Assembly: GCA_030144725.1 (NCBI GenBank)
Contig: JASKMD010000024.1
Location: forward strand, 7,986,160 to 8,050,159
Direction: 5' to 3'
Length of the DNA: 64,000 nucleotides
Source: Haematococcus lacustris
Taxonomy: Eukaryota; Chlorophyta; Chlorophyceae; Chlamydomonadales; Haematococcaceae
Shown: piece by piece, positions 1 through 64,000 of the stretch
How positions within the stretch are numbered: the stretch's first letter is position 1
Layout: every line of letters begins with the position of its first letter
The notes under the pieces: model-generated
Told to the model about the DNA's origin: nothing
What the model saw: the letters and a program-made list of their open reading frames with translations, nothing else
Databases searched by the model: none
Made by a program: the position numbers and the translations under genes

Positions 1-530
1 CCCTCCCTCACCTGCCCCCCCCCCCCCCCTCACCTGCCCCCCCCCCCTCCCTCACCTGCCCCCCCCCCCCACCCTCGCCTGCCCCCCCCTCACCCTCACC
101 TGCCCCCCCCCCACCCTCGCCTGTACCCCCCCCACCCTCGCCTGACCCCCCCCCACCGTCACCTGCCCCCCCCCCTCCCTCACCTGCCCCCCCCCCACCC
201 TCACCTGCCCCCCCCCCACCCTCGCCTGGACCCCCCCCACCCTCGCCTGACCCCCCCCCACCGTCACCTGCCCCACCCCCTCCCTCACCTGCCCCCCCCC
301 CCACCCTCGCCTGGACCCTTCCCACCCTCGCCTGGACCCCCCCCACCCTCGCCTGCCCCCCCCCCACCATCACCTGCCCCCCCCCCCTCGCCTGCCCCCC
401 CCCCCTCCCTCACCTGCCCCCCCCCCATCATCTTTACCCCCCCCTCCCTCACCTGCACCCCCTCCCCCCTCGCCTGCACCCCCCCTCTCCCCCCTCTCCC
501 CCCACCCCCCGTCCCCCACCCCCACCCCCT
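1..530. repeat. C-rich minisatellite
   Basis: Tandem, imperfect units of the form CCCTCACCTG or CCCTCGCCTG separated by runs of 7 to 12 C. The repeat continues off the left edge of the window. The glycine-rich reading frames on the minus strand are produced by the repeat and are not credible proteins. Confidence 0.9.
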
Positions 531-549
531 CCTCCCTTGCCAACAGCTC

Positions 550-1729
550 GTGCCAACATCGCAGCAGTCCGGCTCCCAGCACCTGGTAGGTGGGCAGGCA
601 CAGGTGGTTTGCTGCACATGGGCCTTGTGCTGTACAGGACAGGGCGTTTTGGTATCTGGCTCAGACCCAGCGACCAGCTGCAATGTCTACAATACAACTC
701 CTTACCCAGGCGTCTTGTTTGGCCCCATCCCAGGCAATGGCAGCAACGTCACCTTCACCACCTGCTTTTCAGGTGCTACGGGCCGCCTGGTCAGCTCAGC
801 CAGTCCAGGGCAGTGTCTAGCTCAGCCTGGGGCATCACCTCATGCTCACAGCTCAGCTCACAGCGCTGCAGTTTTGTGCCCAGTGGCAACAGCTCCTGGC
901 GAGATGGTGTTGTTGGCTGCGGTGGTGGCTGCAGGAAACACTCGTTGGGACTCTTATCTTCAGTTGTTTGAGGCTGCCGATGCTACGGGTCTTAGATATT
1001 GTGGTGGCCCATTTGACTTCCCGGTGGGTGCCTGTCTCCGCCCTGCCATTCCCTGCCTTAGCCCTTGCCTGCTGATGGTAGCAGTAGGGCTCAGGCCTGA
1101 TTTCTCCTAGGTGGATCTCCCTCCCATCTGGGTCACCCCTATCATCACATTTGCTGTAGAGGCTCATGACTGAGATGACTTAGATGATGACGATGGCAGA
1201 GAAGCAAGGCTTGGCATGCGGAGGTGGTGGTGTTGTGGCATATGGACAGCATGCTGCAGACAAGCTACAGGCTTAGAGCCACAATAGGGGGAGGAGGGTA
1301 GGAGGGTCGTCTCTTCTCTTGCTTGATGGTGGGAGCAGGCCACGCCCCAGGCGGTAGCTCCTCCCTTAATGCACGCCGGTGAATATCAGAGTGATCTTGT
1401 TCTTCTTTCTTTCTTTTAGCATGCTGCAACTGCCATTGCCATGCTGCCATTGCTGTACTGGACCCTGCCGCCCTGACGGCTGGTGTCTAGGGGTTCTGGC
1501 ACTCTAATGCCTGCCCGCTTGCTTGGCTGTGCAGGTGGCCGCCAACGACAACATCTTCCCGTTTCCCTGCGACTTTGGCCCAGGGCTGCCCACCATGACC
1601 AACACCCTGAGGACTGGGACGACCTATTGGGTGGTGAGCACCCCTCAGCTGTGGGGCAACTGTCTGCTGCTCACCACCATTGCCGTCCACCACCAGGCCT
1701 ATTTCAGCACATATCACCCCTACAACTAA
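550..1729 (+). CDS. Possible 3' exons of a secreted Cys/Thr-rich protein
   Basis: Two open stretches look coding. The first opens after a CAG acceptor-like site at about 546 and contains a Cys/Asn/Thr-rich segment with NxT/S sequons (YNTTPYPG, GNGSNVTFTTC). The second follows CTGTGCAG at about 1534, contains FPCDFGPG and GTTYWVV, and ends at TAA 1727-1729. This composition resembles extracellular beta-sandwich repeats of algal cell-wall or receptor proteins, but I do not recognise a named family. The join between the two exons was not resolved and the 5' end lies in or beyond the C-rich repeat. It could be a decayed fragment. Confidence 0.3.
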
Positions 1730-3732
1730 GGGGGGTGCAATTTCTGAAAATACGGATTTGTTGTCTGGGACAGTTGATGAATTCCTGCCCCCCTCTTTGG
1801 GCGGTGGCACAATAGATGTTGGCATGAAAGGCATGCTTTAGGGCCTGCGCTCCCTGACCAGCTGCTGCAGGTGGGCCACAGCAGCGGGAGGGCCTGGTTG
1901 TGAGGGCCGTAGCTAGTGCTCAGTGGGCTCACGACCAGCAGGGCCGGGGCCAGGCCAGCAAGGCAGTAGCAGGGAAGCTGGGAGGGCTGTGGGGCGTGTT
2001 TTATAGTCGGTGGGCGGTGGGGTCAGGGTGATGGGTGGGGTCAGGCAGGGAAGGCTGGGTCAGGCGGCCACAGCCTGAAGCTATGAGTGTGATAGTCCTG
2101 CGGTGGTGTGCCAGGTATCATTAAAAACACTCCTTCAGTGAGCAACAGCTTGGACGGTGTTTCGTGCACACAACCTGTTGGGCCTGGGCCTTGGGTTCTG
2201 AATCTCGCAGCTTCTTGAAACCCATTGCTGGGTACTCCTTGCCTAGGGCGAGTGCCCTTGCTTGGAGGTTAAGGTCTGCAAAGCTCCCTAGGGGTGGCCA
2301 GGTTCACCTTGAGGCACCACACAAAGCCCCGCACTGGCGCCCGCTGGCTCTAGGCTGACCGCAACAAGCGGTCCCCAACCGGCCTTGCAGGCCTGCAGGG
2401 CTTGTTGTTGTTAAGCTATCTGTCATAGGGTTGGGTGCTGGGTGCTGGTGTGGACCTCATCCACCGTCACCGCCTTGCCACGGCTTGCCGCGGTTGAGTC
2501 TCTCCACCACCTTGCAGCAGGCCGGCAGCACGGCCATGGCCCCCCACCCACCCCGCATGCCAATGTCAGCATTGCCAAAGAACACTACCAGCTGCTTGCG
2601 GTAGCCTCTGGCTGCCCCTTGCTGTGTGTTATTGCACGCTCTCCACACTGTAGCAGCCTGCAGTGGGGGTGGGTGACCCTGCGCTAAGGCTGCACTGAGC
2701 TCAAGTATGGCATGCTTGAGGTCTCACCTCGCTCCAAACAAAACCTGGTGCGCCGCTGTCAACAACATGCTGTGGCATCATAACATGGGCATGCTAGCAT
2801 GGGCAGTGGGGTGCACATCAGTAGATGTGAGCTGATGTAACAGTGATGCTGAGCGGTCAGGATGCATGGCCGGCTGCAAACCAAAATCTGACTGCAGCCG
2901 CCAAGTACATCGTGCTTTGCGGCTGATGTTGTCGCTCTGGCTGATTACATCCTCGTAGAAACCCTCAACTAGCGTGGCAGTGTTGTGTACTTCGTCAGGA
3001 AGCTGGCATCACTAAACCCGTCACTAGGTCAAGACTCCAAAAGTGTTCCAACGAAGTCCTGACAATATGCAACACTCATGCCAAAAACAACTACCGACCG
3101 TCATGACAAGTTGGGCATGACTAAACCAGATCTCGCATGAAGGGTTGGAAAGGTCTGCATGCGCATTCAAAACACATGCATAGTAGATTTATTGCAGAAT
3201 TGTGACAACTGACTTGCTGTAGCGGATGCGCTGAGTTTGGATCCAAGTACTAGGAGTGCAACCACATTGGGCGGGCAGGACAGCCTTCCAACCAGGCTTA
3301 CACAACTGTCGTTCCCAGTGAGATTTTTAGTCTGGGCACTAAACAAATCTTGCACTGCTTGTCACGCACTGGCTGGCTGGCTGCCCTAGTTCCTATGATG
3401 GTGTGCCCCTTTGTGCAAGCCTTGTGCTCCTGTGCGAGTAGTATCGCCCACTCACCTAGAAGGGGCCATAAGGGGACTCGCTGGGAATGTTTGTATGCCA
3501 CCTACTGGGTGGGCAGCTGTAACCATCCTTTACAATCTCTCATACTCACATTTCATGAAAAGTCACTTTGGTCACTCTGGTAAGGGTCACAGCCCGACAC
3601 CTGGTCTAGCAACTCCCCGACGACTGAGAATTACACTGTGGCCCAAGAGAGTCTTGTGCTCCCCTAGGTCACAACAACCTACATACCAAGTTCCAGACCT
3701 GAACTCTCAGGTTTTGCAAGCCAGCCAACCAC
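1730..3732. other. No gene seen
   Basis: Only short, unconserved open frames on both strands and no tandem repeat. The first part may be 3' UTR of the preceding exons. Confidence 0.5.
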
Positions 3733-4264
3733 TTATTCGCCGGAGTGTACCAATATCGTGGCTTCAAGCTCTTGGCAGTTTGGGACCACTATGTTCTTTC
3801 CTTTGGTGGAGTACAACCCATGGTGATCTTGATCATACTGATCCATTGTGCTGATATCAGCAAAGGTGTCATCCGCTGCATACGCTGCCAGCAACTGTTC
3901 TGTCATATTGACAGCATGCAGAGGGTGCAACGGCTGTGACCAACTGTGGCTGCGGCTCCTGCTCCGGCTGCTGCTCAACTAGCTGTTGCTGCACAATAAC
4001 TTCCTCCCACTCCAAAAGGCGCTTCCTGCTCCTGGTCATAACCATGACAGGGTTAATGACAGGGGTGTCAGGTATGCGTGACAGGGGGTCAGCAGGGTTA
4101 GTATCACCAGGAAGATACTCAATGATGATGATGTGGCTTACACCGCTTAAGCCGTCAGCCGTTAGGCTGCTAGGCCGCCCTCCCCCTCTAGGGGTTCGGG
4201 ACTTTCTGTAACGCACTTCAATGCAAGGTGCACAAGCAAACGGAACTCGTGGTAGTGCACTCAA
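3733..4264 (-). pseudogene. Chromovirus (Ty3/gypsy) pol fragment: RNase H end and integrase N-terminus
   Basis: Minus-strand frames contain EYLPGDTNPADPLSR, the signature found just after RNase H in Ty3/gypsy polyproteins (normally N-x-ADxLSR). A second frame has LLAAYAADDTFAD followed by GLYSTKGKNIVVPN, the start of the integrase zinc-binding region. The two signatures are in different frames, so at least one frameshift separates them. The piece lies downstream of, and separate from, the integrase/chromodomain fragment at 5816-6607, so it is a rearranged or second copy. It belongs to a different family from the intact chromovirus at 34-52 kb. Confidence 0.7.
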
Positions 4265-4892
4265 AGATGAAATGCATGGCGTAATCCACTACCCCCTTTG
4301 TGCATCTTGTGCATGTGCGATCAATGGAAATTACCCCCTCAAACCGAGCCTTCTCCACCCCCAGACCGCTGTTGCCTAACCTGAACCTAGTCAAGCTCAT
4401 GCGCACTTATGTAGATAGTTGTCTGTTAAGCAAGTGTGCCATGTGATTGATGCCAATGCCGTCCCCATGCTTGAACCATGCTGCATACGAACATCTCTTC
4501 CGATGCACCGTCTCAGGCGGTCTACGGTCTCCCTCAAACCCAACCCAACGCCTCCCCCACCTCTCGAGCCACTTGCCTTCCAAAGCCTTGGTGCCTAGGA
4601 CCATGTCCGGGCTCAAGGTAAACTCACCCCCCATCAACTCTTTGGCGGCCAGCTGGAACTGAGCACTCCAGCTGGCCTGGCAACTCCTGCCTAACTCCAC
4701 ATCTGCCTTGATGACCCTCATTAGCAGGTCACTGTGGGAAAGTTTGGCAGTGTTTGTAGCGTTCAAATGTTTGAATTTCTTGTCGGGCGCAGGATTTCTT
4801 GTCGGGCGCAGGACCCCCCTTGACATGTGTTCTAGTGCTGTTGATATGCTTGAGAGTGCTGGTATGGCTTTTGGGCTGCCCTTGCACCACAA
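4218..4892 (-). pseudogene. LINE-type retrotransposon C-terminal fragment
   Basis: Minus-strand frames carry the LTRFRLGNSGLGVEKARFEG motif followed by C-x2-C and DYAMHFIFEC. This matches the C-terminal zinc-knuckle region downstream of reverse transcriptase in many non-LTR elements (RFRLG...GR...R.C..C...E...H.LFEC). The frame from 4892 to 4407 upstream would be the linker after the RT domain, but no RT catalytic motif is present. Stops and frame changes show that it is dead. It abuts the gypsy fragment at 3733-4264, so one inserted next to or into the other. Confidence 0.5.
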
Positions 4893-5815
4893 CAGCGTGC
4901 AACTCGTGTCGCGTCACCCCATGTCAGTTTTTTATGTTTTTTTACTTTCTTGACAATTTTTCAGAGTCCAACCAGGACGTCAAATGATTAACTGCCAGTT
5001 CTGTGCTGCTCCTTGTGTGGGCTTCTAACGTCTAATCAGGACAGAAGCGCGATGTCATCATGTTTGGGCCGTTTCATGAGTGGGCGGTCAACTTTTTCCC
5101 AGCTCAGTTTCTACATGTTTTTGACCAATTCTTGCTGCTCCTGGTTGCTCGGAAGCCACAGACATCAATGATCAGAACATCCTGTGCAACATGAAAAATC
5201 AAATGTCCGTCGCGGGTTGGGGGCAAGTTGCGAAATTGCAGGTTCATCAGCAATCCGCCGTCGCGGTCACGCCCCCAGCTTGGGAGATGGTTTCGATGCG
5301 TGCTGGGACGCAGCAGCACTGTCGCGTGCTGACCTGAAAATTTAAAATGTGTGTCGCGGGTTGGGGCCAGCCACCCGGCAAATCGTTGGGGCTGGCTGCA
5401 CTCTATTTAGGCCATAAGCAGCTCATCGCACCAATCGGCGGCCTCATCCGTGCAGAAATGAGTAAGAAAGGTATCTCTTGAGCCACGGGGGTGCAGCCAA
5501 TGGCGGGGGTGATCAGAATCGGAACGCTACATTCCTCCCCCTCCTATGGGATGGTTGTTCCGCCCATAGGCCATCATGGCATGGACTCGCAGTACCATGA
5601 CCGCTGTTTGGAACTCCTGCCCATCCAGATGCAAGTCGCTCTCGGGAGTTTATGGTCACCATGGACCCTTCCAGCCCAGACTCACAGAGCCAATGGACGC
5701 TGGGCACCAGACAAGCCAGACTCACATGAGCAGCTGGACACATAGCACACCAAGGCACATAGCATGCAGCAAAGCAACCAGCACGACTACATGGAGCCCA
5801 TGTCCCACATTTAAA
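4893..5815. other. No gene seen
   Basis: Holds a short direct repeat TTGTCGGGCGCAGGA near 4789-4812 at its left edge. There is no supported coding region. Confidence 0.4.
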
Positions 5816-6607
5816 TCACAGCAAGCCATGCCGAGCCTTATACAAGTTCACGCAGTCAGGGGCATTTGCTAGATTGTTGGCTGGCTCCCAGGTGTTGTCA
5901 GAGTCATCATAACCCTTCCACTTGACGAGGTAATCATTTGTTTTACCTGCACGCACATGCCGGTGGTTCACAATGCGCTCTACTTCATATTGTGGGGAAT
6001 CATCCAACCAGCCCAGCTCAGTGGGAGGTAGACGACCAAAGTTGCCCTCATAGGGTCTTAACAGCGACACATGGAAGACGGGGTGAATCCTGGACATGGC
6101 TTGTGGCAGGGTCAGCTTTACAGCGTCTCTACCCACATGAGCCTCAATCCTGAAAGGCCCCCCATACCGTGGCAGCAGCTTCCTGGCTTTGCCCACCATG
6201 TTTCGCAGATTCATGGTACTAAGCAGCACACGATCACCCACTTGGAACATACTGTCCGCGGATTTCCTGTGTGGATTAGCGTCATTTGACTGCCGACTTT
6301 GTGCCAGTTTCATACATCTCCAGGCTTCTTGAACACCTTTCTCTCAGCCATCAGAGAAGAACTGGGCCATGGGAGGTGGCAACCGAGGTAACTCATGGGT
6401 CACCGGTGTCACTGGGGACTGTCCATAGTTAATCAGGAAAGGTGTAGACTTAATTCTTTCTTGCCATGAGTTATTAATTGCAAACTCGGCGAACGAGAGG
6501 TGTTTAGGCCAGTCTCGTTGAGAGATATAATGCCGAAGCATCTCCTCCAACACTTTGTTGTACCGCTCAACCTGCCCGTTTGACTGGGGGTGATAGCTAA
6601 ATGGCGA
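5816..6607 (-). pseudogene. Chromovirus pol fragment: integrase end and chromodomain
   Basis: The minus strand reads from SYHPQSNGQVERYNKVLEEM (the part of the integrase core around the catalytic Glu) through INYGQSPVTP. A stop or frameshift follows at about 6346, then the integrase C-terminal [15 protein letters not shown] module, and finally a chromodomain ([10 protein letters not shown] ... [17 protein letters not shown]) ending at 5816. Reverse transcriptase and the first two integrase catalytic residues are missing, because the sequence upstream of 6607 is unrelated. It is clearly a chromovirus, distinct in sequence from the two copies at 34-52 kb and without their PHD finger. It is a dead remnant. 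Confidence 0.85.
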
Positions 6608-6809
6608 AAGGGAGCTCATCTCGGAAGCCATCAGCGTGCAACGGTTGATGAGGCAGATCCTGGTGGATGCGATGGTCATCAAAGACATTGCCCAGAGTCA
6701 GACCCTCCCAACTCCCAAGAAAGCCATGTACACAGCCTTGTCATGCATGTCCCGGTGCCGAGACGTGTGCGATTGGCGTAGCACCGTGCGGCATGCGATG
6801 ACCGCTTAG
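6603..6809 (+). pseudogene. Fragment of the unknown family found in the 13-16 kb palindrome
   Basis: A 68-residue open frame ending in TAG contains ELISEAISVQRLMRQ and LVDAMVIKDIA, nearly the same as the minus-strand ORF at 16144-16392 (ELILEAISVKRLIKQ, LVDAMVIKDIA). After that the two diverge. Its left end overlaps the broken end of the chromovirus integrase fragment, so the breakpoint lies at about 6603-6607. Function unknown. Confidence 0.55.
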
Positions 6810-7764
6810 TCTGCTATACGCCCGTAATGCCAGGAACCCCGTAAACGAAAAAAATGCGCCCACCAATCAGCCGGTCGCTCTCACCACATCGCGCAGCGCA
6901 AGTCAGCTATGGGAGTGCTTCGCAATACCGTGGTTGCCTCCTAATGCTCTAAAGGCAAGTACAGCCGGCGCTTGTGATTCCTCCCGCCTCAATCAACCCG
7001 ACAGTGTTTCCTGGATGTAGACGCGCACCCAGTTCTACTTCTGTGAATGCTTACTCGTTGATGGGCCTAACGCTTAGATATACCTTCCACTTCAAGGTAA
7101 ACACTGACTGTGCAAGCATGTCCAGCCTACAACAAGCTTGCTATGTTGCTGTTGATGAGTATGCCATATCAAGGAGAGTGACTTGCCCTTGCTACCGCTC
7201 TCAATGTAGACAAAGCATAGGTAACCAGGCAGTTATCCACTTCGTGCATAGCTACCCCCATCACCATCTTTGGCTATTGTTGCAGGAGCCCTCTTACTAG
7301 CAACACCACCACCACCACTACCACCACTACCTCCTAGCCTACCACCACCACCCAGCCCAACCCTCCTACTTCATCCCCTCCCTCCACCCCCCCCTTGACA
7401 TAGCAGCCCTCTCCCTAAACTCCCCAGCAGCCAAGAGCAAGCCCCCTCTCCCTGCTACAACCTGCTAGTAAGTTACTTTAACGCAGCATCACTTTGCCCA
7501 AACCTGCCCTGCCCTGCACCATGTGCCTACCACCACCCCCTCATAGTCTCTACACCCATGATGGCATCCTCAACCTTCATTCCCAGCCTTATAGTTATAG
7601 CCATAGAGTTATCCTCCGTATGCATAGCTACACCCCTACACCATTGTTGCCAACTGTTGCATGAGCCCACAGTCCAATATCCAATCTCAGCCGCTACCAC
7701 CACCACCACCACGATCACCACCACCTCCTAGCCTGCCTCCACCTCCAGCTCAGCCAGCCATCCT
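6810..7764. other. No gene seen; CAC-rich stretch
   Basis: Around 7300-7400 and 7690-7740 are short imperfect (CAC/CCT)n runs. The frame that becomes coiled-coil coding at 7765 may extend back to about 7661. Confidence 0.4.
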
Positions 7765-8568
7765 ATGGGTGGTCTCAGCAAACGCACCAAGGCCGGTAGG
7801 GCCAACCGTGCTCTGGGGCATGCTCTTGCGGCAGCAGCTCAGCAACAAGAAACTCTCATGTCTGCTGCCACAGAGGCAGCTGCTGCCACAGAGGCAGAAC
7901 TAGAAGAGGCCAGATCTCAGCTTCGCTCATGCCCGAGTGTGAACATGCGCACCGCCACCGACCTGCAAGTGTGCCAAGAGCAATTGCACCAGTCCCAACA
8001 AGCGTTGTTGTAGTCTGAGAACGAGGTGCTTGCCTTGCAAGTGTCTTTGCACCGCTGCCGAGCAGAACTTTCAGCTGCAAAACAAGAGCTGGCAGCATGT
8101 AAGGGCAAGGTCAGGAGCATGGGAACCCAGCTGGCGGTCACGCGTGCACAGCAAGCAGCAGCTAGGAGGGCCATGCCCAAGGACGTGCGAGACAAGATGT
8201 CTTGGCTGCACCGCACTCAGGTGTCACTTAACACCTTGAAGCGTTGGCATGGCAAGCGGGGTGCACCACCGTGCACACAAGCAGCCAACCCAGCAGCAAC
8301 ATTGAAGGCACCCCCTCCCCCCCGCCACAATGAGCGTGACACCCTGACAGGAGCTTACACTGCAGCCTATGCATGCAGCAATGCGGCGTTGTCGACTCTG
8401 CCCAACGTGTCCTGCCAGCAGCTAGGCCCGCTCCGCACAACTGTGGTGGCTGCAGAGTTTCCGGATGCTCCACCTCAACCTCAAGCCGGGCCTTCCACAA
8501 TGCGCCGGCACCAAGAGCGAAGCGCCAGCAGTTCATGTCCAGATGGATGGCTGCACCATCAACAATGA
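7765..8568 (+). pseudogene. Coiled-coil protein with one in-frame TAG
   Basis: A single plus frame runs from ATG 7765 to 8568, interrupted only by TAG at 8011-8013. The predicted protein is Ala/Gln/Glu/Leu-rich with heptad-like spacing (LEEARSQLRS, CQEQLHQSQQ, CRAELSAAKQELAACKGK), suggesting a long coiled coil, then a Pro-rich tail. The sequence stays coil-like on both sides of the TAG, so this is one gene that acquired a stop, or an unrecognised intron. The frame at 8465-9050 overlaps it and probably continues the same transcript after splicing or a frameshift. Family not recognised. Confidence 0.45.
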
Positions 8569-9559
8569 CAAGGTTGTGCTATTTTGTGCAAGTGCGTCCA
8601 TCCCAGCTTCTGTCCCCTCCCCGCCCACCTCAAGCCTGACTGCTGACCAGCCCCCGCCCGCCCAAGGCCCGGCCTTGTGTCGAGTGCTTGATATCCGCAA
8701 GTGCCCCGACAGCACTGCGGCCGTACAAGCACATGATTTGGAGCAGCTACTCAAAGAGGCAGATCTGGGGGGCAGCTACTCAAAGAGGCAGATCAGAAGC
8801 AATGTTGGGCGCATGGGTGGGCTTGTCGCCCTCGTCAACGGTTCCCGCAGGCTTCAAGACCTGGCCCCAATCATGTTCTGGCCTTGCCTCAGCCATCTTT
8901 ATCACAATGTATTGCACAAGGGGCTGACAGCGTGGTGCAAGGCAAAGGACCGTGGGCGGCAAGGGTTGTTTGCCGAGGTCGCATTTGGCATTGAGCGGCT
9001 TTGCAGCCTCATATTCATGGGGCATTGGGATGGACTGCCCAACATGGGGGCACTCCTACAAATTAATCCCTGCGTCCGTCCCTACGTGTTGACCGACCTT
9101 GTCCGATCGGGCTGAAATTTTGATAGATGGTAGTTTGCAGAATATAAAACATATTTTTAAAAAATCAAAGGCGGCTGCGCCGTGCCCTGTGGCTAGAGTG
9201 CAGGGATGAGTGCAGGGATAGGTTGTGGGCCACAACGCAACAACTGTAGATTTTTTCAAAATATTATTCTTGCAGAATATCTGAGGTATAGGGAAAAATA
9301 TAGGCGTCCTTATTTTCTCATATTGGGGGGTTGGATGTCTAGGGGTAAGGGGTCAGGCGCGCCGGTGTTCAGAGGTTACAATCGCATGCGTGCAGACGTC
9401 AAGGCCTAGCGAGCTGCACGAAATGAAAGAAAAAAATCAATCGCTGCACCATGCCAATGCCAAGCCACACACAACATGCCTTGACTCGTGCTGGCACATG
9501 TCGGGATGGGGGGTGTCTCCCATTGTTAAAGCCACTGGGAGGAGCGTTGCTGCCTGCGG

Positions 9560-10250
9560 GGTGGTTGCCATAGGACATAGCAACAGCAGCAGCAACACCG
9601 GTAGCAGCGGCAACACTGGCAGCAGCAGCAGCGGTGGCAACAGCAACTGCAACACTGGCAGCAGCGGCAACACAGGCAGCAGCAGCAGCAGCGGTGGCAG
9701 TGGCGGCAGCAGAGCAACACCGGTAGCAGCAACGGCAGCATTGACAACACTAGCAGCAGCGGCAACACTGGCAGCAGCAGCAGCGGTGACAGTGGCAGCA
9801 GCGGTGGCAACAGCAACGGCAACACTGGTAGCAGCGGCAACACTGGCAGCAGCAGCAGCAGCGGTGGCAGTGACGGCAGCAGAGCAACACCGGTAGCAGC
9901 AACGGCAGCATTGACAACACTAGCAGCAGCGGCAACACTGGCAGCAGTAGCAGCGGTGACAGTGGCAGCAGCGGCGCAGCAGCAGAAACACCGGCAACAG
10001 CGGCAACACTGGTAGCAGCGGCAACACAGGCAGCAGCAGCAGCAGCGGTGGCAGCAGCAGGAGCAACACCGGTAACAGCGGCAGCAGCAACGGCAGCATT
10101 GACAACACTAGCAGCAGCGGCAACACTGGCAGCAGCAGTGACAGTGGCAGCAGCAGCAACACCGGCAGAAGCTGCAGTGGCAGCAGCAGCTAAAGCGGCA
10201 GCAGCAGCAGCAGTATTGGGACTAGCAGCAGCAGCAGTCTTAAAGCGGTG
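9560..10250. repeat. GCAGCAGCGGCAACACTGGC-type minisatellite
   Basis: Imperfect tandem array built from GCAGCA and GGCAACACTGG blocks, with a higher-order repeat of about 170 bp (blocks near 9715 and 9890 nearly repeat each other). It yields long Ala- or Leu/Pro-rich frames on both strands, which are artefacts of the repeat. Confidence 0.85.
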
Positions 10251-10259
10251 CAGTCTGAT

Positions 10260-11330
10260 GTGCTCCATGGTGATGTAGGTTGATGACCAAGCATCAGCAA
10301 GTGGTGGCAGAGCAGTGCACAGGGATGACAGAGAGCGCGGCACTCACTTGGCACATAGATGCACATGGCAGCACACAGCAGCTTGGGCCTTTTGAAGTAT
10401 GCGTTAAAAATGACAAGCGCGCGTTAAAACTGCCAACTGCATGGGCACAGATTACATCTCATGAGCACATGTTGAAATGTTGGGACACATAATATCATGC
10501 AGGGGCATGTATTGCAACAGATCTAGGCTGCTCTTCACTCCCGCTACTGCACTTGCTACCACCGTTCAGTGTTTGCTGCAACACCGCTTGCAATTCTCAC
10601 CTGCTGGGGTGCTGCGTCCTGGGTCGCTGGGGCAAGACCCCAGCGCTGCTTAAGGGCTGTATATTCAGAGTAATTCAGCAAGCCGACCAGGTCTCGTCGT
10701 CGGCGTCGGCGTCGTTGACAACGACCACCTCCTTTGCGTTTGCCGCTTGCACACTTGCATGTGTCGCTACGTTGACATTGGCAATGGGTTGACGGGGTGA
10801 TAATGCGGGCTGATGATGGCTGAGGCTCCAAGTACGGTGCGGCTATGGTCAATTAGTTCGCAGGTGCTTTAAATCTGCTATCTCGCTAGCTGTTGCAGGG
10901 GGGCCACTGCTCGTTGTTGTGTCGCTGCCGCATGTGATAGCTGAAGCTGACTTGCGGCCACCTGACAATTGAGCAGCTTGCATTTTCCAATGTGGCTGCC
11001 TGGCTGTGCGGCTGTAGGGCTGTGCGGTTGTCAGGTTGTGTGGCAGTCCCTGTCGACTAGACTTCTTGACTTCTTTTGAACCGGTCACACGTCAGTGTCC
11101 GCGCAAGCCGTGCAAGCCGCGCAATTGTGCAAGTCAGTCAGATAGAATCATACCCCAAATGGTGTCCGGAAAGGCAAGTTGAGGCTGTCGAATGATTCAC
11201 AGCAGCGAAGTGCGCTTATGCGTTTTTTCGAGCGGCAGGACACACGTCAGTGTCCGCGCAAGCCGTGCAAGCCGCTCAAGCTGAGTAAGCCGCGAGGGTT
11301 GGAAAAGGCTGACCAGGCTGTCGATAAGTG
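10260..11330. other. Interior of the TIR element, no gene seen
   Basis: Only short frames. The motif CACACGTCAGTGTCCGCGCA followed by AGCCGTGCAAGCCGC occurs twice (about 11085 and 11240). Confidence 0.45.
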
Positions 11331-11335
11331 TCGAC

Positions 11336-11760
11336 CGGCAAAGCATAATGGTCGAGCGGCAAAACATAATGGTCGAGCGGCAAGTGCACTTTTTGATAAT
11401 GGTCGAGCGGCAAAGTGCACTTTTTGATAATGCTCCAGCGGCAAATGACAGCGTTGGTCCAGCAACTGCGTTGCGAATGCGTTGATCGTAGTGCTGGTCA
11501 ACGTGGGATAGGGGCGGTCAACGTGGGACGGGTATACTGCTACTACTATTGCTACCTCTACGTTGCTCAACCGACTCTAGGCGATAGCTTAGCGGACGTG
11601 CTACCTGGCTGGCATGTATACTTACAACTGCCAGGCTGGCGACCGGCAAAACATAATGGTCGAGCGGCAAAGCATAATGGTCGAGCGGCAAAACATAATG
11701 GTCGAGCGGGAAGTGCACTTTTTGATAGTGGTCGAGCGGCAAGCACGCTTCTCGCATACG
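11336..11760. repeat. Two blocks of a 20-bp repeat (AAACATAATGGTCGAGCGGC)
   Basis: Tandem copies of AAAACATAATGGTCGAGCGG lie at about 11336-11440 and 11640-11760, with the variant unit AAGTGCACTTTTTGATAATG interspersed in both. The blocks are about 200 bp apart. Confidence 0.8.
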
Positions 11761-11889
11761 TTGCGGGGGAGCCTGTGCGTGGCTGCGTCTAGCGGCTGTG
11801 TTGAAAAGGGTTGCATACAGTGTTGGTCAACGGTGGCGGTTACGGGATTGGGGAACCTCAGATATACCAGATAATCGCCGTTACCTCTC

Positions 11890-12003
11890 GCATTATGCGA
11901 ACTAATGGTCTCGTCCTCGGCTCTGCTACCATACATCCCTCGGCTACGCCTCGGGATGTATGTCCGCGCCACCTCGGCCTCGGCCATTATTTTCGCATAA
12001 TGC
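11890..12003. repeat. Fold-back (palindromic) element with loop TCGGCTACGCCT
   Basis: Outer arms GCATTATGCGAA and TTCGCATAATGC, and inner stem CATACATCCC / GGGATGTATG, close around the loop TCGGCTACGCCT. The same loop, with different stems, is found in the palindrome at 25242-25398, so this is a family of small hairpin elements. It lies inside the 9051-12132 element. Confidence 0.7.
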
Positions 12004-12255
12004 TCTCGGACCGCCAATTATCTACTACATATGTTTTATTAGTTGCAAACTACCATCTAAATAAATTTCAGCCTGATCGGACAAGGTTGGTAAACACGCA
12101 GGGACGGACGCAGGGATTAATTTGTAGGAGTGGGGGTGGTCCAAGCCCAGCTTCCTTACCCTTACCCGGTGGGGCAGCTTCGTGACAGCTTGCCTAACCC
12201 TTACCCGTGTGCTTGGGCCCGTCACCAAGGCAGTGGCTATCATTATGGAGTGTAA

Positions 12256-13002
12256 ATGCCTTGTTTTGCCATGAAGTGCTGTTACACGGCAAGTTGTTAC
12301 ACGGCAAGTTTGAGCACCGTGGATCGAAGCACATGCCTCGGTGGTGATGTCATCACAACGAAGGCTGCGTACTTGCACACATGCTCTCGCTACAACGAAC
12401 AAAGGGCGTGAATAGCGGTACCCGCAGAAAAGGCTACAGTATGACAAGTCCCGTGGTCACTTTGACAACCTGGCCACATAGTCAACTGTTGGCTATTGTA
12501 GTCAAACGGCATGGGTGTTTTCTGCACCGCTAGAGTATAGAGCCGCTCCGTCTCTCGTTTGAGAGCGCGAGCGACGCAAATAACAAGTGCGAGCTAATCG
12601 ATGCTAAGATGTGTGCTGTTGTCTTATGTGGGGAATCAGAAATGGTATGAGTGCGTTAGACGGGCGCTTCAGCTTTTCAGGTTCAAAACTCGCGATTGCG
12701 GCCGTCGCAACACAATGCGCGCGGGCATACATTACTTTATTAGCTACATCACGACGATGTCAAGAAGCTCGAGGGTGAGGGAGGCGTGCATGGTGATTCC
12801 TGCCCACAAGATGTGGGACATGTTCACGCCTAGGTTGGGCATCATGTGCACAGTCACTGAAGCTCGGGACACCCATTACGTGTAGCTTCTTGAGCTCTCT
12901 ACATCCTGATGTGCTTCGATCATCAGTCCGCTACGTGAGCGAGAAATAAACTCACTGTACGGGATACACCCCCTATTCAAGACAGTTGGGAGGGACTGAC
13001 CC
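12256..13002. other. No gene seen
   Basis: One open frame (12601-12885, plus) has no recognisable feature. The short direct repeat GTTACACGGCAAGTT occurs near 12290. Confidence 0.4.
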
Positions 13003-13151
13003 AGAGGCTGTTGGGGTGCGACAGCGACGTCCCTGTGGCGAAGTTTCTCAAGAAGTTGTTGTGCGGGGTCCAGGCGCAGTTGGATGCCGTGATCGCCTCA
13101 GCGAACAGGTGGACGACGCCCAGCTCTTCTAAGCGCGATCGTGCTGTGTGA
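13003..13151 (+). pseudogene. Gene A (left arm), C-terminal piece of the unknown family
   Basis: Open frame ending in TGA and encoding LGCDSDVPVAKFLKKLLCG and ANRWTTPSSSKRDRAV, identical in reading to the end of the minus-strand ORF 16144-16392 in the other arm. The upstream half of the gene is outside the duplicated arm and absent here, so this copy is 5' truncated at the palindrome edge. Confidence 0.6.
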
Positions 13152-13415
13152 CGAACGACGTCATGTGCCGACTCTCAAGCCTTTCCCTGATGACGGGTTC
13201 TCTCGACAGTTTTTTTTTCGCGGCGGATCATTGTGGAGGTGACGACCCTTCCTGACAACGCCGTCCGGTCGACTTATCCCTCCATGATGACGGCTCTCGA
13301 CTGTTTCTTTTTCAATGGAAGAAGATGTGAGCTAACACACCACGACACGAACAAAAAAATCGACGGTGCGCGGAGCCTCGCAAAATAGTGCTATTGTTTG
13401 ACGGTCACATCTAAC

Positions 13416-14560
13416 ATGGAATCTGGATCAATTTGCGTGGCGTGCAACGAAGCTTGTCCCGACGCGTACGTATTGCACGAACCATCATCAAGACAACATA
13501 AGCTACACACCGTTTGCGGAAAATGCTATTGAACCGTCGAATATGCCGATTCGGGCTGTATCAAGTGCCCTAGGGTGTGGACTGAAGCCCAGACAGCCGT
13601 TACGTGGCGTGTGCGTTATCATGGCGCGGAACCGCCAGGAACTGCAGGAGGATGTGGGTTCGCAGGAAGTGCTAGTCTTCACGTCGTACAACAAGTACGG
13701 CAATGCGGTGATCGGAGTTAATCCGGTTAGAAAAACCATCACCTTGGAGCATGTGCCCCCAGTGGAACATGTCCCTGATGCACAATTACTCGGGCGTCAA
13801 GCGCATCGTCCCGGAACTCGAAAGCGCGACTCCTAGCTCGTCTTTGGAGCTCTCGACGACCATGATGCAAATATCACCGCCCACCTCCCCGCATGAGGCC
13901 TCGGCCACCGCGCAGGCTCGGGCTCGGACTGAGAACAAGGTCCAGATTCGGACTCTGGCCGAGGCCGATGCCGAGGCCGAGGAGGGTCGGGTTCGGGGTC
14001 GGGCCCGGGTTAAGACTCTGGCCGAGGCCGAAGATCCTCGGGCTCGTGCTGAGGAGGCTCGGGTTCGAGAGGAGGGTCGGGTTCGTGTAGAGGAGGAGAC
14101 TGGGGTTCGTGCACAGGAAGAGACTCGGGTTCGTGCATAGGAGGTTCGGGTTCGGGAGGCTCGGGTTCGTGCATAGGAGGCGGCTCGGGTTCGTGCAGAG
14201 GAGGCTCGGGTTCGTGCAGAGGAGGCTCGGGTTCGGGAGGCTCAGGTTCGTGCATAGGAGGCTCGGGTTCGGGAGGCGGCTCGGGTTCCTTCAAAGGAGA
14301 GGGCTCGGGCTCGTGCAGAGGAGGCGGCTCGGGCTCGTGATCGATATGAGGATGGGGCTCGGGCCCAGGCCAATGCGCGCCAGACAGTCTTGCGCGGCAA
14401 CGAGGCAGGTTTGGTCGAGGAAGGTACTCGTTTGATGAGGATCAAGACGAATGCCATTGTGGAGATGATGGTTATTCGCGACATGGAGAGGAATATGGGA
14501 GTGGATTCCGCCACCTCTCTCGCCGACTACTTCCGGCAGTTGGTGTTCGGATTCAGGTGA
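13416..14560 (+). pseudogene. Gene B (left arm): RING-like, coiled-coil protein, broken
   Basis: ATG at 13416 opens a Cys/His-rich N-terminus with the spacing of a RING-type zinc finger (CVAC ... HTVCGKCY ... later CP.C). An in-frame TGA replaces the Trp codon present in the other arm, and a one-base insertion near 13570 shifts the frame. Next come a conserved segment (VCVIMARNRQELQED, VLVFTSYNKYGNAV), a long run of R-V-R-A-E-E units (about 13900-14340) that should form a charged coiled coil, and a C-terminal module (TNAIVEMMVIRDMERNMG, DSATSLADYFRQLVFG) ending at TGA 14558-14560. No introns are evident apart from frame changes. Family not recognised. Confidence 0.6.
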
Positions 14561-14733
14561 ACATGGGGGATATCGCGGGGGTCAGCAAGACGGGGTCGAA
14601 GAGCGGGCATTGAGCGCGGAACGATCTGCAGATCCCGTCCCAAATCGTCCCGCGCTCAATGCCCGCTCCAGAGACGACGACACAGTGTATTCTTCGACCC
14701 CGTCTTGCTGACCCCCCGCGATATCCCCCATGT

Positions 14734-15878
14734 TCACCTGAATCCGAACACCAACTGCCGGAAGTAGTCGGCGAGAGAGGTGGCGGAATCCACTCCCATA
14801 TTCCTCTCCATGTCGCGAATAACCATCATCTCCACAATGGCATTCCTCTTGATCCTCATCAAACCAGTACCTTCCTCGACCACACCTGCCTCGTTGCCGC
14901 ACAAAACTGTCCGGCGCGCATTGGTCTGGGCCCGAGCCCCATCCTCGTTTTGATCACGAGCCCGAGCCGCCTCCTCTGCACGAGCCCGAGCCCTCTCGTC
15001 TGCACAAACCCGAGCTGCTTCCCGAACCCGAGCCTCCTCTGCACGAACCTGAGCCTACCGAACCCGAGCCTCCTCTGCACAAACACGAGCCTCCTCTGCA
15101 CGAACCCGAGCCGCCTCCTCTGCACGAACCCGAGCCTCCCGAACCCGAACCTCCTCTGCACGAACCCGAGTCTCCTCCTCTGCACGAACCCGAGTCTCCT
15201 CCTCTGCACGTACCCGACCCTCCTCTCGAACCCGAGCCTCCTCAGCACGAGCCCGAGGATCTTCGGCCTCAGCCAGAGTCCGAACCCGGGCCCGACCCCG
15301 AACACGAGCCTCCTCGGCCGCGGCATCAGCCTCGGCCTTAGCCCGAATCTGGGCCTCGTTCTGAGTCCGAGCCCGAGCCTGCGCGGTGGCCGAGGCATCA
15401 TGCGGGGAGGTGGGCGGTGATATTTGCATCATGGTCGTCGAGTGTTCCAAAGACGAGCTAGGAGTCGCGCCTTCGAGTTCCGGGACGATGCGCTTGACGC
15501 CCGAGTAATTGTGCATCAGGGACATGTTCCACTGGGGGCACATGCTCCATGGTGATGGTTTTTCTGACCGGATTAACTCCGATCACCGCATTGCCGTACT
15601 TGTTATACGACGTGAAGACCAACACTTCCTGCGAACCCGCATCCTCCTGCAGTTCCTGGCGGTTCCGCGCCATGATAACGCACACGCCACGTAACGGCTG
15701 TCTGGGCTTCAGTCCACACCCGGGGCACTTAATACAGCCCGAATCGGCATATTCGACGGTCCAATAGCATTTTCCGCAAACGGTGTGTAGCTTATGTTGT
15801 CTTGAGGGATGGTTCGTGCAATACGTACGCGTCGAGACAAGCCTCGTTGCACGCCACGCGAATTGATCCAGATTCCAT
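14734..15878 (-). pseudogene. Gene B' (right arm): RING-like, coiled-coil protein, broken differently
   Basis: Mirror copy of the left-arm gene with the same 1145-bp length from ATG to stop. Here the Trp codon is intact and the RING-like Cys pattern CGKCYW ... CIKCPGC is readable, but a small indel near 15812 introduces an early stop, and one N-terminal Cys codon reads as Arg. The R-V-R-A-E-E coiled-coil run lies at about 14960-15400. The same C-terminal module is present at the low-coordinate end. Because the two arms carry different lesions, each was damaged after the duplication. Confidence 0.6.
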
Positions 15879-16143
15879 GTTAGATGTGACCGTCAAACAA
15901 TATCACTATTTTGCGAGGCTCCGCGCACCATCGATTTTTTTGTTCGTGTCGTGGTGTGTTAGCTCACATCTTCTTCCTTAGAAAAAGATACAGTCGAGAG
16001 CCGTCATCATGGAGGGATAAGTCGACCGGACGGTGTTTTCAGGAAGGGTCGTCACCTCCACAATGATCTGCCGCGAAAAAAAAACTAATCGAAAGAACCC
16101 GTCATCAAGGGAAGGCTAGAGAGTCAGCACATGACGTCGTTCG

Positions 16144-16392
16144 TCACACAGCACGATCGCGCTTAGAAGAGCTGGGCGTCGTCCACCTGTTCGCTGAGGC
16201 GATCACGGCATCCAACTGCGCCTGGACCCCGCACAACAACTTCTTGAGAAACTTCGCCACAGGGACGTCGCTGTCGCACCCCAACAGCCTCCGGGCAATG
16301 TCTTTGATGACCATCGCATCCACCAGGAACTGCTTTATCAGCCGTTTCACGCTGATGGCTTCCAAGATGAGCTCCCTTTCGCCATCGCGCAA
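16144..16392 (-). CDS. Gene A' (right arm): unknown family, C-terminal module
   Basis: An 82-residue open frame: ELILEAISVKRLIKQFLVDA, MVIKDIARRLLGCDSDVPVA, KFLKKLLCGVQAQLDAVI. It aligns with the C-terminal module of genes B/B' (IVEMMVIRDMERNMGVDSAT, then LADYFRQLVFG), so A and B are paralogues. The part beyond 16297 lies outside the palindrome and is not in the left arm. It is probably a fragment, because the RING-like and coiled-coil parts seen in B are not found upstream. Confidence 0.5.
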   Translation of the reverse strand: MRDGERELILEAISVKRLIKQFLVDAMVIKDIARRLLGCDSDVPVAKFLKKLLCGVQAQLDAVIASANRWTTPSSSKRDRAV

Positions 16393-16533
16393 GATGCTCT
16401 ACACGGGTCCGGTCAGTGGGGCTGGTCTGGTCCGGGCCCCCACCACAGTGGAGGACACACAGCCAGAACCGGAGAGGAACTGCCAATTGGTTGGCGCAGG
16501 TCACCGTCAGTGCCCAATCACAGGTGGTGAGCA

Positions 16534-16913
16534 GTGGGTGCGTCAGGCGGCTGCACTATGGTGGGGGAGCTCAATGCTGGGTTGAGGGGCGAGGGCAGCG
16601 GCTGGTGTGAGCAGGACGTCCTCGACTTGTTCTCTCCTCCCCCTGCCATCAGTGGTGCTCCTGCCCAGCCCCCAAACGTGCCGGGGCGGGTATGGTATTT
16701 CACCCGTGCAGAGTGCACGCAGCAGCTGATGTTCAGTGTGGCGTACAAGCGTGCAGAAAAACGCAACAACAGCTGGGCCATGGATAAGTACTACTATAGA
16801 AATAGCTTGTCCACAGTGAACGAGTATGCGGCCCACATCCAGGTCTGGGTGCGACTAGAGCATCATCATCCCAGGCCGCTTTCTGCGTGTGGCCATCGCA
16901 AGGCTGTTCCCCG
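16534..16913 (+). pseudogene. CACTA transposase C-terminal fragment
   Basis: The plus frame contains VWYFTRAECTQQLMFSVAYK and HIQVWVRLEHHHP. These align with the C-terminal region of the CACTA gene at 58-59 kb (VRYYQRADCNGTIVFSSVYK, HVQFWVRLEHPKLPG). A frameshift follows, after which another frame reads PGRFLRVAIARLFPVYT, again matching the 58 kb gene. Homology stops exactly where the TACACTCACGATAAA repeat begins at 16914, so that element inserted here or formed the breakpoint. Confidence 0.65.
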
Positions 16914-17085
16914 TCTACACTCACGATAAACAAGGACCGGTCGCGTTGGACCGACCATAATTCATTGGAAAGAGGAGTAGAAGGCCGTTCGAACGGTACA
17001 AGTCTTACGTAACTCCGTGCATCCGTTGCGACGTAATTTGGCCGCGATTTCCTATTACTCGCTATCTGTACAGATACACAGATAA
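16914..17085 (+). mobile_element. End (type R) of an ATCTGTACAGAT-array element
   Basis: Begins TACACTCACGATAAACAAGG ACCGGTCGCG and continues for about 130 bp nearly identical to 27064-27210, reaching the first palindromic unit ATCTGTACAGAT at 17068. The array is then interrupted by the 17086-18601 element and resumes at about 18625. See the 19563-20487 entry for a complete member. Confidence 0.7.
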
Positions 17086-17425
17086 GCACCTAAGTTGGGA
17101 CATTTTGAAACGGGGGGTGGCACAACTCATCACTTGCTTGGACGAAACGAATGCAACTCATATCGTTGGAGAGATCTAGGAGTCCTCTAGCTGCCGATGC
17201 CCCCAGCTTAGTATAATTCTCAAGGTCTGGAGACTTATGACTTGGCCAGTGGGATACCCCCCCTAAAACCGGTTTCTCAAACTAAGTGCACCTATGTTGA
17301 GACACTCAAGTTCAAACATTTTTCAGGAGAAACTTGGTCCTGCCTTTTTCGGCACTGTATCACTATAGGTCCTAGCACCAGATGGCACCAAAAATCCACA
17401 TAAAAGCTGTGTTGTGAGTCGAAAG

Positions 17426-17734
17426 TTAAAGCATCATGATGTGCACCCCCCTCTCCACGCAAGCCCCTCTGCCATACTGAGCTGCCCTCATGGAAAGCTG
17501 CTCTTCCAGCTCCTGCCTGTTGTAGAACTGGTCCACCGCCCGGAAATACAACGGAGGTTGCTCCTCCATTGAGCAACTAAAAGTTGCATCCATCATATCG
17601 TTGGTCACATTTAGGCGCTTCCATGGTGCTAGAGTCGCCGTGCTCTTGCCAGCTTGGATGGAGGCTTTAGCAGCTGCCAGCAGCTGCTCCTTGTTGGGGG
17701 TGTATAAGCCTGTCTTGGCAAAGGCCCGCTTCAA
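17426..17734 (-). pseudogene. Pogo-like transposase C-terminal fragment
   Basis: The frame begins MKRAFAKTGLYTPNKEQLLA, resembling the AFxKTGIxPFN segment that follows the DDE core in pogo/Jerky-type transposases. No catalytic Asp motif is present. It is the downstream remnant of the gene in the 17086-18601 element. Confidence 0.45.
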
Positions 17735-17969
17735 TGACTTCGTTTAGTATGGTATTATTTATTATTAATTCATACTATTAAATTCCATTTAATTCCATGG
17801 CTTCATTTGCTGCTCGGGCTGGCATCACGGAAGAGGTGTGGCAGGCCCTTGCTCACACGGACCTCGCAGGCCCACTGCACTGCTCCAAGGAGGTCCAATC
17901 TGGTCACCCCCCTACCCTGCGCTTATACCCCTCTGACAATGCTGACCAGCTGCATCTCCTCTGCCTGAG

Positions 17970-18317
17970 TCAAAGCTGTCGGCCTCTCCCTTGTAGCAGC
18001 CCACCCCCCATGTTGATAAAGTCGTTGAGGTTGGAGCGGGGGAAGCCATGCTGTTTTGCCACAGCACGCACAGAAGGGCGCGCAGCCCCCCTCTTGAACT
18101 TGGAGAGGGCCCAAGCGGCGGCTGCAAGCATGTTAGCCCTGTGGCGTGCCCCATTAGAAGCTTTGCTAGACCACCTAGCGCGTGTGGCAGAAGCGGTGAT
18201 CATCTGAGCAAGGGCCGGGGCCTGAGCTGTGCAAGTAGAAAGGCCATTTTTTGTTACATGCGAAAATTTCCGCCCAACATGGCAAGCGCTACCGCCGGAC
18301 AGCCGCACATTTGACAC
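17970..18317 (-). pseudogene. Helix-turn-helix (psq-like) N-terminal fragment of pogo-like transposase
   Basis: The frame contains ARPSVRAVAKQHGFPRSNLN followed by DFIN, the typical second half of an HTH_psq/CENP-B N-terminal DNA-binding domain (S-I-R-x-V-A-K-x-x-G-I-P-x-S-T-L). Upstream residues are Ala/Arg-rich. It is the N-terminal remnant of the same gene as 17426-17734. Confidence 0.5.
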
Positions 18318-18601
18318 AGCGCACCGACTGCACCATCTTTGTTACCCACCAAGGTATCTAGGAGCGTTGAGGAAGCTTCCCGAAACGCTCCTGGTAGTCG
18401 CGGCCGGGCCTTAACTCCGGATGGGGTTAAAACCGGCGGTCCCGGCAGTGTTGAGATCTCTCCTCCCATAATGCGCAAACATGACGCGGCCCGACAACCA
18501 CCCTAGTGACCACCTAAGAACGCGATGCGCGGAAAAGAAACGGGGGCTTTCGGTAAAGAATCGAGAGAACACGAGAAACGGGGTGTCCCAACTTAGGTGC
18601 T

Positions 18602-18870
18602 TTACTGTGTACGCTAGGTAGCTATCTGTACAGATGTCTACAAAGCTATCTGTACAGATAGTCAATTGCTATCTGTACAGATGCCTTCTTAGCTATCTGT
18701 ACAGATGCCCCTTTCAGCTATCTGTACAGATGCCTCTGAGCTATCTGTACAGATGCTTCTTTGCTATCTATACAGATGCTTGCCTTGCTATCTGTACAGA
18801 CGCTTGTTTTGCTATCTGTACAGACGCTTGTTTCATTATCTGTTTGGACGCTTGTTACATATCTTCTTGT
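18602..18870. repeat. ATCTGTACAGAT array
   Basis: About a dozen copies of CTATCTGTACAGATGC at roughly 25-30 bp spacing. The unit ATCTGTACAGAT is a perfect 12-bp palindrome. The array is the continuation of the one interrupted at 17085. Confidence 0.9.
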
Positions 18871-19110
18871 CCAAACACCCCGCAACACCTCGCTACAACC
18901 CCGCAATACACATGCATTGACGCTCAAACACCTCGCAACACCTCGCAACACCCCCGCAAAACACATGTATTGACACCCAAACACCCCGCAACACCCCCGC
19001 AAAACACATGTATTGACACCCAAACACCCCGCAACACCCCCGCAAAACACATGTTCAACACCCAAAGACCCCGCAACACCTCACTACGCTACTCATATAC
19101 ACATGTCTTA
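18871..19110. repeat. CACCCAAACACCCCGCAACA minisatellite
   Basis: Tandem units of about 50-60 bp containing CGCAAAACACATGTATTGAC and ACCCCGCAACACC. The same repeat follows the array at 27535-27780, so array plus minisatellite is a conserved composite. Confidence 0.85.
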
Positions 19111-19562
19111 GTCCACCATCACCCCGAGACACCTCCCTATGGGAATGCTAAGCATATGCATTAATGCATCAACGACTTGCAACACCTCCGCATAAGGTGA
19201 CAAGGTGACAACACCATACAACACCAACAATGACATCACCACCAACAACAACACCACACCACACAATGGTGACAACACAAGAACACAACGACACACCACA
19301 CCACACCACACCACACCACAATGACAACACAACAGCATTGCAACAAGGCGGCAAGATGACAACGAGTATGGACGCTACAACAAGGGTGATGCTACACTCT
19401 CCTTGGTAATGTACTACACCGGGTGCAACTTCATAGGCTCCTCTTACGTGCTCCCGCTATCCTTGATCCACCACACTACCATTGACTCCCACCTACCACA
19501 CCTATGCCGTGTCGCGCAACAAGCACGGGCTGACAACCACCCAAGTGCGCCACCATCCAGCT
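19111..19562. other. CA-rich spacer, no gene
   Basis: Contains (ACACC)n-type CACACCACACC near 19290-19320 and AAGGCGGCAAGATGACAACG near 19345, both shared with the 27.8-28.55 kb region. Confidence 0.6.
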
Positions 19563-20487
19563 ACACTCACGATAAATAAGGCCGACGCGAGGGCCTTTTT
19601 TGCAACGGATGGACATTCCGCTCCGATAGAACGATAGATCGTTGAGTTTAAGGGGGACCTCGCTCTTGAATGAAGTCCTAACTCGCAGCGGTTGCGGAGA
19701 TACAACGATCCGCGCGCGAGGTACCCCCCCCTTTTTGGGAATCTGTGCAGATGTTGGTTTAATGAGCATGTCATCTGTGCAGCTGCATGTCGATGCCATT
19801 ACGAAAAGCGACATCTGTGCAGATGCCGGTAATAAAATCTGTGCAGATGCATAAAAAAGCAACATCTGTGCAGATGCCGGTAATAAAATCTGTGCAGATG
19901 CATAAAAAAGCAACATCTGTGCAGATGTTGGTTATAATTGAAGGGCGACATCTGTGCAGATACTATTAAGGGCGACATCTGTGCAGATGCCGGTTATTAA
20001 ATCTGTGCAGATGCTAATAAAGGCAACATCTGTGCAGATGCCGGTAATAAAATCTGTGCAGATGCATAGAAAAGCAACATCTGTGCAGATGTTGGTTATA
20101 ATTGAAGGGCGACATCTGTGCAGATACTATTAAGGGCGACATCTGTGCAGATGCCGGTAATAAAATCTGTGCAGATGCTAATAAAGGCAACATCTGTGCA
20201 GATGCCGGTAATAAAATCTGTGCAGATGCATAAAAAAGCAACATCTGTGCAGATGTTGGTTATAATTGAAGGGCGACATCTGTGCAGATACTATTAAGGG
20301 CGACATCTGTGCAGATGCCGGTAATAAAATCTGTGTAGATGCTAATAAAGGCAACATCTGTGCAGATGCCGGTAATAAAATCTGTGCAGATGCATAAAAA
20401 AGCAACATCTGTGCAGATGTTGGTTATAATTGAAGGGCGACATCTGTGCAGATCTGTGCGACCGGTCCTTGTTTATCGTGAGTATAT
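19563..20487. mobile_element. Complete 0.93 kb TIR element with TGTGCA-type array
   Basis: The left end is CTCACGATAAATAAGG CCGACGCG and the right end, reversed, is CTCACGATAAACAAGG ACCGGTCGC. The ends share a 16-bp terminal core with one C/T difference and then diverge into two types (L and R). Between them lie a unique 170-bp L segment ending in CCCCCCCTTTTTGGGAATC and then about 25 units of CATCTGTGCAGATG with AT-rich spacers (19738-20455) arranged in a higher-order repeat of about 168 bp. There is no coding sequence. Subterminal palindromic arrays are typical transposase-binding regions of CACTA-like elements, so this is likely a non-autonomous derivative. Confidence 0.75.
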
Positions 20488-20496
20488 CGTCCCCTT

Positions 20497-21148
20497 TGGA
20501 AAGGGATGGGTAGGGTCATTGCGGTGTGTGTGCATGGCATGGCCAGGGTGGGCTGGGTGGGCTGCTACTACCGGATCCCACTCCAAGCTGCCCACTCCGT
20601 GTCGCCCGCTCCAGATTGCTACGCCAAGGGTAGGGTAGGGAGGGGGCTGCTACGCCAAGGGTAGGGTAGGGAGAGGGTTGCAGCGTCGTGCGTGCGTTGT
20701 GGGGCGGGGGGTGGGAAAGGGGGGAGGTAGGTGGGGTGGCAAACTTGGAGGTGGTGGGACGGGGTAGGGAAGGGGGAAGGGGGGAGGGGGTAGGGGGAAG
20801 GGGGAAGGGGTGGGAAGAGGGGAGGGCTGACCGTGGGACCTGCAGTAAACAAGGAGCATCTTTGCGGTTAAGCTGGGCATCGGACCACTCATGTGCAAGG
20901 GCTGGCCACTCACACTTTGATAGCGCCACTTCTATACCTACCTGGCAGCGCCTCCATGGTTGCAGCTCCTAGCTGCTCCTGCGCTCCATGCGCCTGCTTC
21001 TTGTGGTAGGGTGATGGAGGAGGTGGTGGGGGTGGGGGTGGGGATGGGGGTGGGGGTGAGGGTGGGGGTGGGGGTGGGGGAGGGTGGGGGAAGGGGGATG
21101 GGTTTACTTTTGCTATTGGCCACTAGAACCTGCAAACAACAGGCCAGG
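20497..21148 (+). repeat. Copy 1 of a duplicated block leading into (GGGCT)n
   Basis: From GGAAAGGGATGGGTAGGGTC onward this block is repeated at 28585-29320 with few differences. It includes two copies here of a 31-bp unit GCTACGCCAAGGGTAGGGTA (followed by GGGAGAGG), a G-rich tract, and a conserved segment reading CACTTTGATAGCGCCACTTC and AACCTGCAAACAACAGGC just before the pentamer array. Confidence 0.85.
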
Positions 21149-21926
21149 CTGGGCTGGGCTGGGCTGGGCTGGGCTGGGCTGGGCTGGGCTGGGCTGGGCT
21201 GGGCTGGGCTGGGCTGGGCTGGGCTGGGCTGGGCTGGGCTGGGCTGGGCTGGGCTGGGCTGGGCTGGGCTGGGCTGGGCTGGGCTGGGCTGGGCTGGGCT
21301 GGGCTGGGCTGGGCTGGGCTGGGCTGGGCTGGGCTGGGCTGGGCTGGGCTGGGCTGGGCTGGGCTGGGCTGGGCTGGGCTGGGCTGGGCTGGGCTGGGCT
21401 GGGCTGGGCTGGGCTGGGCTGGGCTGGGCTGGGCTGGGCTGGGCTGGGCTGGGCTGGGCTGGGCTGGGCTGGGCTGGGCTGGGCTGGGCTGGGCTGGGCT
21501 GGGCTGGGCTGGGCTGGGCTGGGCTGGGCTGGGCTGGGCTGGGCTGGGCTGGGCTGGGCTGGGCTGGGCTGGGCTGGGCTGGGCTGGGCTGGGCTGGGCT
21601 GGGCTGGGCTGGGCTGGGCTGGGCTGGGCTGGGCTGGGCTGGGCTGGGCTGGGCTGGGCTGGGCTGGGCTGGGCTGGGCTGGGCTGGGCTGGGCTGGGCT
21701 GGGCTGGGCTGGGCTGGGCTGGGCTGGGCTGGGCTGGGCTGGGCTGGGCTGGGCTGGGCTGGGCTGGGCTGGGCTGGGCTGGGCTGGGCTGGGCTGGGCT
21801 GGGCTGGGCTGGGCTGGGCTGGGCTGGGCTGGGCTGGGCTGGGCTGGGCTGGGCTGGGCTGGGCTGGGCTGGGCTGGGCTGGGCTGGGCTGGGCTGGGCT
21901 GGGCTGGGCTGGGCTGGGCTGGGCTG
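21149..21926 (+). repeat. (GGGCT)n array 1, about 155 copies
   Basis: Perfect pentanucleotide repeat, all G on the plus strand. The 15-base period has no stop in any frame, so it creates long artefactual ORFs on both strands. G3 runs separated by two bases can form G-quadruplexes. Confidence 0.97.
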
Positions 21927-22620
21927 GGGGGTAGGGAAGGGGCTATTGTCTTGGCTACTACTCTTGGCAGCTGCTCATGGCTGCAGCCCCAAGCTACTTA
22001 TGCTCACCTGCGCAATGCAATTGCTCAACACCAAGACAAGGGACAGTAATAGAAGGGTGGAGACTAGAGCGGTGCTTAAACTCACCCATTCTTTCTTGTT
22101 GCTTGCTACACCTCCTGGTTGTGCCTCGCCATCGGTGTCAGCTGCTCCTCGTTGTTGCTCTTGGCTTCAGCTTGTGGCTTCTGCCCCTTGCAACTGCCGA
22201 TGGCTGTGGCCTCTAGCTCTTGAGAGCATCTAATCACTCTTGACTAATGCTCATGGTTGCTCCTCAAGGCTGTTGCTCACAGCTACCTTTCCAAGTTGCC
22301 ACACCTTGCAGTGCTTACTTTGCACTGCACATGCACACGCAGCGCATCGCATGCCACATATGATGCACCCCCGATTGGGATGCGCTGATCGCACCTTTAT
22401 CGTCGTTGTTCCTGCTCCCGCTTTTCTTGTTCATCCGCTCCGCTGCTCCAGGCTGTTCTTGCTGCGCCTCTTGGCTACGACTCCCGCATATTTCCTGTAG
22501 CTAGTAGCTGCGCCTCCTTGTTGTGACTATTCGCGTATGGCTGTGAGGCTAAAGGCTAAGGCGAGGGACCACATCGCGAAATCGCGAGTCACAGCGCTTG
22601 ATGTAGGCTAATTGTTGCTG
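21927..22620. other. No gene seen
   Basis: CTGCT-rich sequence with short frames only. Confidence 0.4.
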
Positions 22621-22633
22621 ATCGTGGCCACTT

Positions 22634-22742
22634 ATTAGGTCGAACGCTATGGGACCCTAACCCTACCCTAACCCTATGCTTATTAGGTCGAACGCTATGG
22701 GACCCTAACCCTACCCTAACCCTATTAGGTCGAACGCTATGA
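22634..22742. repeat. Tandem repeat with CCCTAA motifs
   Basis: About 2.5 copies of TTATTAGGTCGAACGCTATG followed by GGACCCTAACCCTACCCTAA. The CCCTAA blocks resemble the telomere-like repeat at 31.4-31.9 kb on the opposite strand. Confidence 0.8.
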
Positions 22743-22867
22743 GACGCGTGAGGCTGCATGGCGTGAGGCTGCATGGCGGTTTGCTACGGATTACGATGTC
22801 CAAGCAAGGCCATCGTTGAAGGTCTCAATGTGATCGCGTGGGCGTGATATGGTAAGACATTCAAACC

Positions 22868-23130
22868 CCCGGGTATCTGTACATATGCTCCTTGCTATCT
22901 GTACAGATACACCTCTTGCCATCTGTACATATACGACTTGTCGACATCTGTACAGATTTAACCCTTGCTGTCTGTACAGATTGAATTTACGGGCATCTGT
23001 ACAGATAATTATAGGTGTATCTGTACAGATACTTATTATCGCCATCTGTACAGATGAATACCCCCGGCATCTGTACAGATAACCTCTTAAAATCTGTACA
23101 GATGTTACCTTAACGCTATCTGTACCGATT
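22868..23130. repeat. ATCTGTACAGAT array
   Basis: About ten units of ATCTGTACAGAT (some degenerate, such as TGTACATAT) at 25-30 bp spacing. No TIR end was recognised next to it. It may be the far end of the element whose L end is at 25762. Confidence 0.85.
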
Positions 23131-23229
23131 TACCTATCCCTTTACATTGCGGGAGAAGTAAGAATTTTATTTTCCCGTAAAAGTCAGCCATTTTCGAACC
23201 CATTCTTACTTGTGTCCGCCATAGCAGCA

Positions 23230-23905
23230 CTATCTAAAACATTCCGCCCTATCTAGCACAAGCCCCCTAACTAGCACAAGCCCCCTATCTTCAACAATCC
23301 CTATCAATGCAGCCAGTAACTTCATCTTGCTGGCTGCCTCACTAGCCCTGAACCCATCAAAGCCTAGGGCTATCCCTGGATCAATGGCTCCAGCCGCATG
23401 CGCAGCTGGATGCCATGCGGACTGCCAAGTGCTGGGTGCGGGACCCCATGATGCCGTATGTCCCGGGTACCAAACGCCTGGCCAGCTGCCAGGTCCTGGG
23501 GTGGGAGGGGGGCCTCCGTACGCAGCCGGTGCCGCTGCCGCATACCCGCTCATAGGCCAGTTGCCAGGTCCGGGGGTGGGAGGTGGGCCTCCGTACGCAG
23601 CCGGTGCCGTTGCCGCATGCCCGCTCATAGGCCAGCTGCCAGGTCCTGGGGTGGGAGGGGGGCCTCCGTACGCAGCCGCGACCGTCGACAACCTTCCACA
23701 TCAAGGCAAAGCGACCCTTGAAGTCCATGAGGTCGTCAGGCTGCAGGATAGGAGCCATGTCATTCTCACTGATCTTGACCCGGTGATGTTCACCACGCAC
23801 AGTACGGGCAAGGGAAGAGATGCACTGGCGCAAAGAATCTGCGTTGCACTTCCCCCCATCTTTGGACTTGCGGTACCCTGCACAAGGTGCACAATATAGT
23901 CGTGT
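23230..23905 (-). CDS. Unknown protein with Pro/Gly repeats; recombinase-like N-terminal segment possible
   Basis: An exon begins after CTTGTGCAG near 23881 and reads KDGGKCNADSLRQCISSLAR, then HHRVKISENDMAPIL and MDFKGRFALMWKVVDG. That pattern (a short helix, SLxxxISxLxR, then a P/F-type helix) recalls the region before the catalytic domain in Crypton/DUF3504-type recombinases, but it is too short to assign. Downstream are three 60-bp repeats encoding AAYGGPPPTPGPGSWPMSG-like units, then ALGFDGFRASEAASKMKLLA and a stop at 23230. The repeats may instead lie in an intron. It is probably part of the same transcript as 24044-24887. Confidence 0.35.
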
Positions 23906-24043
23906 ATAACACCTGGTGCACTAGACAGGCTCTAGGTAGGTTGCAAGGCACCCTGGCAGCCTTGCCTACCTGTTGCAAGGGTGCACAATACCATGCACAG
24001 AACCTTGGGCATCTATATGTAGGCACTCATACAGGTGGCTGCA

Positions 24044-24887
24044 TCACTCTTCGATAGTGACAGGGCGCTTGCGTAGGAATAGCCGCAACGCAGCCATAAC
24101 CTCTTTAGAAGCTACCTCACCATCTGCATGGCAATACAAACGAGGATTATATTGTACATGGGGGCGGGGCAAGGCAGGCCTTAGCTAGGTCAGCATGTCA
24201 CTGACCAGCGTATGTGGCGTTATCTAGCACATCCTCAAACATCTGGTAGCTGGTCTTGAGTTGACTCTTGTCTTTGGCTTGGGTCGAGGCGGCTGCCTTG
24301 CTTCGTGTTGCCAAATCAGCGAAATTGGGAGCCTTGATGAATGCCCTTAACACGACATCCTCTTCTGCATCCTCTCCTGCATATCATGGCATCTAGTACA
24401 ATGTCAGTCTTGGTAGCGGGGTAAGTCAACGACTAACATGAGACGGTACCGATTACTTGCGGCCTTGCCTGACAGTCGTCCAGATCTCCTGGTGGGAACG
24501 GGTGCTACGTTGCTTGCTGGGACCGGCATTGTGGCTGTTGCGACTGCTGGGACCGGCACTGCGGCTATTGCGACTGGCGCAATAGGAGGTGTCTCCTTGC
24601 TCGGAGCTTCCTCTGCATCGCAACATCGTAACACCGTAACCGCCAGGAGTCAAACAGTCAACGCTAGTCAACAGTCTGATTAGGGACTCACCATTGATAC
24701 TAGCTGCCGCTAGACGAGCAGTCTCGATGTCAATGGGTGGTAGCAGGTTATATTGTCCGATGGGCATGTCATCGCCGCAGTCTTCCTCCTCAATCTCGCA
24801 GTCTTCCTCTTCAACCTCGCAGTCCGATGTTATGACGTAGTTTGTGTGCGTGGAAGGATGTTTAGGGGGATGTGACCCCAGTGACAT
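24044..24887 (-). CDS. Unknown multi-exon protein
   Basis: Three minus-strand exons are supported by splice signals. An acidic Ser/Cys-rich exon (24887 to about 24430, CEVEEEDCEIEEEDCGDD) is followed by 24376-24206 (VVLRAFIKAPNFADLATRSK ... TSYQMFEDVLDNATYA) and 24123-24044 (DGEVASKEVMAALRLFLRKR, PVTIEE, stop TGA 24044-24046). The last junction is in phase with GT-AG ends. The first junction is not resolved. I do not recognise the family. Confidence 0.45.
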
Positions 24888-25007
24888 TCAACCGCGACTT
24901 GCACGGCTTGCAGGAGTTGGTCCGAAGAGGTTGCGCTGCTCGCCACAACTATGAGCAGGCTGTGTGCGTGGCTGTAGGATGCCGGAGACAGCGTGGCCTC
25001 CGCGGAG

Positions 25008-25142
25008 TTTTACTGTAACCGCTGCCTAACCGCAAATTTTACTGGAAAAGTGCAGACTTTTACTGTAACCGCTGCCTAACCGCAATTTTTACTGAGAAAG
25101 TGCGTCAACCGCTGCCTAACCGATTTTTACTGATAAAGTGCA
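25008..25142. repeat. Tandem repeat, about 48 bp x 3
   Basis: Units contain TTTTACTGTAACCGCTGCCT and AACCGCAAATTTTACTG followed by AAAGTGC. Confidence 0.85.
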
Positions 25143-25241
25143 GGGTGCGGCGACAGAGTTGCGCGTTGTACACGCGTTGATGCTGCTGGCTTGTAACTTA
25201 CACGTGGTAGCCTCGAGCCACCCGTAATGTAAAGGGATACT

Positions 25242-25398
25242 GTATAATGTCTCGGCCCGCGCTGTTCACGTTCAAATAACGACCTCGGCCTCGTCTCAAG
25301 CTGCGTAAACGACTCGGCTACGCCTCGTCGTTTACTGCAACTTTCGACGAGGTCTCGGTCGTTATTTTCCCGTAACAGCTTGGCCTCTGACATTATAC
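25242..25398. repeat. Fold-back element, 157 bp, loop TCGGCTACGCCT
   Basis: Nested inverted repeats: outer GTATAATGTC / GACATTATAC, middle ATAACGACC / GGTCGTTAT, inner GTAAACGAC / GTCGTTTAC, around TCGGCTACGCCT. It shares its loop with 11890-12003. The ATCTGTACAGAT array starts within a few bases of its right end. Confidence 0.8.
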
Positions 25399-25401
25399 TA
25401 T

Positions 25402-25762
25402 ACATAAATATCTGTACAGATTCACATATCTGTACAGATATTCCAAAATAATCTGTACAGATGACAACAAGTTGTATCTGTACAGATGCAAGGAAGGCAT
25501 CTGTACAGATGCCGCATATCCTTGGGGCCATCGACAAGCATCTGTACAGATGGCGGGCCCATTAGACGGGCATCTGTACAGATTCCCAAAAAGGGGGGGG
25601 TACCACGCGCGCGGATTGTTGTATCTTCGCAACCGCTGCGAGTTAGGACTTCATTCAAGAGCGAGGTCCCCCTTAAACTCAACGCTCTATCCTTCTATCG
25701 GAGCAGAAAGTCCTTCCGATGCAAAAAAGGCCCCCGCGTCAGCCTTATTTATCGTGAGTGTA
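25402..25762 (-). mobile_element. ATCTGTACAGAT array and type L end, inverted orientation
   Basis: Seven or eight ATCTGTACAGAT units (25402-25585) are followed by a 170-bp L segment that is the reverse complement of 19563-19737 and 63257-63430, ending in CCTTATTTATCGTGAGTG. The partner R end should lie at lower coordinates. The R end at 16914 is a candidate but would make a very long nested element. Confidence 0.7.
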
Positions 25763-27063
25763 CCCTGTGGGTGGCCTGCCCAACTTGTTGCATGGCATGG
25801 GCCCTGAACCAGAGCCAGCAGCGGCAGCAGCAGCAGCCGCAGCACGCACACCCGGGCGCAAGAGAGCAGCCCCACAGGACACAGCGGCCAAGCGGCGGGC
25901 AACAGTTCCAAAGCCAGCAGCAGCAACGGCTACAACAACAGCAGCAGCAGGAGCAGCAGCAGCAGGAACAGCAGCAGGAGAAGCAGAGGCAACAACAACA
26001 GCAGCAGCAGCAGGAGAAGCAGAGGCAACATCAGCAGCACCACCACCGGACGGTGTTGGCCCCTCCTGTAGCGAACGGCTCTTCGAGCGTTGCGCGGTCC
26101 TCGTGTACTTCTGTACTGCAGTGTGACATGGTGGGCGAAAGGGGCAGGTGGGCCTTCGTGCCTGCCTGCTTCAGAGGTTCGACTCCTCGGGGGAATGTCC
26201 TAAACCCTAGCCATGACAGTCTGCTGTTACAAGGTAGTTTAACGGTCATCGGCGGTGCTATTAGCACGCTACATCTTTGGTTTCCGACCTAGGTTTCGTG
26301 TCAACGGGACTTTTTCGGTTTGCGAAAACCGAAGAAGTTTTGGCGAACATCCGACCACCTCCTGCCATAACGCTCTACACCATTGTAAACTACGCCTCAT
26401 TTCAGCCCGACTCATATGTGGAGCGACGACACTACTCGAACCGTGGGTCCCCTCCACGCGCTGGCACACCGCATCAGCCGAATGCTTGGTAAGCCCAACA
26501 GAGTAGCTAGACTGTTCCTCATTTTGCTGTTACAGCTGCACTATTGCTGCGACAACACAAGGCTCCTACAGGGTGGCGGCGAGACAGACAGGTACAGCGC
26601 TAGACACAGCGCAGGAAGGGATGAGACGACGCCAGGACAGACAGGTGTTCAGGACAGACTGACAGGTGTCCCGATCTGCCTTGACTGCCACAAACACCAC
26701 AAGCCGGGGGAAAAACCCCCTAGGCTGCACACATTGCCGAGGGAAAAACCCCGAGGTCAGGCTAGAGAGCCGAGGGAACAACCCCGAGGCCAGAGAAATG
26801 GGAACACACACCTCTACGCACAAGCGACAGCGACCTATAACATTCTCACCTGGTACATGAACGCAGGGCGAGCGACTAGGACGACTGCTAAAATCGGCAG
26901 CCCCGCGGTCTGCAACGCCGTGGTTACAGGACGGGCGCTCACAGCAGCCCCCACAACGACACCGACATCGACAGCCCTCACCAACAGCAGGCGCATGGTG
27001 GATGGCAGACTGCACAGCCTGGGAATTCCGGCCCTCTCGGGCTTCGAGGGCAGCCAGGCCGTC
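25763..27063. other. CAG-rich and unassigned sequence
   Basis: 25800-26040 is (CAG/GCA)n-rich, with artefactual Gln- or Ala-rich frames. At 26700-26800 there are three imperfect copies of GAGGGAAAAACCCCGAGG, each a potential small hairpin. The plus frame 26416-27081 crosses this and is not convincing as a gene. Confidence 0.4.
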
Positions 27064-27215
27064 ACCATACACTCACGATAAACAAGGACCGGTCGCGATT
27101 GGACCAACCATAGCTCATTGGAAAGAGGAGTAGAAGGCCGTTAGAACGGTGTAAGTCTTACGCTAATCCGCGCAGCCGTTGCGACGTAGTTGGTCCGCGG
27201 CTTTCTTTCACATGC
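27064..27215 (+). mobile_element. Type R end of an array element
   Basis: TACACTCACGATAAACAAGG and the following 130 bp are nearly identical to 16914-17065. The TGTGCA-type array starts at 27216. Confidence 0.7.
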
Positions 27216-27780
27216 TATCTGTGCAGATGTCGGTTATCCTTACTCTGCACAGCTGCTGATAGTCGACATCTGCACAGATTCGGGCGATGTCGACATCTGT
27301 GCAGCTGCGGAAAGTCAACATCTGCACAGATGTCGTATACCGCGACCAACATCTGTGCATCTGCTGACAACGACATCTGCACAGATGTCGACTATTACAT
27401 TCAATGCTTGGCTGTGCAGATGTTGTTTGTAGCATCTGCACAGATGTCGACTATTACATTCGCGGCTTGGCTGTGCAGATGTCGTGGCTTCATCTGCACA
27501 GATGTCGACTATTTCATCGACTCTTACATCCGCAAAACACATGTATTGACACCCAAACATCCCGCAACACCCCCGCAAAACACATGTATTGACCACCAAA
27601 CACCCCGCAACACCTCGCTACACCCCCGCAAAACACATGTATTGACGACCAAACACCCCGCAACACCTCGCTACACCCCCGCAAAACACATGTATTGACG
27701 ACCCAACACCCCGCAACATCCCCGCAAAACACATGTTTGGACACCCAAACATCCCGCAACACCTCGCTACGGGACTTGCA
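27216..27780. repeat. CATCTGTGCAGATG array plus CACATGTATTGAC minisatellite
   Basis: 27216-27520 contains alternating CATCTGTGCAGATG and CATCTGCACAGATG units, that is, in both orientations. 27535-27780 contains about five units of CGCAAAACACATGTATTGAC with ACCAAACACCCCGCAACA, as at 18871-19110. Confidence 0.88.
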
Positions 27781-27924
27781 AGCACATGTCTCGATGCACC
27801 ATCACTCCACTACACCTGAATATGGAAATGCTAAGCACATGCATTGATGCACCCAATGACCGTAACACCCCCCTACGATGTGACAAGGTAGCAACGACAC
27901 AACACAACAACAAGGTGTCACCAC

Positions 27925-28496
27925 ACACCATCACCATCACCATCACCATCACCATCACCACGCTCAGGTTAAACATGCATCACCATCACCATCACCATCA
28001 CCATCACCATCACCATCACCATCACCACCACCACCACCATCACCATCACCATCACCATCACCATCACCATCACCATCACCATCACCATCACCATCACCAT
28101 CACCATCACCATCACCATCACCATCACCATCACCATCACCATCACCATCACCATCACCATCACCATCACCATCACCATCACCATCACCATCACCATCACC
28201 ATCACCATCACCATCACCATCACCATCACCATCACCATCACCATCACCATCACCATCACCATCACCATCACCATCACCATCACCATCACCATCACCATCA
28301 CCATCACCATCACCATCACCATCACCATCACCATCACCATCACCATCACCATCACCATCACCATCACCATCACCATCACCATCACCATCACCATCACCAT
28401 CACCATCACCACACCACACCACACCACACCACACCACACCACACCACACCACACCACACCACACCACACCACACCACACCACACCACACCACACCA
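27925..28496. repeat. (CACCAT)n then (ACACC)n microsatellite
   Basis: The hexamer CACCAT runs nearly pure from about 27930 to 28410, then the pentamer ACACC to about 28496. Frames encode long His tracts on the plus strand and Gly-Asp or Val-Met tracts on the minus strand, all artefacts. Confidence 0.97.
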
Positions 28497-28584
28497 AGGT
28501 GACAACACAACAACATCACAGCAAGGCGGCAAGATGACGAGGACAACAAGCACGGGCCGACAACCACCCAAGCGCTCAGCTATC

Positions 28585-29320
28585 CCTTTGAGAGGGATGG
28601 GTAGGGTCATTGTGGTGTGTGGGCATGGCATGGCCAGGGTGGGCTGGGTGGGCTGCTACTCCAAGCTGCCCGCTCCAGGTTGCCCGCTCCAGGTTGCTAC
28701 GCCAAGGGTAGGGTAGGGAGAGGGCTGCTACGCCAAGGGTAGGGTAGGGAGAGGGCTGCAACGCCAAGGGTAGGGTAGGGAGAGGGCTGCTACGCCAAGG
28801 GTAGGGTAGGGAGAGGGCTGCTACGCCAAGGGTAGGGTAGGGAGAGGGCTGCTACGCCAAGGGTAGGGTAGGGAGAGGGCTGCAGCGTGTGTCGTGGGGC
28901 GGGGGGTGGGAAAGGCGGGAGGTAGGTGGGGTGCCAGGCTTGGAGGTGGTGGGACAGGGGAGGGGAGGGGGAAGGGGGAAGGAGGAAGGGGGGAAGAGGG
29001 AAGGGCTGACCGTGGGACCTGCAGTAAACAATGGGCATCTTTGCGGTTAAGCTGGGCATCGGACCACTCATGTGCAAGGGCTGGCCACTCACACTTTGAT
29101 AGCGCCACTTCTATACCTACCTGGCAGCGCCTCCATGGTTGCAGCTCCTAGCTGCTCCTGCGCTCCATGCGCCTGCTTCTTGTGGTAGGGTGATGGAGGA
29201 GGTGGTGGGGGTGGGGGTGGGGATGGGGGTGGGGGTGAGGGTGGGGGTGGGGGTGGGGGAGGGTGGGGGAAGGGGGATGGGTTTATTTTTGCTATTGGCC
29301 ACTAGAACCTGCAAACAACA
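28585..29320 (+). repeat. Copy 2 of the duplicated block leading into (GGGCT)n
   Basis: Matches 20497-21148. Here the 31-bp unit GCTACGCCAAGGGTAGGGTA (with GGGAGAGGG) is expanded to about seven copies (28690-28885). It ends in the same AACCTGCAAACAACAGGC preceding the pentamer array. Confidence 0.88.
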
Positions 29321-29938
29321 GGCTGGGCTGGGCTGGGCTGGGCTGGGCTGGGCTGGGCTGGGCTGGGCTGGGCTGGGCTGGGCTGGGCTGGGCTGGGCTG
29401 GGCTGGGCTGGGCTGGGCTGGGCTGGGCTGGGCTGGGCTGGGCTGGGCTGGGCTGGGCTGGGCTGGGCTGGGCTGGGCTGGGCTGGGCTGGGCTGGGCTG
29501 GGCTGGGCTGGGCTGGGCTGGGCTGGGCTGGGCTGGGCTGGGCTGGGCTGGGCTGGGCTGGGCTGGGCTGGGCTGGGCTGGGCTGGGCTGGGCTGGGCTG
29601 GGCTGGGCTGGGCTGGGCTGGGCTGGGCTGGGCTGGGCTGGGCTGGGCTGGGCTGGGCTGGGCTGGGCTGGGCTGGGCTGGGCTGGGCTGGGCTGGGCTG
29701 GGCTGGGCTGGGCTGGGCTGGGCTGGGCTGGGCTGGGCTGGGCTGGGCTGGGCTGGGCTGGGCTGGGCTGGGCTGGGCTGGGCTGGGCTGGGCTGGGCTG
29801 GGCTGGGCTGGGCTGGGCTGGGCTGGGCTGGGCTGGGCTGGGCTGGGCTGGGCTGGGCTGGGCTGGGCTGGGCTGGGCTGGGCTGGGCTGGGCTGGGCTG
29901 GGCTGGGCTGGGCTGGGCTGGGCTGGGCTGGGCTGGGC
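29321..29938 (+). repeat. (GGGCT)n array 2, about 123 copies
   Basis: Perfect pentamer repeat, same strand as arrays 1 and 3. It ends abruptly at GGGCCAGAAGATGGC, where the ACGG-rich sequence of the putative KDZ element begins. Confidence 0.97.
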
Positions 29939-29989
29939 CAGAAGATGGCAGTATACCTCCGTTTTGACTGGTGCCGGTACCATTTTGAC

Positions 29990-30660
29990 CGGTTGACTGT
30001 GCCGTTCATGAACGGAGCAGTTGCGGACGCTGGGTCAAAACGGTGCGACTGGTACCATTGATAAACGCTCCGTTTGATGACAGCGTCAACCTAGACGACG
30101 GTCCGTTCAAATGGACCGACCGAAGCAGTCAACACAGTAACATCTCAACGGTCCGTTCGAACGGTCTGACTGGTGCGGATGGCCTTGACGGTCTGACCGG
30201 AGCAAACGGAGTGACTGGAGCGACCGGACCGACCGAAGCAGTCAAGGCAGTATCATCTCAACGGTCCGTTCAAACTGTCTGACTGGTGCGGATGGCCTTG
30301 ACGGTCTGACCGTAGCAAACGGAGTGTCTGGAGCGACCGGACCGACCGGAGCAGTCAAGGCAGTATCATCTCAACGGTCCGTTCAAACGGTCTGACTGGT
30401 GCGGATGGCCTTGACGGTCTGACCTTAGCAAACGGAGTGACTGGAGCGACCGGACCGACCGGAGCAGTCAAGGCAGTATCATCTCAACGGTCCGTTCGAA
30501 CGGTCTGACTGGTGCGGATGGCCTTGACGGTCTGACCGGAGCAAACGGAGTGACTGGAGCGACCGGCCCGACCGGAGCAGTCAAGGCAGTATCATCTCAA
30601 CGGTCCGTTCAAACGGTCTGACTGGTGCGGATGGCCTTGACTGAAGCAAACGGAGTGATT
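29990..30660 (+). repeat. 113-bp minisatellite with AACGGAGTGACTG core
   Basis: Four full 113-bp units start at 30150, 30263, 30376 and 30489, with partial units on both sides. The period of exactly 113 was read from the recurring GGTCCGTTC. Each unit contains AACGGAGTGACTGGAGCGAC and the palindrome CCGTTCGAACGG or a variant. The core 13-mer recurs, inverted, in the 66-bp repeat at 53519-55157. Confidence 0.93.
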
Positions 30661-30828
30661 AACGACAACCACAGCGACCGCGTTGTCTAGACGGTGAAAT
30701 TCTCACTGCTCACTGCGGAGTATCCCAGTATGTGCCGGGAACATCGGCTCTAATAGACACTACCAACGTGCCATGGGTGCCCACATGTTGAGGCACCCTA
30801 AACCCCCATGAGTGTTGCTATCTGCCTT

Positions 30829-32755
30829 TCACGAGGGAGCGGAGGAAGGATTTCCTAGCAACCCAAGCATTCTAACTTTGTGGTCCAAATGCACAATAGT
30901 CCCTAATGTCCATTGAAACCGCTCTGCCTTCATGTGACGCAGCAAAGGCCCGTACTTGTTGATGTGCTTGAAACGTTGCTCACAGACCTGCGGTCATTAC
31001 CAACAACTTGTAATGTAGTTGCAACGAGCCCAACAACAATTGGCACGTCTACAATGCGTGATTGCATGTTCAGTAACACACCTCAGTATTGACGCCCTGC
31101 AACTCTTGCAGGGTGAGGGGGTTGACCATTGCATCACACCAGATCCCCTTGTGATTGTAAATGAAATGGAAGCGGTCCACTGCATGCTTAGCTTGCGTGC
31201 AGAACTTGTTGATCTCTGGGTGTAGGTGCGCTCGTTTCAATGCCCACCTGCACCCACCAGACAGATGATAGGGAGTATGGGAGGATACCGGGCTGCCCAA
31301 GCAGGCAGCAAACGGGGATAAGGCGGGCGGGAAGCAACGAGCAGCATGCGCGTAGCAACAGTTAGGTATTTTGGGGTTAGATTTAGGGTCAGTTATAGGG
31401 TCAGGTTTGAAGGTTATGGTAAGGTTCAGCGTCAGGTGTATTTATCAGCTTTAAGGTCATGGTTAGGTTTTTTGGGTCAGGGTTAGGGTTAGGGCTAGGG
31501 TTAGGGGTTAGGGTTAGGGCTAGGGCTAGGGCTAGGTTTTTGGGGTTAGGGTCTATGGTTAGGGATAGGGTTAGGGTTAGATTTGTTAGGGTTAGGGAGT
31601 TAGGGTTAGGGTTAGGGTTAGGTTCTAGGGTAGGGTAGGGTTAGGGGTTAGGGTTAGGGCTAGGGCTAGGGCTAGGGCTGGTTTTTGGGGTTAGGGTTTA
31701 TGGTTAGGGATAGGGTTAGGGTTAGGGTTAGATTTGTTAGGGTTAGGGAGTTAGGGTTAGGGTTAGGGTTAGAATCTAGGGTAGGGTTAGGGTGAGGACT
31801 AGGTTAGGGTGAGGATTAGGTCAGGGTGAGGATCAGGTTAGGGTGAGGATTAGGTTAGGGTGACGATTAGGGCAAAGGGGACAGCTGGGGGTCTGGGTCA
31901 GGGTCAAGGTTAGGCTGCCTACTCCTATACACCAGGGCTGCAACACACTCATACACTCCCCACCTCAACAGATGGCACATGTCGTCATACACAAACACGA
32001 ATCCTCCACGTGCAGACTCGGGGTAAGAACTGCTCCCCTCAAACCAGCGAATTATATTCAGGAGAGTCATGCGGGTTGACTCACAGTCAGCCATCTCGAT
32101 CCCAGGCAGCAACAAACCATCTGGACACATGGCCCAACAACATCCCGCAGTGCGCCTGCCGTCCTTTCCACCTGTGCGCATTGTGAACATTCATAGCACT
32201 GAGTCGATGTACATAATGTGACCAATATTTGCGTTTCAAACATGTCTCCCCAGCTTCAAAGTAAAGCCATTGATTTTCACGCACCTACACGCAGGCCACA
32301 CTTTGTGTATGCCACTTCCTTGTGTTGTCTCGTGGTCTTGCCACTCTGCATGTAAGCATATCATTTACACTCGCCACACTAACACTCTACACAACCTGCT
32401 TTCCCCAGCACAGGAAGCTCTACCTCACCTTGGCTCGTTCCTCTAAATGTTGTCTTGTAGCATGCCCTTCCTCCTCAGGCAGGTTTGACACCGCACTGTC
32501 CAGTTGCAGTTGCAGCATGTCTTCTTCACCGGACTTGTACACCTTCACCGCAATTTATGTACACCAACCACGGATAAGAAGCAGCATCAGGGTAGCAGCA
32601 GTGGCAGCAGCAGCAACAGGGTAGCAGCAGCGGCAGGGCAGCAGCAGTAGGGCAACAGCAGTAGCAGCAGGGCAGCAGCAGCCGCAGCAGCAGCAACCGC
32701 AGCAGGGGAACAGCAGCGGCAGGACAGCAGCAGCAGCAGGGAAGCAACAGCAGGT

Positions 32756-32786
<31 letters not shown>

Positions 32787-35700
32787 GCAGTAGCAGCAGC
32801 AGGGCAGCCACAGCAGCAGCAGGGCGACAGCTGCAGGGCAGTAGCAGCAGCAGCAGCAGGGTAGCAGCAGCAGGGCAGCAGCAGCAACAGCAGGGCAGCA
32901 GCAGCAACAGCAGCAGGGCAGCAGCAGCAGCAGCAGGGCAGCAGCAACATGGCAGCAGCAGCAGCAACAGGGCATCAGCACCATGGCAGCAGCAGCAACA
33001 GGGCAGCAGCAACATGGCAGCAGCAGCAGCAGCATGGCAGCAGCACCATGGCAGCAGCAGCAACAGGGCAGCAGCAACATGGCAGCAGCAGCAACAGCAG
33101 GGCAGCAGCACCATGGCAGCAGCAGCAACAGGGCAGCAGCAAAATGGCAGCAGCAGCAGCAGCAGGGCAGCAGCAACATGGCAGCAGCAGCAGCAACAGC
33201 AGGGCAGCAACAACATGGCAGCAGCAGCAACAGGGCAGCAGCAACATGGCAGCAGCAGCAGCAACAGGGCAGCAGCAACATGGCAGCAGCAGCAGCAGCA
33301 GGGCAGCAGCAGGGCAGCATCAGGGCAGCAGCAGGGCAGCAGCAGCAGCAGGGCACCAGCAGCAAGAAGAGTTTGTCATTCATATTCACCTTAATGGGCT
33401 CCTCCATCAGCACGTCTTCAGATAAGTCCCATGCTTCTCCCTTCCGCTGACTGCAGATGGCCTTCCACTCGTCAATAAGGCCCTTGTCAATGATGTTCTG
33501 TACCGGCTCCCAGGTTCTCTCCTCGTATCCCTACGCATCACACCAATAAGCAAGGTTTGTACGCGTTGCAGCGCTACACTCGAGGACGCGCTGTAACTGT
33601 CGCACTATAACTGTCACCCAAGGGTACGTAGCACAAGTCACGCAGCAAGCCCATTAGCATCATGCCATACAACCTCACCTCCCACGCCACATGGTACCAC
33701 AACTTGGCGCCCCTCACTTCTTCCCCACAGATGCGTTCTGCCTTGTACACTGTGCCCCGCGCTGACCTCTTGTAGCCACGCAAGGGTGGTGGCTGGGTAT
33801 CAGGCTCCAGCTGACTTTCCTGCTGCGCAACCAGCTGTACTGCCGCCAAGACACTGACGTTGCTGGACACACCTCTCTGCCTCTTATTAGCTGGCGCATC
33901 CCGCTGAGCAATCCGCTGGCTGCGTCGAATAGGAGGAGGAAGCCCAACCTCTGAGGGTAGGTGTCTGCTGAGGCTAGACAGCTCCATTGACTCATCGGGT
34001 GCTTCCAGCCATGCTTCGTCGGTCTGCTCCAGGTCATCATCACCTGCACATCATACACAACAACACTACGTTGTATCATACTGTGCTGCTGCTGCTCCTG
34101 CCCTGCTGCTGCCCTGCTGCTGCTGCCCTGCTGCTGCTGCAGCCCTGCTACTACTGCCCTGCTGCTAATGCTGCCCGGCTGCTGCATTGCTGCTGGTGCT
34201 GCACCACCACACCAGTCTAGCTGGCCTCCTGTACCTTACAAGCATAGAAAGTCCACTCATTTGTATGCACTGAGATTGGACCTCCTCCTACCTTGAGTTG
34301 CAGCAATGCCTTGCGTGTATTCTTGTACGACTGCAGGCCCTCGCTGAGAAGGGTCTGCTGGAGGGGATAAAGCTGCCTTGATGCATGCAGCACAGCGACC
34401 TTGATTGTCGCCCCTCACCGGTGTGCCTGTGCAGTACTTCTTGTAGAAAACTGCGTCCTCATCAACAAGACCCAACTCATCGGCTTTGTGCTCGCTGAAT
34501 GCTGGATTCAAGCAAGTGCAGCGTGGTCGCATTGAGCTAGAGTTACCATCCACCACCACTGCTCCTAGTTTATGCAACGGTTTGCATGCATGCTTGTCCA
34601 TGCAGCCGGCAGCGGTGGTATTTTTACATGGTCATGCACGGTGTAGAACTCTTCTGTTTTCTGCATGGAACTTTCTAGATATGTGAGACGGTGTGAGCTA
34701 CCCTGTTTTAAGCACATAACAGTTGTTTATGGACATTCCGTGTAAGACGCAAGCGCGTGTCACCGCTCTCCCGGATTCCTCAGGCTTCTCCCCGTTACAT
34801 TTTGGTGCCCTCAATCGGGAACAAACCGCCTTAACTACGGAGACTAGAGACTTGATGGAGGAACTATCGCCCATTGCGTATCAAGTCTCCGAGCTCATGC
34901 GCCAAGTCGGCGAGCTCACTCTTCTGACCGGCAGCCTGCGGCAGCAATTCGAGCACTTCGTCACAACGCAGCCCGTTGCTACCCCCGCTTCAACACCTCT
35001 AGAACCTTCTGGACAGTCCGCCCCTCCCGCCCCTCCCGCAGCCACCTCCGTTCCGCTGCCTTTCCGGCCCCCTCCACCACCGTCCTTCTGTGGGACCCCC
35101 AACGCGGATGCTGGTCAATGGCTGTGGCGCATCGACAACCATTTTGACCTTTTCGCCATGCCTGCCCAACAACGGCTGTTGGCTGTTGCTTCCTACCTCG
35201 ACGGCGCTGCCCTCACTTGGTACCGCAGCCTGCTGTCCAGCCAGGCCCTCAGCTCCTGGGACAGTTTCAAAGCCAGTTTCACGCGCCAGTTTACTCCTGT
35301 GAACCAGCAGCGGCATGCAAGGGATCAGCTGGCAGCCTGCCATCAGATCACATCAGCCCGGCAATACATCATGGAGTTCAGCAATCTTTGCCTCCTCATC
35401 TCTGACTTGTCTCCTGCGGAGAAACTGGATCGTTTCCTTAGGGGTCTCAAGCCGGCTGTGAGGCGGGAGCTGGAGCTGAGGGAGCCTACCTCCTTTGAGG
35501 AGGCTGCCGCCATGGCTGACCGCGTTGATGCTATCACCTTTGGCAGCCGCCCTCGCCTGCTCAAGCTCCCCGAACCTGAACCAGTAGCTGCCATGGAGCT
35601 TGATGCCCTGCAGGTCAGCAAGGGTCCCCGTTTATCAGCGGCTGAGCGCCAACAACTGCGTGACTTGGGAGCTTGCTTCTATTGCCGCAAGCCTGGCCAC

Positions 35701-38700
35701 CTAATGAAGGACTGTCCCAACAAGCCACCACGCCCAAACGACATTGGGGGCGTGCGGGAGGCAGCCCGCCGCTGAGCCCACCATACCTTCTGCCACCCTC
35801 TTCCTTAACTCCTCGCTTTGAGCTGGCTCCTCGTGTTCCCTACCACCTACCTCAACTCCCCGCTCCTCTTCCTCGGTCTCCTCCCCTTCGTCCTCCTCCA
35901 CCTCCTCTTCCTCGGGCTCCTCCTCCTCGGCCTCTTCCCCCTCCTCCTCGGCCTCTTCTCCGTGCCCCCTACTGGCTACCCACACTCCCTCTTCCTCCTA
36001 CACCTCAACCCTCACCACGTTTCCGTGCCCCGCTCTTCTGCCTTACTGTGCCCTGCCAGGCCCGCGGTGTTTACTGCCCTCCACGCAGCCCCCTTCCTCA
36101 GCAGTCAGCTCAGCCCCTGGGCAACTCCAAGTCTCCGGAACAGCCTACTCTGGCTGTAGAGTCCTCTCCATGCCCATCCGCACCTGTGGGCAGTGGTACT
36201 CCGCGTCACTCGTCGTCGCCTAGCCTGCCAGAGCCCCTAGTCATGTCGTCGCTCTCCGTGGACTCCAAGCCTTTCATCCTCCATGGAACCTTCTCTGGAC
36301 GCCGTGCTCGTTTCCTGCTGGACAGTGGTGCCACGGGCAACATTGTCAGCAGCCGCTTCTTGCAGCAAGCCGGCCTGCGCATGGCGGGCAAGGCTGCTCC
36401 TGGCCGTCTGCTCCTTCCTGGGCCCTCCCCTTCCTACCTTCCCACCTACGAGCTTTCCCACTGCACGGTACGCCTTTCTACCTACCATGATCGGGTGCCC
36501 TTCGTTATGGCTGATATTAGCAACGCCGACTACGATGTGGTGTTGGGCAAGCCATGGCTCACAGCGAAGAACCCTGATATTGACTGGCCTCTCGAGCAAA
36601 TCACTCTCCGCCATGCCGGGGCCGTACACACCCTAGCTGCTCCACCTTCTCCTGCCCCCAACCCCTCAGCCTTCCAGCTGCTGTCACCTGCGCGCTTCCG
36701 CAAAGCAGCCCACAAGGACACCGTATTCGTGGCAGTTCTCACGGACTCAAGTCCTCCCCTTTCACCCTCTCCAGCTATGCCCTCCTCCTGCACTTCAACC
36801 TCAACCTCCCCGCCACCTGATCAACCACAGTGGCCCCCTTCTCTTCCCCCAAGCGCTACCGCCCTACTATCTGAGCACATCGAGGTCTTTCCCAAGGAGC
36901 TTCCATCCGTGCATAATCTACCACATCGCTCTGTTGATCATGTAATCCAACTGGAGTCCGGCACCCCTCCCAACCGCCCTGTCTATCGCATGTCTCAAGA
37001 GGAGCTAGACGAGCTCAAGCGGCAGCTGGACGAACTCCTAGCCAAGGGCTACATCAGGCCATCCACGTCACCTTTTGGCTCTGGAGTCCTCTTTGTGCGC
37101 AAGAAAGACGGGAGCCTGCGCTTGTGTGTAGACTACCGGGCCCTAAACCAGCTGACCATCAAGAACCGCTATCCCCTTCCCCGCATTGACGACCTCCTGG
37201 ACCAGCTGGCTGGTGCTAGAGTCTTTTCCAAGATTGACCTCAAGTCTGGGTACCATCAGATCCGAGTGGCCGAGGCTGACATCCACAAGACAGCTTTCCG
37301 TACCCGCTACGGCCACTATGAATACACCGTTATGCCATTTGGCCTGTGCAACGCTCCCGCCACCTTTCAACGCCTCATGAATGACATCTTCCGCCCACAC
37401 TTGGATCAGTTTGTACTAGTCTACCTGGACGACATTCTCATTTACTCCCGGTCTGAGGCTGAGCACCTGGAGCACCTGCGCACCGTTCTAGGCCTCCTTC
37501 GCCAACACCAGCTATATGCCAACCTCTCCAAGTGCGCCTTCTTCCTTCCCTCTATGGACTTTCTGGGTCACATCATCTCGGCTGCGGGCATTCACCCTGA
37601 CCCAGCTAAGATTCGTGCCATGGTTGAATGGCCGGTACCCCCGCAATCTCAACGACCTCCGCTCTTTCCTCGGCAGTGCTAATTACTATCGGCGCCTCAT
37701 CCACCACCATGCCCACCTCATCCTTCCCCTCACCAACCTCCTCAAGGCCGAGACACCATGGTCATGGGGCCCAGAGCAACAAGAGGCTTTTGAGCGTGTC
37801 AAAGCTGCCCTAGCCAGCAACCCCGTGGTGCGCCCCCCAGACTTCTCCCGGCCTTTCACCGTGAAGACGGATGCGTCGTTGTATGCCATTGGAGCAGTGC
37901 TATCACAACGGGACGACAATGGCGCTGAGTACGTTGTGGCATATGAGTCACGCAAGCTTCAGCCCGCGGAGATCAACTACCCTACCCACGATCGCGAGCT
38001 ACTCGCTGTGGTGCATGCCCTTACTCTTTGGCGTCACTACCTTCTGGGTCGGCCTTTCACAATTGAGACGGACAACTGCCCGATCACTCACATCATGACC
38101 CAACCGCATCTCAGCGCTCGACAACTTCGATGGACCCAACTGCTGGCCCCTTACTCCTTTACCCTGGTGCACAAGGCTGGCAAGACACACATTGTGCCAG
38201 ATGCGCTCTCCCGACGGCCTGACTACCAGCTATCAGCCCTCTCCGTTGCCACCCCGGACTCTGCCTTCTTCGCTACCTTTGACCACCATGCCCCACAAGA
38301 CGCCGCCTATCAAGCAGCTTTCTCTCATACTCTTTCCCACAACCCCTCTGGCCCCTCCTCTTGGCACCTACGAGTCATAAATGGGCGCTTATATACAGCT
38401 TCTGAGCCCCCCCGCCTCTACGTCCCAGCCTCACCTCTCCGCTCCCAGTTGCTCCATGAGGCGCATGATGCAGTCACCTCGGCTCATCTAGGCCGTGCCA
38501 AAACCCTGGAACGCTTGCAGCGACACTTCTATTGGCCCCAAATGGAGCAGACAGTGCGCGAATATGTGAGGACCTGCGACCAGTGCCAACGGAACAAGGC
38601 CACCAACCAGGTTCCTCCTGGGCTGCTTCAACCTCTCCCCATTCCCAACCGCAACTGGCAACATGTCAGTATGGATTTCATCGGCCCTCTTCCTCCTACT

Positions 38701-41399
38701 TCTCACGGCTACGACATGGTCATTACAGTTGTGGACAAGTTAAGCAAGATGTTACACCTCATCCCTACCACTGCCACTGCCACCGCCCCTGACATCGCCA
38801 AGCTTTTCTTCGACCATGTTTTCAAGCACCATGGGCTACCTGAGGCAATTGTCTCTGACAGAGATCCAAAGTTTACTTCGGACTTCTGGACATCCCTCTT
38901 TCACCTCACCGGCACTCGCCTACTCATGTCCTCTGCCTACCATCCCCAAACAGACGGGCAATCAGAGCGCGCCAACCGGACAGTGGAGGATATGCTACGA
39001 CCATACATCAACCACCACAAGACAGATTGGGACCAGCATCTAGCCGCTGTGGAGTTTGCATACAACAGCTCTACCCATGTTGGCACAGGCTTCTCCCCTT
39101 TCTACCTCAATTATGGCCACCACCCCCGCACACCTGAGGCTTTGTTGCAGCCCCCCTCCACTCTTGTTCCCAGCCCCGCTGCTGACGCCTTTGTCACCAC
39201 CATGCGCTCCAACATCGACACAGCCAAGGCAGCCCTGCAGCGTGCGGTTGACAAGCAAAAGCAACAGGCGGATAAGCACCGCCGACATCTTGAGTTCAAT
39301 GTGGGTGATAAGGTGCTCCTCTCTACTGCCACTCTTAACCTCAAGACGCCCAGCAACAGCGCCAAGCTACAACCCCGCTATGTTGGCCCCTTCAAGGTTC
39401 TGACCAAGATCTCACCTGTGGCTTACAAGCTGGACCTACCCACCACGATGAGGATCACACCCACCTTCCACATCTCCAAGCTGAGGCCGTACCTTACCAC
39501 TAGCTCCTTCCCCGACCGCCATGTTGACCTGCAACCACTACCTCAACTGGAGGACGGTGAGGAGTACTTCACCATTGAAGCCATCTTGGGACGATGCTGG
39601 AATGACTCCCAGCATGCTTTTCAATACCTTGTGAAGTGGAAGGGCTACGACGACTCCTTCAACTCGTGGGAATGGGGCCCAGCATTGGCCGAACAAGAGG
39701 ACGTGGCTGCAATGATCAGAGACTACACGGCTCGCCACCACGTACCTCCTGACAAGCCAATAGACGACGACCCTGCATGCCAGATTTGCGCGAGCCGCGC
39801 TAGCCACCCTCCCATGCTACTTTGCGACAAGTGTGACCAAGGTTATCACATCACCTGCCTCACTCCACCTCTACGTAGTGTTCCTAAAGGAGCATGGCTA
39901 TGTCATGAGTGCAGGCGGAGCAGTGTGCGGAGGTCACGAAGGTTAAATGTTTCGGGGCGCAACATTTCAGGGAGGGGGTGAATGCAACGGTTTGCATGCA
40001 TGCTTGTCCATGCAGCCGGCAGCGGTGGTATTTTTACATGGTCATGCACGGTGTAGAACTCTTCTGTTTTCTGCATGGAACTTTCTAGATATGTGAGACG
40101 GTGTGAGCTACCCTGTTTTAAGCACATAACAGTTGTTTATGGACATTCCGTGTAAGACGCAAGCGCGTGTCACCGCTCTCCCGGATTCCTCAGGCTTCTC
40201 CCCGTTACAGTTTAGTTCGTCGTAGATGATCTAGAGCATGGTCCAGTTGGCGTCGAAAGCGGTGCGGTTGCGCCTACACGCATCTCACCACACGCATCTC
40301 ATCTTAATACAGTACAATCAGTTCCATGATCCTGTACAAGACTAATGCTACCCATTGCCCAATGCTACCTAATGCATGGATCACCTCACCTGCTTCAATA
40401 ACAAGTCAATGGGAAGCTTCAAGTTGAAGTTACTTCGTAGCGCCACAGGGAGACTGCCCACCAACTCTAGAAGCTGATCACGGAGGATGGAAGCTGTCAT
40501 ACGCTTCTGGTACATCAAGATCCGTGCGCCTTGTTGAAGATCCGACTTGCCTAGGAAGGAGTAGAGGGCATACACACACACACACAGCATGTCATGGCCG
40601 ACTGGCCTTGCATCACTAACAATGTCCTTACTTTTTCCCATGTCTTGTAAGGTTGTTGCATTGCTAGCATTGACGAAGCCCTCAATTGAGGCGGCGCTGT
40701 AATGAAGAAACGACTCATACATCTGCGTGTGCATAGATACTTATTGCAGTAACATTCAACAAGGTGATGACAATCCCAGCAGCTTCCATTGGTTTTGCAA
40801 CTCACTTGGGTGTAACTACGCGCGATGAAAGTTTGGTTAGAAACCTTGCACCATACTGGATGCCTTGCCTCAGGTGGAAGAGGCAGCTTGGCACCAGTAC
40901 TTAGTCCCACGGTGTCTGCGCGTTGGTAACCCTCTATGTCGTACTCAATGTTGCAATCTCCACACCTCTTCACAAACTGTGTTCCTGGCACCCCAGGCTT
41001 TCCGAACCCAGGGTAAAAGTAGGCCTTCGGTCCACGCAAATGCACGCGATGAGCTTGCAGAAGGCCATCGCAACCAAGACAGTTTGAGATGTTTGGTGCA
41101 GCAAACTGAAGTAGACCTTCCTCTTCCAGAGCCGCGTTTAGGGCATCTGCAACACCTTCCCTGTGCCTCGCTACAGCAAGCTCCATCGCCTTTGACCATC
41201 CCGCCACAGATGCTGCCACTGCCGTATCTCCCACGATACTGCTCACTGCCTTCTGCACCACTGTCTCACGAGATAGTTGAGGGATGTTCTCACCGCCGGA
41301 TCGTAGCCCTAACAGCCCTAAGATCAGACAGCATAGCTTGACCATGGCCACGATGAGATTCGAACTCATTTGTGCCATGTTTCGCCAGACAGAGTCCAT
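30829..41399 (-). CDS. KDZ-type transposase with cysteine cluster and chromodomain (split by a retrotransposon)
   Basis: Ten minus-strand exons with GT-AG introns and matching phases: 41399-40806, 40722-40390, 40273-40215 continued at 34572-34292, 34043-33679, 33530-33390, 32542-32429, 32345-32285, 32171-31931, 31247-31082, 30987-30829. They total 838 codons with the stop. Exons 1-3 hold paired CxxC motifs ([27 protein letters not shown]) like the CxC clusters of KDZ transposases. Exons 4-5 form a chromodomain ([10 protein letters not shown] ... [16 protein letters not shown]). Exons 8-10 carry KDZ core motifs: [38 protein letters not shown], and [15 protein letters not shown] followed by FQWTL. 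It should act in the nucleus as a DNA transposase. The only lesion seen is the chromovirus insertion in exon 3 (target GTTTA). The smallest upstream exons are the least certain. Confidence 0.8.
31370..31880 (+). repeat. Degenerate telomere-like (TTAGGG) repeat inside a KDZ intron
   Basis: Mixture of TTAGGG, CTAGGG, TTAGGGG and TAGGG units. A block of about 150 bp (GGTTTTTGGGGTTAGGG ... GATTTGTTAGGGTTAGGGAG) is present twice in tandem, near 31530 and 31680. It fills most of the intron 31930-31248 and would be transcribed as CCCTAA. Confidence 0.9.
32575..33365. repeat. (CAG)n-rich minisatellite in a KDZ intron
   Basis: Imperfect array of CAGCAGCAGCAACAGGGCAG and GCAACATGGCAGCAGCAG blocks, lying between the exons at 33390-33530 and 32429-32542. 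Gln-rich (plus) and Leu/Cys-rich (minus) frames are artefacts. Confidence 0.92.
34573..34799 (+). repeat. 5' LTR, chromovirus copy 1
   Basis: 227 bp, TG...CA ends, identical by eye to the other three LTRs of the family in this window. It carries the element's promoter by analogy with other LTR elements, although no clear TATA box was identified. Confidence 0.96.
34855..35775 (+). CDS. Gag, chromovirus copy 1
   Basis: 306 residues from ATG 34855, the first ATG after the LTR in this frame, to TGA 35773-35775. Residues about 90-215 form a retrotransposon Gag domain ([49 protein letters not shown]). A CCHC zinc knuckle ([14 protein letters not shown]) lies near the C-terminus and should bind element RNA in virus-like particles. 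Near the end, the in-frame heptamer C-CCA-AAC (35733-35739) allows slippage into pol. The N-terminus is Pro/Ala-rich and of low complexity around residues 45-75. Confidence 0.93.
35733..35779 (+). promoter_or_regulatory. -1 ribosomal frameshift site (CCCAAAC plus stem-loop)
   Basis: The slippery heptamer C CCA AAC is in the gag frame. Eight bases downstream, GGGC (35748-35751) can pair with GCCC (35776-35779), enclosing GCGGG/CCCGC (35754-35758 with 35765-35769). Slippage gives Pro-Lys-Arg-His in the pol frame. The pol frame is open from 35673, so the overlap contains the site. The same site is in copy 2. Confidence 0.8.
35740..39981 (+). pseudogene. Pol, chromovirus copy 1 (frameshifted by one C)
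   Basis: Same polyprotein as copy 2 (see 47034-51341), with protease, reverse transcriptase, RNase H, integrase, chromodomain and PHD finger. At 37638-37642 a run of five C replaces the four C of copy 2, shifting the frame inside the sequence after YLDD and the RT thumb. The upstream frame then stops at 37682 and the downstream frame runs open to TGA 39979-39981. Otherwise only a few residues differ from copy 2. The extra base may be a real inactivating mutation or a homopolymer sequencing error. Confidence 0.9.
39983..40209 (+). repeat. 3' LTR, chromovirus copy 1
   Basis: 227 bp, identical by eye to 34573-34799. Followed directly by the target duplication GTTTA. Confidence 0.96.
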
Positions 41400-41528
41400 C
41401 CCAAGTATATCCCTGTAGTCCAGTCAAGGCTTTGAATTTATCCCGACCTCGTGATCTCACACAAATTCTACTGCCACACAGCCCCCGACTTTGCCTCGGT
41501 GCTCATAGCATTTTCACCCCATTCCTTG
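41400..41528. promoter_or_regulatory. Short divergent intergenic region between KDZ and ATPase genes
   Basis: The KDZ gene starts at ATG 41399 (minus) and the DUF3987-like gene at ATG 41529 (plus), leaving about 130 bp, or about 50 bp if the latter starts at 41451. Such spacing suggests a shared bidirectional promoter. No TATA box was seen. Upstream exons for either gene cannot be excluded. Confidence 0.45.
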
Positions 41529-44500
41529 ATGGGCGCCAATAAAGCGGACACGGATCTCTTTGAGGCTGTGTTAAGCGCGGGCCCCCGGTCACCTGACGAT
41601 ATCATGCCTCCGCTCCTGGCGGCGATGCTTGGCTCCTTTGCTCGCCAATGTGGCGTTTCTTTAACATTCCCTGCAGCAGCCATGATGTCCTGCTTTGGCA
41701 CAGCCATAGGATGCGGGTTCCGTCTTCTCCCTAGCACGAGCTCAGGCTTAAAGGCCTACCCATCGTTTTGGACAGTCATGATCGGAGAGCCAGGGTCAGG
41801 TGCGACAGGCAGGGACATAATTGTAACTTGTTCATGAATTGAATTAACAAATCAACAGTTTTCTTTGCAGGCAAAACACCTACGATGACCCTTGTGTTGA
41901 AGAGCCTCCATCTCGCGCAGTTCTGCATTTCGACCCAGCAGTCCTTTGAAAAGGTCGAAGAGCGAGCGAGCTACATTTCGGGCTGCGTAAGTTTTGCATC
42001 GCTAGTATTGCGCATTTCCCGCATAACAGCGTTGTTGCGCTGCCCAATTCAGAAGACGATGGAGGGCATGTGCGACGAGCTGGCTTCCACTACTAACAAG
42101 TCCATGCTACTTACACACGACGAATTTAGCACCCTTTACTCCAGTGCTGGTGAGTCGAGCGTCCCGTTCGCTAAAATTCACCACCAATCCTGAATCATCT
42201 ATTAGTATCCATGTTCTCATAGCCTCGCTGTAATTGAACTGTCTTCCATGTTCACAGGAAAGTACGCTGCAGGCTCCTCGTCTTGCGCCAATGATAAGTC
42301 TCAGATGTTGACACTAGCAAGCGCTGGGCAGCTGGTCATCGGCACTAAATCGGGCGGGAGACAGGTGCTGGAGGCCGAATGCTACAATCTCTGCATTACC
42401 TCTGGCTGCCAGCCGTCTGTCTTTCGCAATCTCATGGTGAATCCCGCCAATATCGCGGATGGCACCTTGTACCGATACATTCCTCTGTATGGCACCGCCA
42501 ACCACTGCCCTGACAGTAAGTTGCGCCCAGTCCCCTCTCATTGACCCTCCACCCTTGAGCCTCCCCTGAACCTCCTCCGCCCAGCCCTCCTCCCCCTTGA
42601 CCCATCTTCCCCCAAGCCCCCTTGACCCATCCTCCCCCGCTCAGTCCTCCCCCCCCCATGATCGTCCTCCGCCCAGCCCCCCCTCCTATCCCTGACCCCC
42701 CTCCCCGAAGCCCACCTTACCCTCCTCCTCACCCACCACACCCCAAGCCCACCCTTCCCTCCGCTCAATGCTCCCCCCCCCCTGGACCCTCCCCCGCCCA
42801 GCCCAGCCCTACACCCCCTTGACCCATCTCACCCCAAGCCCACCCAACCCTCTCCAGCCAAAGCCCCCCCCCCTGACCGTCCTCCGCCCAGCCTAGCTCC
42901 CCTATCCCTGACCCCCCTCCCCGAAGCCCACCTTACCCTCCTCCACACCCACCACACCCCAAGCCCACCCTTCCCTCCGCTCATTGCTCCCCCCCCCCCT
43001 GGACCCTCCCCCGCCCAGCCCAGCCCTACACCCCCTTGACCCATCTCACCCCAAGCCCACCCAACCCTCTCCAGCCAAAGCCCCCCCCCCCTGACCGTCC
43101 TCCGCCCAGCCTAGCTCCCCTATCCCTGACCCCCCTCCCCGAAGCCCACCTTACCCTCCTCCTCACCCACCGCACCCCAAGCCCACCCTTCCCTCCTCCG
43201 CTCAATGCTCCCCCCCCCCTGGACCCTCCCCCGCCCAGCCCGGCCCTCCACCCCCTTGACCCATCTCACCCCAAGCCCACCCAACCCTCTCCCGCCGAAG
43301 CCCCCCCCCACCCCCTGACCGTCCTCCGCCCAGCCAAGCCCTCCTATCCCTGACCCCCCTCCCCGAAGCCCACCTTACCCTCCTCCTCACCCACCGCACC
43401 CCAAGCCCACCCTTCCCTCCTCCACTCAATGCTCCACCCCCCCTGGACCCTCCCCCGCCCAGCCCAGCCCTACACCCCCTTGACCCATCTCACCCCAAGC
43501 CCACCCAACCCTCTCCAGCCAAAGCCCCCCCCCCTGACCGTCCTCCGCCCAGCCTAGCTCCCCTATCCCTGACCCCCCTCCCCGAAGCCCACCTTACCCT
43601 TCTCCTCACCCACCGCACACCAAGCCCACCCTTCCCTCCTCCACTCAATGCTCCCCCCCCCCCCTGGACCCTCCCCCGCCCAGCCCAGCCCTACACCCCC
43701 TTGACCCATCTCACCCCAAGCCCACCCAACCCTCTCCCGCCGAAGCCCCCCCCCCCTGACTGTCCTCCGCCCAGCCAAGCCCTCCCCTTGTCTCACTTCC
43801 CTTTGACCCACATGACCCACCTGCCCTGGCCAGGGTGCATAGTTGTGCAGTGTCTGGTATCTTTGCCAATACTAACCTGCAAAGTTGTTATTGCGCAGGG
43901 TCACCCGCTGTTGCAACAGCCGATGCAAATGCGGCCGACGCAACAACGGGTGATGTAACGTTTGGTGATGCAACAACATCCGATGAAGCAGCAGGTGATG
44001 CAGCAGGAGGTGATGCAGCAGGTGACGGGCATGACATCCGCAGCGAGCTGCGACGATTGAACCTTGCCGAGGATGTGTATGACAAGTGGAAGCAACTCGA
44101 TGATTTGCAACGCATCAACTCCTTTCGGCAGACTGGTAGCGCTGCCACGCGCAAGCGCCCTGATCCCAACAATCAGCCTGATGACAAACTCACTGGTTTA
44201 TGCCGCAGGTGAGCCTTTTGTTTCGCATGCTGCACTCAGACATTGTCTTGTTCATTAGCGACTTCTGTTGCCTTCACACTTGATTGCAGTTTGTGCAATG
44301 CCATTGGTTTGCAACGGCTTCCTAAGGAGCAATGTCCACCTGGCATTGGAACATCCTTGCCTCCTGCTGTGGCATGCATGGCCCAGGTATGGTACCAAAC
44401 CACACTTGATAAATATATCTCTTCCATTCGGCACCTGCTGGATATACTTCTTTACCAGCAGAGATACAAGCTTACATATCTATTGACATGCCGTGCCCCT

Positions 44501-47500
44501 CGAGCAGGTTCTTGTTGACCTGGTAGGCTTGAGCTGCGACAAACAGCCTGACGGGGTCTTGACCCCGACCAACGACAAGTGCATCCTTTCTGACGACGCC
44601 CTCATTGCCTTTGAAAAACTCACACAGATCTTGTCAGCGATCCAGACCAAAGAGTGCCACCCTGTGGTGAAAGGTAGGACGCAGTAAGCCTCCTCCTCCA
44701 AGCCCTTCTCCCACTGACCCACCATCCCAATCCCACCCTCCCTAGCGCAATCCTTCCCCCACTGACCCACCTCTGCCCAGCCCCCCTCCCCCTGACCCAC
44801 TATCCCAAGCCCACCCTACCCTCTCCCTGGCCCAGTCCTCCCCCTATTAACCCTCCTCCGCTCAGCCCTCCTCCCCCTTGACCCATCTCCCCCCAAGCCC
44901 ACACTACCCCCCCCCCCCCCCCCACCCCCCAACGCCCTGGCCCCCCCCACTGACCCACCTCCGCCCAGCCCCCCTCCCCCTGACCCACTATCTCAAGCCC
45001 ACCCTACCCTCTCCCTGGCCCACCTTCCCCAAGCCCACCCTACCCTCCACCGCTCAGTCCTCCTTCCCCTGACCCTCCCCCCCCAGCCACGTAGGCAGCA
45101 ACACGTAGGCAGCAGCAAGCATGCTGTCGTGGCCGCTGGCAAGCATGCTGTATGTAGTCAACACCTCTGTTACGTAGGCATCATGTTGGTAGTTGCATGG
45201 GGGTCATGTGTTAATACAACATGCATGAGGGGGTTGTGTGTTGTCCTTGCATTGCAGCTGCTCTATTCAAGTACCCTGTCCTTCTTCTGAAGACTGCGTT
45301 GACCTTCCACTTGACAACCTTCGTCATGCAGAACCCGGTTTCAGATCTGGCACTGGACCGCTCAACGGTTCCTCAGCTTCTGTGCACTGTTGACACCGCG
45401 TCGCTTCAGCATGCGTATGACTTCACCGGACTTGCCTTGTTCTCGACATTGGCTTTCGTTGGAGATGACAAGCTCTCCGCTGCTCGGGTGAGCAACACCC
45501 CACATCATATATGCATGTCCATTGCACAGTTGCCTGGTCATGACTTCCTCGTTGTTACGCAACACGGCGCCATAATCAGTCTAATAGCATTATGATATGA
45601 GATTATGATGGGAGCACCCCATGCCTACCCTGACCCGCTGACACACCGCACCGCACCGCAAGGCTGCGCGTGACACGGACCGCACCGCACAGCACGGCAC
45701 TTGTTGAAATGCCTTTGGCCTGAGTGAGGGTCGGTGAGACGGTGTTCAGGGCAAAGATTACAGTTATACCCTTACAAGGAAGTATCTCTACATCTGGTGT
45801 GCATTCCTACAGGAGTGCTGGCGGTTGTACCCGGATTTTCTGCGCAACAACATCACCACCCACGCCATGTCAAAGTCAACGATTCGAGCTTTCCTTCCAC
45901 CCATCAGCAGGAAAAGACCATTGGTGGAGGTCATGAGGAGCAGCGGGGGAGATGAGGGCGGTCGGGAATCGTCTCGGCGGCGCCTTACTGCAGCATGCCT
46001 GGGTCAGGATACAGCAGCGCCTCCCAATGAGTCCGCTCCAAAACAGTCACTTCCAGTCCACCCATTGGCATTCATCGCAGCAGCTCTTTCTGATGTTGAC
46101 ACAACTGGCGCCCTGGGCAGCTCCGTGCTGAAAGCAGCTCCTTACCTCGCCAAATCCAAAGTGACAGACACCGTTGATGGGGCTCAAATATCCACGCGCT
46201 TGTCAGCGTACACCTTCCCAACAAGCAGAGCTTGCGACGTCAGTAATTTGAAGAAGGATCGACTGGCGGCGAAGAATGCCCCGTTGGGCACAGTATTGAC
46301 CTCGGACAAGGACAAAGGCATTCTGTCCAAGCTCATGAAGCTTGCCTTGGTGGCATGCTGTGGAGAAGGTCCTCGTCGACTTGCGCTGCGTATGTACCAT
46401 GACATCATGAGCAAAGCCTCTTCGTCCGTCAAAGACTCCTTTCCAGCAGGCCTTGTGGAGACAGCTCCCCATGTCTTCTCTGATGTGTGGACGAGCGCAG
46501 CTTCCGGCAAGAAGGGCCTTGATCCTTTCTGGTACTGGTCAATCACCTGCCCTGACGCCGCCGCGTTGGGATTTACTGCCAAGGAGCCCCCTCCCAACAC
46601 TACTGCGACTCCCCCTGCCGACCTCTCTCTCCCCATCCGGCTAAGGTCGCACATCCCATCCGGTATCTCAACGGATGCAGTCGCAGCATTGTTCGAGGCC
46701 GAACTGGACCAGATCGTGTCCCACCTCTGGACTGTCAATCTCTTTGCCAGGAAACGACTCATTGACAACGCTCTCACGCGCTTGGAAGAGCTGGGGGATG
46801 GCTTCTGTAACGGGGAGAAGCCTGAGGAATCCGGGAGAGCGGTGACACGCGCTTGCGTCTTACACGGAATGTCCATAAACAACTGTTATGTGCTTAAAAC
46901 AGGGTAGCTCACACCGTCTCACATATCTAGAAAGTTCCATGCAGAAAACAGAAGAGTTCTACACCGTGCATGACCATGTAAAAATACCACCGCTGCCGGC
47001 TGCATGGACAAGCATGCATGCAAACCGTTGCATTCACCCCCTCCCTGAAATGTTGCGCCCCGAAACATTTAACCTTCGTGACCTCCGCACACTGCTCCGC
47101 CTGCACTCATGACATAGCCATGCTCCTTTAGGAACACTACGTAGAGGTGGAGTGAGGCAGGTGATGTGATAACCTTGGTCACACTTGTCGCAAAGTAGCA
47201 TGGGAGGGTGGCTAGCGCGGCTCGCGCAAATCTGGCATGCAGGGTCGTCGTCTATTGGCTTGTCAGGAGGTACGTGGTGGCGAGCCGTGTAGTCTCTGAT
47301 CATTGCAGCCACGTCCTCTTGTTCGGCCAATGCTGGGCCCCATTCCCACGAGTTGAAGGAGTCGTCGTAGCCCTTCCACTTCACAAGGTATTGAAAAGCA
47401 TGCTGGGAGTCATTCCAGCGTCGTCCCAAGATGGCTTCAATGGTGAAGTACTCCTCACCGTCCTCCAGTTGAGGTAGTGGTTGCAGGTCAACATGGCGGT

Positions 47501-50500
47501 CGGGGAAGGAGCTGGTGGTAAGGTACGGCCTCAGCTTGGAGATGTGGAAGGTGGGTGTGATCCTCATCGTGGTGGGTAGGTCCAGCTTGTAAGCCACAGG
47601 TGAGATCTTGGTCAGAACCTTGAAGGGGCCAACATAGCGGGGTTGTAGCTTGGCGCTGTTGCTGGGCGTCTTGAGGTTAAGAGTGGCAGTAGAGAGGAGC
47701 ACCTTATCACCCACATTGAACTCAAGATGTCGGCGGTGCTTATCCGCCTGTTGCTTTTGCTTGTCAACCGCACGCTGCAGGGCTGCCTTGGCTGTGTCGA
47801 TGTTGGAGCGCATGGTGGTGACAAAGGCGTCAGCAGCGGGGCTGGGAACAAGAGTGGAGGGGGGCTGCAACAAAGCCTCAGGTGTGCGGGGGTGGTGGCC
47901 ATAATTGAGGTAGAAAGGGGAGAAGCCTGTGCCAACATGGGTAGAGCTGTTGTATGCAAACTCCACAGCGGCTAGATGCTGGTCCCAATCTGTCTTGTGG
48001 TGGTTGATGTATGGTCGTAGCATATCCTCCACTGTCCGGTTGGCGCGCTCTGATTGCCCGTCTGTTTGGGGATGGTAGGCAGAGGACATGAGTAGGCGAG
48101 TGCCGGTGAGGTGAAAGAGGGATGTCCAGAAGTCCGAAGTAAACTTTGGATCTCTGTCAGAGACAATTGCCTCAGGTAGCCCATGGTGCTTGAAAACATG
48201 GTCGAAGAAAAGCTTGGCGATGTCAGGGGCGGTGGCAGTGGCAGTGGTAGGGATGAGGTGTAACATCTTGCTTAACTTGTCCACAACTGTAATGACCATG
48301 TCGTAGCCGTGAGAAGTAGGAGGAAGAGGGCCGATGAAATCCATACTGACATGTTGCCAGTTGCGGTTGGGAATGGGGAGAGGTTGAAGCAGCCCAGGAG
48401 GAACCTGGTTGGTGGCCTTGTTCCGTTGGCACTGGTCGCAGGTCCTCACATATTCGCGCACTGTCTGCTCCATTTGGGGCCAATAGAAGTGTCGCTGCAA
48501 GCGTTCCAGGGTTTTGGCACGGCCTAGATGAGCCGAGGTGACTGCATCATGCGCCTCATAGAGCAACTGGGAGCGGAGAGGTGAGGCTGGGACGTAGAGG
48601 CGGGGGGGCTCAGAAGCTGTATATAAGCGCCCATTTATGACTCGTAGGTGCCAAGAGGAGGGGCCAGAGGGGTTGTGGGAAAGAGTATGAGAGAAAGCTG
48701 CTTGATAGGCGGCGTCTTGTGGGGCATGGTGGTCAAAGGTAGCGAAGAAGGCAGAGTCCGGGGTGGCAACGGAGAGGGCTGATAGCTGGTAGTCAGGCCG
48801 TCGGGAGAGCGCATCTGGCACAATGTGTGTCTTGCCAGCCTTGTGCACCAGGGTAAAGGAGTAAGGGGCCAGCAGTTGGGTCCATCGAAGTTGTCGAGCG
48901 CTGAGATGCGGTTGGGTCATGATGTGAGTGATCGGGCAGTTGTCCGTCTCAATTGTGAAAGGCCGACCCAGAAGGTAGTGACGCCAAAGAGTAAGGGCAT
49001 GCACCACAGCGAGTAGCTCGCGATCGTGGGTAGGGTAGTTGATCTCCGCGGGCTGAAGCTTGCGTGACTCATATGCCACAACGTACTCAGCGCCATTGTC
49101 GTCCCGTTGTGATAGCACTGCTCCAATGGCATACAACGACGCATCCGTCTTCACGGTGAAAGGCCGGGAGAAGTCTGGGGGGCGCACCACGGGGTTGCTG
49201 GCTAGGGCAGCTTTGACACGCTCAAAAGCCTCTTGTTGCTCTGGGCCCCATGACCATGGTGTCTCGGCCTTGAGGAGGTTGGTGAGGGGAAGGATGAGGT
49301 GGGCATGGTGGTGGATGAGGCGCCGATAGTAATTAGCACTGCCGAGGAAAGAGCGGAGGTCGTTGAGATTGCGGGGTACCGGCCATTCAACCATGGCACG
49401 AATCTTAGCTGGGTCAGGGTGAATGCCCGCAGCCGAGATGATGTGACCCAGAAAGTCCATAGAGGGAAGGAAGAAGGCGCACTTGGAGAGGTTGGCATAT
49501 AGCTGGTGTTGGCGAAGGAGGCCTAGAACGGTGCGCAGGTGCTCCAGGTGCTCAGCCTCAGACCGGGAGTAAATGAGAATGTCGTCCAGGTAGACTAGTA
49601 CAAACTGATCCAAGTGTGGGCGGAAGATGTCATTCATGAGGCGTTGAAAGGTGGCGGGAGCGTTGCACAGGCCAAATGGCATAACGGTGTATTCATAGTG
49701 GCCGTAGCGGGTACGGAAAGCTGTCTTGTGGATGTCAGCCTCGGCCACTCGGATCTGATGGTACCCAGACTTGAGGTCAATCTTGGAAAAGACTCTAGCA
49801 CCAGCCAGCTGGTCCAGGAGGTCGTCAATGCGGGGAAGGGGATAGCGGTTCTTGATGGTCAGCTGGTTTAGGGCCCGGTAGTCTACACACAAGCGCAGGC
49901 TCCCGTCTTTCTTGCGCACAAAGAGGACTCCAGAGCCAAAAGGTGACGTGGATGGCCTGATGTAGCCCTTGGCTAGGAGTTCGTCCAGCTGCCGCTTGAG
50001 CTCGTCTAGCTCCTCTTGAGACATGCGATAGACAGGGCGGTTGGGAGGGGTGCCGGACTCCAGTTGGATTACATGATCAACAGAGCGATGTGGTAGATTA
50101 TGCACGGATGGAAGCTCCTTGGGAAAGACCTCGATGTGCTCAGATAGTAGGGCGGTAGCGCTTGGGGGAAGAGAAGGGGGCCACTGTGGTTGATCAGGTG
50201 GCGGGGAGGTTGAGGTTGAAGTGCAGGAGGAGGGCATAGCTGGAGAGGGTGAAAGGGGAGGACTTGAGTCCGTGAGAACTGCCACGAATACGGTGTCCTT
50301 GTGGGCTGCTTTGCGGAAGCGCGCAGGTGACAGCAGCTGGAAGGCTGAGGGGTTGGGGGCAGGAGAAGGTGGAGCAGCTAGGGTGTGTACGGCCCCGGCA
50401 TGGCGGAGAGTGATTTGCTCGAGAGGCCAGTCAATATCAGGGTTCTTCGCTGTGAGCCATGGCTTGCCCAACACCACATCGTAGTCGGCGTTGCTAATAT

Positions 50501-52732
50501 CAGCCATAACGAAGGGCACCCGATCATGGTAGGTAGAAAGGCGTACCGTGCAGTGGGAAAGCTCGTAGGTGGGAAGGTAGGAAGGGGAGGGCCCAGGAAG
50601 GAGCAGACGGCCAGGAGCAGCCTTGCCCGCCATGCGCAGGCCGGCTTGCTGCAAGAAGCGGCTGCTGACAATGTTGCCCGTGGCACCACTGTCCAGCAGG
50701 AAACGAGCACGGCGTCCAGAGAAGGTTCCATGGAGGATGAAAGGCTTGGAGTCCACGGAGAGCGACGACATGACTAGGGGCTCTGGCAGGCTAGGCGACG
50801 ACGAGTGACGCGGAGTACCACTGCCCACAGGTGCGGATGGGCATGGAGAGGACTCTACAGCCAGAGTAGGCTGTTCCGGAGACTTGGAGCTGCCCAGGGG
50901 CTGAGCTGACTGCTGAGGAAGGGGGCTGCGTGGAGGGCAGTAAACACCGCGGGCCTGGCAGGGCACAGTAAGGCAGAAGAGCGGGGCACGGAAACGTGGT
51001 GAGGGTTGAGGTGTAGGAGGAAGAGGGAGTGTGGGTAGCCAGTAGGGGGCACGGAGAAGAGGCCGAGGAGGAGGGGGAAGAGGCCGAGGAGGAGGAGCCC
51101 GAGGAAGAGGAGGTGGAGGAGGACGAAGGGGGGGAGACCGAGGAAGAGGAGCGGGGAGTTGAGGTAGGTGGTAGGGAACACGAGGAGCCAGCTCAAAGCG
51201 AGGAGTTAAGGAAGAGGGTGGCAGAAGGTATGGTGGGCTCAGCGGCGGGCTGCCTCCCGCACGCCCCCAATGTCGTTTGGGCGTGGTGGCTTGTTGGGAC
51301 AGTCCTTCATTAGGTGGCCAGGCTTGCGGCAATAGAAGCAAGCTCCCAAGTCACGCAGTTGTTGGCGCTCAGCCGCTGATAAATGGGGACCCTTGCTGAC
51401 CTGCAGGGCATCAAGCTCCATGGCAGCTACTGGTTCAGGTTCGGGGAGCTTGAGCAGGCGAGGGCGGCTGCCAAAGGTGATAGCATCAACGCGGTCAGCC
51501 ATGGCGGCAGCCTCCTCAAAGGAGGTAGGCTCCCTCAGCTCCAGCTCCCGCCTCACAGCCGGCTTGAGACCCCTAAGGAAACGATCCAGTTTCTCCGCAG
51601 GAGACAAGTCAGAGATGAGGAGGCAAAGATTGCTGAACTCCATGATGTATTGCCGGGCTGATGTGATCTGATGGCAGGCTGCCAGCTGATCCCTTGCATG
51701 CCGCTGCTGGTTCACAGGAGTAAACTGGCGCGTGAAACTGGCTTTGAAACTGTCCCAGGAGCTGAGGGCCTGGCTGGACAGCAGGCTGCGGTACCAAGTG
51801 AGGGCAGCGCCGTCGAGGTAGGAAGCAACAGCCAACAGCCGTTGTTGGGCAGGCATGGCGAAAAGGTCAAAATGGTTGTCGATGCGCCACAGCCATTGAC
51901 CAGCATCCGCGTTGGGGGTCCCACAGAAGGACGGTGGTGGAGGGGGCCGGAAAGGCAGCGGAACGGAGGTGGCTGCGGGAGGGGCGGGAGGGGCGGACTG
52001 TCCAGAAGGTTCTAGAGGTGTTGAAGCGGGGGTAGCAACGGGCTGCGTTGTGACGAAGTGCTCGAATTGCTGCCGCAGGCTGCCGGTCAGAAGAGTGAGC
52101 TCGCCGACTTGGCGCATGAGCTCGGAGACTTGATACGCAATGGGCGATAGTTCCTCCATCAAGTCTCTAGTCTCCGTAGTTAAGGCGGTTTGTCCCGATT
52201 GAGGGCACCAAAATGTAACGGGGAGAAGCCTGAGGAATCCGGGAGAGCGGTGACACGCGCTTGCGTCTTACACGGAATGTCCATAAACAACTGTTATGTG
52301 CTTAAAACAGGGTAGCTCACACCGTCTCACATATCTAGAAAGTTCCATGCAGAAAACAGAAGAGTTCTACACCGTGCATGACCATGTAAAAATACCACCG
52401 CTGCCGGCTGCATGGACAAGCATGCATGCAAACCGTTGCAGCTTCCTAAACGAAGAAGATGCGCTGTGCATGGATCTTCGCTCGATCAACTTCCAGGTAC
52501 GTTCGTTATTATGCCTTGTCATCTACTATCAATTGCTTGCCACTTGCCCATATCTGCGCACTGCATATTGCTTCACTAAACGTTGCATGCCACCTGCTCA
52601 CCGCCCTGTAAATGAGCCTTCTGCTGTTCACCCCAGGTTAACATGCTCCCGGACATGCCCCTTTCTAAGTGGGGAGGTATTGCTCTCCAAAACATTTACA
52701 ACAAGCTGCCGGAGCTGAGCCTAGCTTTCTGA
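41529..52732 (+). CDS. DUF3987-like P-loop ATPase (split by a retrotransposon)
   Basis: Plus-strand exons: 41529-41799, 41871-41986, 42053-42149, 42258-42515, 43899-44208, 44290-44386, 44508-44673, 45258-45487, 45813-46805 continued at 52446-52496, and 52637-52732. They total exactly 895 codons with the stop and all introns are GT-AG. Exons 1-2 join to give a Walker A motif (GEPGSGKTPT) split by an intron. Exon 3 supplies a Walker B-like strand ([12 protein letters not shown]). Exon 4 has [14 protein letters not shown] and [12 protein letters not shown], matching the sensor region of DUF3987 (YfjI-type) primase/helicase-associated ATPases. The C-terminal 300-odd residues are unassigned. The only lesion is the chromovirus insertion (target GCTTC). 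The start could be 5' of 41529. Confidence 0.7.
42541..43810. repeat. C-rich ~220-bp tandem repeat in an ATPase-gene intron
   Basis: Units begin TTGACCCATCTCACCCCAAG and recur about every 220 bp (near 42817, 43037, 43258, 43480, 43700). They fill the intron 42516-43898. An ACTAAC branch-point-like motif lies at 43871-43876, 22 bases before the acceptor. Pro-rich frames are artefacts. Confidence 0.9.
44690..45090. repeat. C-rich repeat in the intron 44674-45257
   Basis: Related to the 42.5-43.8 kb repeat (TGACCCACCTCCGCCCAGCC, CAAGCCCACCCTACCCTC), in shorter, imperfect units. Confidence 0.85.
46806..47032 (-). repeat. 3' LTR, chromovirus copy 2
   Basis: 227 bp. On the plus strand it begins TGTAACGGGG and ends CCGTTGCA. 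Confidence 0.96.
47034..51341 (-). CDS. Pol polyprotein, chromovirus copy 2 (chromodomain plus PHD finger)
   Basis: A 1435-codon open frame in the -1 frame relative to gag, translated by slippage at 51281-51275. A Pro-rich linker fills residues 30-190. Domains: aspartic protease (LLDSGATGN, Asp217); reverse transcriptase about 430-640 (YLDD at 584-587); RNase H about 725-845 (TDASLYAIG, ADxLSR-like PDALSRRPD); integrase zinc module (His931, His938, Cys968, Cys971) and catalytic core with Asp1001, Asp1062 and Glu1098; GPF-type C-terminal module; chromodomain about 1298-1345 ([10 protein letters not shown] ... [17 protein letters not shown]); PHD finger 1369-1413 (CQIC ... [14 protein letters not shown] ... 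GAWLCHEC). All catalytic residues are present. The chromodomain is known to steer chromovirus integration to marked chromatin. A PHD finger behind it is unusual. Confidence 0.95.
51235..51281 (-). promoter_or_regulatory. -1 ribosomal frameshift site, copy 2
   Basis: Reverse complement of the copy 1 site: CCCAAAC at 51281-51275 in the gag frame, followed by the same GC-rich stem-loop. Confidence 0.8.
51239..52159 (-). CDS. Gag, chromovirus copy 2
   Basis: 306 residues from ATG 52159 to the stop at 51239-51241. Sequence and domains as in copy 1: Gag domain, then a CCHC knuckle [14 protein letters not shown]. At least one substitution is visible (GPHLSAAE versus GPRLSAAE). Confidence 0.93.
52214..52440 (-). 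repeat. 5' LTR, chromovirus copy 2
   Basis: 227 bp, identical by eye to the other LTRs. The downstream target duplication GCTTC starts at 52441. Confidence 0.96.
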
Positions 52733-53518
52733 ACACAACACGTGAGTAATGTGCCGGATGCGGCGGTGGGTGTGGCGGCCTGTGGGTGGGACGGGCTGTG
52801 GATTTTGCATTGCTTCTTAACCGCCCTTAGAAACCCTGCAGTGGGCATTAGCTTGGGCACCGTTGCCATTACCATTACCATTGCCTACTGTTATGCTCCT
52901 GCGAACAGGCGCCGAGGAACGGGGCTACGGTGAATGGTGCTGCCAGGCGCCAAGGATCGGCGATGGGTAGGCGCAAGGTCGTACCGTAGGGGTACCGTAT
53001 AGCCGAAGGGCTGTTGTAGCGCTGTAGCGATTGAGCTGCTACGAGATGTTTGTGCTCCATTGGGTCGTAACTGATCAGCTGTATTGCCGTCGTGTGATTG
53101 CCTCACTATTGTCCTTGTGCTGCTGGGGCTTATCTTGGACCGGGGCCGGTGTCGGACCTGGAGCTCAAGCTGCTCAGCGTCTAATCTGATGTTGGGCCGC
53201 TGAACTGCCTGTGAACTGCCGCCTGGATGTCTGGATGATAAGCCTCGGGATTGCCTTTGTTGGGCAACCTATTGGTTGCTGTGTATTTGTCGCTGAGCAC
53301 CTTATGTCTTAGGGCTGATGCAACGCCGCTGCTTTCCTCTAGGTTCCGTAGCGTTCGGCCGGGTACATGGTCATGTGATAGACTTGAGGGTGAAACACTA
53401 GTTACCATCACTCGCCCCTGTAACCGTCTTCTAGGTTCTCTGGCTGATTGGCTTTGCCCAGAACCATCTTCGCTCATGTCATTGCAATCACCGTACGTCC
53501 GTCCGTTCGTCCGTCCGT
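52733..53518. other. No gene seen; 3' flank of the ATPase gene
   Basis: Short frames only. Contains a small run of ATTACC near 52865-52885 and, just before the minisatellite, repeats of CGTCCGTC near 53495. Confidence 0.45.
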
Positions 53519-55157
53519 CTGCCTCGCTATCCCTAGCTCCAGTCAGTCCAGTCACGGCAGTCACTCCGTTCGCTCCGTTTGGGCCTGCCTCGCTATCCCT
53601 AGCTCCAGTCAGTCCAGTCACAGCAGTCACTCCGTTCGCTCCGTTTGGGCCTGCCTCGCTATCCCTAGCTCCAGTCAGTCCAGTCACAGCAGTCACTCCG
53701 TTCGCTCCGTTTGGGCCTGCCTCGCTATCCCTAGCTCCAGTCAGTCCAGTCACAGCAGTCACTCCGTTCGCTCCGTTTGGGCCTGCCTCGCTATCCCTAG
53801 CTCCAGTCAGTCCAGTCACAGCAGTCACTCCGTTCGCTCCGTTTGGGCCTGCCTCGCTATCCCTAGCTCCAGTCAGTCCAGTCACAGCAGTCACTCCGTT
53901 CGCTCCGTTTGGGCCTGCCTCGCTATCCCTAGCTCCAGTCAGTCCAGTCACAGCAGTCACTCCGTTCGCTCCGATTTGGCCCGCCTCGCTATCCTTACCT
54001 CCAGTCAGTCCTGTCACAGCAGTCACTCCGTTCGCTCCGTTTGGGCCTACCCCGCTATCCTTAGCTCCAGTCAGTCCAGTCACAGCAGTCACTCCGTTCG
54101 CTCCGTTTGGGCCTACCCCGCTATCCTTAGCTCCAGTCAGTCCAGTCACAGCAGTCACTCCGTTCGCTCCGTTTGGGCCTGCCTCGCTATCCCTAGCTCC
54201 AGTCAGTCCAGTCATGGCAGTCACTCCGTTCGCTCCGTTTGGGCCTGCCTCGCTATCCCTAGCTCCAGTCAGTCCAGTCACGGCAGTCACTCCGTTCGCT
54301 CCGTTTGGGCCTGCCTCGCTATCCCTAGCTCCAGTCAGTCCAGTCACAGCAGTCACTCCGTTCGCTCCGTTTTGGCCCGCCTCGCTATCCCTAGCTCCAG
54401 TCAGTCCAGTCACAGCAGTCACTCCGTTCGCTCCGTTTTGGCCCGCCTCGCTATCCTTACCTCCAGTCAGTCCAGTCACAGCAGTCACTCCGTTCGCTCC
54501 GTTTGGGCCTGCCTCGCTATCCCTAGCTCCAGTCAGTCCAGTCATGGCAGTCACTCCGTTCGCTCCGTTTGGGCCTGCCTCGCTATCCTTACCTCCAGTC
54601 AGTCCAGTCACAGCAGTCACTCCGTTCGCTCCGTTTGGGCCTGCCTCGCTATCCCTAGCTCCAGTCAGTCCAGTCACAGCAGTCACTCCGTTCGCTCCGT
54701 TTGGGCCTGCCTCGCTATCCCTAGCTCCAGTCAGTCCAGTCACAGCAGTCACTCCGTTCGCTCCGTTTGGGCCTGCCTCGCTATCCCTAGCTCCAGTCAG
54801 TCCAGTCACAGCAGTCACTCCGTTCGCTCCGTTTGGGCCTGCCTCGCTATCCCTAGCTCCAGTCAGTCCAGTCACAGCAGTCACTCCGTTCGCTCCGTTT
54901 GGGCCTGCCTCGCTATCCCTAGCTCCAGTCAGTCCAGTCACAGCAGTCACTCCGTTCGCTCCGTTTGGGCCTGCCTCGCTATCCCTAGCTCCAGTCAGTC
55001 CAGTCACAGCAGTCACTCCGTTCGCTCCGTTTGGGCCTGCCTCGCTATCCCTAGCTCCAGTCAGTCCAGTCACAGCAGTCACTCCGTTCGCTCCGTTTGG
55101 GCCTGCCTCGCTATCCCTAGCTCCAGTCAGTCCAGTCATGGCAGTCACTCCGTTCGC
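53519..55157 (-). repeat. 66-bp minisatellite with inverted AACGGAGTGACTG core, about 25 units
   Basis: Period 66 bp (22 codons, so open in several frames on both strands). Units read GCCTCGCTATCCCTAGCTCC then AGTCAGTCCAGTCACAGCAG then TCACTCCGTTCGCTCCGTTT. Read on the minus strand each contains AACGGAGTGACTG, shared with the 113-bp repeat at 30.0-30.66 kb. Most variants are single substitutions (TTTGGG/TTTTGG, CCCTAG/CCTTAC). It joins the GGGCT array directly at 55158-55161. Confidence 0.95.
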
Positions 55158-55161
55158 CTGG

Positions 55162-56697
55162 GGCTGGGCTGGGCTGGGCTGGGCTGGGCTGGGCTGGGCT
55201 GGGCTGGGCTGGGCTGGGCTGGGCTGGGCTGGGCTGGGCTGGGCTGGGCTGGGCTGGGCTGGGCTGGGCTGGGCTGGGCTGGGCTGGGCTGGGCTGGGCT
55301 GGGCTGGGCTGGGCTGGGCTGGGCTGGGCTGGGCTGGGCTGGGCTGGGCTGGGCTGGGCTGGGCTGGGCTGGGCTGGGCTGGGCTGGGCTGGGCTGGGCT
55401 GGGCTGGGCTGGGCTGGGCTGGGCTGGGCTGGGCTGGGCTGGGCTGGGCTGGGCTGGGCTGGGCTGGGCTGGGCTGGGCTGGGCTGGGCTGGGCTGGGCT
55501 GGGCTGGGCTGGGCTGGGCTGGGCTGGGCTGGGCTGGGCTGGGCTGGGCTGGGCTGGGCTGGGCTGGGCTGGGCTGGGCTGGGCTGGGCTGGGCTGGGCT
55601 GGGCTGGGCTGGGCTGGGCTGGGCTGGGCTGGGCTGGGCTGGGCTGGGCTGGGCTGGGCTGGGCTGGGCTGGGCTGGGCTGGGCTGGGCTGGGCTGGGCT
55701 GGGCTGGGCTGGGCTGGGCTGGGCTGGGCTGGGCTGGGCTGGGCTGGGCTGGGCTGGGCTGGGCTGGGCTGGGCTGGGCTGGGCTGGGCTGGGCTGGGCT
55801 GGGCTGGGCTGGGCTGGGCTGGGCTGGGCTGGGCTGGGCTGGGCTGGGCTGGGCTGGGCTGGGCTGGGCTGGGCTGGGCTGGGCTGGGCTGGGCTGGGCT
55901 GGGCTGGGCTGGGCTGGGCTGGGCTGGGCTGGGCTGGGCTGGGCTGGGCTGGGCTGGGCTGGGCTGGGCTGGGCTGGGCTGGGCTGGGCTGGGCTGGGCT
56001 GGGCTGGGCTGGGCTGGGCTGGGCTGGGCTGGGCTGGGCTGGGCTGGGCTGGGCTGGGCTGGGCTGGGCTGGGCTGGGCTGGGCTGGGCTGGGCTGGGCT
56101 GGGCTGGGCTGGGCTGGGCTGGGCTGGGCTGGGCTGGGCTGGGCTGGGCTGGGCTGGGCTGGGCTGGGCTGGGCTGGGCTGGGCTGGGCTGGGCTGGGCT
56201 GGGCTGGGCTGGGCTGGGCTGGGCTGGGCTGGGCTGGGCTGGGCTGGGCTGGGCTGGGCTGGGCTGGGCTGGGCTGGGCTGGGCTGGGCTGGGCTGGGCT
56301 GGGCTGGGCTGGGCTGGGCTGGGCTGGGCTGGGCTGGGCTGGGCTGGGCTGGGCTGGGCTGGGCTGGGCTGGGCTGGGCTGGGCTGGGCTGGGCTGGGCT
56401 GGGCTGGGCTGGGCTGGGCTGGGCTGGGCTGGGCTGGGCTGGGCTGGGCTGGGCTGGGCTGGGCTGGGCTGGGCTGGGCTGGGCTGGGCTGGGCTGGGCT
56501 GGGCTGGGCTGGGCTGGGCTGGGCTGGGCTGGGCTGGGCTGGGCTGGGCTGGGCTGGGCTGGGCTGGGCTGGGCTGGGCTGGGCTGGGCTGGGCTGGGCT
56601 GGGCTGGGCTGGGCTGGGCTGGGCTGGGCTGGGCTGGGCTGGGCTGGGCTGGGCTGGGCTGGGCTGGGCTGGGCTGGGCTGGGCTGGGCTGGGCTGG
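55162..56697 (+). repeat. (GGGCT)n array 3, about 307 copies
   Basis: More than 1.5 kb of perfect GGGCT with no interruption visible. Both strands are open in all frames (GLGWA or PSPAQ pentapeptides), so the ORFs of 500-1200 codons here are artefacts. Confidence 0.98.
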
Positions 56698-56924
56698 GTG
56701 TAGGGAAGGGGAGGTTGGGACCATTGAACCTGCAGCAATTCAGTGGTTGGCAAATCATCAGGCAAGGTACTTCACTCGCGCCGATAAAGGCCGGAAGTCG
56801 ACTACATCATTTTCTCCCGGGAGGCATACTGCAGATAGCCCCAGGAAAGGCCGACTCATCGCCGTTGTAATCATTGAAAAACTCAATGTTGCTGCGATGT
56901 TATAACTATTTGAAAAATCGCCCG

Positions 56925-57890
56925 TCCCTGTACAGGGTCCTACCGACCCTGTACAGGGTCCTGCGCCACAGGGTTCTGTCGCACGGCTACAGGGTCCTAC
57001 GACATTTGTTCACAGGGTCCTGCTGCACGGCTACAGGGTCCTTCGACATTTGTTTACAGGGTCCTGCCGCTTTGCTACAGGGTCCTACGACCCTTGTTCA
57101 CAGGGTCCTGCCGCGCGGCTACAGGGTCCTGTGACACTTGTCTACAGGGTCTTGTCGCACGTCTACAGGGTCCTACGACATTTGTTTACAGGGTCCTGCC
57201 GCACGCCCACAGGGTCCAGCGACAACCGACTACAGGGTTCTGCCGCACAGCTACAGGGTCCTGCGACCCACTTCTGCAGGGTTCTGCCGCACGGCTACAG
57301 GGTCCTATGGCATTTGTTTACCGGGTTCTGCCGCACGGCTACAGGGTCCTGCGACACACATTCTGCAGGGTTCTGCCGCACGCCTACAGGGTCCTGCGAC
57401 ATTTGTTTACAGGGTCCTGCCGCACGGCTACAGGGTCCTGCGACACAAGTCTGCAGGGTTCTGCCGCACAGCTACAGGGTCCTGCGACACACTTCTGCAG
57501 GGTTCTGCCGCACGGCTACAGGGTCCTGCGACCCACTTCTGCAGGGTCCTGCCGCACGCCTACAGGGTCCTATGGCTCAAGTCTATAGGGTTCTGCCGCA
57601 CGCCTACAGGGTCCTATGGCACAAGTCTACAGGGTTTTGCCGCACGCCTACAGGGTCCTATGGCACAAGTCTACAGGGTTCTGCCGCACGCCTACAGGGT
57701 CCTGTGACACACGTCTACAGGGTTCTGCCGCACGCCTACAGGGTCCTGCGACACTTGTCTACAGGGTCCTGCCGCACGGCTACAGGGTCCTATGGCACAA
57801 GACTACAGGGTCCTGCCGCACGCCTACAGGGTCCTACGACAAACGACTACAGGGTCCTGCCGCACGCCTACAGGGTCCTACAGGTCATAC
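56925..57890 (+). repeat. CTACAGGGTCCTG minisatellite, about 43 units
   Basis: Units of 21-24 bp all share TACAGGGT(C/T)CTG and alternate between two tails: GCCGCACGGC and GCGACACTTGT or TATGGCACAAGT. The true period is therefore a dimer of about 45 bp. Frames are open on the plus strand only because of the repeat. Confidence 0.95.
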
Positions 57891-58056
57891 CGCTAGGTAG
57901 CTAAGGCATTCTATCACTAAATGCTGATGGTGTGGCAGTGGCAGCAGCAGCAACATGACAGTGACGCAGCCCAACAACCACAGAACAGGAACAACATTAC
58001 AAGCATCTATTCAGTCATCCGTTCTTATTGGGTGCAGCACCGTGATTGATGTATGA

Positions 58057-61000
58057 CTAGCTGCGGCTGAGGCTGTGCGCTGGCACAAAGAACATACGGC
58101 CGTAGCCCTCCCCATCCTCAAAGCTGGTCACAAAGACTGTGAAGATCTTGGTGGCATCAAACATATACCAATGCTGATCTCCATAGCCCTGGTGCATGCT
58201 GCCCATGGCTGACTGCTGCGGGCGCTCCTCAACAGGTGGAAGGGGGTCAGCCTGCCGCTGTGACGCACCGGCTGCAAGCCTCTGGGACTTCCTGGTGCCA
58301 CCTGTGCTGGCTGCCTCCGCTGCTGCCTGCTCCACCCCTCGCTTTGCTGACCTGTGCTGTTGTGGCCCACCTATACCGCTCGGCCCAGCAGCCCCTTCTG
58401 CCTCTCCGTCTGTTGGTGGCTCTCCCCCCCTTGACCTCCTGCCCCAGCTGCTGCTCCAGCTCCTGCTGCCGGCTGTGGCCTGGGAACAGCCTGGCCAGTT
58501 GCTGCCAAACATGATGGGTGGGATGTAGGGCGTGTCAAGTAGATGCGGCTGACTGCTAGGCGTAGGAACACCCCTGGCAGCTTGGGGTGCTCCAGACGAA
58601 CCCAGAACTGCACATGGCCAGCCCAAATGGCCCACTTGTCGTCATCGAGCTCGAACGGGATTCTGACCCAGGTGTTGTTGCGGGTTGAGGGGCGTTTGTA
58701 CACACTGCTGAACACAATGGTGCCATTGCAGTCTGCCCGCTGGTAGTACCGCACTGGATACGGGGGTGCAGGGTCAGCGACCCGTCGAGCCTCCTTGGCC
58801 TCCTCCTCTGCCTCCCTTTGGGTTAAGACCTCACCGAACACCTGCTTGACGTGCCATGTGCGCCATGGGGTGGCCTCGTCGCTTTTCTGCAGATCCTGGA
58901 CTGCCTTCATGCAGCCCCTCATCATGGCACCCGGGCTGTTTGGCAGTGGGCACTCTGCACTGCCCGCTCCCAGCAGCAGGGCCTGCTGCCCGTCCTGTGT
59001 CAGCTCGTCCTTCAGGCGGGCCTTGTAGTCCTGCTGTGCGTCCGGCTCAGCCCGGTCAAGCAGCCTGTTGCTGGCGTTATGCCCGGCCACCCGCATGGCA
59101 ATGTGGGCATCCAGCTGGGCTCCAGGAATGCCGCTGGTGGTGATGGACTTCAAGTCATGCAGGTCACGCTCGATCCAGAGCTCGCCAAACAGGTATGTCC
59201 TGCCCACATTGCTCTCTTGCATGAACAGCCTGTGCACACCACAGTCATGATACCATGTTGATGCATGGTCTGCCTGCAGCAGGCATGCATTGTTGATGGG
59301 TAAATTTGGCCTGCATGCTACTGTTAAAACTCTCACCTGCAGGCCGTTGTGTGGAGGTTAGGGCAGACTTGGTCAGTAGGCACAGACAGCTTGTCCTTGT
59401 TGTCGCCATGCGCAGCTGGAAGCTGTGGATCACGGCGGCAGCGCTCCAACCTGGCTGCATAGGTCTTCAGATGTGCATAGCCTGCCTCCATCCCCGCAGG
59501 GGTGGCGCTGTTCTCCGAGCCTGAATTGGGCAGATATATAGTCTCTGTTAGGTATGAGATAATCATCATGCAGTGGGATCGTGCCTATAAATGTTGGTTT
59601 GCAAATTACCTGGTGTCAAGTAGTGCAGCATAGCGCCCTCCAAGGCTGTCCACAACCCACGGTAGGGCTCTGGCAAAAGGTTGCCCCGCAACACGATGGG
59701 TGAGAAGTGCACATACCAGTGCTTGTAGTCCTCGATGCGCCATCCGCTGCATGGTGACATGAGCATTGCAGCACCAGTGCAATCATGTGCGTGTCATGAC
59801 ATGCACCTTGCGTTGTCCACATCCTTGCCGGTCAGTGTGATGTGATTGTGACATACTGCACGACATGCTTATGGCTTACGTGCGGTTGGCAAGGTCTCCC
59901 AGGTCCCGTCCCAAGTCAGATGGGGATTGAATGGCTGCTCCACGCTTCACTATCTCACGCCGCACATCAATGTGAAGGCCATCTGCACTCATGAACCACT
60001 CCAGCTGGTGCTTCAGCAAGCCATACATGAAGCTGTGGTACACAGGCACCAGGTGGGCTAACCGGGCGTCCAGGTGTTGCAGCAGCAGGGGCAGGAGGGG
60101 CTGGGCGTGGCAGCCCACCACCCTAGGGTCGCCTTGGGACCACCCATGGATGAAGGGGGCACCTCGGTCCATGATCTGCTCGTGGGTGAACTTCATGCGC
60201 ACGTCATAGATGAGCACATACTCCTGCAGTCCGCCACCGCAAGCAAGGATGGTGTGTGCCAAGGGATCCTTGGTCTGTTTTCAATAGCACATGCTGTCGA
60301 GTTTGTCAAGTGTTCCATACCTCCCGGTTGGAGCCTGGTAGGGTCTGCAGCGTTGGCGAGTCGTAGCCAAGGGGCGCCTTCTCTGTAGGTGGGTTGGGGG
60401 GCTTGCTGATGTTGCAGTTGTGGCACATCTTCAGGGCGCTGTGGCCCATGCCCCTTGTCAAGGTGGCTCTACATGCACACAATCACGCAAGTGTTGCCTT
60501 AATGGGTGTCATATGTTTGGTTATAGTACATGTCAGGGTACAAGTTGTATAGGGATAGACTGGACTGGGAGGTGGTGGGATCATTTGTAGGTGCAACCTG
60601 TTGTCCTTTGTCTCACTCACGTGGCTGGTGTATCAGCGATTGATACCACTGGGACTCCCAGGATGCGGACAGGCTCAACACGGGCGGGAGCCACACCATC
60701 AACACCTGGGCCTGGGTGTGGCTCCACTATCACACCCAGTTCACCCGGGCCCTCGATGTGCTTGCTGACTTCCTGGCAGATGGCTTTCATGTAGCCTGTC
60801 AGGTGAGACTGGTGCTTCCCTCCGTTGATGACGGCCAGCACTGAGCTGCACGCCCGCTTGCCGCACACCTCAGCCGGCACATCCAGCAGCCTCAACAGGA
60901 TCACACCCACTGATCAGGTGCCGTTCTTGCCCATGGTCATCCAGTCAACCCCAATCATGAAGTGGGCTGTGTTGGGGGAGGTGGCCACAACCTCTGGTAG

Positions 61001-63256
61001 CTTGGGCTGCATCTCTCGCCATGCAGGGCCTGCCAAACAACATCACATGGTATGGTGCATGTCGCTGTACTAATCACCTGGCTATGCTGTGAATTCTATG
61101 CCTAGGTCAACCCATGCCTACTCACTTGCCCGGAAAGAGCCAGGAGGTGGGTCCACGCCCCGAGCTCGCCTGAACCAGGTCATCACGTCCTTGCGCTCCA
61201 TGATGTTCTTCACCACTGTGTTCCAGCCGAACAGAGACATGCTCCACCGAGGCTTCAAGGTGACCTCCTGTGGGCTCCCTGTAACCAAGCAAGGGACAGC
61301 CTACAACACATGTATACCTCTACAATCGTCATTAGAGCTTGACCATGTCCATGTAGATTGGTTTCACCTTTTTTCTTGTTCACATGGAAGCGAGGCGTGT
61401 CACAGTAGTCGCACTTGTCATCCTGGTGGGCGAGCCACTCAGACCTACCATGCATGCATGCACATTAAGGCAACCTTGACCCCAACAAACACCATGTGTA
61501 ATGCGCCATGCATGCATAGTCTAATCCACACCCTTTCCCCTGACCTCACCGTCGTATCTTCGGGTAGGTGAAGCCTGGGCAGTACTTGTTGTTGGCCTTG
61601 TTGTCCTTGCCCGCGTTGCACACGTGCACCTCGTACTCATTTGCGTGCTGGACGCCCTGCAAACTCATCAGCTGGTAGAAGCTGGTGATGAGATTGAGAT
61701 CAGGCTGGTGTGCAAGTAGCGCACGGACCAGCTTCAACACCCCCTTCATCTGCTCCTTGGTCAGCTTCATGTCCAAAAGCCGGCTCAGCTTGTCCAACAT
61801 GTCCTTGCCCGTTAAGGGGCAATTCCTGTAATGGCATGCACAAAGACAAGCAACAATTATATTGAACAACTCACTGCTTGTGATACTATTATCTGTTATT
61901 TCTAAATACCTGAACACAGGTTGTTGAAGGTTGGCATCAAGCTTGAACACTTTGCTTCGACGTGCCCTGGCGCCATCCCCCCCTCCTTCATCCCCCTCTG
62001 GACCCCCTGGGCCTCCTGGACCTCCTGGACCCCCGGGACCTCCTGGACCCCCGGGACCTACTGGACCCCCGGGACCTCCTGGACCTCCGGGACCTCCTGG
62101 ATACCCTTCCCCTTCCTCATCACTGTCTTCACTCCCACTGTAATCACTGTCACCTCCGTCCCCTCCTCCGTTGACTCCTCCCCTTCCTCCTTCATCCCCC
62201 TCTTCTCTGTCTCCGCGCTGTCCCCCCCTGTTGTCCTCCTCTCCCCTCCCACGCTGTTCGTCCCCTCCTCCCTGTCCTCTCACTGCACCCCCTGGAATCC
62301 TGCCACCCTCTTGTCCCGCTGGGGCTGCCTGATCCCTGCCTCCTTGCCCGTCCTCAGCCACCCCTCCTCCATGTCCTCACTCCTACAATTTAGTCCCTGC
62401 GTTTTTCCCTGCGTTCTACCGACCTTGTCCGATCGGACTGAAAATTTGATAGATGGCAGTTTTCAGAAAATAAAGAATATTTTTCAAGAAAAATATTTGG
62501 AAAAATCCAAAAGCTGTTGCGCTGTGGCCCGCAACCTATCCCTGCACTTATCCCTGCGCCTACGCCCCAGGGCCACAGCGCAGCCGCCTTTGATTTTTTC
62601 AAAATACCTTTTCTGAAAAATATGTTTTATTTTCTGCAAACTACTATCTATCAAAATTTCAGCCCAATCGGACAAGGTCGGCAAAACGCAGGGACAAACG
62701 CAGGGACTAAAGTCTAGGAGTGCTTGCCCGTCCTCATCCACCCCTCCTCCATCTCCACAGCTCCCCTGCACACATGTCGTCACAACATGCGGACAACATG
62801 TGGCCTGCGGCGCAAATTGTCCGCGATGAGGTGCACGCATTAGCTGCCTCATGCGCACATGTAGTCAGCACGTACTAACTAAAAACAAGCGACATCTTAC
62901 TGCCGACTCTTGCGATGTGTGTTGTTGAGCGTTTGGGGACTGGGCTTTCGACTTAGCCTGCCACTCTGCCCAAGCCTTCGTGCCTTCGGCTCCCACGAAC
63001 TGGGTATGGCGCTGGGAACAGTGAGTGCGCATTCCTTTTATGCCGCCTGATTCTCCGCACACTAGGCATTGAAAGGCTGTCTTCACCATGATTGCCTGTG
63101 TCTTGGGAAGCCTGGAGAGCAAATGGTCGCATTGTGCCCGCTGGGCCATCGCGGCCCGCTCTTTGTGTACCCACCCGGCGTCGCTTGCTGGCCGACAAAG
63201 TGACTTTTGGTTAACTGTGGCTTGGACGAGAATTTTGTGAGTAAGCACCGCTACAT
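58057..63256 (-). pseudogene. CACTA/EnSpm (tnp2-like) transposase gene, decayed
   Basis: Minus-strand exons: 63256-62901 (zinc-finger-like FQCLVCGES ... THCSQRH), 62765-61910 (acidic/Gly-rich, holding a MITE), 61825-61550, 61444-61368 (CDYCDTPRF), 61278-61126 (SLFGWNTVVKNIMERKDVMT), 61029-60621 (FMIGVDWMTMG ... VGVILLRLLDVP), 60468-60321 (GHSALKMCHNC), 60274-59880, 59746-59610 (WRIEDYKHWYVHFSPIVLRG), 59520-59337, and about 59273-58057 (ESNVGRTYLFGELWIERDLH). The order matches Transposase_21 (tnp2) followed by DUF4218-like regions. An in-frame TGA (60914-60916) interrupts the core, the splice phase before the last exon does not match, and the 5' end abuts an array element, so it is inactive unless TGA is read through. 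Confidence 0.75.
62378..62722. mobile_element. 345-bp MITE with CACTCCTA ends
   Basis: Palindromic element. The left end is CACTCCTACAATTTAGTCCC and the reversed right end is CACTCCTAGACTTTAGTCCC, followed in both by CTGCGT repeats and GACCTTGTCCGATCGG. It belongs to the same family as 9051-12132. It sits in the N-terminal coding exon of the CACTA gene. A host segment of about 35 bp (CTTGCCCGTCCTCANCCACC) is present on both sides, longer than the 2-3 bp expected for a CACTA target duplication. Confidence 0.88.
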
Positions 63257-64000
63257 CACTCACGATAAATAAGGCCGACGCGAGGGCCTTTTTTGCATCG
63301 GATGGACATTCCGCTCCGATAGAACGATAGAGCGTTGAGTTTAAGGGGGACCTCGCTCTTGAATGAAGTCATAACTCGCAGCGGTTGCGAAGATACATCG
63401 ATCCGCGCGCGAGGTACCCCCCCCTTTTTGGGAATCTGTACAGATGCCCGCCTAATGGGCCTGCCATCTGTACAGATGCTTGTCGATGGCCACAAGGATA
63501 TGCGGCATCTGTACAGATACCTTCCTTGCATCTGTACAGATACCATTTATTGTCATCTGTACAGATTATTTTGGGATATCTGTACAGATACGTGAATCTG
63601 TACAGATATTTATAGGTAAATCTGTACAGATAGCATTAAAATAACATCTGTACAGATGTTGAGTTGTTGTCTGTACAGATGCCTTTGATATTAACCTGTA
63701 CAGATGGCGAATTTAAGCATCTGTACAGATTATAAATCAGCATCTGTACAGATGCCGCTAAAAATAAATCTGTACAGATAGCAAGTGTAACATCTGTACA
63801 GATGTCGTTAAGTGCTATCTGTACAGATATTTGTGGGTGCATCTGTACAGATGCCAGGGTATTTATCTGTACAGATTGCGAATTTTGGCATCTGTACAGA
63901 TTGTAAATTAGCATCTGTACAGATGCCGCGAACAACAAATCTGTACAGATAGCAAGGGTAACATCTGTACAGATGTCGACAAGTGCTATCTGTACAGATA
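63257..64000 (+). mobile_element. Type L end and ATCTGTACAGAT array, running off the window
   Basis: CACTCACGATAAATAAGG starts an L segment nearly identical to 19563-19737. From 63436 to the window end there are about 21 ATCTGTACAGAT units, including a tandem duplication of about 200 bp (63640-63810 resembles 63840-64000). No coding sequence. Confidence 0.85.

Follow-up and report, generated by a model that had tools for sequence, protein, structure and literature searches.

A 64,000-nucleotide stretch of the Haematococcus lacustris genome (the window, to which all coordinates refer) contains a KDZ transposase gene and a P-loop ATPase gene that diverge between inverted minisatellites, raising the question of whether they belong to one large DNA transposon and, if so, what the ATPase does in it. 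Our best explanation, to which we assign a joint probability of about 0.7, is that the window holds a two-gene, dead and right-truncated copy of a KDZ DNA transposon, that the family has moved within this genome, and that the ATPase is probably a helicase-like partner in this movement. An earlier note on this DNA had placed the gene starts about 130 bp apart; the ATGs, at 41399 (minus strand) and 41529 (plus strand), are indeed separated by 129 bp. The genes and the insertions in them are as follows.

30829 to 41399, minus strand: KDZ transposase gene (GT-AG splicing, PF18758, relatives P0001 to P0006; ATG at 41399)
41399-40806, 40722-40632, 40550-40390, 40273-40215 (up to the insert), minus strand: KDZ exons, 5' set
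34568-34292, 34043-33679, 33530-33390, 32542-32429, minus strand: KDZ exons, middle
32163-31964, 31247-31082, 30987-30829, minus strand: KDZ exons, 3' set
near 32284-32344, minus strand: extra small KDZ exon, from comparison with P0003
33462 to 33747, minus strand: predicted Polycomb-like chromodomain within the transposase (C-piece residues 192-237, interrupted by an intron)
41400 to 41528, no strand: intergenic region that separates the diverging ATGs, with similar spacing at other loci
41529 to 52732, plus strand: DUF3987 ATPase gene (P-loop; PF13148; ATG at 41529, stop at 52732)
41529-41799, 41871-41986, 42053-42149, 42258-42515, 43899-44208, plus strand: ATPase exons, first part
44290-44386, 44508-44673, 45258-45487, 45813-46805 (up to the insert), with the rest at 52446-52732, plus strand: ATPase exons, second part
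34573 to 40209, plus strand: nested Ty3/gypsy LTR retrotransposon in the KDZ gene (5-bp duplication GTTTA; LTRs identical at 227/227 positions)
46806 to 52440, minus strand: second copy of the same retrotransposon, in the ATPase gene (5-bp duplication GCTTC; LTRs identical at 227/227 positions)

Both retrotransposons had been recognized before, and each has its 5-bp duplication; once they are subtracted, the KDZ element measures about 14 kb, in agreement with the size proposed earlier for a large KDZ element. The claim that both genes reconstruct to unbroken frames was borne out in that all exons read are open and joined by GT-AG introns, with about 895 codons for the ATPase, but the exon model gives the KDZ gene about 800 codons rather than 838. 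The KDZ sequence used in searches omits one small exon (about 23 codons including the join).

The transposase belongs to the KDZ superfamily by its match to Pfam family PF18758 (29.7 bits in the C piece from the window; cut-off, 26.6), by the 8-bp target duplications of other copies and by an imperfect terminal inverted repeat, both described below. Among its relatives, P0005 (25.8 bits) and P0003 (23.1 bits) score just under the PF18758 cut-off, and the match is absent from P0001 and P0006, whose models have no C terminus. The zinc-module profile CxC5 reaches 13.8 bits in the N piece from the window and 24.9 bits in P0003 (cut-off, 26.9). Three acidic motifs, VVVDGN, VYDDMCH, and NTEVCEQ, which we take to hold the three putative catalytic acidic residues of KDZ transposases, are conserved in the relatives that span them. 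Between the first and second of these motifs lies a stretch, absent from the earlier note, that matches the Chromo profile PF00385 at 28.4 bits (cut-off, 25.1). Its best solved structure is Polycomb (1pfb, 33 bits), and its residues Y, W, and Y align to Y, W, and W of Polycomb, presumably the positions of a predicted aromatic cage. Judged from these matches, the KDZ transposase carries a predicted chromodomain of the Polycomb/HP1 type. A literature search for PHD fingers together with chromodomains gave nothing to the point, as far as titles and the beginnings of abstracts tell. An AlphaFold model of P0003 was discarded for its mean pLDDT of 35.

At the edges of the element, the window shows the following.

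29939 to 29998, plus strand: left terminus, outer part of the imperfect inverted repeat, starting CAGAAGATGGCAGTATACC; the boundary is common to 8 other copies with differing flanks
55158 to 55160, no strand: truncation point; relative to 6 copies, the last ~160-170 bp and the right inverted repeat are gone

Edges had been proposed near 29940 and 55160. The left one stands, at exactly 29939, whereas 55160 is ruled out as the right end, since six other copies continue for 167-177 bp after their final array unit and stop at a shared terminus; the true right end thus lies about 170 bp past the 66-bp minisatellite. A search for the right terminus in the window gave no match, and because the copy is truncated there, its own target duplication cannot show. 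Apart from this right edge and the KDZ codon count, what the earlier note had observed (genes, minisatellites, GGGCT arrays, and nested retrotransposons) holds, and its interpretation is supported in part, namely as to a large KDZ element.

Across the genome, the left terminal pattern has 19 exact matches, including that in the window, and 3 with one mismatch; these 22 were kept from a total of 35, the 13 with two mismatches having been dropped before counting. The right terminus has 21 matches, against 0 in a control. Combining ends by nearness on the contig gave 15 pairs and left 7 left and 6 right ends unpaired. Exact 8-bp target duplications flank 8 of the 15 pairs and 7/8 matches flank another 2, while the best of 210 mismatched pairs reaches 5/8. 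C143a and C166, which have exact duplications, measure 16-17 kb. The five pairs with no duplication count against our explanation; they include the 14-kb C136u, which bears pieces of both genes. The 29.4-kb C136c has none either and may be mispaired. The element ends are CA..TC, and in six copies 43-45 of 59-60 positions match between the inverted termini, a score not far above the extreme of the null, given that random pairs inside one copy (C40) average 16 and reach 39. Common ends, a terminal inverted repeat, and 8-bp duplications, which the earlier note had suggested looking for, are therefore found in other copies, the repeat being imperfect.

Five copies (C1, C90, C40, C11b, and C56) have ends and arrays and, of the genes, only KDZ 3' exons; they are deletion derivatives. 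In favor of our explanation, two of them, C1 and C90, have this gene-poor layout in common although each sits at its own site with its own exact target duplication; against it, their aligned stretches show no more than 88-96% identity, and C1 holds a 2.5-kb gap. Also against our explanation, no copy among those read combines two intact genes with two ends: the window copy is missing its right end, C175 has no right end paired, and for C22a neither ATPase exons 7-9 nor a right end was found within 26.5 kb.

Just inside the ends lie the minisatellites, and outside them GGGCT arrays.

30113 to 30641, plus strand: left subterminal minisatellite (113-bp unit, 4.7 copies, containing the 13-mer AACGGAGTGACTG; TRF)
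53519 to 55157, minus strand: right subterminal minisatellite (66-bp unit, 24.8 copies, 13-mer inverted; TRF); the array is also in other copies
29321 to 29938, plus strand: pure GGGCT array outside the left end, belonging to an older repeat module and not to the element
55161 to 56698, plus strand: pure GGGCT array that abuts the right truncation point

As noted earlier, the two minisatellites share the 13-mer AACGGAGTGACTG in opposite orientation, and TRF and shuffling confirm this: the longest direct match is 8, and when both units were Markov-shuffled 1000 times, no shuffle reached 13 and 4 reached 12. Over the whole genome, 177+159 matches to the 13-mer compare with 12+10 to a reversed control, and other copies too carry inverted minisatellites some 170 bp in from either end. 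In our best explanation, the transposase would bind these arrays and then pair and cut the ends, and derivatives that retain ends and arrays would be mobilized in trans. That the minisatellites are instead passive tandem expansions near the ends, with no binding, seems somewhat unlikely. Unit length and copy number do differ between copies, the left side of C11b has no exact 13-mer (which also counts against our explanation), and the host genome abounds in tandem repeats, but the shared inverted 13-mer exceeds all shuffles, and gene-poor copies, which moved nonetheless, keep their arrays near either end. The pure GGGCT arrays, also reported earlier, are present beyond both minisatellites in the same orientation. 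The split GGGCT array was rejected as proof: the 12 matching bases that follow the arrays at 21931 and 56700 are G-rich and have a third occurrence at 20764. By eye, and with no background estimate, insertion close to short G-rich arrays was seen in 3 of the 21 left flanks read (the window, C22a, and C136b), which we record as a lead only.

The partner gene belongs to DUF3987: the window protein matches PF13148 at 51.5 bits (cut-off, 27.0) and has Walker A and B motifs (GEPGSGKTP and LLTHDEF). In other lineages, the profile reaches 40.0 bits in the core of C144 and, under the cut-off, 18.6 bits in that of C373c, whose ATPase has no Walker B stretch; two distant relatives look degenerate, which counts against our explanation. 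Protein searches, which narrow candidates by length and shared words, found nothing at an E value of 0.001, though the genome holds 10 loci; residues 1-247 as query retrieved one Prim-Pol plus DUF3987 protein (P0007) at an E value of 0.79 and no PDB match at an E value of 1. Among viral contigs, one search found no relatives and another found one that aligns at 26% identity. An AlphaFold model of ATPase exon 9 (mean pLDDT, 38) was discarded.

KDZ coding sequence lies near 9 of the 10 ATPase loci, and 7 of them have head-to-head genes with about 107-136 bp between the starts, so that the neighborhood to be looked for does recur. Two lineages among these head-to-head loci have ATPase pieces with an identity of only 27-49%. 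The tenth locus, C476, is a 3' fragment for which 9.4 kb of sequence contain no KDZ, and C373a and C373b, inverted and 7.7 kb apart, may be one duplication rather than two independent loci. Independent occurrence of the genes, which would have spoken against the element, is thus not seen from the ATPase side, but gene-poor copies with only KDZ 3' exons do exist. The P-loop intron position is identical in three lineages, and dN/dS against better-kept copies is 0.136 for KDZ (C22a) and 0.163 (C22a) and 0.189 (C175) for the ATPase, indicating purifying selection on the head-to-head pair, which occurs in three diverged lineages. Recurrence of the pairing in distant relatives within the genome hints that both proteins may assist movement of the element.

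It is tempting to speculate, as a tentative model, that this is a two-component eukaryotic DNA transposon in which a chromodomain-guided KDZ transposase and a helicase-like DUF3987 ATPase form an old head-to-head module, elements of at least 14 kb moving with the help of ATP, possibly replicatively, and with repeat chromatin as their target. In our best explanation, one short divergent promoter would drive both genes; the chromodomain would direct insertion toward methylated, repeat-rich chromatin; and the ATPase, as a helicase-like partner, would help unwind, remodel, or repair DNA as a very long element moves. Alternatively, the ATPase could serve target choice or transposase regulation, in the manner of TnsC, MuB, and IstB from bacterial elements, in which a conserved transposase-ATPase pair like the present one is the usual layout. 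By this analogy the idea has some appeal but is rather unlikely, as the match is to DUF3987, no AAA+ family scores above its cut-off, the nearest phage profile is a helicase (phrog_5311; E value, 9e-6), and the chromodomain already offers a route to target choice. Less probable still is a passenger that helps element or host otherwise, through anti-silencing or replication of extrachromosomal copies: fungal KDZ elements do bear cargo such as TET/JBP genes, but that cargo, in the available part of the source, varies between transposon groups (PMC12730594), whereas here partner, layout, and intron position are constant across three lineages. Finally, the alternative that segmental duplication dispersed a pair of host genes, to which five pairs with no target duplication and two C373 right ends with a common flank might point, is very nearly negligible given precise ends, unrelated flanks, and eight exact 8-bp duplications.

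The preferred reading is a mobile family which, as far as sequence can tell, has common termini, an imperfect inverted repeat of ~60 bp, 8-bp duplications, subterminal minisatellites, and a selected head-to-head pair. With such a pair in a culturable alga, together with defined ends and gene-poor derivatives, it becomes testable whether the movement of large elements requires a partner driven by ATP, as that of Tn7 and Mu does. A chromatin reader within a transposase likewise allows one to test directly whether a DNA transposon is guided to its insertion sites, and DUF3987, otherwise familiar from prokaryotic mobile elements, is now placed in a eukaryotic one.

The bacterial elements Tn7, Mu, and IS21 combine a transposase with an AAA+ ATPase for target choice; the Haematococcus pair is alike, but its ATPase is DUF3987. 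DUF3987 domains are described, in the portion of the source available, as predicted helicases of prokaryotic mobile elements (PMC5862659), and the algal protein shares this domain with prokaryotic Prim-Pol plus DUF3987 proteins (~22% identity to P0007). In contrast to those, a Pfam search found no primase part in the algal pieces, and the gene adjoins a eukaryotic DDE-type transposase. The literature searched contained no report of KDZ, chromodomain, and DUF3987 combined. The giant KDZ elements found in Ectocarpus, which reach 30.3 kb, and a 31.7-kb KDZ element observed moving in Chlamydomonas reinhardtii resemble ours in superfamily, large size, nested insertions, extra genes, and algal host, but the accessible text mentions neither a KDZ chromodomain nor a DUF3987 partner, its chromodomains being those of Gypsy (PMC12477816). 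KDZ1-3 of Cryptococcus neoformans (9-11 kb, TIRs of 139-241 bp, CxC1 domain) share the KDZ transposase and, in KDZ1, the 8-bp duplications; unlike for our element, ATPase or helicase has 0 occurrences in the available text (PMC12810828). Fungal Kyakuja, Dileera, and Zisupton elements also join a KDZ transposase to a second gene, there a TET/JBP dioxygenase; in the part of the source at hand, Zisupton and a Dileera example have 8-bp duplications, and Kyakuja has 7-bp duplications, CA..TG ends, and no TIRs (PMC12730594). Membership in Kyakuja was rejected on the 8-bp duplications, CA..TC ends, and imperfect inverted repeat. Chromoviruses, as excerpted, likewise fuse a chromatin reader to an integrating enzyme (PMC12477816), but in Haematococcus the predicted chromodomain is part of a DNA transposase, in which it separates the first acidic motif from the second.

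The KDZ transposase gene (leftward, ATG at 41399) and the DUF3987 ATPase gene (rightward, ATG at 41529) diverge with 129 bp between their start codons, much as the earlier note had described (about 130 bp). Exon joins used in both gene models are GT-AG, and KDZ, the ATPase, and a chromodomain within the transposase all exceed curated Pfam cut-offs. Searching with a C-terminal piece of the transposase (E 0.001) returned six proteins, all labelled Haematococcus lacustris. Telomere-like GGGTTA repeats and long repeats of the CAG type occur in the KDZ introns (31474-31872 and 32580-33364), and other copies have similar ones at the equivalent place.

In the 307.9-Mb assembly (597 contigs), where the window is C127:7986160-8050159, a search with the ATPase protein gave 38 matches, grouped into 10 loci. 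The neighborhood expected from the earlier note recurs from the ATPase side, with KDZ coding sequence near the ATPase at nine of them; the exception, C476, holds an ATPase 3' piece alone, with no KDZ found in 9.4 kb.

Loci holding both ATPase and KDZ sequence (C-numbers before colons are contigs)
The window
C22:4.72 Mb, locus C22a
C175:2.72 Mb
C136:0.54 Mb, locus C136u
C136:7.87 Mb, locus C136b
C373:4.796 Mb, locus C373a
C373:4.804 Mb, locus C373b
C373:10.2 Mb, locus C373c
C144

Where first exons survive (7/9 loci), the genes face apart with approximately 107 to 136 bp between starts, the C373c ATPase start being counted by hand and the C144 KDZ start not being pinned. C373a and C373b keep the first KDZ exon as their sole KDZ part; in C373:4796100-4804400 (stretches L047 and L052), two head-to-head promoter-region fragments are inverted relative to each other and separated by 7.7 kb, and the two loci may be one inverted duplication. 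Also among the seven are two distant lineages: C373c, where most KDZ pieces match the annotated protein P0006 at 90-100% and the ATPase pieces are 27-36% identical to the window's, and C144 (ATPase pieces 27-49%). In all three lineages, the window's included, the P-loop is interrupted by an intron at the identical place. The head-to-head pair in distant lineages, together with this common intron, argues at the sequence level that the pair, as counted from ATPase loci, is old and inherited as a unit.

Judging from codon substitutions, both proteins were evidently kept functional during the spread of the lineages. Between the window and C22a, dN/dS is 0.136 for KDZ (dS 0.328; 749 codons) and 0.163 for the ATPase (dS 0.488; 333 codons, 6 of 9 exons found); for the ATPase against C175 it is 0.189 (dS 0.573; 631 codons). 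Higher ratios were obtained for KDZ in C136u (0.365, two exons with stops) and the copy C11b (0.426), and for the ATPase in C136u (0.267) and C136b (0.243).

The window copy itself has three breaks: its right end is absent, and each gene carries an insert.

Ty3/gypsy retrotransposons in the element
34573-40209, in the KDZ gene; duplication GTTTA, LTRs identical over 227 bp
46806-52440, in the ATPase gene; duplication GCTTC, LTRs identical over 227 bp

These are the same retrotransposon in opposite orientation; because their LTRs are identical and the two copies share 99.86% identity, both insertions look recent. C22a and C136u provide insert-free versions of the respective sites. In the retrotransposon frame scanned, gag, protease, RT, RNase H, and integrase are joined by a partial match to a chromodomain and by a PHD finger, which is unusual as a second chromatin reader.

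The left edge, proposed near 29940, falls at 29939, the same base as in eight further fetched copies with unrelated flanks. Genome-wide, the left terminal pattern has 19 exact matches (window included) and three with one mismatch (control, 0 and 1), 13 two-mismatch matches being set aside. The proposed right edge at 55160 did not hold: six other copies extend 167-177 bp past the last 66-bp array unit to the terminus TTGCCATGCTCTC, which has 21 matches genome-wide versus 0 in the control. All 13 further right-end flanks read differ, except two on C373, which agree. In the window this terminal stretch is absent and the minisatellite abuts a GGGCT array instead; the copy is therefore an incomplete unit, and the junction may be an assembly error.

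Around these edges, a repeat module with a terminal GGGCT array occurs twice (20492-21928 and 28584-29938, 93% identical over 535 bp), and the second array is immediately followed by the KDZ element. The open frames that 53181-56905 shows on both strands (540-1196 aa) come from minisatellite and GGGCT arrays free of stops and are not genes. Just past the right GGGCT array, a 44-bp minisatellite (ACAGGGTTCTGCCGCACGG...) repeats 21 times (56968-57881); no relation to the element's own arrays was apparent.

Matching left and right ends by nearness on a contig yielded 15 elements, the shortest 4.8 kb and the longest 29.4 kb. The predicted 8-bp target duplication was exact in eight and matched at 7 of 8 bases in two; the other five had none. 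The best of 210 mismatched end combinations reached 5 of 8. Terminal inverted repeats, likewise predicted, are present in imperfect form (43-45 of 59-60 positions in six copies; in 200 random pairs drawn from inside one copy, the mean was 16 and the highest value 39). By these signatures, the KDZ element has evidently moved within the genome. Copies C1 and C90 are alike in their gene-poor structure (88-96% identity where they align; a 2.5-kb N gap in C1) and occupy two sites, each with its own different exact duplication, which suggests that copies keeping ends and arrays moved in trans. Among the copies read, with some stretches reading N, none had both genes intact and both ends. A 7.5-kb derivative (C136:7868227-7875698; stretches L048 and L066) holds pieces of both genes within TTAGGG-like repeats, and its duplication matches at 7 of 8 bases.

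Inside the ends of other copies, too, stand left arrays with units of 113 to ~133 bp and, in inverted orientation to them, right arrays with a 66-bp unit. The 13-mer that both units were said to share in opposite orientation was confirmed: none of 1000 Markov shuffles gave a match as long, and genome-wide it is ~15 times commoner than its reversed control; the left side of C11b has no exact 13-mer. From position and orientation, we infer that the transposase binds these subterminal arrays.

The ATPase has a Walker A motif, GEPGSGKTP, which viral contig L053 shares, as well as a Walker B-like LLTHDEF and, further on, motifs of DUF3987. It could serve target choice in a TnsC-like manner, or act as a helicase-like aid. 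Among PHROG profiles it matches a helicase best (E 9e-6), and passages of PMC5862659 predict a helicase function in mobile elements for DUF3987; the helicase-like role is tentatively favored.

The chromodomain is placed after the first and before the second of the conserved acidic, putatively catalytic motifs of the transposase. Its closest solved structure is Polycomb 1pfb (33 bits), and aromatic residues occupy the positions that align with the putative aromatic cage. Among annotated relatives, P0001 and P0003 exceed the cut-off and P0006 falls below it. Its simplest use would be to guide the transposase to methylated chromatin. Short G-rich arrays around 3/21 left flanks (a raw count, read by eye) and the landing of two copies of a chromodomain retrotransposon in the KDZ element locus fit such guidance, if weakly.

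The KDZ superfamily reportedly dates from a founding paper of 2014. Among the papers listed from the open-licence literature searched (titles, abstract starts, and cited passages), none described a KDZ transposase with a chromodomain or with DUF3987 as its partner. According to passages of the respective papers, Kyakuja makes 7-bp target duplications and Zisupton and one Dileera 8-bp ones (PMC12730594), Zisupton and Kyakuja are named in Chlamydomonas (PMC8226300), fungi have active KDZ elements (PMC12810828), and such elements reach 30.3 kb in Ectocarpus (PMC12477816), which also cites a mobile 31.7-kb element in C. reinhardtii. Given these records, a giant KDZ element carrying extra genes is not new.
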